Source: Nereocystis luetkeana
Lineage: Eukaryota; Sar; Phaeophyceae; Laminariales; Laminariaceae
Reading direction: 5' to 3'
NCBI GenBank assembly: GCA_031213475.1
Contig: JARUPZ010000026.1
Coordinates: 636,501-700,500, forward strand
DNA length: 64,000 nucleotides
Positions within the stretch are counted from its first letter, which is position 1, and every line of letters starts with the position of its first letter. The notes under the pieces were generated by a model that was not told where the DNA came from, searched no databases, and was given only the letters and a program-made list of their open reading frames with translations. Shown here one piece after another: positions 1-64,000 of the stretch. A program made the translations under genes and the position numbers.

Positions 1-700
1 TAGTACCCCATTGCAGCGCGAGCTCCAACAATGATCACCGATAAACACTCCCTGTGGGGCTCGTGCATGGAATATCACATTGTCATTCCTACGTATAATA
101 TATCTTGTGGAAATAAATTCATGAGTGTCGTACTGCAATATAATGGATCACGTTATGGATCGAAGCTCGATAACCCAGTTCAGTACTTGAGTCGGAGTAG
201 GGAATCAATCAGCGCTTTTAATTGGTACCTGGCATGACTTATGAAGTTGGATGGGGGCAGTTTACAAGGTACCAGGTAACTTAAAAAAAAATTGAACATA
301 ACGCCGATTTTGTTTTAAATGCAGTACTGCTGTAGGTGATGTGTATCCTGAATCGGCGTTTCCGTTAAACCGAGATTCCTAGATCGATCTATCTCCTAAA
401 TCGAATCGTGTGCCTTGGAGGTTGGAAAATGAATCAATTCACACACCCATAACCTCTTAAGGCCAACTATTGCGGTATAGAAAAATATTTCCGGGCCGAA
501 TATTCGTGTTCTACCCGAGGATACAACAAATTCTTCAGTTTGTGTCTTAAGTTCGCTCGATGGGTTTTTACGTATTCGTATTATTAATAGGGGGTCAAAA
601 ATCGGGGAAACAATCGAAACAGAAAATTGTAGAGGCTAGACCTGATATGTACCAGATATAATGTGAGACTATCTACTAATAGTACGGGAGTTTTTAAAAA
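1..700. other. Gene-less stretch
   Basis: I see no coding signature, RNA gene or repeat family here. The only notable word is one TACCAGGTA near 268, a member of the dispersed TA-bounded micro-palindromes described in the findings. Confidence 0.5.
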
Positions 701-702
701 GA

Positions 703-1145
703 TCTGTAAGATTTTTCTTTTTTGCCGAAACTCGCGATTTACTCGGCGGGACTATCAAAAACATCGGTACACTCTTCAGCTTTCCGAGAGCTGTCCGTGG
801 ACAGTTTTCGTTTCTCCAGAGTCTTCGTTGGAGTTTAGGCGAAAGCAATCAGTTTTCTCTGGAGGGTGAAACAGTATAGGCTGTAAATCGGAACTGGGGC
901 CAGAAATAAATAGTGAGTCAGTTAAGATATTTGGTGAAATATCATGCGGAATATCCTTGAAACGGGCAATGCGGACGAACAGTCAAAACCACGACTCCGG
1001 GGAAACGAAAAACAGCCCAAGAAAGCTCGGGGGAAACTGAGGGGAGCCTCCTGAAAAATCTACCCGTGTTTTTGACCTTCCTGCCGAGTAAATGACGGGT
1101 TTTCGGCAACGGCAACAAAAAAAAACTTCTTAGAGCCCTTTAATT
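703..1145. repeat. Imperfect inverted-repeat (foldback) element
   Basis: The segment 703-835 is repeated in inverted orientation at about 983-1145, with a spacer of roughly 150 bp. Shared blocks include ATTTACTCGGC, ATCAAAAACA / TCAAAAACA and TTTTCGTTTC with CGGAGTC/CAGAGTC. By eye the arms are about 75-80% alike, with several small indels. This geometry fits an old foldback DNA transposon or MITE. I could not fix a target-site duplication, and no second copy was found in the window. Confidence 0.5.
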
Positions 1146-1373
1146 TTTCCCCGGAATAGTTGGTCTTACATTGTACCTGGCATACACCACGTTTTGTCTC
1201 TCCATGTTCCTGCTTCAAAACGTTTCGTCTATTTTTGCTCAATTCTGTCTGTCGTCCCCTAACACGAATAAATAAAAATCCGACGAGCTTGAGACATCAA
1301 CTAATTCATTGAGTTTACCCACCCGTACCCCCATCAATTATGTTCTCCAGCTAACCTCCAGCTCCAATGTTGC

Positions 1374-2060
1374 GTGCATTTTTCACACCTTCTCCCGCTC
1401 GAGGTTTACAATCTCGTCCAACGCTTGCGTCATCTCGACTCCCTCGTGCCCGTGCCATGTGTGATGCGATGCGATGAGCAGATGCAGACCAACTCCCGAG
1501 CCTCCTCGTCGGCGGTCGACAGAGAGGCGACGCAGACCAGCAACAAGAGAAAGGCTAGCGCGTTCTCTTCCTCGGAGACGAAGCACCCGTTCGCTCTAGA
1601 GATGGCGCCCGACAGTCTCAACGCGTCGGCTTTATTCTTACCATTGGCGGCTCCCGCCGCGACAGCAGTAGCGCCTTCTGCCCCGACTGTTGCCGCACCC
1701 ACCAGCGGGCGGAGCGATAGAGAGCCACCGGGGCTAGGGGGTGGGGGGGGCGCTCCAAGAGGCTGTGCTCCCGTTAGCAGGGAGGGCGACGGAGAACCGG
1801 CAGGGCACGGGAAAGGAGGGGCGCTAACAGGCGGTGCTCCGCTAAGCGGGCGGGTCGACAGGAGGTCGGCAGAGCAGGCGGGGGGCGGGGCGGCGTCCTT
1901 GGGCGATGCTCCTCTGTTAACGGCGCTCACGGTGAAGACGGTGGCGGAGCTGGGGCCGGCGGCACAGATGGCGCAAGCGACGAGGACGAGCGTAAGCGCG
2001 GGCCGCGTGCGTGGCTCGTTGTCTCGCAGAAGCTCCAACGCGCACGGACAGGCGAGTGCT
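1374..2060 (+). CDS. Possible coding region, Gly/Ala/Pro-rich, unrecognised
   Basis: An open frame of about 230 codons runs through a GC-rich block before a TATGG microsatellite takes over at 2089. From about 1690 the DNA is a loose ~70-bp tandem repeat (four units) that encodes SGRSDREPPG, SREGDGEPAG and SGRVDRRSAE-like peptides in one frame. The opposite strand is also open over the same span, so the coding strand is not certain. No family is recognised. The first in-frame ATG context is unremarkable and introns could exist. It may equally be non-coding GC-rich minisatellite. Confidence 0.25.
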
Positions 2061-2088
2061 GCGTGGTTCCTGTGTGGTGGCGGTTGTG

Positions 2089-2272
2089 GCATGGTATGGT
2101 ATGGTATGGTGTGGTGTGGTATGGTATGGTCTGGTATGGTATGGTCTGGTATGGGATGGTATGATATGGTATTGTATGGTCTGGTATGGGATGGTATGGT
2201 ATGGTCTGGGTATATGGTACCAGGCATGGTACGGTATGAGATGGGCACGGTATGGGTATGCAGTATGGTCCG
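2089..2272 (+). repeat. (TATGG)n microsatellite
   Basis: About 180 bp of TATGG pentamers with TGTGG and TCTGG variants. Open frames that run through it on either strand are by-products of the pentamer and not genes. Confidence 0.95.
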
Positions 2273-2279
2273 AGTCAAG

Positions 2280-2868
2280 CGTGAGATTTCGGCATTTATT
2301 TCCCAGCAGCCTTAGCACGAGCCGAAATACGGTTAGAGCGTAAGCACGGGCAGCTCGCGCGGGTCACCGGCTCGCCGCTGCCCGGACGTGCAAAGTCGGA
2401 GGATTCTTGAATACTTTGATTGATACGCACCGGTGCGAAGGCTTTACCTACGGCAGTACCATGCACCTGGTAAAGGCTTTTTTAGCACTGCTGCTGTATC
2501 GTGCGTGTTTGGGTCCTAGCGTGGGCCGCGTGCGTGGGTCGCCGTCTTGCCTTGGCCAAGACGCGAAATTCCAGCGCGATCTTTCCTCAAGCATGAGTTG
2601 ATGATACCCCGTACGTAGCCTGGTGTAGTACCGATATACAGACAGTAGGTAGTGCCCGTTTAGAAGGATTTGCATACTGTAACGTTTCGCGCACCAGTTT
2701 CAATCCACTCTGGGTGGACTTCAATACAAGCAACGTTTAGACCTTCGTAGGAAGACTGAACGGTCCTTACATATTCGTCCAGTCCGGTGCGGTACACCAG
2801 CTATAATATATACCTCGCACCAGGGCATCGCGACATTGCTGTGCAGTACCAGGTAGTAAATAGTAATG
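2280..2868. other. Gene-less stretch with a short direct duplication
   Basis: The words around GGGCCGCGTGCGTGG at about 2003-2020 recur at about 2523-2540, so part of the GC-rich block was duplicated across the TATGG array. Nothing else is recognised. Confidence 0.4.
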
Positions 2869-2973
2869 TTAAGGGGGACCATAGTAAATAGGACCAAATA
2901 TTGTTACTAAAAATAGGGAAACATCTAGGTTTTTGTGTGTGCCGTAGGTCCTATTTACCATGGTCCCTCGTAA
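2869..2973 (+). mobile_element. TA-MITE copy (family reference entry)
   Basis: This is one of about 27 copies of a ~105-bp non-autonomous element. Ends are inverted repeats of ~28 bp (consensus TTACGGGGGACCATAG then TTAATAGGACC or TAAATAGGACC). The interior is AT-rich and directional (AAATATTGTTAGTAAAAAT ... AGGTTTTTATGTATACC). Most copies are flanked by TA on both sides, as for Tc1/mariner-type (Stowaway-like) MITEs. This copy has TAAATAGG-type ends, an AAGGGGGACC start and a CCCTCG variant at the right end. No autonomous partner is seen in the window. Confidence 0.9.
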
Positions 2974-3575
2974 TAGTGGTATCTCTGGAGGGCCGACTGC
3001 CCGCCATGTATACGTAGTGCCTGCGGTGAAATCGTTTGACACAGATGAGATTACCTATTAATAGTGTGGTACATAGTGTGAGGAGGAGTTGTGCTGGCTA
3101 TTGCCGCTTTAGTGCCGGTATCGTGGGCCGGCCCGTACCATACCGGTACTATAGCGGCAATAACCGTACCCATTTTTTAAGGGACCTCCATTCCAGAACG
3201 CAGTACATGCGTGGGGTCCCTCAAAAGAGGCTGCCTGTGTCGTACGGAATGTTCGTAGTCGATAAGGGACTGCCAACCTCGCACGCAGTAGGGTCCCTTG
3301 AAGAGGGCTACGTGCCCACTGCTGTGGCGTTTGTTGTTGCTGGTGTTATCACGTTTGAGCAACGCATCGACAACAAACAATGCGTCCCGTCGCCAGCAGG
3401 GCAGGCTACAAACGCTCTGTTGCTCTGTTGCTCTGTTGCTCTGTTGCTCTGTTGGGGTGTGAAAGAACGCCTCCCAGGAAACGAAAAATATAAACAAAAA
3501 TAACGCACATCACAGCTGAAAAAGCGCACCGCACACCTCAGATAAAAAAAAATATAAAGTGTACCTGCTAGTTTT
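2974..3575. other. Gene-less stretch with a short CTCTGTTG tandem repeat
   Basis: A small tandem repeat of the 8-mer CTCTGTTG (about five units) lies at roughly 3413-3453. No gene or known repeat is recognised in the remainder. Confidence 0.5.
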
Positions 3576-3642
3576 GTAGAGGGCCGTAGCAAATAAGACT
3601 TACGGTACCCACAAAAACCTACATATTCACCTGTTTTATCTA
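3576..3642 (-). mobile_element. TA-MITE copy, partial, interrupted
   Basis: This degenerate left part of a TA-MITE (GAGGGCCGTAG ... ACAAAAACC) stops where the next copy begins at 3643. It appears to be an older host copy hit by the younger one. Confidence 0.65.
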
Positions 3643-3747
3643 TTACGGGGGACCATAGTTAATAGGACCTGTGGCACACCAAAAACCTATATATTTAACC
3701 AATTTCACTAACAATATTTGGTCCTATTTACTATGGCCCCTCGGATT
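3643..3747 (-). mobile_element. TA-MITE copy, nested
   Basis: A nearly complete copy in reverse orientation sits between two degenerate relatives. The left end carries TTAATAGG and the right end CCTATTTA, so the two ends belong to different subfamilies. Confidence 0.85.
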
Positions 3748-3763
3748 AGTTTTTTGGAGGGCC

Positions 3764-3842
3764 GCAACAGTAATTAGACCCCACGATGCACTCAAAAACC
3801 CATGCACTCCTTTTACACGTAGAGTTTGGTCCTGATTACTAT
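3764..3842 (-). mobile_element. TA-MITE relative, divergent
   Basis: An old, strongly diverged relative. GGAGGGCCGCAACAG at the left and TTTGGTCCTGATTACTATG at the right keep the family layout, while the interior is only loosely similar. Confidence 0.55.
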
Positions 3843-4056
3843 GTATTATTATGTATTACTATGTATTACTGTGTATTACCATGTATTTCTATGTATTACT
3901 ATGTATTACTACGTATTACTATGTATTGCTATGTATTTCTATGTATCACGATGTATTACTATGTATACCTACCTGGTATATATTGCTGTGTATTCCTGTG
4001 CATTGCTACGCTGTACCAGGTATGTATTACTGTGTTGTTATGTATTACTATGTACT
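3836..4056 (+). repeat. (TATGTATTAC)n minisatellite
   Basis: About 220 bp of a 10-bp unit with TATGTATTTC and similar variants. It contains two TACC(A/T)GGTA words. A shorter array of the same unit lies at 48105-48176. The array starts exactly at the TACTATG end of the preceding MITE relative, so it may have grown from that end. Confidence 0.95.
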
Positions 4057-4586
4057 TCAGCCTGGTATGCATATTGCAGCCTCGAATGTAATGCTATGAT
4101 ACACCGGAGTAGCCGACCGGATGTTATTGTCCAAATAACTAAACATGGGAATACCGAGGACCAAAGTGTCCATATCAGATCTCAAGATGAACCCAAAAGC
4201 TACTGTACGTTTCCCCCCCCACTCTGTTCCTACATTACATTCATATGCAGGCGGTACCACCTACCAGGTATATTAATAGGGACAGAGCGATTTTTTTTTG
4301 TTCTGATTTACCCTCCGTAATAGTGGTTCAATGGGATTACCGAGGACCATACTATACATACAGTATAGTGTTCAAAGCCTCCGATGGATCCAAAAATCAC
4401 GTGTCCCTCTTCCTGGCATATGGTACATGTTCACGCGCGATATTTGGTCATGGTCGTTGTTCAATGGAATTTCCGGGGGGCGTCGTAGCCATGTCCCGTG
4501 GTTAACTCAAAACACCATGTGCGGTATTTTGGTTCTGACTTACTATCCGCAATAATAGACGGTCATTGGGATCACCCACGATGAAC
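4057..4586. other. Degenerate repeat stretch
   Basis: Loose repeats of a motif like TGGGATTACCGAGGACCA occur at about 4143, 4331, 4460 and 4575, roughly 115-190 bp apart. This suggests an old, decayed tandem or MITE-derived array. No gene is visible. Confidence 0.35.
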
Positions 4587-4883
4587 CTAAACACCATGTA
4601 TGTCCCTGCCTGGAACCTGGTACCTGCTGCATGGGTACACACGGTATTTGGTGCTGGTCACCATGTTCCGCCTTGTTAGTTGTTCGATGGGAGCTCCGCG
4701 TGACCTGCCCGGGTGGAACGCTCGCTTATTCCCCACGTCTCGCGGGTTGCGGCAGGCGACGTCGAGGACGGAGGTCAGCTCGAACTCCTCTTCCAGGACC
4801 AAGCCGAGCGTCAGCCCGGCGATGGCCGCGCTGTTTTTCATGGCCGACAGGAGGGGCGTCGGCTGGCTCAGCGTCACCGACAT
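4587..4883 (-). CDS. Possible exon, unrecognised
   Basis: On the minus strand an open stretch encodes a protein-like sequence (SQPTPLLSAMKNSAAIAG, then LVLEEEFELTSVLDVACR). The plus strand over the same bases ends at CATTCAG followed by GTAAGAG, a good splice-donor shape, so a plus-strand exon is equally possible. Family unknown. A tRNA-derived repeat starts directly upstream at 4899. The GC-rich composition contrasts with its AT-rich flanks, which is why I list it. Confidence 0.25.
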   Translation of the reverse strand: MSVTLSQPTPLLSAMKNSAAIAGLTLGLVLEEEFELTSVLDVACRNPRDVGNKRAFHPGRSRGAPIEQLTRRNMVTSTKYRVYPCSRYQVPGRDIHGV

Positions 4884-4898
4884 TCAGGTAAGAGTGCG

Positions 4899-4977
4899 GG
4901 TTGATGTGAAGGTATTGCCTCCCGAGCTACAAGGGTAACAGACCGATCGAGTGCCCAGCCCAGGGCAATCCTTAAAC
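4899..4977 (-). repeat. tRNA-derived SINE-like repeat, copy S1
   Basis: On the minus strand this has the leader ATTGCCCTGGGCTGGG, then TCGATCGGTCTGTTACCC, then an A-box-like TGTAGCTCGGGAGGCAAT. It is shared with copies at 5131 and 27450. The B-box part is missing, so the copy is truncated just past its tRNA-like head. Confidence 0.6.
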
Positions 4978-5130
4978 ACTCTCCCCCCCTCTGAACGGCG
5001 GGATATTTGGGGCGTCAGATCCAACCGTATCCGTCTGTACGCTGACCTACCCGCCACGTTACATCACCTGGGGAACCAGGGAGGTGTGTTTTGTTTGAGG
5101 CACGTGCGAGCGTTTCTATAAAGAAACGTT

Positions 5131-5243
5131 TGAAGTGGGGTTCAAGCCCGTGACCTGGACGACGTCAAATATGAAGGTGTTACCAACTGAGCTACAGGGG
5201 TAAAAGACCGATCGATTACCCAGCCCAGGGTAATCCTTATAAC
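5131..5243 (-). repeat. tRNA-derived SINE-like repeat, copy S2 (most complete)
   Basis: The minus strand reads leader GATTACCCTGGGCTGGG, TCGATCGGTCTTTTACCC, then an A box (TGTAGCTCAGTTGGTAAC) and, about 45 nt on, a B-box-like GGGCTTGAACCCC. This is the order of a Pol III internal promoter. The anticodon arm does not fold cleanly, so it is not a working tRNA. The leader upstream of the tRNA-like head is conserved in all three copies, which is unusual if the head were the true 5' end. Confidence 0.65.
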
Positions 5244-5389
5244 ATTGAACCGCTGCTGTCACGGCAGCGCACCCACCCACACACCTACATTTCTAGGGGA
5301 TGGAGTCTTGTGATATAAATATGCTTGATGCCTGCTGGATCTACGGTGGAGGGGGGGGCGTACTCGATGCCATGCAATCGTATGACCAT

Positions 5390-5935
5390 GCGGCAGGGGG
5401 AGGCGTGTACTCGATAGGAGAGATGTACGCGATATCATGCATCGCCGTAGTCGTATGGCCGTAGACCGTCGCATCCCTACAATGCCGGGACGGAGCATGT
5501 CGGGTTTTCACCGAACAGTTAGACATTGCTTGCACCAAGCGCGAAGCGACGTGAGGAGTCCGGCGAGTCGCATGAAGGGTGAGCTGCGTCCTACTAAGAG
5601 CCGCTTGTTAGGCGGACTTGCATATGGATGACAACTTCAATGAGTTCATTTAATTTCCGGTGTAGGCATTTCCAGAGACAGCAATGGGAGTAATATGTAA
5701 CTGCCTCTTGGGTGTCTTACCATAAGCGCCACGCGATGCGATCATTCCCCTCGTGCGGAGTGAAGGTTCTTCACCTCGCACAAATTATCCAACTCGACCA
5801 CCAGCTGTGACAGACCGCCAAAAGAAGAAAAAAAAACCCGGCACATACCCTGCTTGTCTAGCTCAAGCAATGAGCGGCATGTTTACAGTGTCGTCGCAAA
5901 CCAACGCCAACCCAACCTATATATGATAAGGGGGG
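5390..5935 (-). mobile_element. Poly(C)-joined retro-copy R2, near full length
   Basis: This ~545-bp repeat in minus sense is also found at 9905-10380 and, truncated, at 12640, 23722, 30453, 39328 and 43665. In sense orientation it ends in the module GGGATGCG..GG.CTA.GG.CATACGACTA, then GAGTACAC and a C-rich run. The 5' side abuts a 16-base G run on the plus strand (5931-5946). Peptides such as KTRHAPSRHC and LWSYDYGHA can be read near the 3' end, but no enzyme domain is recognised. It is probably the 3' part of a non-LTR element. Confidence 0.7.
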
Positions 5936-5946
5936 GGGGGGGGGGG

Positions 5947-6603
5947 TATGACGCCAGTATATTCATTGCCGGATTTAGGCCACACTAGATAGAGTCGCCC
6001 TGTGCCTCGAGAGAAAGTGGGCATGATGTGTTTTCTCCGGGCGGCTTAGCGTCAGCGAGACGCGGCCTACGGTGTTGGTAGGCGTAACAGCAGCATCGAG
6101 ATGTGGTGGTAGGCGTAACGGCAGCATCGAGATACGTACGAGAAAATATATGCGTCTTGTACATACGTACCGGAGAAGTTGACCAATCAAGCTCGACTAC
6201 CGTAGTAGCGTTAACTGTACTCCAGTAGTCTATTTGTAGCACCTGGGACCTGTTCTTCTGTTGTTTTCGTTGACCCATGGGGTCGAGCCACGCCGGGCAG
6301 CAGGGTTGGCGGCACAAGTTCGAGGTCCCACACAGACTCACTCGTCTAATTTTTCTGAGTTTTTTTCGCTTGGGGAGCTTCAACTACTACTGTAGTAATA
6401 TTAGTTGTACTATTTATCTCAGCACTATTCCCTACAGCAGCACTATCAGCACCATCACGTAGTATTTTCAGTACAATTCCGTAGTACTATCAATACCCGT
6501 ACCATTGACGTTGTCAGCACTATTCGGAAGTCACCCAAAAACTGCTTTTGGAAAGTGTTGGGTAGGGTCAACTCGACTATTATTAATAATAGTATTAATA
6601 TTA
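5947..6603. other. Gene-less stretch
   Basis: Two short neighbouring copies of GTGGTAGGCGTAACNGCAGC lie at about 6075-6130. AT-rich words built from TAGTA and TATTAATA lie at 6385-6600. The segment 6500-6590 is a direct duplicate of 6720-6812, and the MITE at 6604 sits between the two duplicates. No gene is recognised. Confidence 0.45.
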
Positions 6604-6706
6604 CTACGGGGGACCATAGTTAATAGGACCAAATATTGTTAGTAAAAATGGTTAAATATATAGTTTTTTGTATACTATATGTCCTATTAACTATGGTCCC
6701 CCGTAA
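6604..6706 (+). mobile_element. TA-MITE copy
   Basis: Complete copy with TTAATAGG-type ends on both sides and TA duplicated at each border. It lies between two halves of a ~90-bp direct duplication. Confidence 0.9.
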
Positions 6707-7157
6707 TAGTACTATCACCACTATCAGCACTATTACAGTACAACAGTAGTACTTTGAGGAAGTCACCGAAGAACTGTTTTTCGAATTGTCTTGGGCAGGC
6801 TTAACTCGATCAACAATCCCAGTGGCACTGTAAAATGAAACGATAGTGGGTGTAGGTATGCTTAGTCGCAGTATGTATGGACTGAAGTTCTTCAGTTGAG
6901 GAATACCTTGTGTGTGTTCTGGCGAAAAAAACGCCACCCCTACGAAGAATGCAGTGGGGATTATCAGGAATGTACCTGCATTTCGTGAGGATTGCTGTTA
7001 CACATTTATTTATAACCCTTTCGAGGCAAACCGGAGTCAAGCTTTCAAGAGAAGCGGTAGTCCCACCGCCTGCAGCGGTAGGGCAGCAAGAACGTTTAAA
7101 GGGAACGTTTAAAGGGCTCCCACGCGGCAAACTGAGCTACTTGCTGTAGAACATATA
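6707..7157. other. Gene-less stretch
   Basis: It holds the second half of the direct duplication (6720-6812). A repeated word AACGTTTAAAGGG occurs twice near 7090-7115. No gene is recognised. Confidence 0.35.
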
Positions 7158-7269
7158 TCACGGGGGACCATAGCAAATAGGGCCATATTATGTCGTTTGT
7201 AGAAATATGCAAACATATAGTTTTTGTGTGTACCGTAGGTCCTATTTACTACAGTACGGTCCCCGGTAA
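7158..7269 (+). mobile_element. TA-MITE copy carrying a TACAGTA insertion
   Basis: TAAATAGG-type copy. Near the right end it reads ACTACAGTACGGTCC where sister copies read ACTATGGTCC, so five extra bases (CAGTA) follow a TA. This matches the classical Tc1-type excision footprint TACAGTA. Confidence 0.85.
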
Positions 7270-7272
7270 ATA

Positions 7273-7377
7273 TTACGGGGGACCATAGTTAATAGGACCT
7301 GTGGTATACATAAAAACCTATATATTTAACCATTTCTACTAACAATATTTGGTCCTGTTAACTATGGACCCCCGTAA
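7273..7377 (-). mobile_element. TA-MITE copy, adjacent
   Basis: Complete reverse copy with TTAA-type ends, only 3 bp from the preceding one. The two sit tail-to-tail, separated by ATA. Confidence 0.9.
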
Positions 7378-7514
7378 TAGTATATAGGAATACATCTGCC
7401 CTGGATGGTTTAGGTAATGCAGTGGGGATAATAGATTCTGCACAGCAATAATACGGTGGAATAAAAGACGGTATATCTGTGGGAGGTGTGGTACCTTTCC
7501 TTCTTAGCTTTTCC

Positions 7515-7602
7515 TCGGTTTTCTTCTTCTCGCGTCTGGCGATGTTCACGGGTGACCGATGCTGAAGACCGTGGTATGGATACGAGCGCATTGTCGGAGG
7601 GC
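7515..7602 (+). repeat. Dispersed repeat R4, diverged copy
   Basis: This belongs to a ~95-bp family whose sense reads TTTTCTTCTTTCGGG, then AGTGATCAACGTTGAAG, then CATTGTCGGATGG. Here the core reads GGTGACCGATGCTGAAGACC. Other copies lie at 7893, 9155, 25555, 27231, 31371 and 57026. Confidence 0.6.
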
Positions 7603-7892
7603 GGAAACACAATGCAGTGAGAAGGAAGGAGCAACGATACAAATCGGAGTAGGAGTAAGTGCCCGCACAGAAGAAGGGGAGTTAGGCTTTGATCGTAGAC
7701 AGGCTTTTTATTTCCTTTTTTGCTTTGTTTTCTGTCTTGTCGCAGTGGAGCACAGGATAAGGGACACGACGATGTCGAAAGCTGGAACGGCCACCCGTCT
7801 TATTTTATATTGGCTGTTTTTGCGCTTGTATCCCCAACGCGTTCGAGGTAGATAGAGGTCGAACAGCACGGAACCCAACTCTCCCCATCGCA

Positions 7893-7975
7893 CAGGTGAC
7901 TTTCCTTGGCTTTCTTATCTCTGGGAATGGTAAGAAGTGATCAACGTCGAAGCTCATGTTTAATGTTGTTTGCCG
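7893..7975 (+). repeat. Dispersed repeat R4, diverged copy
   Basis: Core GAAGTGATCAACGTCGAAGC followed by TTGCCGGACGG. It is about 380 bp after another R4 copy in the same direction. Confidence 0.6.
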
Positions 7976-8169
7976 GACGGCAGCCGCGATTGTAAGCGTA
8001 CATATGTCATGTCATACGACGTCCCTTCCTCCATGTGCCGATGGTTGGGTTTCAACAGTGATACATATTGAAGCTCACGTTGCTGTACATCATCAGATGG
8101 CCAACCTACTGATTTTATCAATTTGTCGGCCTAAGTGTGGGGTACGGTGCACACACCTCAGACAGGTAG

Positions 8170-8470
8170 AAGATCTACAGATCATACAGATCATGGTCTA
8201 GGTCTTTCAGGGCAGGTGTATTCTTGATCTGTATGATCTGTATGATATTTATGATCTGTATCATGTAGTTCATGTTGCCCTGTGGGAGATGTGCAATGTG
8301 TATGATCTAGCACATGTTTCCTGGGTTTGATCTGCCCTATATGACCGATCCTGCACAACCTCTCACAACGGCAGCTGAGGAACTAGATGATCTGTATGAT
8401 CGGTAGATGATATAGATGATATGCAGACGGTGATCTGCAGACGGTGATCTGTAGATGGTGATCCGTGAAA
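8170..8470 (-). repeat. GATC-rich dispersed repeat
   Basis: Runs of GATCTGTATGAT-like units surround a conserved core (minus sense: GAGAGGTTGTGCAGGATC, then CAAACCCAGGAAACATGTG). The same core and GATC words recur at 28380, 33770, 56380 and 61385. The family is unclassified. Confidence 0.65.
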
Positions 8471-9154
8471 TATTGGGTGCCAACACCATACGTACATAAA
8501 ACCGGAGAAAGCAACACATTTTGCTTCTTTGTTGCGCAGGACTTCCTGGAGTACCATGGGCAGAAGAAATGGGCAAGCGCCAGCCGTATCAGGAGCATGC
8601 TGACAGACCTCGGCATCTCCAAGACTGGAAACGATCCGATCAAGCAAAGCCATTTCGCAAGGCGAGATATGAAATGCCTACGCCTTGTCGAGAAGACTGA
8701 CTGCTCTCTATCGTTTACCGCATTCGAGTTTTTGGATTCGAGTGTTGGCATTCGATTTTCGACATTCGATTGGCCTAGTGCAGCGAGATTCCGCTGGTGG
8801 GCTTCCCCAGCCCCTGAAACGCGATGCCTTGGTATACAATGCTGGAAACCCCTGTGTTTTCCCTGCAAGGGGGTGATGACATTATCCCTCGTTCGCCCTT
8901 CTAAAGGCTCTTCCTTATACACCTCCCACCTTATACCGGCAAACCCTCGTTTACTGTACGCAGGTTATTGTTGAATCTAGTCCAGCGGGATCCGTTCATG
9001 GATTTCTCCAGCCGTCCTTTGCCGCCGAATGAGTCGATGGCGGGAATCGAACGTCAGGCCAGGTATGCCACATCTAGTTGTAGCGGCTAGCAGCAAGATC
9101 TTACCCCTGCCTTGCCTTGGTCGGGGTGTTGAATATATATGAAGTTTACTATTA
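8471..9154. other. Open but unrecognised stretch
   Basis: A plus-strand open stretch (about 8465-8974) includes a protein-like segment DFLEYHGQKKWASASRI preceded by TTGTTGCGCAG, which could be a splice acceptor. The opposite strand is open as well. No family is recognised, so I do not call a gene. Confidence 0.25.
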
Positions 9155-9249
9155 TTTCCCTTACCATCCGACAATGTGCAGCATGATCTTCAACATTGAT
9201 CACCCACCACGTTCCTGAAAGAAGAAAACCTCGGAAACAAATGGAAACC
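9155..9249 (-). repeat. Dispersed repeat R4
   Basis: A well preserved copy (minus sense TTTCCGAGGTTTTCTTCTTTC ... GGTGATCAATGTTGAAGATC ... ACATTGTCGGATGG). It closely matches the copy that sits inside the 3' LTR of the Copia fossil at 25555. Confidence 0.75.
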
Positions 9250-9800
9250 CATGCACCAAGTCTACCTCCCTTCTGTGCCAACTTTCGGCTTGTCTACTCC
9301 ATTCTCTGTCCTTGCTCCTTCCTTCTCATTACGTTCTATTCTTAAATCCTAAGCTGCATCTATTGATACCATCACTTTTTTTACTTATTGCTGTGGATTG
9401 TTAATAGTTTTGTTTTCCAGTAGACTAAGGAAGGGCTGAGGCCATTCCGCGATAAAGAGTGCAAAATGCACGAGCCGTAGTGGGAACGGAGGGGGGGGGG
9501 AGAGCCTGCTGCTGTGTGGCCCAATGGTTGATCCGCATCACGCCTAATATGGAGGGAGAGAAAGAAAAAAAAAGCGAATGTATTAGATGGGAAGATAAAA
9601 ACAAAATCATGGAACACTCCGATCGAAGAAGAAGCAAAACATATTAAAAAAAAACGAAAAACCATGCCCGAAGTACAACTCCCTTCTATACCGACTTCCG
9701 ACCTAAGGTACGTCTGCTTCATTTTTTCCTTCCCCTTCCTTCTACACATCTTCTTATAAATCCTAAGCTGCGTCCAGGTTCCAGCCCCCGATCTCCCACT
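9250..9800 (+). repeat. Pair of ~120-bp direct repeats
   Basis: The segment 9245-9365 (CTCCCTTCTGTGCCGACTT-like start, AAATCCTAAGCTGC end) recurs at about 9662-9775. The ~300 bp between them contain a G run and an A-box-like TGTGGCCCAATGGTTGATC with no B box. This could be a small element with direct terminal repeats or a plain duplication. Confidence 0.4.
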
Positions 9801-9904
9801 GAATTGAGTGACTGTTTTTATTGAATAATACTGTACACACGATGACTATAATTAGGCACGGATTGGTAGATGGGATCGAAACGAACACTTGACTACCGTG
9901 TCCG

Positions 9905-10380
9905 GGGGATGTACTCATGATTATTATCATGCATGACCATAGACATTCGCATCCCTATTATACCGGGACGGAGCATGTCGGGTTTTCACCGATCAGGCGG
10001 GCATCGCGTGCACCAAGCACGAAGCGCCGTGGTGTTTGTTCGGCAAGTCACACGAAGGATGAATTGCATCCTGCTAAGAACCGCTTGTGAGGCGAATATG
10101 CACATGGATGACAGTATCAATGAGTGAACGTATTTTCCGGTGTGGCCACTTCCAGAGACAGCAGTGGGAGTGCTATGTAACTGCCTCTTGGGTGCCTTAT
10201 GATATTTCCCCTTGTGCAGAGTAAAGGTTCTCCGCCCCGCACAAATGATTTATAACTCGATCGCCAACCGTTACCAGCCGAAAAAAAAAAACGGTACCCT
10301 GGTTGTCCTGCTCACGTAGTGAGCGGCATGTTCTACCATGTGGGTGCCAACCGACGCGAATCCAACCTAAATATAATGTA
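9905..10380 (-). mobile_element. Poly(C)-joined retro-copy R2
   Basis: Second near-full-length R2 copy, alignable with 5390-5935 over its whole length. In sense orientation it follows directly on the LINE tail at 10388 through a CCCCAACCCC junction, so the two modules are joined head-to-tail. Confidence 0.7.
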
Positions 10381-10387
10381 TAGGGGT

Positions 10388-11225
10388 TGGGGCGTACTCA
10401 TTTGTTGCTCGCCTTAGTCATTTGACCATTGACCACGCATCCCTTTCGAGACGGAGCACGGTACCTACTCCGAATAGAGACACCTCCTGATAGAGACAGT
10501 TCGATGCCCAGTACGTCCTTTTCATACAACACATGGAAACTCTGTGCCAATCTTACGTATCCCCTTCCTGTTTGGCTGTCTGTGGCCACCATCTATCTCG
10601 TAGGATAGCGATCGTTGTCTCGCCACGTTCTGGTGTAGTGTACCAATCTCCTCCATATCACATGCTTGTATTTCCCTCGTCTCTTCTTCTAACACATCCC
10701 GTTCCTCCTTGCACATTTCACATTCTCCTACTATGTGAATTCTACTCTCTATTGCTTTGCCACACGGGCACATCTGTGCACCTACTACCCCCCCCTCGAG
10801 GCTACTGGTATACCTCTCCCTCTTCTTCCTGGCAGGTCCAGGGCCCCTACACGAAATCGCAGTTTCAACGTTTTCGCGAAGCCCATCGGGCCGTGCAAAT
10901 ACGTTTTCACTCCTATCCCTTCGCCCAACCCTCCGCGTCGTGACTCCATTTATTTGCTTCTCTTGTCCCTTATTTTCATCCTTTTTTTTTGCTGCTGTCC
11001 GTTCTTTCCATCCTTTTTTCCGCTCCTGTCTTGTACTTCACGAACCTCTCTACGGACAACACCTCTCCTTGGTTTCCTCCTACACCCTTCGGCACTTTCT
11101 TGACTACGCCATCCCACCATATTCGAGCTCGCCCTTTGTTAATAGTTGCCTTCCCCCATGCAGCTCCATCAGCCTTGGCTGGCAACCTCTTTTTTTTCTT
11201 AGGGGCTACCTGGTACTAGTCAAGA
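10388..11225 (-). mobile_element. LINE fragment, C-terminal part of ORF2, decayed
   Basis: Minus-strand frames encode GVKTYLHGPMGFAKTLKLRF, then CPCGKAIESRIHIVGEC and a Glu-rich stretch, then RAPSRKGCVVNGQMTKASNK before a stop and the C-rich end. The C-x-C ... H-x4-C pattern is the knuckle that ends many LINE reverse transcriptase polyproteins. The reverse transcriptase core itself is absent, so the copy is 5'-truncated. It is broken: the reading frame changes near 10810 and again near 10600, and there is a stop near 10976. The tail module is shared with short copies at 30377, 35408, 35530, 35757 and 62486. Confidence 0.75.
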
Positions 11226-11475
11226 CCCACCATCGACCCGGACGCAGTGTACTACATATTACATACTACCGCTTTGGCCGTAAATACAACATACGATTAT
11301 AATCTGAAATGTCCAAGGTAAAAACGGTGACTACATCCTGGGCAGGGCTGATATTAAAAATTGCGGTAGGTAGCACGAGTTCATAGAGTGTAGACCTCCC
11401 CGTCACAAGCAGTGTTCTTTCACCGGCATAGGTCGTTTTTGGTCTATAAACAGGCGATCTCGGCCCATCGAAGAT
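11226..11475. other. Gene-less stretch
   Basis: Nothing recognised apart from one TACCTGGTA word at about 11208 just upstream. Confidence 0.4.
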
Positions 11476-11555
11476 AGCAGTCCTCTTTGGGGGACAAACT
11501 AGTAAGAATTTGGGTGGTTTGTCCCCTCAACGGGGCTGCAGTCCTAAAAGGGTGA
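11476..11555 (+). mobile_element. piggyBac-like 89-bp MITE, decayed copy
   Basis: Recognised by GGGGGACAAAC, GGTTTGTCCCC and GCTGCAGTCCTAAAAGGG in the right order. Outer ends and TTAA targets are eroded. The reference copy is at 59920. Confidence 0.6.
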
Positions 11556-11652
11556 ACTCCCGAATGTCAGTATGCCTTTCATCATGGCGTGGGTGCTGTA
11601 CTACACTACGTCCCAGCAGTGTTTCCAAAGAAACCAGAGGCTGCAGCCACTA

Positions 11653-11763
11653 TTAGGGGGGACCATAGTAAATAGGACCAAATGTTGTCGATAAAAATAG
11701 GTAAATATATATATATATATCTTTGTGTGTACCATAGGTCCTGTTTACTATGGCCTCCCGCAA
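11653..11763 (+). mobile_element. TA-MITE copy
   Basis: TAAATAGG-type copy whose interior contains an expanded (AT)n run, making it a few bases longer than average. Confidence 0.9.
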
Positions 11764-12011
11764 TAGAGTACCGGTACAGGATTCACTCGGGGTACAAGCC
11801 GAAACAAGCGCGTGCATGTTCACGTCTGAGTTACGAGCAATGTAGGAAGGGCGAATACTGTACGATAAATGGGCAGCACGGGAGGAGAAACCGAGACACG
11901 AAACGAAGCGAAGGGCAGCACAGGAAACGCAAATCTGATTGGCGCTTTACAAATTTAATAGCTTTGAAGTTCAACCACTGTTTTCCATACGCGACGAATT
12001 TGGGGACTCTA

Positions 12012-12126
12012 TTGCGGGGGACCACAGTAAATAGGACCGAACATTGTTGGTAGAAAGAGGAAAATATATATCTGGTAGTCTTTTTTTGTGTATAGCGCAG
12101 GTCCTATTCACTATGGTCCCCCGTAA
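12012..12126 (+). mobile_element. TA-MITE copy with TATCTGGTA insertion
   Basis: TAAATAGG-type copy. The interior reads ATATATATCTGGTAGTC where sister copies read ATATATAGGTT. This looks like a seven-base TCTGGTA insertion after TA, one base off the common CCTGGTA. Confidence 0.85.
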
Positions 12127-13100
12127 TAGTTACCACTGTAGTACATGTGCAGTTCGTACGGTCATATCAAATGAACGGACTCTCGGGTGTCTCGTTCTCT
12201 GTACCAAGCTGTGTGAGCCATGAATCGATGGGCACGGCTATTATACAGCACATGTGTATCGAACACAAACTGTGCTGTGGAGACGTATTTTGCTCGAAGC
12301 ACGAAACGCATGCCCCTCCTAGAACTGCCAAACCCAGTTCGTTGTGTCGGTGATTTTTTGTTTTCCGGTCTTCCAACCTCTTCCTTCCGTGCTCTCTTCG
12401 CACGTTCCTTTTTTTGTCGCTTGAGAGTTTGTTCAAAAACAAAAAAAAAAAACATCAAACCGAGCCGAAAAACATTTTTGTTTTTGGCTGCCGAAAACCC
12501 TTTGGAATGAATGTCAGGGAGCTCGCCGCGATTCTGAAGGAGACGGAGGGCCGTGATCACGCAAAGCCAACAGTGGCCAGGAGACGACTCAACAGGTAAC
12601 GATAAGCCCAGCAAGTACTAATAGAGGCGCTACACTGCGAGAAGACGGGGTGTTTTCATGTCATGCATGGCCGCAGCCGAATGACCATAGACCCTCGCAT
12701 CCCTGCAATCTCAGCACGGAGGTAGGCGGGTCATGTTTGGGGGGCATCTTGCTCCAGCAACTCAAACCTAGTTGTACGGGTGGCTAACCTTGTTTCTTTC
12801 ACGCGTGCCGTAAATTGGGGGAAAAAAAACACTCCGAAGTCGTGTATTTTATGAATACCTGGCATCATTTAAGGGATATATATATATTTTTTTTCTGGCA
12901 ATGCTAGAATAATGGTTGGGCTTTCTCGCGCTTTTCGTCGTCTCGATACTGCTGTCCGGAATGCACCGCCGCGGAATCTGTAGCTAGCGGTGAGTTGTGC
13001 CACTTGCGCGGGCAGAGGCATTGAAAAAGGAGGCGCCCCCCAGCCCTTCACAACAAACATCAACCTACGCGATACCTCGTAGTGGACTATCAGTAGGGCT
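12127..13100. other. Gene-less stretch with a partial R2 module
   Basis: A ~90-bp fragment of the poly(C)-ended module (minus sense) lies at about 12645-12735. The rest holds A/T runs and no recognised gene. Both strands are partly open at 12160-12600, without protein signature. Confidence 0.45.
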
Positions 13101-14960
13101 TACCTGGTAATGGGTGCTGTACGAAAAAAAAGCGTAGGTGTTGGGACCAAGGGTCACGTCAGGGGAAGTACCCCAAGCGTTTTTTACACCCGCGGGTTGT
13201 GGGCCGCCGCTGTCAATAGCGCGTCAATGGCCGTGCATTCCCCGCCAAAACAAAGGGTCAAAAGGCCAAAGGCTTGCAAGCAATTAGGTTGGCTATACGA
13301 CTCGCACGAGAGTGGCCCCGAGCCCCTCCGTAAAATGTCGACGTGCTCCCCCTGCCGCAGCCTTGGCCGTCCCCCTACTCCTGCTGCAGCTGCTGCTGCT
13401 GCTGCTGCTGGTTTTGGTGGCGGCCTTGGTGTTGGTGGTGGTGTTGATGTTGATGTCTGTTTTGGCTTTAGGGGGTACGCCGTTTTCAGGCCGATTGTTT
13501 TGGTCCCCGAGGCTTTGAGCGTTGATTGAGAAGGCTATCGGCCTCTTGGGGGGGAAGATGCACCTGGTAGCGTCCAAAACCATGGCAGACTCTAGTAGGC
13601 TTACATACGCATAGCTAGATCCCGCTTACCAGGCATAGCTTGCCGCGTGCCGAATATGCAGGGCATTGACGTCCACAGCAGCGGCTCAGGCGTTTGGGAG
13701 TGGGGGTAGGGGTGGGGGTGGGATCGAGGGTGTTGGTGAAGAAGACGTGCACGACAGACCATCCAGCCAAGGGCGGGACCAAGCAAGCCACCAGGTGATG
13801 GTGGTGCTGGTGGTTGTTGTGGTGGCGGTGGTGATAGGAGCTTTCGTCGTGATGTCTGTGGTGTTGGTGATGGTGGTAGTGGTGGCGATTGTGGTGGTGG
13901 TGGTTTGGTGGTGGTGGTGGTGGTGGTGGTGGGGATGGGGCTTGTGGCGGCAGCCTATGGCGTTTAGGTTTGGAAATGACTTGTTCAGCTTAAAGCTTCC
14001 CTAGACGCTTGACCACATGAACAAAAAAAAACGTGTCCACACGTGTACGATAGCCTATAGACGGGGCTATTTTCGGTCATTCTCTACAAAAGTAAAAAGG
14101 CAGACTTGGCCGAAATGTGTACGGGTAAAACGCACAGAGGCTTGCCCTACTGACACTGGCAGTTTCTTTGCAAACGGCGCGCTCGAAATAGTGACGCGCG
14201 GCACAATCGGTCCTTTCCGACATGATCTACGCCGCCGCCTATATCGAGTAACGTCATGTATCGCCTCTGTCCCGGGCTCTATTTCTCCTACCCTCCCTGC
14301 CTCTCTGTCCCCCTCCTGCCTCCTTGCCTTCACTGTTTCGAGACGCCTCGCTGACATCAGCAACTCCCATGTATTTAGACGATCAATCTTCTAGACTTAA
14401 CCCTCGTTTTACAATATTTTCACCCCCTCCCTCCCTCCCTCCCTCCCTCCCCCTCTCCCTCCCTTCCTTTCTCCCTCACTCCCTCCCTCTCCTAAGGTGG
14501 CCCTAGAGGTTGCCATCAGAGACCTCGCCGCTTCCCGGCATCGATCAACCGTACCAGGATCAATAGACAGCCGCGGCCACCGCCGACCCAGCGCCGGACA
14601 CAAAACACGCGGTGGTGGTCGTGGTCGTGCCGGCGGCGGGGGTGGTGGGAGAGGGCGGCGCGGGGTGGGATTGCCGCTGTCTTCCAACGGGACCGGAATC
14701 CCGCGAGGGGGGCAAGGGCTGGAGGCGTTCTTATCTCTGGATCATTCCGTACAGGTTAAGACAAACTGGGGTGCTTACGACACGGGCGACGTTTTCTGGC
14801 TAGTTGAGGGCTTCTCCGCTTGAGATACTAACTTACGTCGCGCGTGGGTTGCAGAAATTGTCGTTACAAAACCGAGGCCATTGGGTTTGCTGATCGGTCG
14901 TTGTTGGCTGACCTTCAGGGCTCCCCGAGTGAGTGTCTCGACCTCAGAAAGTTGCAGGTG
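13101..14960. repeat. GC-rich low-complexity block
   Basis: The block contains (CTG)n at about 13381-13412, GGTG/GGTGTTG repeats at 13415-13460, a G-rich (GTG)n array at 13798-13935 and (CCCT)n at 14424-14490. Frames are open on both strands and encode homopolymeric Ala/Leu/Ser, Val and Arg/Gly tracts. A minus-strand stretch at 13293-13583 (Asn/Thr/Ser-rich) could be a low-complexity exon. The coding strand cannot be decided by eye. Confidence 0.5.
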
Positions 14961-16750
14961 CATCGCTACCGTAGTACCCGTCTCTGGTAGTCTCGATCAT
15001 GCGGTGTAGACATGTGTAAGATACCCATCCACCCCTGAGAGAGATCTACAGCGTCCCCTTATTACTGTATACCTGGGGGGGTCTACAGGCTTGCACGAAA
15101 AGCTTGGTATTTCGTCATTTTCCGCCGTATCTTTGGAATTGATTCCTTTCAATACTGCACTACAGCAGTAGCGTGGTCCCGCTCATCTGTTCTTGTATTT
15201 TTTTTACATGTACGAGTAGGATTTACGAGTTCGGAAGTACTTCATTCCGGTCATTATCATTACCCTGCGCTTCTGTGTATATGGGGTGTGTTGTTCGTTA
15301 TTCCATCCCGTAATAGCCGGCTTTCCTGCTGTTACTGGGGGTTTGCCTCGCCGATTTCAATGATAACCGATTTCAGTCATTTTATTTGTTTGTTCCGAGT
15401 TGTATTTCCCTCACAGTCAAAATGTAACCCAAAATACAAGCCCATTGAATGCAAAACCAGCCGCGACAGGCTCGTAAAACAGAGGATGCACACAAGCAAA
15501 TTGGCCTTTAGGGGCAAGGCGCCTCACCCAAATGCCGGCTATTTTGGAATTCGGGGTATCGAGACTGCCGTTGCTGCCTTTATTTATATATATATATATA
15601 TATATAGTTGGTGGCTTCGACGGCTGTCACAAAAGCAATTTTTTACATTGAAATTTTTGACTGCGAAGGGAAAACATGAAAACATCTCTAAGGAAATAAA
15701 ACCCAATGTTTTCGATAATCGCTCTGATCGGAAAGGCAATATCTCGGTTACAGCACAAAAATCGGCTGTTCCATCGACGTCCAGCACATCAAGCCGCGTG
15801 TCCGTGCTGACTCGTACGCCTTGATCCTACAGCGATACGAGCTCCGTGGTCACAAAAATCAAGATAGGACAAACACATCGAAAGTAAATTTGTTGGGAGG
15901 AGATCAGACCACGACACGCTATAACATCCCCAACAAACAGGATGCGACAAACACCCCATGTACTCGCACCCGATCCAGTGAACCAAGCACATCGTAGGAG
16001 ATAGAGCAAAACCGACAAAGTACAACGATGACACGACACAAACAAAAAAATCTCCTATTCCAGCTGTAGACCACGCACGTTAAGGCGTGCTTTAGTTTTG
16101 TACAGGCCAAGACCTGCCTCAACCTGGCGTCGGGCGACTGATCGATGATCCGTCCATGACCAATGAACAACACAGGCAAGCCTTGTTGACGCGGAATTTG
16201 AGATACGACCGGGCGTGACAGTACAAGAGTCGGGCCTTCCCGATGGCGCGGCATTAGGACAAGAGTCGAGGGCGACGGCGGAGGTGCTCCGTTCGAAGTC
16301 TGGCCCGGCGACGATGCCAGTGCCCGGGAGGCTCAGCCGAACCGCTTATAAGGTATTGTACTGACGTGCAGGCTTGGGTTGTCGGACGTTTGTTTTTCTT
16401 TGTATTATACGAGCATACTGCGTCCCACTTTTGCGGAAGCAATATGTTATTAATACGGATTGACCCTCCCCCGCCCCCAAGTAGTATAACCGGGTTGTGG
16501 TCAAGCTCCTGGCGTCCGCGTGTTTTAAAGAAAACAACCCATTGAGGCAACTACAGCAGATATAACTCAAGACACGAACCCATTGCTTTCACGTATTATA
16601 TAGTTACGATGGTACAAAACTAACTACCAGGTACTTCGAAGTATATACGTACGTAAATACTCAAGTATCTTCGTACCTCATTAAGGGACTTACAGTAGAC
16701 ATATACACATGAACATATCCTTTCTGGAAGTAAAAAAAAAAACTTGATCC
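14961..16750. other. Gene-less stretch
   Basis: A (TA)n run lies at 15583-15606. The minus strand is partly open at 15820-16250 and 16254-16550, but the peptides match nothing I know. No repeat family of this window is recognised. Confidence 0.35.
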
Positions 16751-16752
16751 TG

Positions 16753-16842
16753 TCGGTACCGCAGTCCCGTTTTGCGGACAAACTGCTCGAAAATAGAGCG
16801 GTTTATCCCCAAAACGGGATTGCAGCTTGCCATCGAAGGGTT
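16753..16842 (+). mobile_element. piggyBac-like MITE copy
   Basis: GGTACCGCAGTCCCGTTTTG at the left and CCCCAAAACGGGATTGCAG at the right form the inverted repeat. The right border keeps GAAGGGTTA, close to the GAAGGGGTTAA of intact copies, and the left TTAA is lost. Confidence 0.7.
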
Positions 16843-17219
16843 ACCTCTTAGTACGTACCTGATGTCTCGTGGTATGCGCGATCGAAGCATCATATTGTAA
16901 ACGTATACTTGTAGGCAGCGTGTAAGTATGAGCTTATCCTCGATCTCACACCCAACCGACCGACTCGATCAACGGGCAGGCGCTGTCACAAACGAGAACC
17001 GCACCCGAACTCCCGGTAGGAGCGGAACCCCCCGCAACTGCAGCAGGCGTTCTTGGACAAGGGGACAGCGCCAAATATCCCCTCCGTGATGCGGTTGGGA
17101 GGGTGCCGGGGGGGGCTGGCCGAGGCATGGCAAAGGGGGGGCGGCCATCGACGGCTCCGGTGGGACTGCGTGGATATTTAGGTGAAGCGAGGTTGATGCG
17201 ATTATTCAGCATTTTTTTT
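16843..17219. other. Gene-less stretch
   Basis: A GC-rich open stretch on the minus strand at about 16950-17200 has no recognised signature. Confidence 0.35.
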
Positions 17220-17515
17220 CTCCGTCGCATTTATTATCTTCGCCCCTCTGTTTAATCTCTCCCTCCCTATTACGGTGGACCACAGTAAATAGGACCTACG
17301 TTACACCCCAAAAAACTATATATTTCCCTGTTTTTACTAACATTATTTTGTCCTATTTACTATGGTCTCGCGTAATAGTCGTAGCTCAGATCATAGCAGG
17401 CTCTTCTCCCCTCTCCCGACGACGATTCAGGCCTTGCCTCTTCCATCTACCGCGAGCCCACTTCAGATATTTCTTCTCTCGTTAACTCGCGTCGAACTGC
17501 GTGAAGTAAGATGAT
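17220..17515 (-). mobile_element. R3 retroposon copy, split by a TA-MITE
   Basis: The R3 family begins at the left with T-rich sequence (TTTTTTTTCTCC), then ATTTATTATCTTCGCC, CTCCCT and, after the MITE, AGTCGTAGCTCAGATC, CAGGCTCTTCTCCCC and finally CGTCGAACTG. The copy at 63520 shows the same site without the MITE. Confidence 0.75.
17270..17375 (-). mobile_element. TA-MITE copy with known empty site
   Basis: Complete reverse copy inserted in R3. The R3 copy at 63520 carries CCCTAGTCGTAACTC uninterrupted, while here the order is CCCTA, MITE, TAGTCGTAGCTC. This fixes the target duplication as TA. Confidence 0.95.
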
Positions 17516-17630
17516 TGAAACGAGGTACGGGCTTCGGCGAGGCGGTGGGACCATTCAGCAAAGAAAGCAAATAGGAGGGGTTAAATGAATGGAAGTTCAG
17601 CGGCAATCTCTACTTACTTGATTCTAGTAT

Positions 17631-17660
17631 GCGCCCGCCCGCCCGCCCGCCCGCCCGCCG
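17631..17660 (+). repeat. (CCCG)n microsatellite
   Basis: About seven CCCG units. Confidence 0.9.
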
Positions 17661-18102
17661 ACAAAAAACACTGTTACTTTCATTAGAGTGTATGCTAGCC
17701 TTCGAGCCTTACCGCGACACCATCCTGAAGCAACCTCGAGCACAGAACTGGCGGTTGTCCTCAACTACTTAGAAAAAATCGTGTCCGATGCGATGAGGGC
17801 GTATCATCGTGTCTTAAGAGCAGCCTTTCCCTCAAGAGTCAAACTGTTTATCCGATCCGGTAGTTATACCTGGTACCAGGTATTCATTTGTGGAATATGT
17901 GCTGTGAATCAACACCACCAATAAAAATCCACGTCAGGATCCGCAGTCTCGAGATATCGATGATCCAAGGAATCGATATTTCGGGGGGCGGGGGGCGCTT
18001 CCCCCCCCGACGCACCGATTCACTTATATTCCCTGCTTCACGCGCCTGTCAAGGCTGTTTTTTGTTTTGTTCATTGAAGTCGATACCTACCGTCACTTAC
18101 TA
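17661..18102. other. Gene-less stretch
   Basis: Contains the double word TACCTGGTACCAGGTA at about 17868. No gene is recognised. Confidence 0.4.
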
Positions 18103-18207
18103 TTACGGGGGGCCATAGTTAACAGGACCAAATATTGCTAGTAAAAATGGTCAAACATATAGGTTTTTATGTGTACCATAGGTCCTGTTAACTATGGTCC
18201 CCCGTAA
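18103..18207 (+). mobile_element. TA-MITE copy
   Basis: Complete TTAA-type copy with TA borders. It is close to the copies at 6604 and 33304. Confidence 0.9.
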
Positions 18208-19854
18208 TAGTATTTCGTTCGCCATCGGACAATGTGCAGCCACTTGTTTCATTGATACAATGCTGCTGTACTTACATATTTTACGGTATTTTTTTACCTT
18301 TGAGGAACTACATCTCTTCTTAAAAAACAAAACAAACATATTTCGGATGTCGTTTACATAGGAAAAGCTACCCCCAGTTACAGCAGGGCAATGAACGGGT
18401 GCTACGTACGGTGGGGGGGGGTCGCTTCGAGGTCCTTAAGTTTGAGCCGGTCATAGCCGGCCCTCGACAGAGTCACTGCTCCACCCACTCCTTCGCCGCG
18501 TTAAGTTTGATGACGCTTAGTGTCTCGATATAAGCACCGCCACGACCATTGTTACGCTGCGCCAACCAAAAAGTTCCAAGTCATTTTTTTCAAGTGAGAT
18601 TCAGAGCCACCTGCCCGAGTGACCTACATAGAACGCGGTAGCGAAAGTACTGGCAGCACACCCCCCCCACACACACACAAACACACACTCAGAAACAGGT
18701 TAGCTGCAGAAATAAAACGAGGGCAGGCCCGGGGAAAAGACAATTACCGCGGTCGCCACCGCATGGTGATATACAGCGTGATGTATCGTGAGAGCTTCGA
18801 CACTCTGTCGAGGGGTAAAAAATAGCCAGAAACACTACAGTAGAACGCCACAACAAGCGTCACAACCAAGGACGCCACAAGTGTTGGGGTTTAAAGAGGA
18901 ACCAAAACAGCCTCCACGGAGCGTCAAATGTTGATCACCCATATATACCAGGTATACCATGGCCAGCGATCCCTAGAAGAAGAGAAAAAAGCCGTCCTTG
19001 AAGAGAAACCACGGAATGAAGAGAACCCACAAGTTCACTCTCACGCGGATATTTAAGGATCACTTAGACATCAATAGGAGGAGTAAGCGTTCATTTTTTT
19101 CAAGGCGAGAGAGATAACTCGTATGCATCGATGCGCGTTGCACAGCTCCCTTATGTGTATGCTTCCAGCTTATTAACTGCCTGGTATCTTCAACAGCCGT
19201 TCATCAGCGTTACTAGTGTTGTGTTTGTGGTGTGCTGGAGTAGAACGAGTTTCGATATCGACCGCTCACAAACGCCGACAGAATCACCCCCAGATACGAC
19301 AAAAAAAATACAACATCAGTACGTCTGGCCACCATCCGAATATGTAAGTGCAGCACTAACCACTGTTCCACGTCGTTCGCTCTCCTATCATTCTAGCCCA
19401 CACATCGCTCTCATGATATACCTCTGGAATCCCCATCGATGCTCATAACAAACCAACCATTTTTAAATTGTTCTTCTTCTACAACGTAGGAAAAACCCAC
19501 GAGGCGGACCCTCGACTGCTAGGAGGGTCCAAGGTTTCCAATGGATTCGATGGAGGCGATGGTCAACCGGGGTACAACAACGGTGAGAAAAATAGCGATA
19601 GTATACTGCTGTAGACTACCGAATATGACAGTGTGGAATGCACCCCATCTTGCATACGCGGCACACCCCAACAGTATACAACCCGGGTGGCCCTAAGCTA
19701 CCACCCGAGTTATCACCCGGGGTACGGTGTACAGCACACCCCCTGAGATAATGCCTCATAATCTGCAGGCGGGTCGGATCCTGCGGGTACAGCAGTATAT
19801 GGCCACCGTTGTGATGTGCTGTGAAAATAGTCCCATCCCAGACCCGTTATCTGA
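18208..19854. other. Gene-less stretch
   Basis: A short piece of R4 (CCATCGGACAATGTGCAGCC) lies at about 18223. The rest is unique-looking sequence without a convincing exon. Confidence 0.35.
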
Positions 19855-21203
19855 AGGACTGCTACGTAATCAATGTCAGCGGATGGATGTCGCATTTTCA
19901 CGTATTGTAGGGCACGCGGTTGAAGGGTGTGCGTATTACATTTGTTGCGCCATACCTGGTACCGGGTATACAAGGAAACGGGTAGTTGGCAGTCGGCGGA
20001 GTGTTCTGCCAGATAAGTGTTGATTGTAGGATTGGAGAATTCCAGTAAACGTATACCTGGTGGTATTTTCCTAGCAACATGCTTATCTGGGATATTCCTC
20101 GGGAGCATGTTGGTACCTGGTATATAGCAACCATGTATGAATCGATGTATCTTATAAAAGTTCGATAGGTTGAGACTTCGGGATCTAGTTCGAATATATT
20201 TTGCTTTGGTGAAGTACGATACCAGGTACCAGGGTATTGAGTAAATTCTGGTGGAGAACAGAAATAATCTTTGTACCCTGGGATATTCTGGTGGCTTGGG
20301 GGGGGGTAATAGGGAGATTATGCTAACCCGAAGGTCAATGGAATTTTTGTGTGCCTTGGGGAGAGGAAGGGTGAGGAGGAGGACCCACGTCGCACACCCG
20401 TCTATTTTTTTTCCTCTCCCCAGCCCAAGACACTACAATTTCTACTTTGCTTCACGCATTCTCCTCTCTACATCGTTCTACACCGAGGCAAGATCTCCCT
20501 CCCCGCAAGACTATACGATCCCCAACGCACGACACTGCCTCGTACGCTAGCGTGAGTTAATCTCCGCAACTCGTGCCGAGATTCCGGGAGCAGGACGGAC
20601 ATCTCGTCGCTGTCGCCTCTTTTGAGGAGATAAAAGCAGGACCTACAAGCCCACATCGACCAGCAAGACAGCGAGAGAGTAGCAGCAGCGCAACAAGCCT
20701 TTCGAGATGCCAACTCAACTCGAGTCGAAATCCAGGAGCGGTGAGGACTCCAAAACGGACGGCCTCATGGAGAATATTGCAACTGCATTCAGCGGAAACC
20801 ATGCGCAGCAACAACAAGCGGCAGCTGCAACTCAGCCAGGCATGCTAGGAGTCGGTCAAAGCAGCTATAGGTCTGGAATGCTTGATGGGGTTCTTAAGCC
20901 AGGGAAGAATGTAGATAATAAGGTTTTGATTTTTCAAGCTCAGTTGGCTGTGTCTATGGGGGAGACAGGTTGTTTGGAAGCGGTAGAGTCGCCCATACCC
21001 ACTAGAATAGGACGCGAGGGATGCAGCGAGGCGGCTTCGAAGGCAAAGTTTTGGGAAGGGTTGATGGCAAAGGCACTCACTGCATGGAACGTGCTGAAGA
21101 CTCAAACCGCGTACCCAACCAAGGTACAGCAAATTGCCGGACTAGGCAGCCCTATTGGGGCATGGGCATTTTTTCTCAAGAATTACGCCCGTTGACAACG
21201 AGT

Positions 21204-21480
21204 TCAATGCTTGAAAAACATTGCCCATGCCCCACTAGGGCTGCCTGCTTCGGCTATTTTCTGTACCTTGGTTGGGTACGGGATTTCAGTCCTTAGAATG
21301 TTCCATGGAGTGCATGCCTTTTCCACCAGCTCTTCCCCAACCTCTGCCCTCAAAGCCGCCTCACTACATCCCTTGGGTCCTATTTCAGTCGGTATGGGCG
21401 ACTCTACCGCTTCCAAACAACCTGCCCCCCTAAAGACGCAGTCATCTGTGCTTTAAAAATGTCAACCGTACGGTGTTCAT
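21204..21480 (-). mobile_element. Inverted Copia gag-like piece
   Basis: This minus-strand stretch is similar to the gag-like region at 20930-21190 (shared EAVESPIPT and AYPTKVQ/PYPTKVQ-type words) in opposite orientation directly beside it. It probably comes from a second, related Copia copy. Fossil. Confidence 0.7.
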
Positions 21481-23721
21481 CATCGAGAGGGCGATCTGGC
21501 CGGCCCTGAACGGTGGTCGCGCGGCTCGCCGCGGGGTCCGGCGGCTTTTCCCGGGGATCGACCTCGCTGGAATTTCCAGCACAGGGGTCAAACGGCAGCC
21601 GTCTGTGCCTGGAAGCCGTGGTTCGGGCTGAGGACTGTTTAGATCGCTCAGCGACCAAGGCCAACAGCGGGTGCCGGTCGCCGTGCGAAATTGTCTTCTC
21701 GCGGCCGCCGAAGTTGCAGGTGGTACCGTGGTACCATCTTTTCAGCCAGGGATGATGTGCGTGACGCGTGCCATCGCATTGGATGTCCAATCGTGTCCGT
21801 GCTACTTCCTCAACAAGGGGTACAACCACTTCGCTTCCGCCGTCAAGCCTACCAAGGCCCCGACCCGCAGCGTTTACTATACCGGCAGCGAGGTGTGGAC
21901 GGTCTCCCGTTCGGCCGTGCTGTCATGGGCGGCGCCGGCGGTCGTGGGAGAGGCAATGTACGCCGCCGCACCGGCAGCCTCGGCCTTCAGCATCAGCTAC
22001 TCGCCGCTGCCGCCGCCGCTCCCGTCGCCGCCGTCACGGCCACTCTCGCCATCACCGCCGCCACCGCCGCTCTCTTTGTCGCCGCTACCACCGCTATCGC
22101 AGCCGCCGCCGCCGTCGCCGCTTCCGTCGCGGTCGCGGCCACCGCCGCTCCCGCGGCCGCAGCGGGTACCCGGATGGAAGCGTCGGAAAACGGTACGGTT
22201 AACGGTCATGCCGGCGGTCCAGCTCCCAGCCGCCCCGGAAGAGACGCGTCCCCTCATCGCCAGCCGGTGGAAAGCGATCAGGACTTCTGCCACAGTATTG
22301 GGCTACTTCCGATGCTGAAGAAGACGACGATACAGGGAGGATGGTGACTACGAATGGGGCTGTAGATGACGCTGGCCCCCACAAGCAGCCAGGGAAGTTT
22401 GGGTGTCGCAGGCTGCTAATCGCCTTCGTTGGGGGGTATATGGAGATGTCGACTTCGGGGGAGGAGCGGCGGATACTGTGTGCCTTCGAGGCGATGCTGG
22501 CGACTCGGCGGGATATCAACGCCACCTTGGGCGACCGGTGGCTGCCCCACGAACCGTCGGGTCTTGGGGTCCCACGGAGTTGCCAGGAGGACATGTGGAC
22601 GGAACACGCCTGTCTTGGGGATGATTCTAAGGCGCGGGAGGTCTACGGACTGTTGGACGCCGGGTGTGTTCGAGTCTAGCTCGAAACCAGTTGGCAAGTA
22701 CATCAACGCCATGTGTATTGTGGGTATATGAATGGAAGGGTGGTGAGTGCGGTTGGCCCACTGAGACTAAAGCTACAGTTGGTTGCGCGGGGGGGTGAGC
22801 GGAGGGTTAGCATTGATTTTTGCGCCCTTCGTTCGTTGTTGTTTTGAGTGTATGGTTGCTGACAGCGATGGATTGCGAGTCGGATCTTGGCATATGCCAT
22901 TTCGGCATTGAGCAGGCTTTCGTGCAATTTGGACTTCGAGGAAAACGTGTGTATGCGGTTGCCCCAAGGTTGCGGCAGACTGTCAGGGAGTTTGGCAAGA
23001 CTGAACCAGAGCATATATGGCTTGAAACAGGCATCGAGACAATGGCAGACGCTTCCGATTATCATAAGTGTGTGCAGGCTCCGTTTGGTTTTCAGTGTCT
23101 GGCTGATGCATGCGTGTTTCGTTTGGTGGGGGAGGGGAGTGTGGGGCGGACTGCTGTAGTGCTGCATGTCGATGCTATATTCGCGGTAGGAGAGAAGGAG
23201 AGGCGTGATCAGTTCGGGACGGACTTGAATCAAATGGTCCCGGTTAAGAACTTGGGAGAGTTGCGCTGATGTTCGGGGTGTTTCTATGAGAGGGACTGAG
23301 AGAAAGGAGCGTTGAATATTTTCCCAGCAGACCTTTGCTGAACAGTTGGCGGGGGAATACAGGATAGAGTTTGGCGAGACTGTTCCGCGTTTTGATGGTA
23401 CGATATTCGCCGAGCTCGATGAGGACAACGCACCGGGGAACTGGCCTTTTTCGCGAGATGGTAGGCTCACCGATGTGGCCCTTAACCCAGGCCCGGACAG
23501 ACATCTCCAACGCGATACGAGCAGTGGTGACGTACCGCGCTGCTCCTAAGCGTGTGCGCTGGAGGGCGGCACGTGGCATTTTAGGATACGTGGGACGGAC
23601 GAGTCCATTTGGGATTACTCTCCAGAGAGGCTCGTTAGGGAGGCTGAATCACGCAAGAAGTGTTTGCTGATGCGGGCTATGCCAGTAAGGCGGCTGACAG
23701 GAGGTCAGTTTCGGTGGGGGC

Positions 23722-23960
23722 GGGGGGGGGTGTACTCGATAGGAGAGATGTGCTCGATCTCATGCATGGCCGTAGTCGTATGACTATAGACCCTCGCATC
23801 CCTACAATGCCGGGACGGAGCATGTCGGGTTTTCACCGACCAGGCAGACATTGCTTTGCACCATGCGCGAAGCGCCGTGAGGTGTCTGGCGAGTCGCATG
23901 AAGGGTGAGCTGCATCCTACTAAGAACTGCTTGTGAGGCGGACTTGCATATGGACGACGG
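23722..23960 (-). mobile_element. R2 module inside the Copia fossil
   Basis: A truncated R2 copy with a G-rich run on both plus-strand sides (about 23717-23730 and 23963-23980). It interrupts the sequence just after the Copia RNase H mark, so it is younger than the fossil. Confidence 0.75.
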
Positions 23961-25554
23961 CGGGGGGGGGGGGGGGGGGTGATGTGCGATGCTGTCTGTG
24001 TGTCTTGGTTTTCGATGACTTAAGAATGCGCCACAATGGAGGCAGAACATGTGTCTGTTCCACGTTTTGTTCTGGGGGTACTCTTTTTCGAGGCAGGTTT
24101 GGAAATTTATGTTACTCGATATTGGCATGCCGTGTACCAGGTACCAGGTATACCGGTACTCGAAGGTAATGAGGGGCATTACAGCTCGCGCAGAACCCCA
24201 TTACCAACTTCAACCCCAAGCACATCGGCTTTCGACTGCATTTTCTCAGGGAATTGGTTGAGAGGTAACAGATATCGGTTATCTACGCATCGTCCCCCAT
24301 TCATCGTGCGGATTTTTCTGGCCAAAGCAAAATCGCGGGAATCTTTCGATTGTCACCGTAACATTGTCATGACTTTTAGGTGAATATTAATACGAATGCA
24401 TTCTTATTTTTGTTGATTTAGGGCCTGACTTTGTCATGAATTCCGTAAGCATTTATATATATATGTATAATATAGATGTATGTATATGTTGAATTCGGGA
24501 CTGATGGTTTCGGCGGTAGTTTTGGTCTGACATGTTTTTTGGGGATGATGTTTTGGTCTGCCAGGGTTTGTCGGAAATTATTTTTGCTTGTATGTTTTTC
24601 GGATATGTCGAAAGTGGATGTGTTTTATGATCGGAGTTTTCAGCTGCTGCTGACGCTCATGTATCACTAATATCATAGTATTTTCCAGGAAAATGCTGAT
24701 ATGGTGGAATTTTCGGTCCTTAAGTCGTTGGGTACGTATTGGTTCGAAATTTCGAATCTGAGACTGTGCGATTTGATTTTGATTTTTCCGCCTGATGTTC
24801 ACAGACTTACTGGACATTTTAATCTGGAGTTTTCGTTGAAGATTTGATACGTGTTCAAAACTGCAATGCAACTGGTGAGGGGGACTGAAGGGCTGAAGAA
24901 CTGAAGAATCAATATCAGTAAATAAATGGATATTGCATTGGCACAATTGCACGTTTTCTAGAGCACATGGTTGAAGGGTGTACGTACTACATTTGTAGCG
25001 CCAGAGGTGGAAGGATAGTTAGCAATCGGCGGGGGGTTCTGTAGGAGTATTGCAGACTGTTCACAAGGATGGGAGAATTTCACTACTTATTATAATTATA
25101 TACCTGGTACTGGTATACCAGGTATATATTTTTTCCCGAAAAATGCGTTTATCTGAATTATCCCCGGGAGTACGATGGATTATTTCACCTAATAATATAT
25201 ACCAGGTATATATGAATTGGTTCATCACATAAGACATCTGTTCGATAGATTGAGAATTCGGGATCTAGTTCGTACCAGTTTTCTTTGGGAAGTATGATAC
25301 CAGATATTGAGTAAATTCCGGTGAAGAACGGGAATAACCTACAACGTACGAGATGCTGTGGGATATTCCGGTGGCTTGGGGGGGGAATAGAGAGGTTGCG
25401 GAAATAGGGAGGTTGTGCTAGCCCAGAAGATCGATGGGCTTTAGGCGTGCCTTGTGGGAGAGGAGTTACGAGGAGGAGGATCCACATCGCTCACTCCGCC
25501 TTTCTTGTTTCCTCTCCCCAGCCCGAGATAATAACAGGAATTATTATTATTATT

Positions 25555-25648
25555 TCTCTTGCCATCCGACAGTGTGCAGCATGATCTTCAACATGGATCA
25601 CTCATAACTTTCCCGAAAGAAGAAAACCTCGGAAACAAAAGGAAACCC
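25555..25648 (-). repeat. Dispersed repeat R4 within the 3' LTR
   Basis: A well preserved R4 copy flanked by (TTA)n-like microsatellite on both sides. It interrupts the 3' LTR relative to the 5' LTR. Confidence 0.75.
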
Positions 25649-25800
25649 TTATTATTGTTATTATGATTATGATTACGATTGTTTGCTTCACGTGTTGTCC
25701 TCTCTTGCACCGTTCCACCCCGAGGCATCACCTTCCTCCCCGCGAGACGATCCTAACCCCAACGCACGACACTGCCTTTGCCTCTTATTGTCATCCTCGC

Positions 25801-26119
25801 AAGTCGTCGTGTTGTTTGCGTCCGTCGGCGTCCTTGGACAATCTGGCTCGAAGAATGCCGATAGCCGCGATGGCGAAAGCGCGTGCGTGTGGAAAGCAGT
25901 TGCTGCGCCGCAAGCTTTCCGTTTTGGACGCCGCAGAAGATATTTTAGCTATACCGTAGTATGATAGCACGATTATAGTATAATGTTATGAGGCTTAGAT
26001 TGGGTAGGCGATTGGTTAACCTTTTACCGTTAGCCTAACGGACTATTAATAAGACCTTCACAAACGATAATAGTAGGATATTGACACCATGATAGCGCTT
26101 GATGTAGTATAATAATAGT
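25801..26119. other. Gene-less stretch
   Basis: Leads into the ATGATAG microsatellite. No gene is recognised. Confidence 0.35.
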
Positions 26120-26133
26120 ATGATAGCATGATA

Positions 26134-26238
26134 TTACGGGGGACCATATTAAATAGAACCTACGGTACCCACAAAAACCTATATATATTCCTATTTTTAC
26201 TCACAATATTTGGTCCTATTTACTATGGCCCCCCGTAA
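26134..26238 (-). mobile_element. TA-MITE copy in microsatellite
   Basis: Complete reverse copy with ATTAAATAGAACC at the left and CCTATTTACTATGG at the right, inserted at a TA of the ATGATAG array. Confidence 0.9.
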
Positions 26239-26368
26239 TAGTACGATAGTATGATAGCATGATAGCATGATAGTATGATAGCATGATAGCATGATCGTAT
26301 GATAGTATGATAGCATGATAGTATGATAGCATGATAGTATGATAGCATGATAGTACGATAGTATGATA

Positions 26369-26473
26369 TTACGCGGGACCATAGTTAATAGGACCAACTA
26401 TTGTTAGTAAAAATGGTTAAATATATAAGTTTGCATGTGTACCATAGGTCCTATTAACTATGGCCCCCCGTAA
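26369..26473 (+). mobile_element. TA-MITE copy in microsatellite
   Basis: Complete forward TTAA-type copy, about 130 bp from the previous one, also at a TA of the array. Confidence 0.9.
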
Positions 26474-26960
26474 CAGTATGATAGTACGATAGTATGATAG
26501 CATGATAGCATGATAGTATGATAGCATGATAGCATGATCGTACGATAGTATGATAGCATGATAGTATGATAGCATGATAGTATGATAGCATGATAGTACG
26601 ATAGTATGATAGTATGATAGTACGATAGTATGATAGCATGATAGTATGATAGTAAGATAGTATGATAGTAAGATAGTATGATAGTATGATAGCGTGATAG
26701 TATGATAGTATGATAGCGTGATATTAGGGGTGGCCCTTTTGGGGCAAAGCACAGTTTCTCACCGATGTTTTCACTATTATTGTTCAGCAGATATCTCACT
26801 TCATCGGGATGCACTTTCAGTGTTCTCGATGTCGCCGGCTTATTGGGTGGGGTATACTATTTATTGTATCAGTATAGAGTACCTGGTATACTACTAGCAG
26901 TATATAGTACTAATAGTAGTGTAGATCATACTATCAGTAGCATATAGTGTACTAATTGTA

Positions 26961-27073
26961 TTACGGGGGACCATAGTTAATAGGACCAAATATTGTTACT
27001 AAAAATGGTTAAATATACCAGGTATAGGTTTTTTATGTATATCATAGGTCCTATTAACTATGGTCCACCGTAA
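26961..27073 (+). mobile_element. TA-MITE copy with CCAGGTA insertion
   Basis: TTAA-type copy. The interior reads AAATATACCAGGTATAGG where sisters read AAATATATAGG, an exact seven-base CCAGGTA gain after a TA. Confidence 0.95.
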
Positions 27074-27230
27074 TAGCAGTGTAGAGCTTATCGAGTGAAG
27101 GCCCTCAGAAAATAGTACAGCAGGTGCGTTCTTCCATGTTTTCGTCGATAATGTGGGAGAAAAACTCTACCAGATATATACCAGTTTCAAGGGTGCCAGG
27201 CATATCATATACCAGGTACCGTAGTATGTG

Positions 27231-27335
27231 GTTTCCCTTTGGTGTCTTTCTTCTTCTTTCGGGGGAATGTTTGTGAATGTTTACGAGTGATCAACGTTGG
27301 AGCGCATGCTATGAATATCACATGGTCGGATGGCA
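27231..27335 (+). repeat. Dispersed repeat R4
   Basis: Sense copy: CTTCTTCTTTCGGGGGAATG, ACGAGTGATCAACGTTGG, then CACATGGTCGGATGG. Confidence 0.7.
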
Positions 27336-27449
27336 TGCTATGTCAAAAGCAAAAACAGTCGAAGAAGACGAAACCTGATTTGTGAAAAAATAAGAGCAGA
27401 ATGGATGCGCTTGAGCTAAAAAAACGAAAACCGCGCGAGCAACACATAA

Positions 27450-27528
27450 TGTGAAGGCGCTACCTACTGAGCTATAATAGGGGAAAAAGATCGATCGATT
27501 ACCCAGCCCAAGGTAATCCTTATAATAA
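27450..27528 (-). repeat. tRNA-derived SINE-like repeat, copy S3
   Basis: Minus strand: leader GATTACCTTGGGCTGGG, TCGATCGATC, then A box TAGCTCAGTAGGTAGCGCC. The B box is missing. The A box is closer to a real tRNA than in S1. Confidence 0.6.
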
Positions 27529-27539
27529 TAACTATTGGG

Positions 27540-27780
27540 GTTTCCAATACCGTGCGCGGCATAAATCGACGCAGGGGGGAGTTCTCGGAGACCAAGCACT
27601 TCCACCTCCATGCAGAGGCATCGATCGCCGGGCTTGCGAGCAAGAGCCGCCGCTGCTGGGAGCGTCGACTCCGATCCTGATGGGCTACCGCCTTTCTTTG
27701 TGGGAGAGGAGGCCGGACGCTCGCCGCTTGGTGGGGGGGTAGGAGTGAAAGGGTCCGAGCGTCACGCCTTGATACCACGG
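27540..27780. other. GC-rich open stretch, possible exon
   Basis: Open on both strands. The plus frame ends at ATACCACGGGTAAGCG, a donor-like site. No family is recognised and the strand is undecided. Confidence 0.2.
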
Positions 27781-27799
27781 GTAAGCGAAGTTTGGTTGT

Positions 27800-27885
27800 T
27801 TATGAGGTCAATGCCGAGACCGAATCGAACCCACAGAGCCTAGGAGTGTATTGGTTAGAAGTGACAACCTACTGCTCTACTCGGT
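27800..27885 (-). repeat. tRNA-like fossil
   Basis: The minus strand holds a D-arm-like AGTAGAGCAGTAGG, a weak stem GGTT/AACC around CACTTCT, and a B-box-like GTGGGTTCGATTCGG about 45 nt on. Only about five acceptor pairs form, so it is a tRNA-derived repeat or pseudogene. Parts of it recur at 28050-28230. Confidence 0.35.
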
Positions 27886-27932
27886 CAGTAGCTTATTGTA
27901 CAACAGTAAGCTAGGCTACCTCGAAACTTTAC

Positions 27933-28037
27933 TTCGGGGGGGCATTTTAATCAGGGCCAACGATACAGACCAAAAACCTATATATTGCGCTATTTTTACT
28001 GGCAATATCTGGTCCTATTTACTATCGTCCCCCGTAA
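27933..28037 (-). mobile_element. TA-MITE copy, diverged
   Basis: The left end is altered (TTCGGGGGGGCATTTTAATC) and the right end is better kept (CCTATTTACTATCG). One of the older copies. Confidence 0.8.
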
Positions 28038-28379
28038 TAGTAGGTCATCCCTTCTAACCAACAAAGTATGTACTGTTAATAGGTTCGCGCTGCGACAGAG
28101 GTGCATGCGCCACTCTACTCAGTAGGCTACTGTACAATACTGGTAGTAGGCTACCGTACAACAGTAGATTATCTATCCTGGCCAACAAAATACGTGCTGG
28201 TACTACAAGTAGACACGAGCTCCGATATGGACGCATGCCCCTAACGTTCCTTACAGTGTTATGGGGTTCCTACAGGCAGTAGCTTGAGGATCTCTAGACT
28301 ACAACTACTATTATTGAGTCGCCCATGAACTCACTTTGAGAAACCATGAACTGTAGGTATCACAGCTCGGTCAGACAGA

Positions 28380-28520
28380 TGATGATCTATCTATCTATCT
28401 ACAGGTCCTCTACAGATCATTTAGATCATTTAGTCCCTCGCCTACGGTGGTGAGAGGATGCGCAGGATCTGCATAGTGCGGATTCAACCCACCTAGGAAC
28501 AATGATCTAGAACCTACAGA
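28380..28520 (+). repeat. GATC-rich dispersed repeat
   Basis: GATCATTTAGATCATTTAG, then GTGAGAGGATGCGCAGGATC, then TTCAACCCACCTAGGAACAA, matching the core seen at 8170 and 33770. Confidence 0.6.
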
Positions 28521-28912
28521 TCATACGCTTCATACGGATCATCTGCCGAAGATTTGCCCGAGGTTTGAATAGCATGAACGCACACGAACGGCGCTTCCGT
28601 CGCAATATTGGGCACCAGCGATTTACTTCCACAGCAAGGAGCCACGACAGGGGCGCAAATAGTTTGCTCCAAACGTGTTACAACAGTATATTCGTACTGG
28701 ACGCACCTACGTACGTACGTACGCCTAACAGTATGTCTCCAATTGCCAATCATTGGACAAAGTTGAGCGCTTATTCGAATCATACCATCCACATATTGAA
28801 GGGTGGTCAATCAGATCTACCAGTGCACTACAGCAATAGTAGCACGCGTCTGCTCGGCCAGCTGCAGACTCAGTCAGACTCCGGCAGTGGTGTAGGGGGA
28901 GGTCAGGTCAGT
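28521..28912. other. Gene-less stretch
   Basis: A TACGTACGTACGTACG run lies at about 28707. No gene is recognised. Confidence 0.35.
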
Positions 28913-29031
28913 ATTCTCGGGGGGGCATATCAAATTTGACCTAAGGCAAACACGATACCTGGTATATATATATATATATATCGTTAATTTTAATAACAAT
29001 ATTTGGTCCTGTTAACTACGGTCCCCGGTAA
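28913..29031 (-). mobile_element. TA-MITE copy with TACCTGGTA and (AT)n
   Basis: An old copy. The interior holds TACCTGGTATATATAT, where sisters have ACCTATATATTT, so a CTGG-type gain is likely but the alignment is ambiguous because of the (AT)n expansion. Confidence 0.75.
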
Positions 29032-29627
29032 TAGTGAGTGGGTTATCCTACAGAGACAAACGTAGTGTACGGCAGTGCAGAGTTTTTTTTACCTCGTTAT
29101 TTTCTGGTGTGAGGCTGATTGAGTGACTTCGAATCCCTCCGCGAGAGACGTTCTCCTATGTATGGTACGAACAAAATGACCCTTTGAGTTACAGGTATCA
29201 TTGCGCCGCCTCTGCCAGCGTGCGGACGCACGGTCCTACGCGAGGCGAAGAGGGAGTAAAAACACCGTGAAAGGTTTTCCTCGCGATGGGAAGGGAAGCG
29301 TGCACGCAAAGCTTTAGGGGGGTGCCTGCCATGCAGCCCATACGATAGGGGTCTGAGACACGAAAGCGAGGGAGATCGTAAATTCGGGCGGGGAAAATAG
29401 ATGGGACAAAAAAAAAACACAAATCCCAAACTAATTTCAAGTAATACGCGCAGGTATAGGGGGGTTAAGACGTACCCTGGCTTTCCTAGTGTAGTATTTT
29501 TTGTTTTCTAAGATTTCCGATAGATCTCTCGGTGAGGGGCAGTGTCGTCTGTACGAAATATGGATCAAACAGGCGTTGATGTGTAGTACAATGGAAGGGG
29601 TTTCCATGTACATTGGGAAGGATTATA
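29032..29627. other. Gene-less stretch
   Basis: The minus strand is open at 29097-29429 without recognised domains. A poor A-box/B-box pair lies at 29100-29200 and was rejected as a tRNA. Confidence 0.35.
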
Positions 29628-29739
29628 TTACGGGGGACCATAGTAAATAGGACCAGATATTATTCGTAAAAATAGCGAAATATATAGGCTTTTGTGTGTA
29701 CCCTAGGTCCTACCTGGTATATAATATGGTCAGCCGTAA
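29628..29739 (+). mobile_element. TA-MITE copy with CCTGGTA insertion
   Basis: TAAATAGG-type copy. The right arm reads GTCCTACCTGGTATATAATATGG where sisters read GTCCTATTTAATATGG, so CCTGGTA was gained after a TA. The right border TA has decayed to TG. Confidence 0.9.
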
Positions 29740-30277
29740 TGGTGTAATGCCGTCAGCATCGCTACTCTATCGAGGCCTGAGGTCGGGCTTTGGTGCAAGG
29801 GTCGAGTGCGCCCCTTCTCCATTCTCTCGTTTATGACCGCAGATAGTAAGCGCACAAGTGCGACACCATGATTTCCCAGTGATAAGTGTCACCTCAACAC
29901 CTCTCTCTCTCCCCCCCCCCCTCCCCAACCGATCCTAGGTAATCTATTATGCTTCATTTAGTGACACGAAACGTACGATATATACGCCAAACAAGCCTTC
30001 CTACAAGCAACGAACACCGCCTGCGACAAACTCCAACTCCTAGCCATTCAATCACCAGTCGGCAACTTGTATAATTGATAATAATATCCTCAGCCAACCC
30101 TATATTGAATGCGACCTCGACTACCGCCCACCCCTCCCCATGCGGCTGGCTCCCCCTGAACCGTCGAACCCACGAAACGTTAGGGCGATCGACGGGCATC
30201 TTCCGCGAGAGGGGCGTCAAGAGCAAGAGTCTCGTCCCCTGGGCTTGGTGTCAGAAGGGATAGACGCGGCAGCAGCA

Positions 30278-30310
<33 letters not shown>

Positions 30311-30363
30311 GCCGCGGCAGGGCCGCTGTCGCCGCCTGGTGAAAACCCTATCCCGACAGTTGG
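29740..30363. other. Gene-less stretch with (GCG)n
   Basis: A CAG/GCG trinucleotide run lies at about 30270-30325. Both strands are open over 29950-30260, with no domain recognised. Confidence 0.35.
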
Positions 30364-30740
30364 GCGGGGGGGGGGGGGGCGTGCTCGTTTGTTGCTTGCC
30401 TTAGTCAATTGATCATTGACCACGCATCCCTTTAGAAATGGAGCGGGGGGGGGGGGGCGTACTCGATATCATGCATGGTGGTAGTCGCATGACCATAGAC
30501 CCTCGCATCCCTACAATGCCGGGACGGATCACGTCGGGTTTTCACCGAATCAGTCAGACAAATGTCTTCACCAAGCGCGAGGCATCGTGAGCCTTGAGGC
30601 ATGAGCCCGTGAGCCTTGAGGCATGAGCCCGTGAGCCGTGAGGCGTTTTGGGCGAGTCGCATGAAGGGTGAGCTGCATCCTACTACAACAGCAATTACCG
30701 CTTTGGAGGCTGATTTTCTCGCATACGGATGACCGCGTCA
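30364..30740 (-). mobile_element. Two poly(C)-joined 3' modules in tandem
   Basis: In minus sense an R2 copy (30740-30453) is followed by a C13 run, then the LINE tail module (30441-30377, coding GCVVNDQLTKASNK), then another C run (30376-30364). A small triplicated unit of about 22 bp (GAGCCTTGAGGCATGAGCCC) lies inside the R2 copy at 30585-30650. This is the clearest example of head-to-tail joining through C runs. Confidence 0.75.
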
Positions 30741-30984
30741 AAACATGCCTCTTTTTGTTTTCGAGGGGGGGAGGGGGGGGGGGCATACAGTAGTAATCAC
30801 TACCAATATGGGGACCCGAAAATCACATATCCTCCCTTTGTTTATGAACGATGTTTGGTTCTGTTTGCCGTGTTTGCCCTCCCGAAAAGCGGAAAGAGCT
30901 CCACGATTGTGGTGGTATAGAAAATAGCTCGGGAGTTCGTAGTGTATGTAGTTCAGTGACCCCACCCGGTAGAGAAAGCGACGT
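30741..30984. other. Gene-less stretch
   Basis: A G-rich run lies at 30763-30783. Otherwise nothing is recognised. Confidence 0.35.
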
Positions 30985-31050
30985 CACGGCAGTAGTGTAG
31001 CAGCCTACTTCACCCCTGGTCGGGTGGGGACTTCTGAGTTCGAATTTTAT
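30985..31050 (+). repeat. tRNA-like fossil
   Basis: A-box-like TAGTGTAGCAG, a perfect five-pair stem CACCC/GGGTG around CTGGTC, and B-box-like GAGTTCGAATTTT in tRNA order. The loop is one base short and the acceptor does not pair. Probably the head of a tRNA-derived repeat. Confidence 0.35.
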
Positions 31051-31370
31051 TTATTTTGAGCGAATGTTTTTTTTTGTCTGCTTTTTTGTTTGGGTTTAGT
31101 GTGCTCCCCTGTCTGGGTTTCGAAAAAGTGGTGGGGCAATCGAATCGGATTTGGTATTTCATGTACCGCTTGCTTGCCTGGTACCTGGTACTGGCATGTC
31201 TTGTATACCACTCTATGTCCGTGAATATAGTAACCGTTTTAGCCCTGATATAGACACGAAAAGGGGACTACTTTGCCGGGCAGGGTGGTGTACAAGTTGG
31301 GGTCAGGTCACACATCGTTTTTTTGTACTCTCAATGTGTTTTATTTTGTTTTCACTTTTTGATTATCCTT

Positions 31371-31425
31371 TTTCAGGGTATCTCGCATTCCTTCTTTCGG
31401 GAAATGTTTATGAGTGATCAACTTT
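31371..31425 (+). repeat. Dispersed repeat R4, partial
   Basis: CTTCTTTCGGGAAATG and TGAGTGATCAACTTTGAAGC are kept and the right part is lost. Confidence 0.6.
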
Positions 31426-31581
31426 GAAGCCGTGGTACCAATCACACAATTTGAAAGAGAGTAACAAAAAATTGCAGATGGTCTGAGACGGGCAATCGTC
31501 AAGCCGTCAGTCAGTCAAGGCCGCCTGCCAAGGCATTTTCCATCCGTCTAGACGAGGATTCGGATTGTCCCCCATCCCAGA

Positions 31582-31787
31582 TAGAAAAACGTCTCATCGT
31601 ATGTGTGGAAACCCCTATTGTTGTTTTTCGTGTCTGCTGCTCTGAATTGTTCGGTCGAGTGTTTTGCCGAATTGGAGAACCCAGTCGTGTTTGTGCTGTA
31701 GATTCGAACGCCGAACATCAAAACAGAAACAATACAATAAAAAAAAGAAAACACGGGTTTCCAATTATATGACCAGGCGTTTTTTCA
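31582..31787. repeat. Imperfect inverted repeat
   Basis: GAAAAACGTCTCATCGTATG with GGAAACCC at the left is mirrored by GGGTTTCC and CATATAATTGG/GAAAAAACGCC at the right. The word CAAGGCATTTTCC occurs in direct orientation on both outer sides (about 31530 and 31847). Possibly a foldback element; borders are unclear. Confidence 0.4.
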
Positions 31788-31849
31788 AAAACCGGGGGTT
31801 TTCAATCCGTGTCCCCGGGTTCGGCCGTCACGGCTGTGTCTGTCAAGGC

Positions 31850-33088
31850 ATTTTCCTTGACGCTGTCTGTCGAGGGATACAAGTGCCGTCCCAAAGCATA
31901 CTCGGGCTGTATACAAAATACCAAGTACACATCAGCTATTAATAGCTATGAATAGCAGTGTGTTCTTCGGCCGATTGGTTATTTGTAAGTACTTTGTAGT
32001 AGTCGTCCTAATTAGTAGTCGACACTCGGGCCGGCAGGCTGCGCGGTAAGCCTCCCGCCCGCGTGCGTTCTACTACTGCTTTAGGTCGAGTTTAACCCCG
32101 GTTCGGCTGCAAATCACTTGGAATTATAATGCGGGGCAGCATTGCTCCTATTGTGACAGGGTTGGGATTTCATGATGGGGGAAAAAAGCAACGTTGACCA
32201 GATCTACGCACGTACAGCACACGGGCCACACGAATACACAAAGCAGAGTCCGGGTGGCCGGCCGGGGGGTGGGGGCGCGCCTCGTTCATCGAGCCCATCG
32301 GAAGCAGATAAACGACTCTGATTGTGGCGCGCTGTTTAGGGAGTATGTATGTACAGCAGTAGCACAAACCAATCCAAAATAAATGAACACCTGGTATGTT
32401 GAAACTCTTTCAAGACATTTTAATCAGGTCTTTGGGCAACAAACAACCTGTGTGTAGTACACACTTTCTGCAGTAGACTCGTTTTACGATAGAGGTAGTT
32501 CATGTCCGCCATAATATTTCCTGAATGACGGAGTTCCTTCACCCAAAATCGTTGGTATGCCAATCTTGTTTCGGAAAAAGACGTTTTGGTTATAGTTGGG
32601 CAATGGAATTATTCATCGGGGATGCAATTAGATTTTTTCTGGAAGTCATTTTTCGGGTGAGGTATGGAGCTCCTCAAGTGAGGAGCCTCAGAATCTTAAG
32701 GGTGGGTTTCTATCGTAGAACGCCTCAGGAGGAAGAGGGATACGTACTGCAGGTATAATAGGAATTACAGTATCACTCCGGACGAAAGTATGGTCCCCGA
32801 TTGATGTTGACATATTGCTACAATCATAGACTATAATTACGGCCAAGTGGCCCAGCAGGTAGACAAAACGGGCTACCGTACGTAGTACGTATTCAACAAT
32901 ATAGAGCAGGCTCGCTACTCGCTCGCTTCCGTTTCGCTGGGTTTTTTTTTCTGCCAGAAAACGTGCGAAACCGCGGACCACCGGGAGACAAGCAGGCCGA
33001 CAGGCTGGCAAAAAAAACTGCGAAATCGCGGACAACACTCAGGCAGACAGACAGGCAGCGAGGCAGGCAGGCTGGCGAAACACCTCTA
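31850..33088. other. Gene-less stretch with a ~60-bp tandem pair
   Basis: CTGGCAAAAAAAACTGCGAAA and its neighbour with AACGTGCGAAACCGCGGACC form two diverged units at about 32955-33075. Nothing else is recognised. Confidence 0.4.
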
Positions 33089-33193
33089 TTACGGGGGACC
33101 ATAGTAGATAGGACCTGTGGTACACAGAAAAACCCATCTACTTATCAATTTCTACCAACAATATTTGGTCCTATTTACTATGAGCCCCCGTAA
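33089..33193 (-). mobile_element. TA-MITE copy followed by TATTAATA
   Basis: Complete reverse copy. Its right border runs straight into TATTAATAG, the word expected if a second MITE had excised next to it. Confidence 0.9.
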
Positions 33194-33214
33194 TATTAAT
33201 AGTGTGCTTGAAAG

Positions 33215-33298
33215 GTTCAAACGAAACAGACATCGGAGATCACCTACAGATAGATGTGAGAGATTAGATAGATCATCTACAGATAAACCAGATGGGCC
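33215..33298 (+). repeat. GATC-rich dispersed repeat, fragment
   Basis: GATCACCTACAGATAGATG and GATCATCTACAGATAAACC belong to the GATC-rich family. Confidence 0.5.
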
Positions 33299-33303
33299 GT
33301 CTA

Positions 33304-33408
33304 TTACGGGGGGCCATAGTTAATAGGACCAAATATTGTTAGTAAAAATGGTTAAATATATAGGTTTTTATGTATGCCATAGGTCCTATATACTATGGCC
33401 CCCCGCAA
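33304..33408 (+). mobile_element. TA-MITE copy
   Basis: Complete TTAA-type forward copy, 110 bp from the previous one and in opposite direction. Confidence 0.9.
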
Positions 33409-33769
33409 TAGGTAATCTGCATCCCAACCTACCGTTACGACATACCGGTACGACGTATCATACGGTGTTACAAAGTACCCTGCCTGGTATATGATACGTT
33501 TAGCAGGATAGTAATATACAGTAAAGGTCCAACCCAGGAAGCATGTGCTGGATCGCGCAAAATACACGTCGTCCACTCTCCGCAACATGAGCTACGCCAT
33601 ACCAATCAGGGAGCTCTACGCCCCCAAATGGCTACCACTCGGTACCTTCATATATTTACCGTTCCTATACTGCGGGTAGTATTTCATCAGAAATGTCTTA
33701 TATGTATGGGCAAAGTAGATAATATGGCGGGGAATGGAGATCTGACCGATTGGTGGAAGTGTTCATAGG

Positions 33770-34030
33770 TCGGAGCGACAGATGACGATTTATCTATCTA
33801 CAGATCATCTACAGATCATATACCTGGTATATATCATCTATTACAGTTCCTCAGCTGCAGTTGTGAGAGGTTTGTGCAGGATCGATCTGTAGTGCAGATC
33901 CAACCCAGGAAGCACGTGCTATTAATAGATCATGGGTGCAGATCGTACGGGCCCCACCCGGCAACATAACTAGATCATACACATCATCCAGATCACACAG
34001 ATCATACAGATCATACAGATCATCTGCCTT
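33770..34030 (+). repeat. GATC-rich dispersed repeat
   Basis: ACAGATCATCTACAGATCAT, GTTGTGAGAGGTTTGTGCAGG and CCAACCCAGGAAGCACGTG define the best preserved core of this family. The copy contains TACCTGGTA and TATTAATA words not present in the others. Confidence 0.65.
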
Positions 34031-34690
34031 GAGGAAATATCTAGAGTAGACAGCATGAAGCGGGAATCAATCATATGTCCGCGGTGATTGTGCCGGAAAC
34101 CGCAAGCCGGAACAATCGTTTCTGCCCGTTCGCCTCCCGCTTTTGCTTGTGTTTCGTGACGACTCGGAAGGATACCCCCCCAGTTTTGACTCGAAAGGAT
34201 GCGCGCAAGACCTCCCCCCCCCCCGACCAGCTGTGGACAGACAGATACACAGATCAAGACACAGATCACTCGCACTTTTTCTATTCTCCTATGTACATAC
34301 ATACTACAGTACGTACGTACGAACATATGCACGTCAAAGGCGGATTTGCAATTTCTCACGTCATTAACAAAAAACACAATGAAGGGAGTTCCACATGTGG
34401 TGATGGGCATTTCGGGGGCAGGGTTTCACTACCCATCTCACCAACCACTCACGAAGTTAATGTACGGTTCGCGCACTCCACGAGGCGTTTTTTGTTTTGT
34501 GCTATTTACGAAGGAGGAGGAGTGTCTACGGTTTACAGGGAAAGAACACACCAAAAACTTCAAACACTTAGGGTCCCATTCGCATGAACGAAGGAAAAAA
34601 CTGATACATCGATTTACCTCGCCACACCGCAACACAGCAGCCGCAGCCGACGCAGTAGCTGCAGGCATTACACACAAACAGAATAGCTAC
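34031..34690. other. Gene-less stretch
   Basis: Several overlapping open frames on both strands carry no recognised domain. Leads into a CAG-rich microsatellite. Confidence 0.35.
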
Positions 34691-34860
34691 AACAGTAGCA
34701 GCACGAGCACCAGCACCAGCACCAGCACCCGCAGCACACGCACCAGCAGCCGCCGCCGCAGCAGCAGCAGCAGCAGCAGCACCAGCACCAGCGGCAGCAC
34801 CAGCACCAGCACTAGCCCCAGCAGCACCAGCAGCACCAGCACCAGCAGCAGCAGCGAAAA
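34691..34860 (+). repeat. (CACCAG)n / (CAG)n microsatellite
   Basis: About 170 bp of AGCACC and AGC units. The Ser/Thr, Gln/His and Leu/Val homopolymer frames over it are not evidence of a gene. Confidence 0.9.
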
Positions 34861-34974
34861 AGAAGCAGCGCCAGCAGCATTGCATTGTAGCAACCACTCA
34901 CTGACTTAACCGCGATTGAGACCACTCACTGAGCGTCTCAGCCTCTACACCCAATAACATGCACAATCATCACT

Positions 34975-36240
34975 CACAAAGCACCCACCCGGTGGCCAAA
35001 CCTCCGGCTCAGCATCCCAGAGGAGGCCCCCTCTCACGGCCAAATAATCCGGGAGACTTATCCCCCCACCCGGTGGCCGAAACGCCGGTTCAGCATCCCA
35101 GAGGTAACCCCCTGCCTTATGGATCGAGAAACGAGGCGCTTCCCCCCACCCCGTGGCCCAAACGCCATTCCCAGAGGAAACTCCCGGCGTTACGGATCTG
35201 GGAACAGTCGTTCCACCCCCCCTCCCCCCCCCCCGGCACGCGTTGGCGACTAAAACGCCGCTCCAGCACCCCAGAGGAACCCCCCCCCCCCCCCGTTACA
35301 GATACGACAGACGCATTCCCAATCTGGAAGCCAAGACACCGCTCCAGCATCCCAAAGGAAACCTCCGGCGTTACTGATCGGGGAAACGCCCCCTCCCCCC
35401 CTTGTCTCGAAAGGGGTTCGTGGTCAATGGTCAAATGACTAAGGCAATGAACAAATGAGTACGTCTCACCCCCCCGGCCATGCATGATAGTGAGTACACC
35501 CACCCCCACACCCCCAACTCGGTATCGGATGGGATGCGGGGTCAATGGCCGCATGGTCAAGAAGGCACGCAAAAGATGAGTGCGCCCCCCGCCCCCCCCT
35601 CCCGCCCCATCGTCCCAAGGGAGGCCCACGGCGTACCGGGTGGAAGCCGTACCCTCCATCTACCCGCCGGCCACAATGCCGCTTAAGCCTAGTAGAGGCA
35701 ACCCCCCGCATTGCTGAATCGGGGAACGCGCTTCACCGCCTGCCGCCTCCGTCCGGAAAGGGATGCGCGTGGCCAATGGCAATGGTCAAATTACTGAGGC
35801 AGACAGCAAATGAGTCACCCCCCCCCCCCCCCTCCCCCCGGCCCGTAACCACTCGGCCGCCGAAACGCCGCTCCAGCTTGCCGGAGGAAACCCCCGGTGT
35901 AGATATGGATACGTGAAACGCTCCCCCCCGCCTCGCCCCCCCCCCCCCTCAGACGCCGCTCGAGCATCGCTGGGGAACCCCCCCCCCACATTACGGATCA
36001 GGGGAAACGCGTATCCTCCCCACCCGGTGGGAAAAACGCCGTTCCAGTTCTCCAGAGGAAACCCCTGGCGTTATTGATCTGGAAAAGGCCCCCCGCCCTG
36101 TCCGGTGCCAAAACCATGCTCAAGCATATCTGAGGAACCCTCACCGAGATATGTACGACTTCGGTAAAATCATCGCCAAACCCAGTGGTCGAAATGCCAC
36201 TCACAAGCACATCAGAGGAACTTTCCAGCGGTGTGGATCA
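34975..36240 (+). repeat. ~80-bp tandem array with embedded poly(C)-ended 3' modules
   Basis: About eleven units in the pattern CACCCGGTGGCC, AAACGCCG, TCCAGCATCCCAGAGGAAAC, GGCGTTACGGATC, GGGAAACG and a C run. The spacing is 75-95 bp because C runs vary. Three LINE tail modules (35408-35470, 35530-35590, 35757-35820) and a short R2 end (about 35478-35515) interrupt the array, all in the plus sense. The unit's GTTACTGATCGGGGAAACGC part aligns loosely with the sequence just upstream of the tail module in the LINE at 10470-10500, so the array may have grown from a LINE 3' region. Confidence 0.75.
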
Positions 36241-36830
36241 AGGAAATACTCACGATCCAGTCATGCCTCAGTGGGGCTATGACTAGCATGCTATGTCTCG
36301 TAATATAGGGTACATTTTTGTATTAATATTGAATAAAAAAGCTCGTTACATTTCGAAACAGAGTGGGACCTCGTATACAGAGAAAAAAAGGATCCTTATC
36401 CATGTATCCTGGTACCTGGTGTTTCTTACGCTTACATCATAGCCCCCAGATACGCTTACACGTCCCCACCACTACACCACACTGCACTACACCACACCAC
36501 AACGCCTAGTCACCTGTACTTATGTACGCATGGTACCAGTGCTTATAGCTCCGGCACAGTAAATACGTGCGAAATCTTACACGGTATTGTCGACAATCCA
36601 AGCCGATAAATTCACAAGATAATGTGCAAACTGTTAATAGCTGTCGGGACAGGAAGGACGACCCGTGTCGGATAGCATATGCATCCGTCACCGTTGGGTA
36701 CCGTCTAATCGAACATTCGATACGTCGATAATTTATCGAAACATCGATACACAAGAAATATCAAACTTTCGATAGATCGGCACAATCACGGGCGTGCGAA
36801 ATTTCTCAATACAATTTCTCGACAACACAC
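36241..36830. other. Gene-less stretch
   Basis: No gene or known repeat is recognised. Confidence 0.35.
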
Positions 36831-36844
36831 CGATATGTGTTAAA

Positions 36845-37120
36845 ACGTGAGCAAACAAAAAAACTGCCGCGACAGGACGGCCCGTGCCAAGGAGGTATCC
36901 TGCACGCGACTTTCGAAGACGATGCATTAAGAGCGGAGGATGTGATGCCTTCACGTGCTGTAATTTCAGGCACTTTGTCCCAAGACCCGGGCTTCAAATA
37001 TGAGGACGATTGCTCTCCTTCGGCGACCTCAGAGTCGAAGACCGCTTGGCTTCGGCCTGAATGGAAGGGTGCCTTTGGGACCTGGATGGGGAAGCAAGCA
37101 TGGGGCAGGGAGGGTGCTTC
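36845..37120. other. Open stretch, both strands, unrecognised
   Basis: Both strands are open for about 90 codons just before the TCAG array. Neither peptide is recognised. Confidence 0.2.
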
Positions 37121-37585
37121 CATCAGTCAGTCAGTCAGTCAATCAGTCAGTCAGTCAATCAGATCAGTTAGTCAGATCAGTCAGTCAGTCAGTCAGTCAG
37201 ATCAGCCAGTCAGTCAGATCAGTCAGTCAGTCAGTCAGATCAGTCAGTCAGTCAGATCAGTCAGTCAGTCAGATCAGTCAGTCAGTCAGATCAGTCAGTC
37301 AGATCAGTCAGTCAGATCAGTTAGTCAGTCAGATCAGTCAGTCAGTCTGTCAGGTCAGTCAGTCAGATCAGTCAGTCAGATCAGTCAGATCAGTCAGATC
37401 AGTCAGTCAGTCAATCAGTCAGTCAGTCAGATCAGTCAGTCAGTCAGATCAGTCAGTCAGATCAGTCAGTCAGTCAGTCAGATCAGTTAGTCAGTCAGAT
37501 CAGTCAGTCAGTCTGTCAGGTCAGTCAGTCAGATCAGTCAGTCAGATCAGTCAGATCAGTCAGTCAGTCAATCAGTCAGTCAGTC
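37120..37585 (+). repeat. (TCAG)n array with ATCAG breaks and a 166-bp higher-order repeat
   Basis: TCAG tetramers are broken by ATCAG pentamers in an irregular order. A block with TTAGTCAGTCAGATC and GTCTGTCAGG at its start occurs at 37321 and again 166 bp later at 37487. TCAG repeats have no stop in any forward frame, so the long Ser-Val-Ser-Gln frames are artefacts. Confidence 0.9.
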
Positions 37586-38269
37586 GCACCCACCCGTCAG
37601 CTGAGAACAAGGAGGCACTCGCATATACATACCTGACCAATCCGCGGGTAGGACGAAGGTAGTCCGGGGTGAAAAGCGAACCGGATGGATACGACGAAAA
37701 GGTGGAACAAAAAACGTAGAAGGCACGGCACCGTGAGGAGAAAGACCAAAAATCAGTCTGACAGTCTGCCAGAACCTCTACAGATCATTTGAAGATCATT
37801 TACAGGTCTCCCTCGTTCGGTATCGGCATCGAGCGCCCAAAACGCTCAAAAACGATCGATCGCACCCCCTGTGCCTGCCGAACTGAAGGCTCCTTCTATC
37901 TTTTGTCGGGGGATAAAGCGAGTGGTATCACCCTCTTCAGAAATATAAAAACCGTTTCTTTTTCATGATAGTGAACAAACGATCATAATATATTCCGGGA
38001 TAGGGTGGAAAGTATTTGTATCATCCCGTTTGTGACACACGTAAAACGAAACCTCCGGCACCCTACTACCTACCCATTTTCGAGACCCAAAGGGGATGGG
38101 GGGGGGGGGGGTATACCAAACCAACTAAAATTAAACTGAAGACCGAGTGACAAAAATAATACGAGGTACGTACAGATAAAAGTACTGCAGTATAGTATAC
38201 ATACAGGGCGACACATTGCCCACCCAACGATGTAGCAGTTACCGGTGTAATACTTTATTTGCGTTTTAG
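37586..38269. other. Gene-less stretch
   Basis: A G13 run lies at about 38098-38112. No gene is recognised. Confidence 0.35.
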
Positions 38270-38370
38270 GTGGTGCCGTTATTTCCCCACCCCATCTATC
38301 ATCTCCGCCGTGCTTTCTCCCTCCCAACGTAGTAGCAACTCACACCCGGGGTCACATAGAAGACCCCCCC
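38270..38370 (-). mobile_element. R3 retroposon fragment
   Basis: CCCATCTATCATCTCCGCC, CTCCCTCCCAACG and GCAACTCACACCCGGGGTC follow the R3 order. The fragment stops at a C11 run, after which a truncated R2 copy begins. Confidence 0.65.
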
Positions 38371-38384
38371 CCCAGGAAATTAAA

Positions 38385-39327
38385 CAGGGCTTTTCGGGGG
38401 TCGTGACCCGATCCGCGGGTCGGGTCACGTGGTATTCAAAATGTCACCGGTCGGGTCGGGTCGGGTCGGGTCGGGTCGGGTCGGGTCGGGTCGGATCAAG
38501 AAGTGTTCAAAATGTCACGGGTCGGGTCGGGTCAAGAGGATTTTAAAATCTCGTGGGTCGGGTCAGGTCGGGTCAAGAGTGTTTCAAACCTCACGGGTCG
38601 GGTCGGGTCGGGTCAAGAGTTGATGAAAAGCTCACGGGTCGGGTCAGGTCATGACCCGCGAGAAGCGGGTCACTCGCGGGTCAGGCCAGCATGACCCGCG
38701 AGTTGTTTTCTACTGACCCGCGGGTCGGACCCGCGCATTCGGCTCGCGGATCCGACTCTTGAATCACTTCCCGCTCTCTTACCCAAAGGCTTCTCTCGTA
38801 TCAATACTCAATGAAACTCCTTTGGTATCATATTCAAACATTAAAACACCGCCGAAGTCATTTACGCATGCCCGCATTCATCTATATACCCACTACAGCC
38901 AGGTCATAAACCCCTGCGGGACACTACTGTAAAATGAACACTATATTGTTTTTGAATTGCCGACCCACGGGCCAGATCCGCGGGTCGGACCTTCGGGTGA
39001 TATAAATGGTCAAACGGGTCAAGGTGACCCGACCCGCATGAAACCCATGTCTCACGGGTCAATCGAAAGGTGGCGGGTCGGGTCGGGTCGGGTCGGGTCA
39101 GGAGGTTTTGAAATTTCGCGGGTCGAGTCGGGTCGGGTCAGGAGGTGTTCAAATCTCACGGGTCGGGTCGGGTCGTGTCGGGTCGGATCAAGAGGCTTTC
39201 AAAATCTCGCGGGTCGGGTCGGGTCAAGTCAACATATCTCAAATTTTTCGCGGGTCGGGTAGGGTCAGCTGACCCGACCCGACCCGACCCGACCCGTGAG
39301 GTTTGACCTGACCCGCGAAAAGCCCTG
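38385..39327. mobile_element. Non-autonomous hAT-like element, 943 bp
   Basis: Ends are CAGGGCTTTTCG at the left and CGAAAAGCCCTG at the right, a perfect 12-bp inverted repeat continued by GGGTC/GACCC words. The 8-bp direct repeat AAATTAAA flanks it at 38377-38384 and 39328-39335. Eight-base target duplications with CAGGG-type ends are the mark of the hAT superfamily. The interior is non-coding: two blocks of GGGTC pentamers (about 38410-38740 and 39050-39310) spaced by TTTCAAAATCTCACGGGTC-like spacers, and a plain middle. It sits inside an R2 copy, whose intact counterpart at 5640-5655 reads TTCATTTAATTTCCGG. A transposase is absent. Confidence 0.9.
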
Positions 39328-39600
39328 AAATTAAATGAACTCATTGAAGCTGCCGTCCATACGCAAGTCCGCCTCACAAGCGGTTCTTGGGAGGATGCAG
39401 CTCACCCTTCACGCGACTCGCCGGAAACCTCACGGCGCTTCCCGCTTGGTGCAAGCAATGCCTGCTTTGTCATTGAAAACCCGGCATGCTCCGTTCCGGC
39501 ATTGTAGGGATGCGAGGGTCTATGGTCATACGACTACGGCCATGAAGGAGATCGAGCACCATCTCTCCCATCGAGTGCGCCCCCCCTCCCCCCCCCCCCC
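39328..39600 (+). mobile_element. R2 copy, plus sense
   Basis: AAATTAAATGAACTCATTG, then CAAGTCCGCCTCACAAGCGG, then the 3' module and a C-rich run at about 39580-39603. Its first bases lie on the other side of the hAT-like element at 38375-38384. Confidence 0.75.
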
Positions 39601-39719
39601 CGCCCGCCTCCTAGCGCTGCAAAGCTTTTGTGTCACCATCTATCTCTTCGTATAATTTGCCTTGCTATGGCGGTGGGGGTTCGGTGTTCAATACCTGGTA
39701 CCTCCTTCCCTCACTTGTA
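39601..39719. other. Short spacer
   Basis: Contains one TACCTGGTA word. No gene. Confidence 0.4.
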
Positions 39720-39823
39720 TTACGGGGACCATAGTAAATAGGACCAAATAATGTCAGTAAAAATAACGAAATATATAGGTTTTTGTGTGTATCGTAGGTC
39801 CCATCTAATATGGTCCCCCGTAA
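39720..39823 (+). mobile_element. TA-MITE copy
   Basis: TAAATAGG-type copy with one G fewer in the left end (ACGGGGACC). The right border TA has decayed to TG. Confidence 0.9.
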
Positions 39824-40624
39824 TGATACAAAAGTACCACCCCGACTGCGGTAGGACAAGGTAAAACCAGCGGACGCATGAAACTAAACGAGAGGATGAA
39901 AAAAAAAACAATGAAAAAAACATGAAACACAAAACAACAGAAAAACAAGATTGATGAGATCACCTCGCCGACCGGTGTCATCTTTGTACCGGTCGTACGT
40001 GTGATTATTCCGGTACTTGCATGTATTATGCTGATGGCAAATAGGAAGAAAACAATCAGCTGTGAGATCGAAGAAATCGTCAAAAGTTTTTTTGCAAGCT
40101 GTGTGTCATACTGTCAGATTACGGCCGGAAAAACTTATTATTACACGTATTACGGCAAAATTCAGAAGAAAAAAAAACGTGCTTACGGGTAGCTACGGCA
40201 AAATTATTGGACGTTTGGGAGACGTCCCCGCTAGAATCGAAACGCACGCTCAAAGTCTAAATAAATGCGCCTGCTGGGGAGAAAAAATACAGGGTATTCC
40301 TAGATATTTTGGCGTTTTTTTCTATGCAGGACTGGGGGCGTTGCGTAATTTCGCCGGCCGAGTTCTACTAGTTACCGCCAAAACGGCTCGGCGTAAGGAC
40401 ACTATCGCGTATTTCGACAGCACTGCTTACTTGTGCATGGTACAACTGTACGACAAAGTAAAAACAACAGTGAGTTCGCCGTTTGTACTCTCGTGGTTTG
40501 CTGTGCTAACCCGAGAAAGGAATGCCGTAGAATCCAGTACTGCTTTGTTGACAGGATATGCGTTTCTTTTTTCTTTTTCCCGTCCTCTTTATCATCTGCG
40601 TCCTTATTTTCTTCCTCCCCCCTA
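39824..40624. other. Open but unrecognised stretch
   Basis: A plus-strand frame is open from 40062 to the next MITE (192 codons). Its composition is Lys/Arg/Thr-rich and it matches nothing I know. The frame closes inside the MITE, which argues against a gene. Confidence 0.2.
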
Positions 40625-40737
40625 TTACGGGGGACCGTAGCTGGTAAATGGGACCAAATATTGTCAGCAAAATAGGAAAATATGTACCGGTAGGTTTTTG
40701 TGTTGCCGTAGGTCCTATTTAAAATGGCCCCCCGTAA
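40625..40737 (+). mobile_element. TA-MITE copy with two extra-base sites
   Basis: TAAATAGG-type copy. The left arm reads CGTAGCTGGTAAATGG where sisters read CATAGTAAATAGG, and the interior reads ATGTACCGGTAGG where sisters read ATATAGG (a CCGGTA gain after TA). Confidence 0.85.
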
Positions 40738-41253
40738 TACTATTACCAGTTGCAACTCAGATCTGGGGTCAATTTATACCAGGCGTTCCTTGTACATACG
40801 TCCAAAATGATAGTGAGATATCAAAGAAAGAAGGGTTATAACCCGTCTGGAGCTCGACGATCGGTCGGTCGGTCGGTCGGTCTCCAATCGGTCGGTCGGT
40901 GGCAAATATCGTCCGTAATAAACTCGTGATCTTTCTTTCTGTTGGTACTCGTATGGCACTACTATTGTATACTTTGTGTAACGTTTGCGTGCGAACATCG
41001 ATACCTAACGGTCCTTACATTTCCGTCCAGAGCGATGGAGTACAGGGGAACTTATCATATCGTACCATATCATACTATATAATATAATATAATATCATAC
41101 CAGTACCTGGTATCATATTATAGCATACCTGGTAACTGGTATCATATAATATCACATCATATGATATCGTATCTTATCGTATCATTTCACATAATAGTAA
41201 TAACAACCAGACATGGCGTGTAAAGATGGGGGGGGGGGGGGTTACCGGTATTA
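40738..41253. repeat. Short microsatellites
   Basis: (TCGG)n lies at about 40858-40907 and an ATCATATAAT-type array at 41055-41190. The array contains two TACCTGGTA words. A G-rich run lies at 41229-41241. No gene. Confidence 0.6.
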
Positions 41254-41260
41254 CTGTTCT

Positions 41261-41452
41261 TATTTATGTATTTTTTTTTCTCATCCCATTCATTATCTTC
41301 GCACATATTTTTCTCTCTCTCTCCTTCCAACCCGTAACTCAGATCCGGGGTCACATAGCAGGCTCTTCTCCCCCCTTCCCGCTACGGTACGTGCCTTCAT
41401 TTTTATCCCGAGAAGATTTCAGCCTTTTCTTCCCTCGTCGACTCGCATCGAA
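41261..41452 (-). mobile_element. R3 retroposon copy with 9-bp target duplication
   Basis: TTTTTTTTTCTCATCCC marks the A-tail side (minus sense). CTGTTCTTA occurs at 41254-41262 and again at 41453-41461, a likely target-site duplication. The copy is 5'-truncated relative to the one at 42466. Confidence 0.75.
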
Positions 41453-41730
41453 CTGTTCTTAATACAATAGCATCAGTATGCCCCCACGTATTGGTCAGAA
41501 AACGAGGCTGAGATTTGCAGGGAACAATGCGGGGCGCTTCGTATGTTTGATGGACTTGATGAACCCTCAGTGAATCGAATTCGTGTCGACGATTTTTGTC
41601 AAGTTTTTTTTTTCATATTCAAATATCGTGCGCCACAATGGCGGTACTGCCGCACCTTAGCCTGGCAAAAAAAATGCCACTCGTACCAGTCTCGTTGGAA
41701 TACCGTCAGACTATTAGACTATTATTGATG

Positions 41731-42095
41731 ACCTAAAGATCCCTTCTTCCAGATTGTTAAAGGTGAGTAGGTGTAGCGATCTGGGAGAAGGGATGTTTAG
41801 GGGTGTGTTTGCCTTGACAAATGCGTAGCGTGGTCTGCACTTCGGAATCGTCGTCCGCAACCGAGAAACTTCCTGGTTCGATGCAAACCGCGGCGCAGCC
41901 GCGTTTATGGCGAGTTTTGCCCCGTTTTGGCTGCGGTTTGGGGGCAGGGTTAGGGTTAGGGTTAGGGTTAGGGTTGGGGTTGCAGTCAGGGGTTGGGTTG
42001 GGTCGTCGCCCGTGCCTTGATCCCAACAGGAACCAAAACAACACCCGAACAGCCTACCAACCTAAAGGTCCCTTCTCCCAGATTGTTCAAGGTCC
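41731..42095 (+). repeat. Direct repeat with hairpin and telomere-like stretch
   Basis: CCTAAAGATCCCTTCTTCCAG (41731) recurs as CCTAAAGGTCCCTTCTCCCAG (42061), and an inverted version (GATCTGGGAGAAGGGATG) lies at 41778. The first direct copy ends AAAGGTGAGTAGG, donor-like, while the second continues AAGGTCCTCTATGG. Five TTAGGG-type units lie between them. Confidence 0.5.
41947..41979 (+). repeat. Interstitial (TTAGGG)n
   Basis: GGTTAGGG repeated four to five times. Short telomere-like stretch inside a repeat-rich region. Confidence 0.85.
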
Positions 42096-42465
42096 TCTAT
42101 GGATGGGTAATGCATATTGTGGCACCGGTAATGCTTATTTTGCGACACCGCGCCACGTTCGCGGCACATACCTCAGATCGGCTCCGCACCGCCAGGGATG
42201 TGTTGGCACGGTGCAGGGCCATTATTGAACGAAGCTATCGCATGGCCGAAACGGGTCAGCACGCGAGGAGACATCTGGCACCCTAAGGTGCAACCCGCAT
42301 AACGTTCGAATCGGTGTCGGGAGTAAGCCTTATTTTGCGACACGCGTGTCCCAAATACTGCATTTATTTGCGACACATGGCGACGTGGTTGCCGCCCACG
42401 CTCCCGATCGGCGAAGCACTACCATAGTAGAGTCTCAGCATGGTGCAGGGTTACCATTGGAGCTA
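42096..42465. other. Gene-less stretch with repeated TTGCGACAC words
   Basis: TTTTGCGACAC and ATTTGCGACAC occur at about 42136, 42333 and 42369 and again as TTCGCGACACGCGTGT near 42790. The R3 copy at 42466 interrupts this degenerate repeat. Confidence 0.4.
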
Positions 42466-42723
42466 TTTTTTTTTTTTTTTTTTTTTTTTTCCATCCCATT
42501 CATTATCTTCGCACATCTTCTTCTCTCTCTCCTTCCAACTCGTAACTCAGATCCGGGGTCACATAGCAGGCTCTTCTCCCCCCTTCCCGCTACGGTACGT
42601 GCCTTCATTTTTTATCGCGAGAAGATTTCAGCCTTTTCTTCCCTCGTCGACTCGCATCGAATTGTGCCTACCCACGCTGCAAGGCGCTCTCAACAATTGA
42701 ATCCCTTTTTTTTTTTTTTTTAG
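42466..42723 (-). mobile_element. R3 retroposon, full-looking, with target duplication
   Basis: A ~20-base T run (minus-sense A tail) at 42467-42489 is followed by the R3 body (CCCATTCATTATCTTCGC ... TCGACTCGCATCGAATTG) and another T run at 42704-42721. TACCATTGGAGC (42452) and TACCATTGTAGC (42724) flank the whole, a 12-14-bp imperfect duplication. This is what an A-tailed retroposon insertion leaves. No tRNA-like head is seen, so R3 could be a LINE tail or a SINE of other origin. Confidence 0.8.
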
Positions 42724-42947
42724 TACCATTGTAGCCAAAACGGGCCAGTAGTCATGCATATACTTGCACTGATGTCGAAAACAAGCCTTATTCGCGACAC
42801 GCGTGTAGCAGCCAGAACGGGCCAGTGCTCAAGGAGATACTACTGCTGCATGTGGTATATGTGGTATCCCGGTGATCCTGGTTCGCTGTCAGAATATTTA
42901 GACTGATGTCGCTACGATACTAAAGTATACAGAGTAGAGTAGTAGTA

Positions 42948-43053
42948 TTACGGGGGACCATAGTTAATAGGACCTACGGTAGACACAAAAACCTGCATAT
43001 TTGGCTATTTTTACTAACAAATATTTGGTCCTATTTACTATGGTCCCCCGTAA
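42948..43053 (-). mobile_element. TA-MITE copy, mixed ends
   Basis: The left end is TTAATAGG-type and the right end CCTATTTA-type. TA borders kept. Confidence 0.9.
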
Positions 43054-43284
43054 TAGTACAGCAGTGCCGGTGGCCGCAGTATATAGTACCGGTGCTTTTG
43101 TCTTGCACAGTAGTTTTTCACTCCAATACTCAAACCTACATGTTCTCAGGTCGTAGTCGCGCAGGTTTTTGCAGTATACGTATAGTGGCGGTGTATCTGG
43201 CTGGCACATACCGTCGCCACAATACTGAGCGATAACTCTCAATACGATATCCAACACGAGGCGAGCAGGCTCAATCACAACTCG

Positions 43285-43371
43285 ACAACGGCAGTTCAGT
43301 TTTGGGCACAAACTACTTGGAATTTGACTACTGTGTCCCCAAGACGGGACTGCGCGCCTAAAAGGGATAAG
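43285..43371 (+). mobile_element. piggyBac-like MITE, decayed copy
   Basis: CAGTTTTGGGCACAAACTAC and GTCCCCAAGACGGGACTGCG with AAAAGGGATAAG at the right border. Confidence 0.6.
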
Positions 43372-43400
43372 AAAGAAAGTTCTCCCTCATACAAAATTTA

Positions 43401-43504
43401 TGACGGGGGACCATAGTAAATAGGACCAAATAGTGTTAGTAAAAATAGGGAAATATATAGTTTTCGTGTGTACCGTAGGTCCTATTTAATATGGTCCCCC
43501 GTAA
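43401..43504 (+). mobile_element. TA-MITE copy
   Basis: TAAATAGG-type copy with a TGACGGGGG start. TA borders kept. Confidence 0.9.
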
Positions 43505-43649
43505 TAGCAACGTACTAAGTACGACGGTTCATAGCGATGTCTGCACCCGGTGTTTAGGGACACACTACTATTAAGGATACTACTACTGTAGTACAGGAGT
43601 AATTGGACTCGGACCTCGAGACGGTTACTTTTTGCAAGCCGTGAGGGAG

Positions 43650-43741
43650 GGGGGGGGGGGGGGTTACTCGATAGGAGAGATGTACTCGATCTCATGCATG
43701 GCCGTAGTCGTATGACCATAGGGGTGGGGGGGGGGGGGGGG
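43650..43741 (-). mobile_element. Poly(C)-ended 3' module, short copy
   Basis: In minus sense only the last ~65 nt of R2 (TATGGTCATACGACTACGG ... CTATCGAGTA) are present, with a G/C run on both sides (about 43650-43664 and 43722-43743). A minimal unit consisting of module plus runs. Confidence 0.7.
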
Positions 43742-43941
43742 GGTAAAAATGGCCTCCCAACGCGTGATTGAGGGATGATACACTGCTGTATAGATTGGTG
43801 TCCGCGTTACGATTATGGATGCAAAGGAGTCCTACGGCGCGGGCGCAACGTGATCTTACCCTGGGTGCTCAGGCCGCTTGTAGACGGTTGATAGTATTAA
43901 TAGAGGTACGCAAACCTTATTATCGTTGTTTTGCTAGCAAT

Positions 43942-44605
43942 CTAAGGGCACCCCTCAAGGGTTAGAAGGCAAAACATACCCCCCTTTTTCAAATTACACC
44001 GCACCCACGCAGTGTTCAAACAAAATGAAAAAGGATTGTTGAATGCGTGATACGTTCTTCTTTTTTTTTGGAGGCGGGTTGGGGGGGGGGGGGGGGAGGG
44101 GTCGCCGGGGGGATGCTGATTCAGCTCGCCACCTTCGCTTGACGTAAGCCGGCAAGTCGGTTGGCAATCAGCCGGCTTCGCACACCAGCTTGCCGACCAA
44201 ATTGAGTTGGCGGATGAACGGCGCAAAAAAATACTGCAGTATTACGTCTCGATGTCCTGGATCTTTTTATGTGAGTCTTGGATTTTTTGGATGAGGCCTC
44301 CTGCGCTGGCTGACCCGTGGTCTCGCCCATACTTCGTCGCGTCGTTGGGTAGTATTTTGTTTTTGTGATCTTAATGGGCCACTGCCCGGATACGTAGTTG
44401 TCGCACCCAAACGTCCTCACTCTTCCCTCAATCCTTTCTTCGCCAATGCTGCGAAATCTTTGTCAAACTCGGGCGACAGAGGAAGCCGGCTAGGATCTGC
44501 GTAGCTCTGGCCGCGTGTTTCTCTTGCCACCCCGGGCCCGGCCATTAGAACTAGCGCCGACGTACTGTATGTAGTGCTTTGCTGTTGACTCCGTCTTTCA
44601 GCCAC
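43942..44605 (-). CDS. Possible coding remnants, unrecognised
   Basis: Three overlapping minus-strand frames look protein-like (SPEFDKDFAALAKKGLREE; TFGCDNYVSGQWPIKITKTK; AGVRSRLIANRLAGLRQAK) and follow one another in order, as in a decayed or intron-split gene. The C-terminal stretch runs into a G/C homopolymer at about 44080-44100. Family unknown; a transposase or gag-like origin is possible but unproven. Confidence 0.25.
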
Positions 44606-44849
44606 CTGTCTTCATGATTTCGTCCACCGCCGTCCCGGAAAGGGATCTGGTGGGGGAGGCTCCCGCTCGAAAGGAGTGCATCGTGATATGGTTTGGCAGG
44701 CCTGCCTCCCGCACAGCTCTCGAAAATTAAAAAATACCTAAAAGAAACCTAATTTGTTGTTGCTCTCGCCGTTATTGAGGTGGTGGAGGCTGGTACACAT
44801 GATCAACAGCACCACCGCCTACCTTCGTAAACAGTAGTATACAGCAGTA

Positions 44850-44954
44850 TTACGGGGGACCATAGTTAATAGGACCTACGGTATACATAAAAACCTATAT
44901 ATTTGACAATTTTTACGAACAATATTTGGTCCTATTAACTATGGTCCCCCGTAA
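44850..44954 (-). mobile_element. TA-MITE copy
   Basis: Complete TTAA-type copy flanked by ACAGCAGTA and TAGTATACAG. Confidence 0.95.
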
Positions 44955-44998
44955 TAGTATACAGTATTAACAGCATACAGCAGTAGTATACAGTAGTA

Positions 44999-45103
44999 TT
45001 ACGGGGGACCGTAGTTAACAGGACCTATGGTATACATAAAAACCTATATATTTACCCATTTTTACCAACAATATTTGGTCCTATTAACTATGGACCCCCG
45101 TAA
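44999..45103 (-). mobile_element. TA-MITE copy
   Basis: Complete TTAA-type copy, 44 bp from the previous one and in the same direction. The spacer and flanks are made of ACAGCAGTAGTAT-like words. Confidence 0.95.
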
Positions 45104-45490
45104 TAGTATACAGCAGTAGTATACAGCAGTAGTATACAGCAGTATGCGCCCGCCGACAAGAAGCACCTACCACCGTGTTCGCAGTAATAATGACCGTTTC
45201 GACATGAACAGTAACATTTCATACGAACAGCCCTTAAGTTTAGAGACCAAGTGGTGCGCATGTACGAGTAATGAAGGGGGGGACATGGGACATACAGCAG
45301 CAGCGCTACAGCAGTAGTACGTATAAATAACTCAAAACCAAATGCGGTGGGTATGAAAACATACTATCTCTGTGGCGCAGCTTTGTGACCACATGACTTG
45401 TATCTCTTCTAGGATTGAAGAATCGGCACGGACACTGGTTGTGCTGGATGTCGACGGGTAGAAAGAACGGTTTAATGTGAAGAACACACA

Positions 45491-45575
45491 CATAGTAAAT
45501 ATGACCAACTATTGTTAGTAAAAATAGCGAAATGTATAGGTTTTTGTGTGTGTGCCGTCGGTCCTATTTAATTTA
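45491..45575 (+). mobile_element. TA-MITE copy, left end missing
   Basis: Starts at CATAGTAAATATGACC without the G-rich end; the interior and a CCTATTTAATT right arm are kept. Confidence 0.75.
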
Positions 45576-45578
45576 CAC

Positions 45579-45684
45579 AACACGGGGGACCATATTAAAT
45601 AGGACCTACGGTACCCACAGAAACCTACATGTTCCCCTATTTTTACTCAAAATATGTGGTCCTGTTTACTATGGTCCCCCGTAA
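45579..45684 (-). mobile_element. TA-MITE copy
   Basis: Complete reverse copy directly beside the truncated one. The left start has decayed to ACACGGGGG. Confidence 0.9.
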
Positions 45685-46429
45685 TACTGTAGGTGGGTAC
45701 ACCTGGTTGCTCAGTCCATCGTAGATTCTGATTATTAATATTAATAGTATGCACTACTTCATGTACTACTATCCCCCCCCCCCCCCCCCGCCCCGCGAAA
45801 AGCTGCTGCAGTCTGAACAAGGCTTGCTGCTTGAGCAAAACATATTTTCACGCCAATCTCGAGCAACCTTGGGCATACAACAAACAGCACATTGTTATCT
45901 ACCTGGTAGGTCTCATTGAAGCGACCGCCGCTGAGCACAATTAATTTCTTACTCGAATTTTCTTAGCGTCTCCTCCGAAAAGGGAGCCTCGCGTTCTGAT
46001 TCGTTGTATCCTGTTTATGGACCTACAATATTAAAAGTGTGCCGTACTTCGTTACGATTCAGGGGTAACTGTTTAGTGCAGTGTTGGTCGTTCTCCCAGT
46101 ACACGACGCCAACTCTCCACTCTCCGCGTATCTAACCCGGATACCCTCGATTGGTATTGCTGCAGGATAGCGGGCTGTTTCGTTTTTATTTTTTTATGCG
46201 GCATCGTATTTTTTTACGTATCGATACGCATGTAGCGTAGACTCGGAATTAAAACCTATGATGCGTGGGTGCGTCGGCTAGGCTGAGAGCTGAGAGGCAA
46301 TGAACAGCCAGCAGTAGCATCTTTGGGTCGTATGATATACCTGGTACCTGGTATACGAGTATGATACGAAGCATGATATGATAGTTTAGTGACAGCAGAG
46401 GTTGCACCTCTCTATTACTACATTATCAA
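45685..46429. other. Gene-less stretch
   Basis: A C17-type run lies at about 45771-45792. The double word TACCTGGTACCTGGTA lies at about 46340. No gene. Confidence 0.4.
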
Positions 46430-46518
46430 CCCTTTTAGGACCCCAGTCCCGTTTTGGGGACAAATCACTTGGAATTAGACCGGTTTGTCCCCAAATCGGG
46501 ACTGCGGTACTGAAGGGG
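46430..46518 (+). mobile_element. piggyBac-like MITE, 89 bp
   Basis: CCCTTTTAGGACCCCAGTCC at the left and ACTGCGGTACTGAAGGGG at the right, flanked by TCAA (one change from TTAA) and TTAA. Same length as the reference copy at 59920. Confidence 0.8.
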
Positions 46519-48104
46519 TTAATACTAGGATGAAGAATCGGCATGGACACTGGGCGTGCTGAGTGTCGACGGGTAGAAAGAACGGTTGAATGTGAACAAC
46601 ACGCACACACCCAGAGGGAGGGGGGGGAGGAGGGGGGGGAGGAGGGAGGGAGGGAGGGAGGGTCGGGGTGAAGCGGGGGTTGCGGGCAGCATTCAACGGA
46701 CCAACATGCGGCCGCAGCAACCTGTGCGCGGGAAGTACAAGCACCCAAGCACGAGCAAGCAGGACTTTCGCGTCCAGATTATCCAGCGTTGGAATCACTT
46801 TACGCCAAAGGAGGTCACGCTGTCTTCGGCGAACCACTATGGGCGGGAATGTAAAAACCGCTACCATTAATATCAATAGCCAGAGATAAATCTGAAGACC
46901 AAAAGGCCCTTGCAGTGTCGGTATGCTGTCAAGTTGATCAGGCATAAAGGAGCCCAACTTCAAGTGCGTCATCGTTTCTGGCCTCCGGCGTCCTGTCATA
47001 CCGGTATGAATAGTATTAATACTAGTGCCATGATTCGTATTATACAGTACACAAATTGTGCTGTTCTTACGCTGTGCGTCTATACGTTAAATTGACAGGA
47101 CGCATATTTATATTGTACAGCAGTATCAGTACGAACCATAAATGCGACATCAATAGCTGCGATTGCTGACTGCTGTAAGTATTTTTGCAGTGATACCATG
47201 GAAGACACCGGTTTTGAATTACCTCCCTGCCCCGAGGCGTAGGGATCGTTCAAACTATAAACTTCGAATCCGAACGTATCCAATATTTCTGGACAGAGTC
47301 GTACAACCCATTCAGAACTGCGCTCCTGTTTTACTACCAGGCGCTTCATTCACTATTCTCGTGGACCATTATTTAATAATTTAATAATAATATATAATAT
47401 GTAATAATGCTGATAATAACACTGGAATACTGGAATACCGTAATACTGCTGTGATACTGTAGTAATACCGCTAAGATACTACCAGGTATGTAATACTGCA
47501 GTAAAACTGTTATACCATACGCGCACGTATCATAAGCAGCGTCCAAATCGTTGCAGGCGTGCGATCGTTTTTTTTGTTTTGTTTCAACGACACGGCAAAA
47601 AGGGGCGAGCCATCCCTACCGTGGGGTGACTCGGGCGGTAAAGTCGAACAATCACATTCTACATTATGTTCGGAAGGCTCTCTCTCTATACTGACAAGAC
47701 CAGACCTTTCCCGACAACGCCTCCCTTGTTCCGTATCGGCAACCTTAACCTTCCCGTTCTGGGGCAGTTCGAGCGCAGAAAACCGACCGCACCCCTGTGT
47801 GATAGTGCGAACTCAAACGTTCTTGCTCCTTACGGTAATACCAGGTATGTATTAGTATCGCAACGGGCTAACGACAATCTTGGAGCAACGGGGCACACCA
47901 ATAATCACAACCGCACGACGTCTCTGACTGTACCCTACCTGGTATACTTTACGTGCATATCCGTTCCTCGGCGGTCCATATGTGGTTTTGGGGGGGCATA
48001 AGGGATTCCGATAGCTACCAGTCTGGACACAAACATAATGATCGTTCAGACATCAATAGAGACACATAGTGTTCTTTATATTTCGGGATAGAGTGCTACT
48101 AATA
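46519..48104. other. Gene-less stretch
   Basis: The segment 46525-46610 (GAATCGGCATGGACACTGG, GTCGACGGGTAGAAAGAACGG) duplicates about 45415-45490. (GGGA)n lies at 46612-46662. Both strands are partly open at 46590-46990, with no recognised domain. Confidence 0.4.
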
Positions 48105-48176
48105 CTATGTGTTACTACTGCGTATTGCTATGTATTACTACTCTTACGTAGTACCATGTATTACTATGTATTACTG
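48105..48176 (+). repeat. Short TATGTATTACTA array
   Basis: Same unit family as the 220-bp array at 3836. Confidence 0.8.
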
Positions 48177-48662
48177 AGGCCTATCCTAATCAGTGAGTGC
48201 GCAAACATACAAATACAGCACCGTAACGCAGCAGCAGCGCCGGGTTCCAAGCATACGCCTAATAATAGTATTGGCGTGGTCAAATGCTGTCACCCTTGGC
48301 GATTGTGTCGTCTGTTTCGCCTCCCAAGTCCCCAAAGCCAACCGCGTCAGTAGGTAATACAGCAGTGGAGGGGTACCGCTGTACCCGTTTTAAGACCAGC
48401 CCGTGACAACCTCTATACCAGGTACACAGTAATAAACGCGGTATTATCTCTAATACCGTCTTATATTTCACTGCACTGGCCATACTCGTTTCGTACTTTT
48501 TTTCTGCTGACAAGCCTATTTGGCTGGTCTCATCTCCCGAAAAGTCTTCGAACGGACAGATGCTCTTGAAGGGGGTACCCCACTATAGTTGTACTTCAGA
48601 CCACTCAGAGCGGTATTATAACAACCGCTTGTAGTCTGATGACAGTATCAATCGTTTCTTAT

Positions 48663-48745
48663 ATTTCCGGCCAAAGTGGTACAGCTAAGGCGCAAGGGAT
48701 TCAAACACCTCTGCCCCCTGCGTATCGGAAAGGTCGCGGATTCGG
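48663..48745 (+). pseudogene. tRNA-Leu-like pseudogene, doubtful
   Basis: GGCCAAAGTGG, six odd bases, then TAAGGCGC resembles the class II tRNA start GGCCGAGTGG-TAAGGCGC. A TTCAAAC loop (CAA anticodon) and a GCGGATTCGG B-box-like word follow at plausible spacing. The stems are poor and the T arm is lost. Confidence 0.25.
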
Positions 48746-48787
48746 CAAAACACGATAATGAACATATCAACATGTACCGTAGCGGAG

Positions 48788-48877
48788 TTGACAGGACCGC
48801 AGTCCCGCTTTGGGGGCAAAGTACTTAGATTTTGAGTGGTTTGTCCCGAAAACGGGACTGGGGTCCTTAAAGGGTTA
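48788..48877 (+). mobile_element. piggyBac-like MITE copy
   Basis: AGGACCGCAGTCCCGCTTTG, GTGGTTTGTCCCGAAAACG and GGTCCTTAAAGGGTTA. The left border is eroded. Confidence 0.75.
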
Positions 48878-49053
48878 GGCCTGCACTATTATTAATAAAA
48901 ATATCTCCGGCATGACGAATTCACGGTTCTCTGTTTCTTGGTGAATCTCGGCCTGTCTTCGTCATAGTGCCCGTTGTCTAGTAATAGTAAATACAGCAGG
49001 TGCCCTGTACTGCAATGAATACTGCTGTACTGCTACAATCCCCCCTCACCTCT

Positions 49054-50364
49054 TCACAGGAACATGACAATCATGCGGAACACCCCTTCCTCTGGCAGCC
49101 CCACCAGCCAGCCAAGGACACCCTCGCCATCGCCCTCCTCTCCTGACCCAGCCTCACCCTGCCCCCCGAATCCAGCACCACCTCCCCCTCCCGAAGCAGC
49201 GCCTTCCTCCCCTCCAAATCCGGCTCCACCCTCCTCTCCTTTCAACTCAGCACCGCCTCCCTCCTGTCCAAACCCGGCACCACCTCCCGCCCCTCCCAAC
49301 TCAGCACCAAACCCCTTTCCTTCAAACCCAGCACCGCCTCCCTCCCCTCCAAAGCCAGCACTACCACCGTCCCCTTTTCCCAAACCAGCACCACCCCCCT
49401 TTCCCACCTCAACACGACCGCCTTCCTTCTTTCCCGATACGCTGTTGGTGCCGTCCGGTTCGGCGCTCAGCCGTTTCACCCGCTCCTTGTCGAGGCGCGC
49501 GCGCAACATCACCGCCCAATGCCGGCGACGCCAACATCGGTCGACCGCGGCGCGCGCCAACACTACAAGGAGGCGTTCTTTCGCATCCCCGGCGTCGCGC
49601 ATGCAGGCCAAAACTTCCGGGGTCTGGTCCTCATTGTCCACCATGCTTTCGTCCGCGCCCCATCGCAGGAGAAGTCCCGCGGCGGTCGACTCGAACGGTC
49701 TTATCCCGCGACGGCAGGCCGTGTGTAGGGCTGTCCCGCCGTTGTTGTCCGTAGCGTTAACGTCTGCCCCGTGCCGGAGGAGGGCCACCAGGGCGGAACA
49801 GTTACCGTGGAGGGCGGCTCGATGCAGGGGGGACCAGCCGTTGGCCGTGCTCTTAAGGCCCGGGTCCGCGCCCACCCCGACGAGGGCGTCGATCGAACCT
49901 TCCGGCCCGTGCATCGCCGCCCGGTGTATCGCCGTGAACCCGCGAGAGTCGAACGCGTTGACATCCACCCCGCGAGACAGCAGGCCGGAGAAGATTCTCG
50001 GGTCGCTGGTGGAGCCCGCCGCTAGAAGCAGCAGCGACAGCAGGCTAGCGTCGCCGAAGGTTCCGGACCCCCAGGCGCCGGCATTGAGGAGGACTTCGAT
50101 GACGGGCCAGTGGCCGGCCTTGATGGCTAGCCGGGTCGGGGAGTACCCGATGTAAGACAAGACGCTCTTGTCGGCACCGCGGCTCAGGAGAGCGGTAACG
50201 ATCTTTTCGTCGCCTTGCTCGACGGCGCAGCAGAGCGGTGCGTTACCGCGCGAGTCCGTGGTGTTGGGGCTGGCTCCAGCGTCGAGGAGCGCGATGACGA
50301 GGTCTCCGTTGCCGCGCGCTGTTGCCCCGCGCAAGGCTGCGTTGCGTTCTTCCAAGGTCGCCAT
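49054..50364 (-). CDS. Ankyrin-repeat protein with Gly-rich linker
   Basis: A 436-residue single-exon frame. Residues 8-250 form about seven ankyrin repeats. The best are GWSPLHRAALHGNCSALVAL (176-) and GGTALHTACRRG (209-), each followed by LLRHGADVNATDN- or LLLRWGADES-type ends. A basic patch CWRRRHWAVMLRAR is at 277-290. Residues 314-417 are a Gly/Glu-rich degenerate tandem (GGGAGFGG, GEEGGAGFGG). The end is LVGLPEEGVFRMIVMFL. Ankyrin repeats bind partner proteins; no enzyme domain or signal peptide is seen, so an intracellular scaffold role is likely. I chose the only upstream ATG (50362-50364); the open frame extends 67 codons further without another ATG. A ~60-bp tandem duplication (GCAAGCTGCTGA ... 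GATCTCGGTGGGG) lies upstream at 50430-50490 and 50565-50620. The ankyrin, basic and C-terminal layout resembles brown algal paralogues I remember. Confidence 0.88.
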   Translation of the reverse strand: MATLEERNAALRGATARGNGDLVIALLDAGASPNTTDSRGNAPLCCAVEQGDEKIVTALLSRGADKSVLSYIGYSPTRLAIKAGHWPVIEVLLNAGAWGSGTFGDASLLSLLLLAAGSTSDPRIFSGLLSRGVDVNAFDSRGFTAIHRAAMHGPEGSIDALVGVGADPGLKSTANGWSPLHRAALHGNCSALVALLRHGADVNATDNNGGTALHTACRRGIRPFESTAAGLLLRWGADESMVDNEDQTPEVLACMRDAGDAKERLLVVLARAAVDRCWRRRHWAVMLRARLDKERVKRLSAEPDGTNSVSGKKEGGRVEVGKGGGAGLGKGDGGSAGFGGEGGGAGFEGKGFGAELGGAGGGAGFGQEGGGAELKGEEGGAGFGGEEGAASGGGGGAGFGGQGEAGSGEEGDGEGVLGWLVGLPEEGVFRMIVMFL

Positions 50365-52769
50365 GGGTACAAAACACGCCAAGCTGGAATCGAGCTCCAC
50401 ACAGCAGTAAATCGAGCCGTTAAGCTCCGCCTCGCAAGCTGCTGACCTGGGTGATCGACGATCTCGGTGGGGGGTCGAGCGACTGGTACGTGCTGACGCG
50501 GTTTGCTGTAGGTACGAGCGAGCCAGGAGGTACGGCCAACCCAAGCCTAGCTGAGCCAAAGCCAAGCTCGCAAGCTGCTGATCCGACTGGTGATCTCGGT
50601 GGGGCTTGGGGCGACTCCAATATACTCTGATCGTATATAGGAAGCTGTGGGGTATTTACGGCATTTACTGCTGTACAGCAGTAGTATCAGTAGCCAGCAG
50701 TAGTACTCAAGGTTTTCACCCGATGTACTGCCTGATAGTCGGCCCTGCTTTCACCGCTTGTTGTGCAGTGCGTATCAGTACGTACTGGTAGTCGTACTTT
50801 TCCTCTCCCTGCCCACCTCTCTCCCCGATCAAGCTGCGAACATCAACAAGCATCGTCGTGGGTGATTATCACAGGGCGCGTTGGTGTTAGATGTCGGTGG
50901 AATAGGAAATATTATTCTGCGGGTGATGGCGTACAGGGTGGTCAGCGAACAGTGATCAGTGATACTTTACACTACGAGTACTGCCGTCTGTATACACCGA
51001 CTACATGCAAGCGCTTGCGATTTTGCGCCAAGCTCGTGAACCAGAAAGCGGGGTACCGTTCGCAACTTACTATCACCAGCCAGGGAGGGAGGCAATGTGG
51101 CTGAACAAAGCCAACAGATGCTGCGGACCTATTCATCGCTGGCTGATGGCCTGCCGCCGACGTCGATCGGAGCTGCCAGCCCTAACCCTCTCACCGTTCT
51201 CGCCGAGTAGAGTGCTTTCACCAGGCGTAGGTGTTGTGGCGTGGGCTGCAGTGTCGGCTGCTGTGCTACTGATCTGCTGCTGAATGTTGTTCTGGCGGAA
51301 CATGGTAATTAGCCCGCCTTTTTCGGGGGGTCTACCCGAAAATGCGGCAGAACTGGTGTCGTTTCGAATATATATTTTTTACTGGTGACTGGTGCACGCA
51401 CTGGTGCACGACAACGGTTCGCACGTTCGCACGCTGGCACCAAAGATGTTGCACCAACACCGCAGCACATCCCACGTATTACGTACGTTGATCTGTGTGT
51501 TCACATGCTTACCACACATCCACACATGCACATGCACGCACGTGTACATACAGGAGGAGCAGGAGCAGCAGCAGCAGCAAGTAGCAGTGGCAGCGTGGTG
51601 TGAATGATTGCATGTGATGAAACAAGAGAGACTGGAGTCCGTCCCCCGCCTACCAACACTGACTGGTGAAATATCCCCGCCCCAAGATATTATTCATACG
51701 AAGACGATCTTGATCGATCTTTCGCAGTGCCGCATTCGCTTGCTGCAGGGGGCAGGTGGGGGGGTCCTTTTCGGCAATACAGCTGCACATTCATATATGA
51801 ATGCACATATATATATGGAAGTGATGGGCTGCCCTCGCCCTACCTGGTACCCGCCTTTTCGTTCCTGCAGTATACTGGTGTAGTAGCACGCTTGAGGCGG
51901 GGAGCAGCCCGTGTAGCCGACGAGCTATCCAGACACAAGCTATTGGCTTGCTTCCTACCAGGTGCTAGTGCACTGTGTCCTTTTAGATGGATCCAAGAGC
52001 TGTAGGATCAAAATGCGCCACTCGCTAGCCTGCCTATCTATACAGAAAACACGAACATCATCCACCTCCTGCGTATTGGATCACCCTCTGCAATCTTTCA
52101 GGTGTATGCATACTGTTTTTCATATATATATCAAGAGCGGAAGAGGCATGTACGATAGTGAGACTCACCAACAAACACGTGCGTACTCATGTGCTGGTAC
52201 GTCAAGATCAGCTGCAGCATTTACAGGGAGTATTTCAAACATTTTTCAGACTTGGTGTGCCTGTCACGTTTGAACTACTGTTGTGGATCAACATTCGATT
52301 GCCTTGTGTACCCCGACCCTCGCGTGTCGTTCTGCTGTTGTTTCAGTGCACGAAATTGTACTGGCCGACATCAATTGGAAGTCGAGCCTGCTGTAAGTAT
52401 TATCGTCTCGTCGACCCTGGTAGCATCCAGGGGAGTCACCGGCCAGTAGTCAATCGCGGGGGGAATAATGAAACACGCGAACGGTCAACGCAGCTTTGTG
52501 TCTACGCAGCTTCACTTCACTCATCTATCAGCTGTTTATTTACGCCGGTGAAATTCTTTTGTTCTCTTTGTGTGGTAAACAGCTCCAACTGGATACACTC
52601 TCACGCTGCTGCTATTACTCATGGAACTGGGATCGACCGTGGTGCACTCTACTCTATGATACGCACAAACTGCTGCTGCTTATCGTAGGGGGACATTTGT
52701 TCAAGAAAGGTAGTGACGAACAAAGTTGTATGTTCATATGGGAAAAAAATCCACTTATCATCAGATTAT
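50365..52769. other. Gene-less stretch
   Basis: The 5' flank of the ankyrin gene holds a ~60-bp duplication. Further on there are CAG/CTG words (51550-51595) and TACTGCTGTACAGCAGTA at about 50668. Several short frames exist; none is recognised. Confidence 0.4.
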
Positions 52770-52841
52770 GGAGCTGTGGTATAATGGTTAGAATTGATCC
52801 CTGTCACGGATCAGATCCGGGTTCAATTCCCGGCAGCTTCG
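52770..52841 (+). tRNA. tRNA-Asp (anticodon GTC)
   Basis: All arms fold. The acceptor is GGAGCTG/CAGCTTC (one G-T pair) with discriminator G. The anticodon stem GATCC/GGATC holds loop CTGTCAC, and the T stem CCGGG/CCCGG holds loop TTCAATT. The anticodon GTC decodes Asp. The A box (TGGTATAATGG) and B box (GGTTCAATTCC) are intact, there is no intron and no encoded CCA, as in nuclear eukaryotic tRNA genes. Confidence 0.95.
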
Positions 52842-52857
52842 TTTTTTCTTTTTTTTG
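52842..52857 (+). terminator. Pol III terminator
   Basis: TTTTTTCTTTTTTTT begins one base after the tRNA end, the standard RNA polymerase III stop. Confidence 0.85.
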
Positions 52858-53008
52858 TATGCCGGTCGCCATGGCTACAATCAGTGTCATCGTCTCATTA
52901 TCTTCCGCCTACATGGGATATAATTTCTTCTGCAAAAAAACAAGAAAAAACGCATACTGATTCCAGACCCCATCATGCATTACCACTCATCACACGGCAG
53001 GTGCTCTG

Positions 53009-54223
53009 TAGGCCCTAGCCTTTAAGGCATGCCTGAAAAAATGCCTGAACTACTGTTTCTGAAACAGGCGTGTCTGAACTACTGTTTTCGTGCCTATCTT
53101 GTCCATCTTTTTCCAGGCCCGCTTCAGGCACGCTTTCAGGCATTCATGGCATAAAAAAACGCCGTTAGTCCGGAACCCCGAAAATCAGGGGAAAAGGGAT
53201 ACATTTTTTCAAGAATCTCCGCCGTCCGTAGCCTTTTTTTGTAGCCACCACACAGCGCTTGTTCGCAAATATGTCAGGAGAGACATCACGCAAGGCAAAA
53301 CTTGCGCCGTCAAGGGTGTACGGCCGAGTGTTCCACACTACTACTAAAACCTGGCAGTTGGGAGTCAGTCAAGGCTTGTCAAAACCAAAAAATGCTACCA
53401 GCTATCTGTCAAGGGGGGGAAATGCTCTCTCCCGACATCTATGATTGTTCGTGCTCACTGCCTCCCTTTTTGAGCAACGTTGATTTCTTCATTGCGTTAT
53501 AGCTGTACCGGTATGCTGCAAGTTCTGTCTTCACAAGATACATAGTCTAACCGCGCAACGACCCATTGTGTCATCTACGTTATGACACCCCAGCCAAGTA
53601 CCCTCGTACGTACGTTCACAGGCATTATTTCAGGCATTTTACCTCTTAAGACTTGAAAAAAACTACTCGATTTTAGTGTAGGAATTCTCCTTACTTACGG
53701 CGGTGAATAGGTTTCAGGCATTTTTTCAACGCATTTTACTACTTGAAACCAAACTACTTGAAATTAGTATAAGATTTGCGTTGGGGAGCTGAACAAGTTT
53801 CAGGCATTTTTTTTGGCACTTTGCTTATTTACACACAAAGAAGTACTTGAAATTAGTATGGGTTTCGCCTTGAGGCGCCGAAAAGTTTTCAGGCACGTCT
53901 CAGGCATTTTTTAAGTCAAATGCCTTAAATAGATAGGTACGTTGAAGGCAAATTAAGGCACGTCACATATATATGCCTATATTTTTGCCCATCTCTATTA
54001 TTTCCCACAAAACTACTCGAAATTATTATAAGATTTGTCTTGAGGCGCCGAAAAGGTTGCAGGCATATCTAAGGCATTTTTTAAGGTTAATGTCCTGAGT
54101 AGACAGGCACGTTTCAGGCAAACTAAGGCACGTCAGGCATATGCCTATCTTTTCGCCTACCTCAATTCATTTCGCCTGCGGCGTGCCTATCTCCGCATGC
54201 CTGTAAGCAAGGCTAAGGCCCTA
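53009..54223. mobile_element. Probable non-autonomous DNA transposon with AGGCA/TGCCT repeats
   Basis: The left end TAGGCCCTAGCCTT is mirrored by the right end AAGGCTAAGGCCCTA (inverted TAGGGCCTTAGCCTT), and both continue into AGGCATGC / GCATGCCT. The 1.2-kb interior is dominated by AGGCATTTTTT, AGGCACGT and TGCCTAT words in both directions. It includes four tandem ~110-bp units with ACTACTTGAAATTAGTAT and AGATTTGCCTTGAGGCGCCG. Dense short subterminal repeats are typical of hAT elements. The flanks (GTGCTCTG / GTGCATCC) are only a poor target-duplication match, so the superfamily is a guess. Confidence 0.6.
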
Positions 54224-56370
54224 GGTGCATCCTTGGGGAAATTCGCGCCTCGAGTACTCGTACGTCGTAAGAAGAATACATTATTTAAAATTTTGGTAAA
54301 GGTTTGCGGAAAGCCGCCCATTTGATTGTTATTTCACCAAAAACGCGCTTTTTCGGGAGTGTGCCTGTTCCTGGTGGTCCTTTTTTGGGGATTTATGTTC
54401 CGAAAATAGTTGGATCATCTGGATCATGCTCGTTTTATTGCTAAAACTAAAAAAAAACGCCAAGTATGCTATCAACAGAAATTCCGCTACTACTAACAGC
54501 AGAAGAAATATAATCCTACTCCCTCCCCATTCTATATATACAGCACTACTACGAGTACTCTATAAGAAATCACTACGATTTGGTATATTAACAAGCATCT
54601 AAGCGAGTTTTCACGCCTCGGATACAGTATTATAGTGCGTTACCATGTTGGCAGGCGATCGCTTCACAAAGTGTTTAGAGCGATAACTTACATGGCAACC
54701 GTATAGTGCCACGTACGGTGTTATATCATAGGGTCGGCAGCCCGTATCGACTACAGTAACATACTTTAGCTCGTAGGGTTTTTACGGGAACCCTATTGCG
54801 TACAGTATCACACGCCAGGCAGATCACGTATACCAGGTAGTCTCTGGTATGCGCGATCTAACATTACGATGTACTTCATATTACTGTGTTAGATGCTGCA
54901 CCCATCCATACCTGGTACCTGTTATGTGTCTATTAATAGTAATACAGTGTTAAAGTGTGAGCAGGAATCGTAATTAATTGCTATCGGAAGGCAAGGTAGG
55001 CGGGTAACGCACACACATAACCAACCAACCTAACGCTAACATGGTGGCACTCTGTATTACGTGGTGTGCCGGTGAAGCCCACAGCCAGCAACATATATCT
55101 CCTCGCGATCATCGCGACACACATCATCGGAAAAGGTATAACCTACAGAATGCTAACGTTGACATTATGATACCCATGTTTGGCAACCTTGTAAATACTT
55201 ATCAGTATAGTTTAACTATTGGTAGCATCAATATCGTTCCATGATATCGATGAGGGTCAGGACTTTCGTTCGAATCGAAAAAAGCAATTTTGTGCTCTGT
55301 TTTACACGTGACTTTAGTATAGTCCCCCCTATCTAGCTCTCGGAAAAGTAGGACTTTGCGGTTCCAATTTTCTTGGTACACTAATTACACGGCAATCTAT
55401 ATGGTCAAGTTATTTGTTAACATATTAGCATAGTGTTTCACCGCGATGACGCTTCAAGTGTTATACTGCAGAAGAAACACGTGTTAGATCTCCGCAAGAT
55501 ATGTACGGTAACATTCTATAGTAACATAATGCTACGTACATACTATCATTTGGGTCAACGTAGTAACGTAGCCTTAAAGCCAGACCTTGACTTCAGACAC
55601 ATGTTGACAATATGTTGAACACCCCTCGGTATTTAAGTAACATCCTAACATAGTGTTACATCGGGACCAGCTCCAAAGGCAACTTCGCTAACTTACGTCA
55701 AATGTGACGTTTTCCGACCCCAAGGAAGACTAAGAGGGGGTCGAACACCCTTCGAATACCACAATGTTGGGGTTCTGGAAAACACGATTGTCACCTCTGA
55801 CATTGAGCTAACAAGTTTGCGAATCGTTGGATAGTGATATGTGCATGTTAGGTTCATAACGTATGAGTCTGCCCAAATCCTAAGACTGAGTTACGATGTT
55901 TGTACGTGCATCAATCACGGCGCAACGCTATGTCACCGTACCAGAGCCGACGAGATCGAGAAGAAACATAACGTGAGTGCGTTAAATAATGTCCGTAGAT
56001 ATGCACCTATTAATAGCACTATATAACCGCGATGCGCCATTGCTCCCTCAGTGCTCGCCCTATGTTAGAACGTGGCGAAGCCGCTGTATTAGGCTCCACA
56101 ACATAGATAAGCGGTATCCGAGTGCTACGTTATCCGATCTGTACATAGCTTTGCATCCATTCCCGCCGTATACCCAGTTTATAAGATATGTTCATGCACT
56201 CATACAGAACTACCGCTGGTCTAACAAGGCTCTGCATTTAGTGGAGCATCGCGCCTGGTCCTAAAAAAACTTTGCATTATTACTACTAATAACAGCGCTG
56301 CAGCTGGTCCATGAAAGCTTTGCAGACATTCCGGCCACACGGCTGATCAATAGTACGAGTGTTCACACCA
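54224..56370. other. Gene-less AT-rich stretch
   Basis: AACATAGTGTTACA-like words recur at about 55430 and 55650, and CTGGTCTAACAAGGCTCTGC-like words at 56219 and 56330. No gene is recognised. Confidence 0.4.
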
Positions 56371-56379
56371 TTCGACAGG

Positions 56380-56705
56380 TCACGATCTAGATAATCTAGA
56401 TCGTTTATATCATCTAGATCGTCTAGATCATGTATATAATCTAGATCAACTATTTATAGATCATTCATTAATATATCATTAGAATCCCAACCTACCGTTA
56501 GGATATGCTGTGTAGCATCTGCATCCTATACCAGGTATGTGGTACAATTGTTTGCAGCCCAAGAAAAAAAAGCTAGATCATGCAGATCATTGTACAGCTC
56601 CTACGCGGCAACATTACCTAGATACATTTAAATCAGGACTAGCTGCCCTGGCATATCTGTGCCCTCAAGTAGGGATCTGATCTATCTGATGATCTATCTG
56701 ATGCG
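56380..56705 (+). repeat. GATC-rich dispersed repeat, diverged
   Basis: GATCTAGATAATCTAGATCG and GATCATGTATATAATCTAG units, with GATCTATCTGATGATCTATC at 56680. The conserved core is not kept. Confidence 0.5.
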
Positions 56706-56759
56706 TGAAACCTGTGCTTTTTGCAGCAGTTTCCAGCCCTTCACTACAGCACTACAACT

Positions 56760-56998
56760 GGTCTAAGAAAGCTGTGGCTGAGTGCGTGACAACCAGGGGA
56801 CGGACGGCATGCTCTCCTGCCGCGGGTACACCGTCCCTCGCTGAACGTTCAGCTGAAGAAGTCCCTGCGCTCGCAGCGACACTGACGTTCTTCGATGCCA
56901 TCTTTGTCGGAAACCTTGCAATCCTAGCGGTGTCCTCCCGTCCAGTGCGGGGGCGAGACGTAGACGTGGCCGTGCGTGGCCTATGCCAGCAGTAGCGC
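56760..56998 (+). CDS. Possible exon, unrecognised
   Basis: A GC-rich open stretch encodes a protein-like sequence (AAGTPSLAERSAEEVPALAA, then FFDAIFVGNLAILAVSSRPV) and ends in a stop after GLCQQ. The minus strand is also open. It follows a word (CTGGTCTAAGAAAGCTGTGG) repeated upstream at 56219 and 56330, so the exon-like piece may sit in a decayed tandem region. Family unknown. Confidence 0.25.
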
Positions 56999-57025
56999 AA
57001 TGGTGTGGGCGCGGTAGGAGGTAGG

Positions 57026-57098
57026 AGCAACGAAAAGTTCGGGGGATGTTCATGAGTGATCAACGCAACCATGGTTGAAGCTTATGCTGAACATTGCA
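57026..57098 (+). repeat. Dispersed repeat R4
   Basis: GAAAAGTTCGGGGGATGTTC, GAGTGATCAACG, then an extra GCAACCATGG-like piece, then TTGAAGCTTATGCTG. Confidence 0.65.
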
Positions 57099-58120
57099 CG
57101 CGCAAAAATAATAACAAGACGTATTATTACATGGTGGTTGTTGTCGTTGTTGGTGTTTTCGCTGCTGATGCTGTTGTTGGTGGTGGTGACATCGTTGTTG
57201 TTGTTTTCGAAATCGATTTTTTTCTCACCCTACGACATCTAGCGCACCCAGAATGATCAACCGACAGATGAAGCCATCGTCTTGGTAGCCTCGTGTCTTG
57301 GCAGTTGGCGAGCAGCCGATACAGATAGACAGATGGTCGATCGTGAGCATGGAGCTGAGAGACGTCTCGCAGCGCACATTCGTTGTTACCAAAAGCTTAC
57401 ACAGCACGCGCTCTCGCTCTGCCATCCCTACACTGAGCAGCAAATCTCGAAACAAAATATGATCCCCGCCGCCCGGTAGCACGTATTATGGTGGCTGCTA
57501 CGACTGGAGACTTCCGTTGTTGCCATTTCGTTTCTCACTCTAGGAGCTTCATATCTGACGAGCTACCTAGCATCGTTTGTTTTTGCGAACATGTTCGATG
57601 GAACCCTAGGCCATGGGATGACCCTAGTCGGGTCAAGCGGTTTCTGGGGGGCATACTACTACGGTAGTACTATACAGCTCCGCAGGTGAGGACCCTCCCG
57701 GGAATTACATGTTTTACTTTACCGCAGAGTGCGTCGTATCACAGAGTAAAACATGGAGTGAACTCGTCGCGGCATCTCGGAGCACAAATTACCGCACACG
57801 GACCCCGTCTTCCCAACTTTCCGCCACCAGGAACCGCGTCAACCATACGACTCCCCTCAGTATACGTCGAGTCGGTATCTTTCTAGGAGCACACGGTCAG
57901 CACCATCGCACCGACGAGGCTCCTGTCTGCTCCCGTGGCTCTGATGGGAGTGCATGCATGCCGCGAACACTCCCTCCCCCCCGTAGTATAACAACATCGC
58001 ACGATAGGTGGCCAACCAGATCAAACCGTACGTGACGTGACGTATAGATAGACACCACCCTTCTTGCAGATATCATCCAACACCGGTAAGCACCCTCGGT
58101 GAGGAAAATTAGAAAAAAAA
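57099..58120. other. Gene-less stretch
   Basis: A short TTGTTG/GTTGTTG run lies at about 57138-57205. No gene is recognised. Confidence 0.35.
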
Positions 58121-58253
58121 ACTTCGAAAAAAAATAACAATGCTGGTTGATGACCGGGTTTCGGTCGATGATGATGATGATGATGATGATCTCAAAAAAA
58201 TAACAATGCCGGTTGATGACCGGGTCCCGTTAGATGATAATGATGATGAGGAC

Positions 58254-58303
<50 letters not shown>

Positions 58304-58345
58304 CGACGATAATGATGATGATGATGATGATGATGATGATCTCAC
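58121..58345 (+). repeat. (GAT)n in a ~65-bp tandem duplication
   Basis: A unit AAAAAAATAACAATGC, GGTTGATGACCGGGT, then (GAT)n occurs twice; the second copy has a much longer GAT run. Forward frames give poly-Asp, reverse frames poly-Ser. Nothing else supports a gene. Confidence 0.85.
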
Positions 58346-59179
58346 ATTAGCTCACGTCCCTGACATCCTGTCGGTGGCCACTAAAACAGGATGTAATAAT
58401 AATGCATCTCGGTGGGGAAAAGCAAACCAGTACGAAATAGTGCGCACGGCAGTACCATACCCGTCCGCGAGGGAAACGGCACTAACGAGCTGTGGTATAC
58501 CATGCCGTATCACTTGCAACCAAATAACATTACTGTAGGAACATATCCATGGTATTATAGGTGCACTCGGGAAAAAAGCAAAGGAAACAGAACAAGAAAA
58601 ACACGGAGAGGGAACAGAAAAGCAGAAATATACCACCCGACCACAGGAAACCACCCCCAGTGATGAAAAAAAACAAAATTTAAAAAAACTATCACCCAGG
58701 GTGGTTCGTTGCGTCAACCATGGTACGTCCTGTTCTTTTCAGAGATGCGCTAGTAATCTCCCGAGAAATAGAAATACGTAGACGTGCATCGTTGTCCAAA
58801 TCTCCGTGTGTTGGCCGGTTCGTCAGTTATCAGTTAGGCACTACTCTAGTGGGCGCAGAGTCTCAGACCAAAACAGCTGCTTTTGAATCGGCCTTGTCGA
58901 CGGCTCGAGCGTTAGGTGGGTTTATTTCAGCGATCTCTCGTACGAGTTTATGTATGATAATATTGTAGGGGAACACAGTAACTGAAACCAAATATGACGT
59001 CAATACATCGGGGGGTACCTTCTTTTTGGGACCATCGTGGGTTCTGATTCTTACAACGTTAGCCCACCCTTAAGCGATACGATACTGCTCTGTGCCTAAA
59101 TATAAGGGCATTTCTTATTGAATATGAGTATACAAGCGATACCTATATATTTAGAAACATAGTAGCACTGTTCAAGGTC
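58346..59179. other. Gene-less stretch
   Basis: A faint TA-MITE-like remnant (GGGGAACACAGTAACTGAAACC) lies at about 58968. No gene. Confidence 0.35.
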
Positions 59180-60430
59180 AAGGAAATGGTTTAGCTTGGC
59201 ACAAGCCGTGTCGAAGCCGGAGTAGCTACATTTCTTGACGTCAGGGCAAGCTTTCGGCTTCACATGTCATAGCTTGTGAACGGAGCCCACGCGTCGGTTT
59301 TTCTCGAAGCTGAAAAAAACTTTCGAGCCCACGCAACTGTTTTAGAATGTATGTGCGGAACCTAAGCAGCGTGTTTTCTTCAAGATCCGAACAAGCGTTC
59401 GGCTTCAAACAGTGTATTAATAGATTACGAACCATCGATTTTTCTCGAGGTCAAAGCAAGCTTTCGGCTTTCACATATAACTGTTTGTATACGGAGCCTA
59501 GGCATCGATTTTCTCGAGGTCAAGCAAGTTTTCGACTCCACGCAACTGTTTTAGAGTGTGCGGAACGTACGCAGCGTGCTTCTGCTAGACCAGAACAAGC
59601 TTTCGGCTTCGAGCAGCTATTAATAGAGTACGAAACCCAACCATCGATTTTTCTCGAGGTTAAAACAAACTTTCGGCTTCACACAGAGCTTAAAGTTTAC
59701 GGAGCCTAAATTACTGTTTCTCTCGGGGGCAAAGCAAGCTTCTGGCTTCACGCCAGAAGTTTTGAATGGTGCACGGAACCTAAGCAGCATCTTTTTCTGA
59801 ATGTCAGAGCACGCGTCTGGCTTAAAATCAGCAATTCAAAAGCATCTACACCTAAACAGCATTGGAGGTCAGTCAACACATGTACAGATGGTTGAGATGA
59901 GGAGTCCATTCGCCCTTAACCCTTTTAGAACCGCAGTCCCGTTTTGGGGACAAACCACTCAAATTTCAAGTAGTTTGTCCCCAAAACGGGACTGCGGTTT
60001 TGAAGGGGTTAAAGAGCTCGATCTCAGCGAACAGGATCTGTAGATGATGTGAAGATGATCTGTTCTACTTGCAGGCGTGGTATGTTCGACATTGAACGCG
60101 AGAGAGGTCCTTTCATGCTTAAACTGTCTTTTTTCCCGAGTGCGAGTCTAACCAGTACCAGGAGCAGGCTCTCCTGGCGTCAAGCAACCATTGTTTCTCG
60201 AGGTCAAAAGCAAGTTTTCGGCGTTGAACAATCTATGTTCGTACGGAGCTTAAAGCACCCAAATTTTCTCCCGAGGTCATGGCAAGGATTCAGCGTCGCC
60301 ATGTGTAGGGAGCCTGAGCGCCAAAATCTCCATGGAGTCAGGGCAAGCTTTCGATGTGTCACAGGTTTGTGTGCGGAGAGCGTATGCAGCGTTTTTGTCT
60401 CGACACCGAGAAAAATGTTTCTGGTTCACA
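59180..60430 (+). repeat. ~70-bp satellite with three-monomer higher-order period (~205 bp)
   Basis: The monomer pattern is TTTTTCTCGAGGTCAAAGC, AAGCTTTCGGCTTCACAC, AACTG, then TACGGAGCCTAAGCATCG. The marked monomer CACGCAACTGTTTTAGA occurs at about 59331 and 59537, and its relative CACGCCAGAAGTTTTGAA at 59739, so every third monomer matches best. The array decays after 59830, is cut by a piggyBac-like MITE at 59920, and continues as scattered monomers to 60430, with a last piece near 60650. Confidence 0.85.
59920..60008 (+). mobile_element. piggyBac-like MITE, 89 bp (reference copy)
   Basis: TTAA stands on both sides (59916-59919 and 60009-60012). The ends CCCTTTTAGAACCGCAGTCC and GGACTGCGGTTTTGAAGGGG (written in parts) form inverted repeats reaching GTTTTGGGGACAAAC, and a ~17-bp centre joins them. 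TTAA targets and CCC starts are the marks of piggyBac. Other copies lie at 11476, 16753, 43285, 46430, 48788 and 63908. Confidence 0.85.
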
Positions 60431-61109
60431 CACAGCAGTACAGGACGCCTACTTTTGTGATAAGGAATAGGGAATGTGATCCAGGCTGGATTTCTTATGT
60501 TTAGAACATGCGTGTTCTACCCTAACTTCAGCACAACAAATCTCTTATTTTCCTGCAAGTCTCAGGTTGCCTTTCTTGCTGTAAGTCTCAGGTTGCCTTT
60601 CCTGAAGCTCGTTTTCTTACTAGTATATAGCTGTCCTGTACCGTAACTTGTGTACGGAGCGGAGCACTACGCAGCACTTTTTTCTCGGGGACAAGGCATA
60701 AAGGTTTCATATAGATAGATGAATGTCGCCACGGTATGTAGGGGTGCACGCATGCACCTACTGTACTTTTCAATTTTCGGACGCTCGTGTACCTTGAGGA
60801 CACCCCAATACCTCAATACCTGGACAAGGTGCACTAGGCCATAAACCTGACCTTGCTTGAGAGCTAGGAAAGTACGTCTTGCAACCCGAGTAACACAGGC
60901 ACCTCCTACTTTTCATATATACACTTTGTATATACAAAGACAGCGTTAAAGCACGAACGACATCCCAGCGATTCCTCAGTGCTCTTAAGGAGCCAGGCCA
61001 GTCACATTATTTTCACCAAAAAGTGATGTAGCCCGCCTCCATGTTAGATATTATCAGATAACCATTAATGTCAGGTACTATCACATCAGACCACGGGACT
61101 CTACACGGG
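60431..61109. other. Gene-less stretch
   Basis: A ~30-bp tandem pair (TCTCAGGTTGCCTTTC) lies at about 60560-60605. No gene. Confidence 0.4.
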
Positions 61110-61282
61110 TCATCACCCCACCCGCGGATCGGTCAGGAACCTTTCGAACCTTCACGGGTCGGGTGGGGTCGGGTCGGGTCGGGTGGGATCGGGGGAGATC
61201 GGATCGGATCGGGTCGGGTCGGTTCCGGTCACCCTTGCCCGACTTGGCCCACGAGATTTGACCCCACCCGTGAACAACCCTG
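61110..61282. mobile_element. Relative of the GGGTC hAT-like element, left part missing
   Basis: GGGTC and GGATC pentamers are followed by CCACCCGTGAACAACCCTG, whose inverse CAGGGTTGTTCACGGGT matches the CAGGGCTTTTCGCGGGT end of the 38385 element. No left end and no target duplication were found. Confidence 0.6.
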
Positions 61283-61384
61283 CCCGAAGCATTATCTGCA
61301 CAGTCTACAGTAGGTAGTATATATGGGAAATATATGTCGGACGGGATACGTACGTATGACACGCCGGCAACGCTTGCGCAACCT

Positions 61385-61640
61385 CTCACGACAAAAAAAC
61401 GTTGTCTACATGATCTACATGATCTACATGATCTGCATGATCTACATGGTTTACATGATCTACGTCATCTACGTTATCTACATTGTCTACGTTATCTAGA
61501 TGAGCTGCATGATCTAGATGATCTGGATGATCTATATGATCTATATGGTCTAGATGATCTAGATGATTTGGATAATCTATATGATCTAAATGGTCTAGAT
61601 GACCTAGATGGTATAGCTGTAGATGGTCTATCCGATGGAT
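61385..61640 (+). repeat. GATCTACAT / GATCTAGAT array
   Basis: 9-bp units CATGATCTA, with GATCTAGAT variants, run for about 220 bp next to GCGCAACCTCTCACGAC, the core word of the GATC-rich family. Open frames rich in Asp, Leu and His over it are repeat by-products. Confidence 0.85.
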
Positions 61641-61720
61641 AATAATCTATCTCTAGGCGCCGTCACACACACGTGGGGAGGAACCAGCGATGCATGAGTC
61701 TCTATCTTTATTATATTTAC

Positions 61721-61926
61721 CTGCTCCTGGCCTGCAGAGAGTTGTCGACTTTTTGCAGAAGGCCCTCGGTGTCGTGGAGCCTCCTCCGAATCGTCTCCAG
61801 CTCAACCCTCAGCCGCGCCCGCCTTTCTTCGGCTTCGCCACCGACACGGCGTGAGTGAGAGCCGCTGCTACGGTTTCGTGACAAAGCACTCTCGGCGTTA
61901 TTTAGCAGCAGCGAGCGTTGAGCGGT
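61721..61926 (-). CDS. Probable coiled-coil exon
   Basis: The minus strand reads an acceptor-like CTCACCCCGTAG, then a 206-nt open exon, then CAG and GTAAATA (donor). The peptide starts AQRSLLLNNAESALSRNRSS and continues EAEERRARLRVELETIRRRL and HDTEGLLQKVDNSLQARS, a strongly heptad-like, charged helix. Stops precede it in frame, so it is internal or the frame begins upstream. A candidate upstream exon at about 62067-62180 (ending QTQPLQQQQVSFTRVA before GTAGCC) would join in phase. The protein is not recognised; coiled coils usually mediate assembly. Confidence 0.45.
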
Positions 61927-62468
61927 CTACGGGGTGAGACGTTCGTGGGAGGCTTGTGCACACAACAGTTGTCATACATGCCTTTAGTTTTACTCTGGTG
62001 GTCTAAGCTGTATTTGGCGTTCAGTCAGCGGAACTGCGTCGTGCAGCGGCGGCCACCTTCCCTCCGCTTTCAGGCTACTGCCACGCGCGTAAACGAGACT
62101 TGCTGCTGCTGCAGCGGTTGCGTCTGCGATAGCTGCGCGAACAGAATGGCTCCGCCAGAGCGGTAGCATCGGGCACGCTGACGCTTTTTCTTTTTTTCGC
62201 CGGTATGAACAAAATATTCAGTAGGTTTCTTAACAGCGACAGCACAGGCTTGTATCAAATGCGCCCATCAAATGGCTCCCGAGGGTAAAATGCCCGTATC
62301 CATCACGAGCAGAGCCACAGCAACCGAAGGTGCCCGCAAAACAAATAAACCAACACCTAGACAGGGGATATACTACTCTCACCTACACGTAAACCTCGTA
62401 GTATGTGTATTCGGTTATAGATTCGAAAAAAACGATGCAATGTTGTTTGTTTTTCATTCGGACATGAG
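61927..62468. other. Stretch with a possible upstream exon
   Basis: It may hold the upstream exon of the coiled-coil gene (minus, about 62067-62180, with a CAG run encoding Gln). Otherwise no signal. Confidence 0.25.
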
Positions 62469-62552
62469 GGGGGGGGGGGGGGGGTACTCATATTGTTGCT
62501 TGCCTTATAGTCATTCGGCCATTGACCCCCACATCCCTTCCGAGATGAACGG
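62469..62552 (-). mobile_element. LINE tail module with poly(C) end
   Basis: Minus sense: GGGATGTGGGGGTCAATGG, CCGAATGACTATAAGGCAAG, CAATATGAGTA, then a C17-type run. Only the last ~65 nt of the LINE are present. Confidence 0.7.
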
Positions 62553-62598
62553 GGGGCGCCGTTTTAGCTTTTCATCGATAGACAAGATTTTTTTTCAG

Positions 62599-62959
62599 AG
62601 AAAATCACACGCCACTCTTGCTCACCGTCTTGACGCGGTGCTGCTACCCTTCCCAGACGAACAACAAGAAGAGCTCTGCGCGGTTGGCGCAGAAGTGGCG
62701 GAGGACCCCCTTGGTGAGCCTCGACCGCAGACGCTCTGCCGTGGACACGGAGACGTTCGTCCCGGAGGTTCCCTGGTGTCAGCCTTTCCCTCTCTACCAC
62801 CCGCCTCCGGTGGCCGTAGCCGCCCTCCATCTGCTTGCTGCCCTCTGCCCTAAAAACGCGGGAAAGGTGCACGCAATTCAGGCAGCAGGTATCAAAACGA
62901 AACGCCCCAAATGTAGACCGTTTCAAGCGGCGGCTTGGCGGGAATCGCGCCGAATCTAG
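62599..62959 (+). CDS. Possible exon, unrecognised
   Basis: TTTTTTTTCAG (a strong acceptor shape) is followed by a ~115-codon open frame, including LAQKWRRTPLVSLDRRR and YHPPPVAVAALHLLAALC. The second piece faintly recalls the helix of a cyclin box, but the match is too short to name. The minus strand is also open and Arg-rich. Confidence 0.25.
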
Positions 62960-63519
62960 GCCTCTACCCAGGCGGCGGGTGGAAAAGACACGCGTCTAGT
63001 CCAGGCGCTTGTTTCGTGGATAATCAGGAGATGCATCAAGTTCACGCTGATTTGCGCAGAAGCAGGGGAAGATACATCACATTCAGGCATGCGCACGCGG
63101 ATACACGGGAAAATTATTAATTCCAGGCCAACGTCACTCGCGGGGATGCGCGGGAAATGCACCGGGTTCGAGCCAATGCAAGCGGATGGACAGAGTAGAG
63201 TGCATCCCTGAGAATAACGCCTACCGGTTGACGTAATGACTATGAAACCGGTGAGTTGTTGTTCTCGTATTAGCTAATTTGTATTAGGCATTTTATTGTC
63301 GAACGTTGGCCCGTGGTCACAAAAACAGGCTAACACACAGAAACGTCTCGATGGCAGAAAATAAGTACGAAACTATATACCTGCAGCCGCCGTATGGATT
63401 AAACCCGTGCGCAAGCGTGCGGCACTCCCAAGGTGCGGCATACCAATCCGTATCACGTGCGAACCGAAAACAAAAACAGGAGCATGCGCAGAGCGCTTCG
63501 AGTGGATAGAAGGCGCACT
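62960..63519. other. Gene-less stretch
   Basis: No repeat family or gene is recognised. Confidence 0.35.
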
Positions 63520-63720
63520 TCTATGCGAGTCGACGAGGAAAGAAAGGACCGCGAAGTCTTCTCGCGGTTGAAAGTGGAAGGCAAGAACCGTAGTGGGGAG
63601 GAGGGAGAAGAGCCTGCTATGCTGCTATGTGACCCCGGATCTGAGTTACGACTAGGGAGGATGTATAAAGTAAAAAATGGCGAAGATATTACATGGGACG
63701 AAGGAACAAAAAAGACATGG
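63520..63720 (+). mobile_element. R3 retroposon copy (empty-site witness)
   Basis: Sense copy: ATGCGAGTCGACGAGG, GTGACCCCGGATCTGAG, TTACGACTAGGGAGG, then an A-rich end (GGAACAAAAAAG). It lacks the TA-MITE that interrupts the copy at 17220. Confidence 0.75.
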
Positions 63721-63907
63721 GGCGTGCACCCGAACAAAAGGAGGGGAAAAAAAATGAGCAAAACAGGAGTCCGACGAAGACAATGTCACATTCTGCGTTG
63801 GCTGGGCCAAAAATATTGGTGTGTCGCTTTTCATCGGGGAGCACTGGCCGTCTCACAGAGTGTTGCTAGGGGCTCTATATATGTGTGCTGACTAAATCCC
63901 AGTGTGA

Positions 63908-63960
63908 CCCCTTCACCTCTGCATCCCCGTTCTGGGGACAAAACACTTGAAATTAGAGTA
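63908..63960 (+). mobile_element. piggyBac-like MITE, one arm
   Basis: CCCCTTCACCTCTGCATCCC, CGTTCTGGGGACAAAACAC and AAATTAGAGTA keep one arm and the centre. The other arm is not seen before the window ends. Confidence 0.55.
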
Positions 63961-64000
63961 GGAGCATTTTTAGAGTTGGGGAATGGGTAATAACCACATT

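Follow-up and report, generated by a model that had tools for sequence, protein, structure and literature searches.

Distribution of TACCWGGTA in the window and the genome

The window, which is the whole 64,000-base stretch of DNA analyzed here, contains exactly 40 copies of the 9-base word TACCWGGTA by exact-word count, 19 with A and 21 with T at the centre. The positions are listed in Table 1. An earlier note had estimated about 40 copies by eye, and all 12 coordinates that it gave were correct within 2 bases. When all four centres were allowed (TACCNGGTA), 41 occurrences were observed, 40 of them with A or T, against Markov expectations of 1.7 (order 2), 1.2 (order 3) and 2.0 (order 4). The next odd 9-base palindrome in the window was TAGGNCCTA (13 versus 0.5 to 0.8 expected); one word of this form sits within a window repeat.

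Table 1. TACCWGGTA words and related features in the window. CF, exact-word count and flank comparison.
Feature	Position	Strand	Basis
TACCAGGTA	270..278		CF
TACCAGGTA	2847..2855		CF
TACCTGGTA	3970..3978		CF
TACCAGGTA	4014..4022		CF
TACCAGGTA	4262..4270		CF
TACCTGGTA	11207..11215		CF
TACCTGGTA	13101..13109		CF
TACCAGGTA	16625..16633		CF
Double TACCTGGTACCAGGTA, words at 17867 and 17874	17867..17882		CF
TACCAGGTA	18946..18954		CF
TACCTGGTA	19953..19961		CF
TACCTGGTA	20114..20122		CF
TACCAGGTA	20220..20228		CF
Double TACCAGGTACCAGGTA, words at 24135 and 24142	24135..24150		CF
TACCTGGTA	25101..25109		CF
TACCAGGTA	25116..25124		CF
TACCAGGTA	25200..25208		CF
TACCTGGTA	26880..26888		CF
MITE copy with the 27016 insertion	26959..27075		113 bp between flanking TAs; 105 in many listed copies
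TACCAGGTA within 109-bp MITE copy	27016..27024		Plain TA in many other aligned copies
TACCAGGTA	27210..27218		CF
TACCTGGTA	28956..28964		CF
TACCTGGTA within MITE copy	29711..29719		Single clean 7-bp gap in 10/13 listed alignments
TACCTGGTA	31182..31190		CF
TACCTGGTA	33821..33829		CF
TACCTGGTA	39692..39700		CF
TACCTGGTA	41104..41112		CF
TACCTGGTA	41126..41134		CF
TACCTGGTA	45900..45908		CF
Double TACCTGGTACCTGGTA, words at 46338 and 46345	46338..46353		CF
TACCAGGTA	47480..47488		CF
TACCAGGTA	47839..47847		CF
TACCTGGTA	47936..47944		CF
TACCAGGTA	48416..48424		CF
TACCTGGTA	51841..51849		CF
TACCAGGTA	54831..54839		CF
TACCTGGTA	54909..54917		CF
TACCAGGTA	56529..56537		CF

We extended the count to 254 kb, comprising the window and 19 ten-kb genome samples (one of which contains 2,500 N), and found 110 words versus 2.4 expected. 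The whole genome (465,085,209 bases) carries 182,395 sites, or 0.39 per kb, compared to 0.63 per kb in the window. The reversed-word control occurred 1,744 times, so TACCWGGTA lies 105-fold above it, and the genome-wide enrichment proposed in the earlier note was confirmed.

The same note had described the copies as dispersed, and indeed those in the window are scattered, have flanks unlike each other and are mostly single units, with three doubled pairs. Genome-wide, 15,917 doubled sites were counted versus 2 in the control. Doubled units would be expected from a heptamer microsatellite, (TACCWGG)n, and tandem heptamer arrays of the word do exist in bacterial genomes. However, among the 59 plus-strand doubles listed, 19 were in opposite orientation and 40 were concordant (P = 0.009). 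The concordant share is above the prediction for independent events, but because of the 19 discordant pairs the doubles are not all tandem duplications. With 182,395 words and 15,917 doubled sites, head-to-tail arrays of a single orientation are not the main form. The window copies also have unrelated flanks. The plain TA found in empty copies at five clean sites (see below) refutes, as the main explanation, a microsatellite or a segment that travels within a family of dispersed repeats; we consider this reading scarcely credible.

Words with one mismatch were also in surplus: 119 were counted, whereas three palindromes used as controls gave 42, 43 and 60. This surplus is consistent with decay of the word. 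The spectrum of variants was not one of plain transitions; C to T at position 4 was found only 3 times.

Empty and filled sites

Where a comparison was possible, the word originates as a 7-bp insertion into TA. Repeat copies within one genome served as a stand-in for alleles, and the flank filter retained 66 of 126 alignments. Copies with and without the word differ by CCWGG plus one TA, so that the empty site has one TA and the filled site has two. At 5 of 11 distinct word sites in well-flanked repeats, homologous copies aligned with a clean 7-bp gap and kept a plain TA. A list of gaps compiled blind to the word contained seven TA-bounded 7-bp insertions; four were CCWGG and one was CCTCG, a single substitution away. 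The residue between the two TAs is a single 5-mer in two orientations. The alternation of TA with TACCWGGTA anticipated by the earlier note was therefore recovered, and neither of the refutation tests that it had set in advance, on genome-wide enrichment and on plain TA in empty alleles, refuted its reading.

We then counted one TA within a 109-bp MITE across the genome. This TA was exactly empty in 21,233 copies and carried CCWGG in 424, with 6 CCSGG and 2 CWG, these being the only alternatives counted. Reversed controls at this TA numbered 0. Of the copies that either are exactly empty or carry CCWGG at this position, 98% are thus empty. Among 100 listed insertions of the 424, 67 had an A centre and 33 had a T centre (P = 0.0009). 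The skew came mostly from contigs C1 to C3 (38:8), compared to 29:25 on C4 to C7, and may stem from a bias in repair or in insertion, or from filled copies passed on together with the MITE. In a separate search for a second haplotype, no second near-identical place was found for 6 kb of the small contig C60.

These insertions bear on the possibility that the word is a functional DNA signal, such as a protein-binding or methylation site, kept under selection in the manner of HIP1 in cyanobacteria. The word is an exact palindrome with a great many copies, 105 times as many as the control, and CCWGG is the Dcm/EcoRII recognition site. Against this, the word was gained by 7-bp insertion rather than by point mutation at the compared sites, one-mismatch forms exceeded those of the control palindromes, and the tested repeat position is overwhelmingly empty. 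The insertion polymorphism largely refutes selection for a signal, which we regard as very improbable.

Target preference around TA

After cleaning, 247 of 278 flanks were retained and compared to 37,658 control flanks. The flanks around TA showed a symmetric, specific preference at positions 1, 2, 6 and 7. The frequency of A at +1 was only 0.06, and that of A or T at +7 was 0.81. TA occupied +6/+7 in 59 of the 247 flanks, versus 8.1% for ordinary TA.

Search for a source element

The earlier note had proposed a search for a TA-flanked element starting CCAGG or CCTGG. Across 337 kb of sampled DNA, and at 12 of the 28 loci with DDE_1 transposase matches, no such element was recognised, and none of these matches was tied to CCWGG ends at the 12 loci examined. 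The most frequent inverted repeat with TA flanks in the samples was the 109-bp MITE, which has TTA/TAA ends without a CCW start and which, by its ends, we take to be PIF/Harbinger-like. In 112 rows of TACCWGG without a following TA (104 from the window and L009 to L027; a few of the remainder are from overlapping loci), no common longer extension was recognised by eye. TACCWGGCAT was recurrent; T-to-C decay would turn the frequent TACCWGGTAT into this form. Inspection by eye of about 80 of 383 rows of long insertions between repeat copies revealed none with CCW ends. The DDE_3 profile gave no match at E ≤ 0.001 among 30 candidates scored, and the Transposase_1 profile gave no match, but its control was silent too, so that this negative carries no weight. 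A CCWGG-ended 163-bp pair (L018:8691-8857) was rejected as a source, as its inverted repeat is weak and no second copy was present in the sample.

At the DDE_1 loci L028 and L038, the element ends are CAGTGGGG and CAGTACCGG, respectively. An 8-bp repeat at L029, CCAAGTAC, was discarded as element ends since it is probably due to chance, and no ends were recognised at L031, even with wider flanks. The genome contains pogo-type elements whose ends adjoin TA, and two copies are nearly identical but bear different deletions; together these suggest that TA-type transposition has occurred recently. All TA-type elements for which ends were found start with CAGT. By analogy with Sleeping Beauty, CAGT ends predict a 3-nt CWG scar, but the tested TA carries hardly any CWG.

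Proposed excision-footprint model and its alternatives

Taken together, these results make it probable that TACCWGGTA is, as a rule, the excision footprint of a TA-targeting cut-and-paste transposon. From the directly observed 7-bp TA insertion at comparable sites, single 5-mer, scale, symmetric target preference and excess of one-base variants, we infer that a transposon was once present at the word sites and then left. According to our model, a cut-and-paste DNA transposon would enter TA, duplicating 2 bp, and depart later; end joining would retain both TAs plus the CCAGG between them (CCTGG on the opposite strand). Tentatively, and with somewhat less than even confidence, we suggest that the element ended in CCAGG/CCTGG, that the 5′ strands were cut 5 nt inside, and that the identical, largely self-complementary 3′ overhangs annealed. 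They would do so like restriction sticky ends, with four G:C pairs around one A:A or T:T mismatch, and such annealing would account for how regularly an identical 5-nt scar recurs. There can be more footprints than elements if a small number of copies moved conservatively for a long period.

The earlier note had reached the footprint reading too. The enrichment and the plain-TA empty copies support it; the note's argument from mismatch repair, which relied on the A/T centre, carries little weight, since TACCAGGTA and TACCTGGTA are the two strands of one duplex. The doubles in opposite orientation and the signs of recent TA-type transposition also speak for the footprint reading. Against the reading stands the search above, in which no CCWGG-ended, TA-flanked element was found and the only CCWGG-ended pair in the sample was unconvincing. 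Further points against it are the CAGT ends of the TA-type elements, a scar longer than Tc1/mariner footprints (see below), the orientation skew at the MITE TA, the concordant share of the doubles, the variant spectrum, and an excess of shorter forms of the word, e.g., TACCGGTA (19 versus 3.6).

A variant of the transposon would have ends that share only CC...GG, with a 2- or 3-nt overhang filled in and an untemplated or mispaired A or T kept centrally to give CC-W-GG. TA-flanked inverted-repeat candidates starting with CC exist (window 21112-21278, L017:3779-3947), and G or C seldom stands at the centre. Yet 6-nt CCWWGG scars would also be expected and are few (5 versus 1.2 expected), and the choice of the added base would call for a rule of its own; we consider this variant unlikely. 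There is also a small chance that no transposon was ever involved and that an enzyme of the alga staggers a cut by 2 nt at preferred TAs, after which repair or nucleotidyl transfer, templated or untemplated, writes CCAGG and the duplicated TA, some 180,000 times. This would fit the failure to find a source element and a scar more uniform than Passer excision footprints, described as 0 to 4 bp (PMC9976928). However, insertion by a transposase produces just such a duplication of TA and palindromic preference at the target, and the genome does contain TA-flanked transposons. Moreover, we know of no enzyme that writes CCAGG at TA.

If excision footprints are indeed what the words are, each one documents a transposition followed by a departure, and about 180,000 such events are preserved as fossils that can be counted from nine letters without the element. 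Natural transposition rates, target preference and repair outcome would be measurable at very large scale, and the alga's evolution would have received a steady supply of 7-bp frame-shifting insertions.

Comparison with known systems

Among the titles and abstract openings listed in literature searches, with preprints and most subscription papers outside the scope, none reported a genome-wide footprint word of this kind. In other genomes, TACCWGGTACCWGGTA was counted at all 127 loci listed (9 viral_contigs stretches and at least 118 genome_contigs stretches), and the sequence of 19 chosen loci was inspected; its occurrence there seems attributable to chance or to heptamer arrays of bacteria, and we rejected it as the same phenomenon. 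HIP1 of cyanobacteria is likewise a single short exact palindrome that is frequent genome-wide (PMC4390886). Unlike HIP1, the compared copies in the alga are 7-bp insertions with TA duplication and show no sign of maintenance.

A report on the mobilome of the brown alga Ectocarpus describes 17 Mariner-Tc1 families with 11,912 copies, mostly nonautonomous (PMC12477816); its main text has 0 occurrences of "footprint" and 0 of "palindrom". The alga's own pogo-like transposons (L028/L030 and L038) resemble the proposed source in that TA adjoins their ends, and they have a DDE_1 transposase and near-identical copies. Their ends, unlike the word scar, start with CAGT and predict CWG (2 versus 424 CCWGG). 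Internal eliminated sequences of Paramecium are TA-bounded, as proposed for the DNA lost here, and are removed by a transposase-derived enzyme. Their removal is precise and leaves a single TA, whereas in the alga 5 nt and a second TA stay.

The closest likeness is to Tc1/mariner elements such as Sleeping Beauty and ZB, with a TA target, TA duplication and a few bases between two TAs. With its 28 DDE_1 matches, the genome also encodes a DDE transposase of the Tc1/mariner/pogo group. The Sleeping Beauty scar, TACWGTA, is self-complementary with an A/T centre, and so is TACCWGGTA. As in the alga, the target preference of ZB is palindromic, being AT-rich in the sections of PMC7913693 compared, which give Tc1/mariner footprints of 2 to 4 bp. 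The residue in the alga is longer (CCAGG, 5 nt): at the tested TA it was 5 bp in 424 cases versus 2 of the 3-bp CWG. It also differs in its 182,395 copies and few counted alternatives. If left by a transposon, such a uniform 5-nt self-complementary scar would indicate a cleavage offset beyond those in the Tc1/mariner descriptions compared.

Results

We counted exactly 40 copies of TACCWGGTA (W is A or T) in the window; the earlier note had put the number at about 40, and all 12 of the positions it named were correct to within 2 bases. With all four centres allowed, 41 copies were seen where Markov models of order 2 to 4 expect 1.2 to 2.0. The excess of the word in the window is real and strong. 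In 254 kb, made up of the window and 19 ten-kb samples of the genome (L009 to L027, one of them with 2,500 N), 110 words were observed versus 2.4 expected. Ten other palindromes of like shape had 0 to 5 copies each in this set (0.8 to 2.7 expected), the exceptions to this pattern being TACCSGGTA (10 versus 1.7 expected) and TAGGWCCTA (22 versus 0.8 expected). The enrichment extends to the whole genome (465,085,209 bases, 1,987 contigs; the window is G000:C26:636501-700500), which holds 182,395 words compared to 1,744 matches of the pattern read backwards. Since the word is its own reverse complement, forward and reverse counts represent identical sites. The doubled form, TACCWGGTACCWGGTA, occurs 15,917 times, compared to 2 for its control. 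Excluding those at locus ends, 18,829 TA were counted in 337,145 bases of sampled DNA, a density that corresponds to about 26 million TA genome-wide; about 0.7% of these thus carry the exact word. Tandem arrays of the heptamer TACCWGG were also seen in unrelated bacterial genomes (L104, L111, and other loci of the genomes searched).

To compare sites with and without the word, the window and samples were aligned all against all. This gave 126 alignments over a word, 66 of which, representing 11 distinct sites, were kept by a flank filter. At 5 of the 11, at least one alignment had a homologous copy exactly 7 bp shorter that retained a single TA (see the table). The site at window 29711 showed one clean 7-bp gap in 10 of 13 alignments, and in one homolog of window 27016, from sample L014, the filled site reads TAAACCAGGTA, a related form. 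Alignments at the remaining six sites (three at L014, L024:7548, window 28956, and window 33821) were untidy or AT-rich. At sites that could be compared, TACCWGGTA is a 7-bp insertion, which confirms the earlier reading that plain TA becomes TACCWGGTA. In a gap list compiled without regard to the word, seven tallied 7-bp insertions were TA bounded: four CCWGG, one CCTCG, and two unrelated (CAGAC and CTTAA). TA-bounded insertions of other lengths were present too, GTCG being the commonest (10 places). Together with its other strand, CGAC, this 6-bp insertion was found near position 4395 of sample L024 and elsewhere (10 + 3 places), and it is probably confined to one repeat family. Two shorter TA-bounded forms, TACCGGTA (19 versus 3.6 expected in 254 kb) and TACCWGTA (24 versus 10.9 expected), are also in excess and may represent less frequent scars or the loss of one base.

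A very abundant 109-bp MITE allowed one TA to be compared genome-wide. Its inner site, GGTCCTATTAACTATGG, read as GGTCC-TA-TTAACTATGG, was empty in 21,233 copies (10,503 + 10,730) and carried TACCWGGTA with exact flanks in 424 (217 + 207), a filled share of 2.0% (424/21,657) among empty or CCWGG copies. The other insert classes counted at this TA were CCSGG, whose centre is C or G (6 copies), and the 3-nt CWG (2 copies). Reversed controls of all four patterns gave 0 matches genome-wide. Inheritance from an already filled MITE parent may account for some of the 424 filled copies, and such copies would not be independent.

Of 278 flanks, 31 resembled a second scar and were set aside; target preference was analyzed in the other 247, which came from 139 sites. 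The preference was symmetric, favouring T or C in position +1 (A 0.06), A in +2 (0.42), T in +6 (0.48), and A or T in +7 (0.81). Flanks of ordinary TA (n = 37,658) showed no preference of comparable strength. Such symmetry would be expected if a dimeric transposase made the insertions. In the window and samples, a further TA at a distance of exactly 7 bp, the spacing of the inserted unit, was also favoured (59 of the 247 cleaned flanks versus 8.1%).

One-mismatch forms of the word numbered 119 in 254 kb, where three control palindromes gave 42, 43, and 60; the window had 31, with controls scaled to about 11 to 15. From this excess, the word seems to be decaying with no maintenance. The three largest classes were transitions (T>C at position 1, n = 16; A>G at position 2, n = 19; C>T at position 3, n = 15). 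The spectrum was not plain, as C>T at position 4 was seen only 3 times and some positions also had raised transversions. Counting decayed scars, the total should lie above 182,395.

The earlier note had taken the A/T centre as a sign of mismatch repair. However, TACCAGGTA read on the opposite strand is TACCTGGTA, and a single inserted duplex in two orientations would explain a near-even A/T count without repair, and the count alone does not support the claim. Fully random, independent events are a poor fit to two further observations. Among the 100 of 424 MITE-site matches listed, 67 had an A centre and 33 a T centre (p = 0.0009). Among matches listed of the 15,917 doubles, 59 plus-strand doubles (four of them parts of two triple units) comprised 40 concordant and 19 discordant (p = 0.009). 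The existence of discordant doubles excludes simple tandem duplication as the sole route. By eye, A:T in the first 100 of the 424 was 38:8 on contigs C1 to C3 and 29:25 on C4 to C7; this contig-bound skew may reflect copies inherited along with the MITE.

Transposase profiles were searched in six frames, with introns not modelled. Pfam DDE_1 had 28 matches in the genome. DDE_3 had none among 30 candidates scored (the family was matched in 3 of 14 control genomes), and Transposase_1 had none in this or, equally, in any control genome. These searches, with 12 of the 28 DDE_1 loci fetched, found no source element with CCAGG or CCTGG ends. The DDE_1 locus L030 (from 1222) has the same left end as the pogo-like element of L028, and two of its segments recur there, one of 395 bp with 99.7% identity and one of 288 bp with 100%. 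Different deletions distinguish the copies, and their near-identity probably indicates recent activity. A third locus, L038, has the end TA-CAGTACCGG. The ends of all three predict CWG scars, a class nearly absent at the tested MITE TA, and therefore they are probably not the source. A 163-bp near-perfect hairpin lies between two TAs at window 21112-21278, with ends CCCAACCAAGGTACAG, as a single copy in sampled DNA.

A GC-poor contig (0.31) carries adjoining Cpn60- and Hsp70-type genes, as expected for a red-lineage plastid. The EsV_1_7_cys domain, described as having proliferated in brown algae (PMC12477816), had at least 150 matches in the genome (150 scored of 1,713 candidates). Together, these features indicate that the host is probably a brown alga. 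The ankyrin-repeat frame of the window contains no copy of TACCWGGTA.

Locations of features in the window and in sampled loci
Feature	Location	Strand	Remarks
MITE, 109 bp	window 7271-7379, 26132-26240, 26959-27075, 33302-33410, 42946-43055, 44848-44956, others		inverted ends TTACGGGGGACCATAG, TTA/TAA borders
Clean 7-bp-gap sites	window 27016, window 29711, L023:5925, L009:5266, L012:3808		repeat-copy alignment
Ankyrin repeats, 533-aa open frame	window 49057-50655	-	sole clear Pfam match, 20 window frames scanned
tRNA-Asp (gtc)	window 52769-52842	+	
Long tandem arrays, TCAG, ATAGTATG and CGGGT-type units	window 37123-37585, 26238-26716, 38449-39230		
Pogo-like element	L028:38-2061		TA-CAGTGGGG...CCCCACTG-TA; inverted ends only 8 bp (CAGTGGGG)

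Discussion

A transposon origin of the scars is likely. In the simplest account, a TA-type cut-and-paste transposon would insert and then excise, leaving CCAGG. If the element ended in CCAGG (or CCTGG) and its 5' strands were cut 5 nt inside, a putative offset, two identical 3' overhangs would result. These could anneal by four G:C pairs around one mismatch and would tend to reseal alike. Annealing of this kind would explain why the scars share a length, why CC..GG is fixed, and why centres of C or G are rare.

A literature search of titles and abstract starts returned no account of the word as a genome-wide scar. In the Ectocarpus mobilome, 11,912 copies fall into 17 Mariner-Tc1 families; neither "footprint" nor "palindrom" occurs in the main text of the paper describing it (PMC12477816). 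Footprints of 2 to 4 bp are given for Tc1/mariner elements in the ZB paper (PMC7913693) and of 0 to 4 bp for Passer (PMC9976928). Compared to these, the 5 bp seen here would be a variant.
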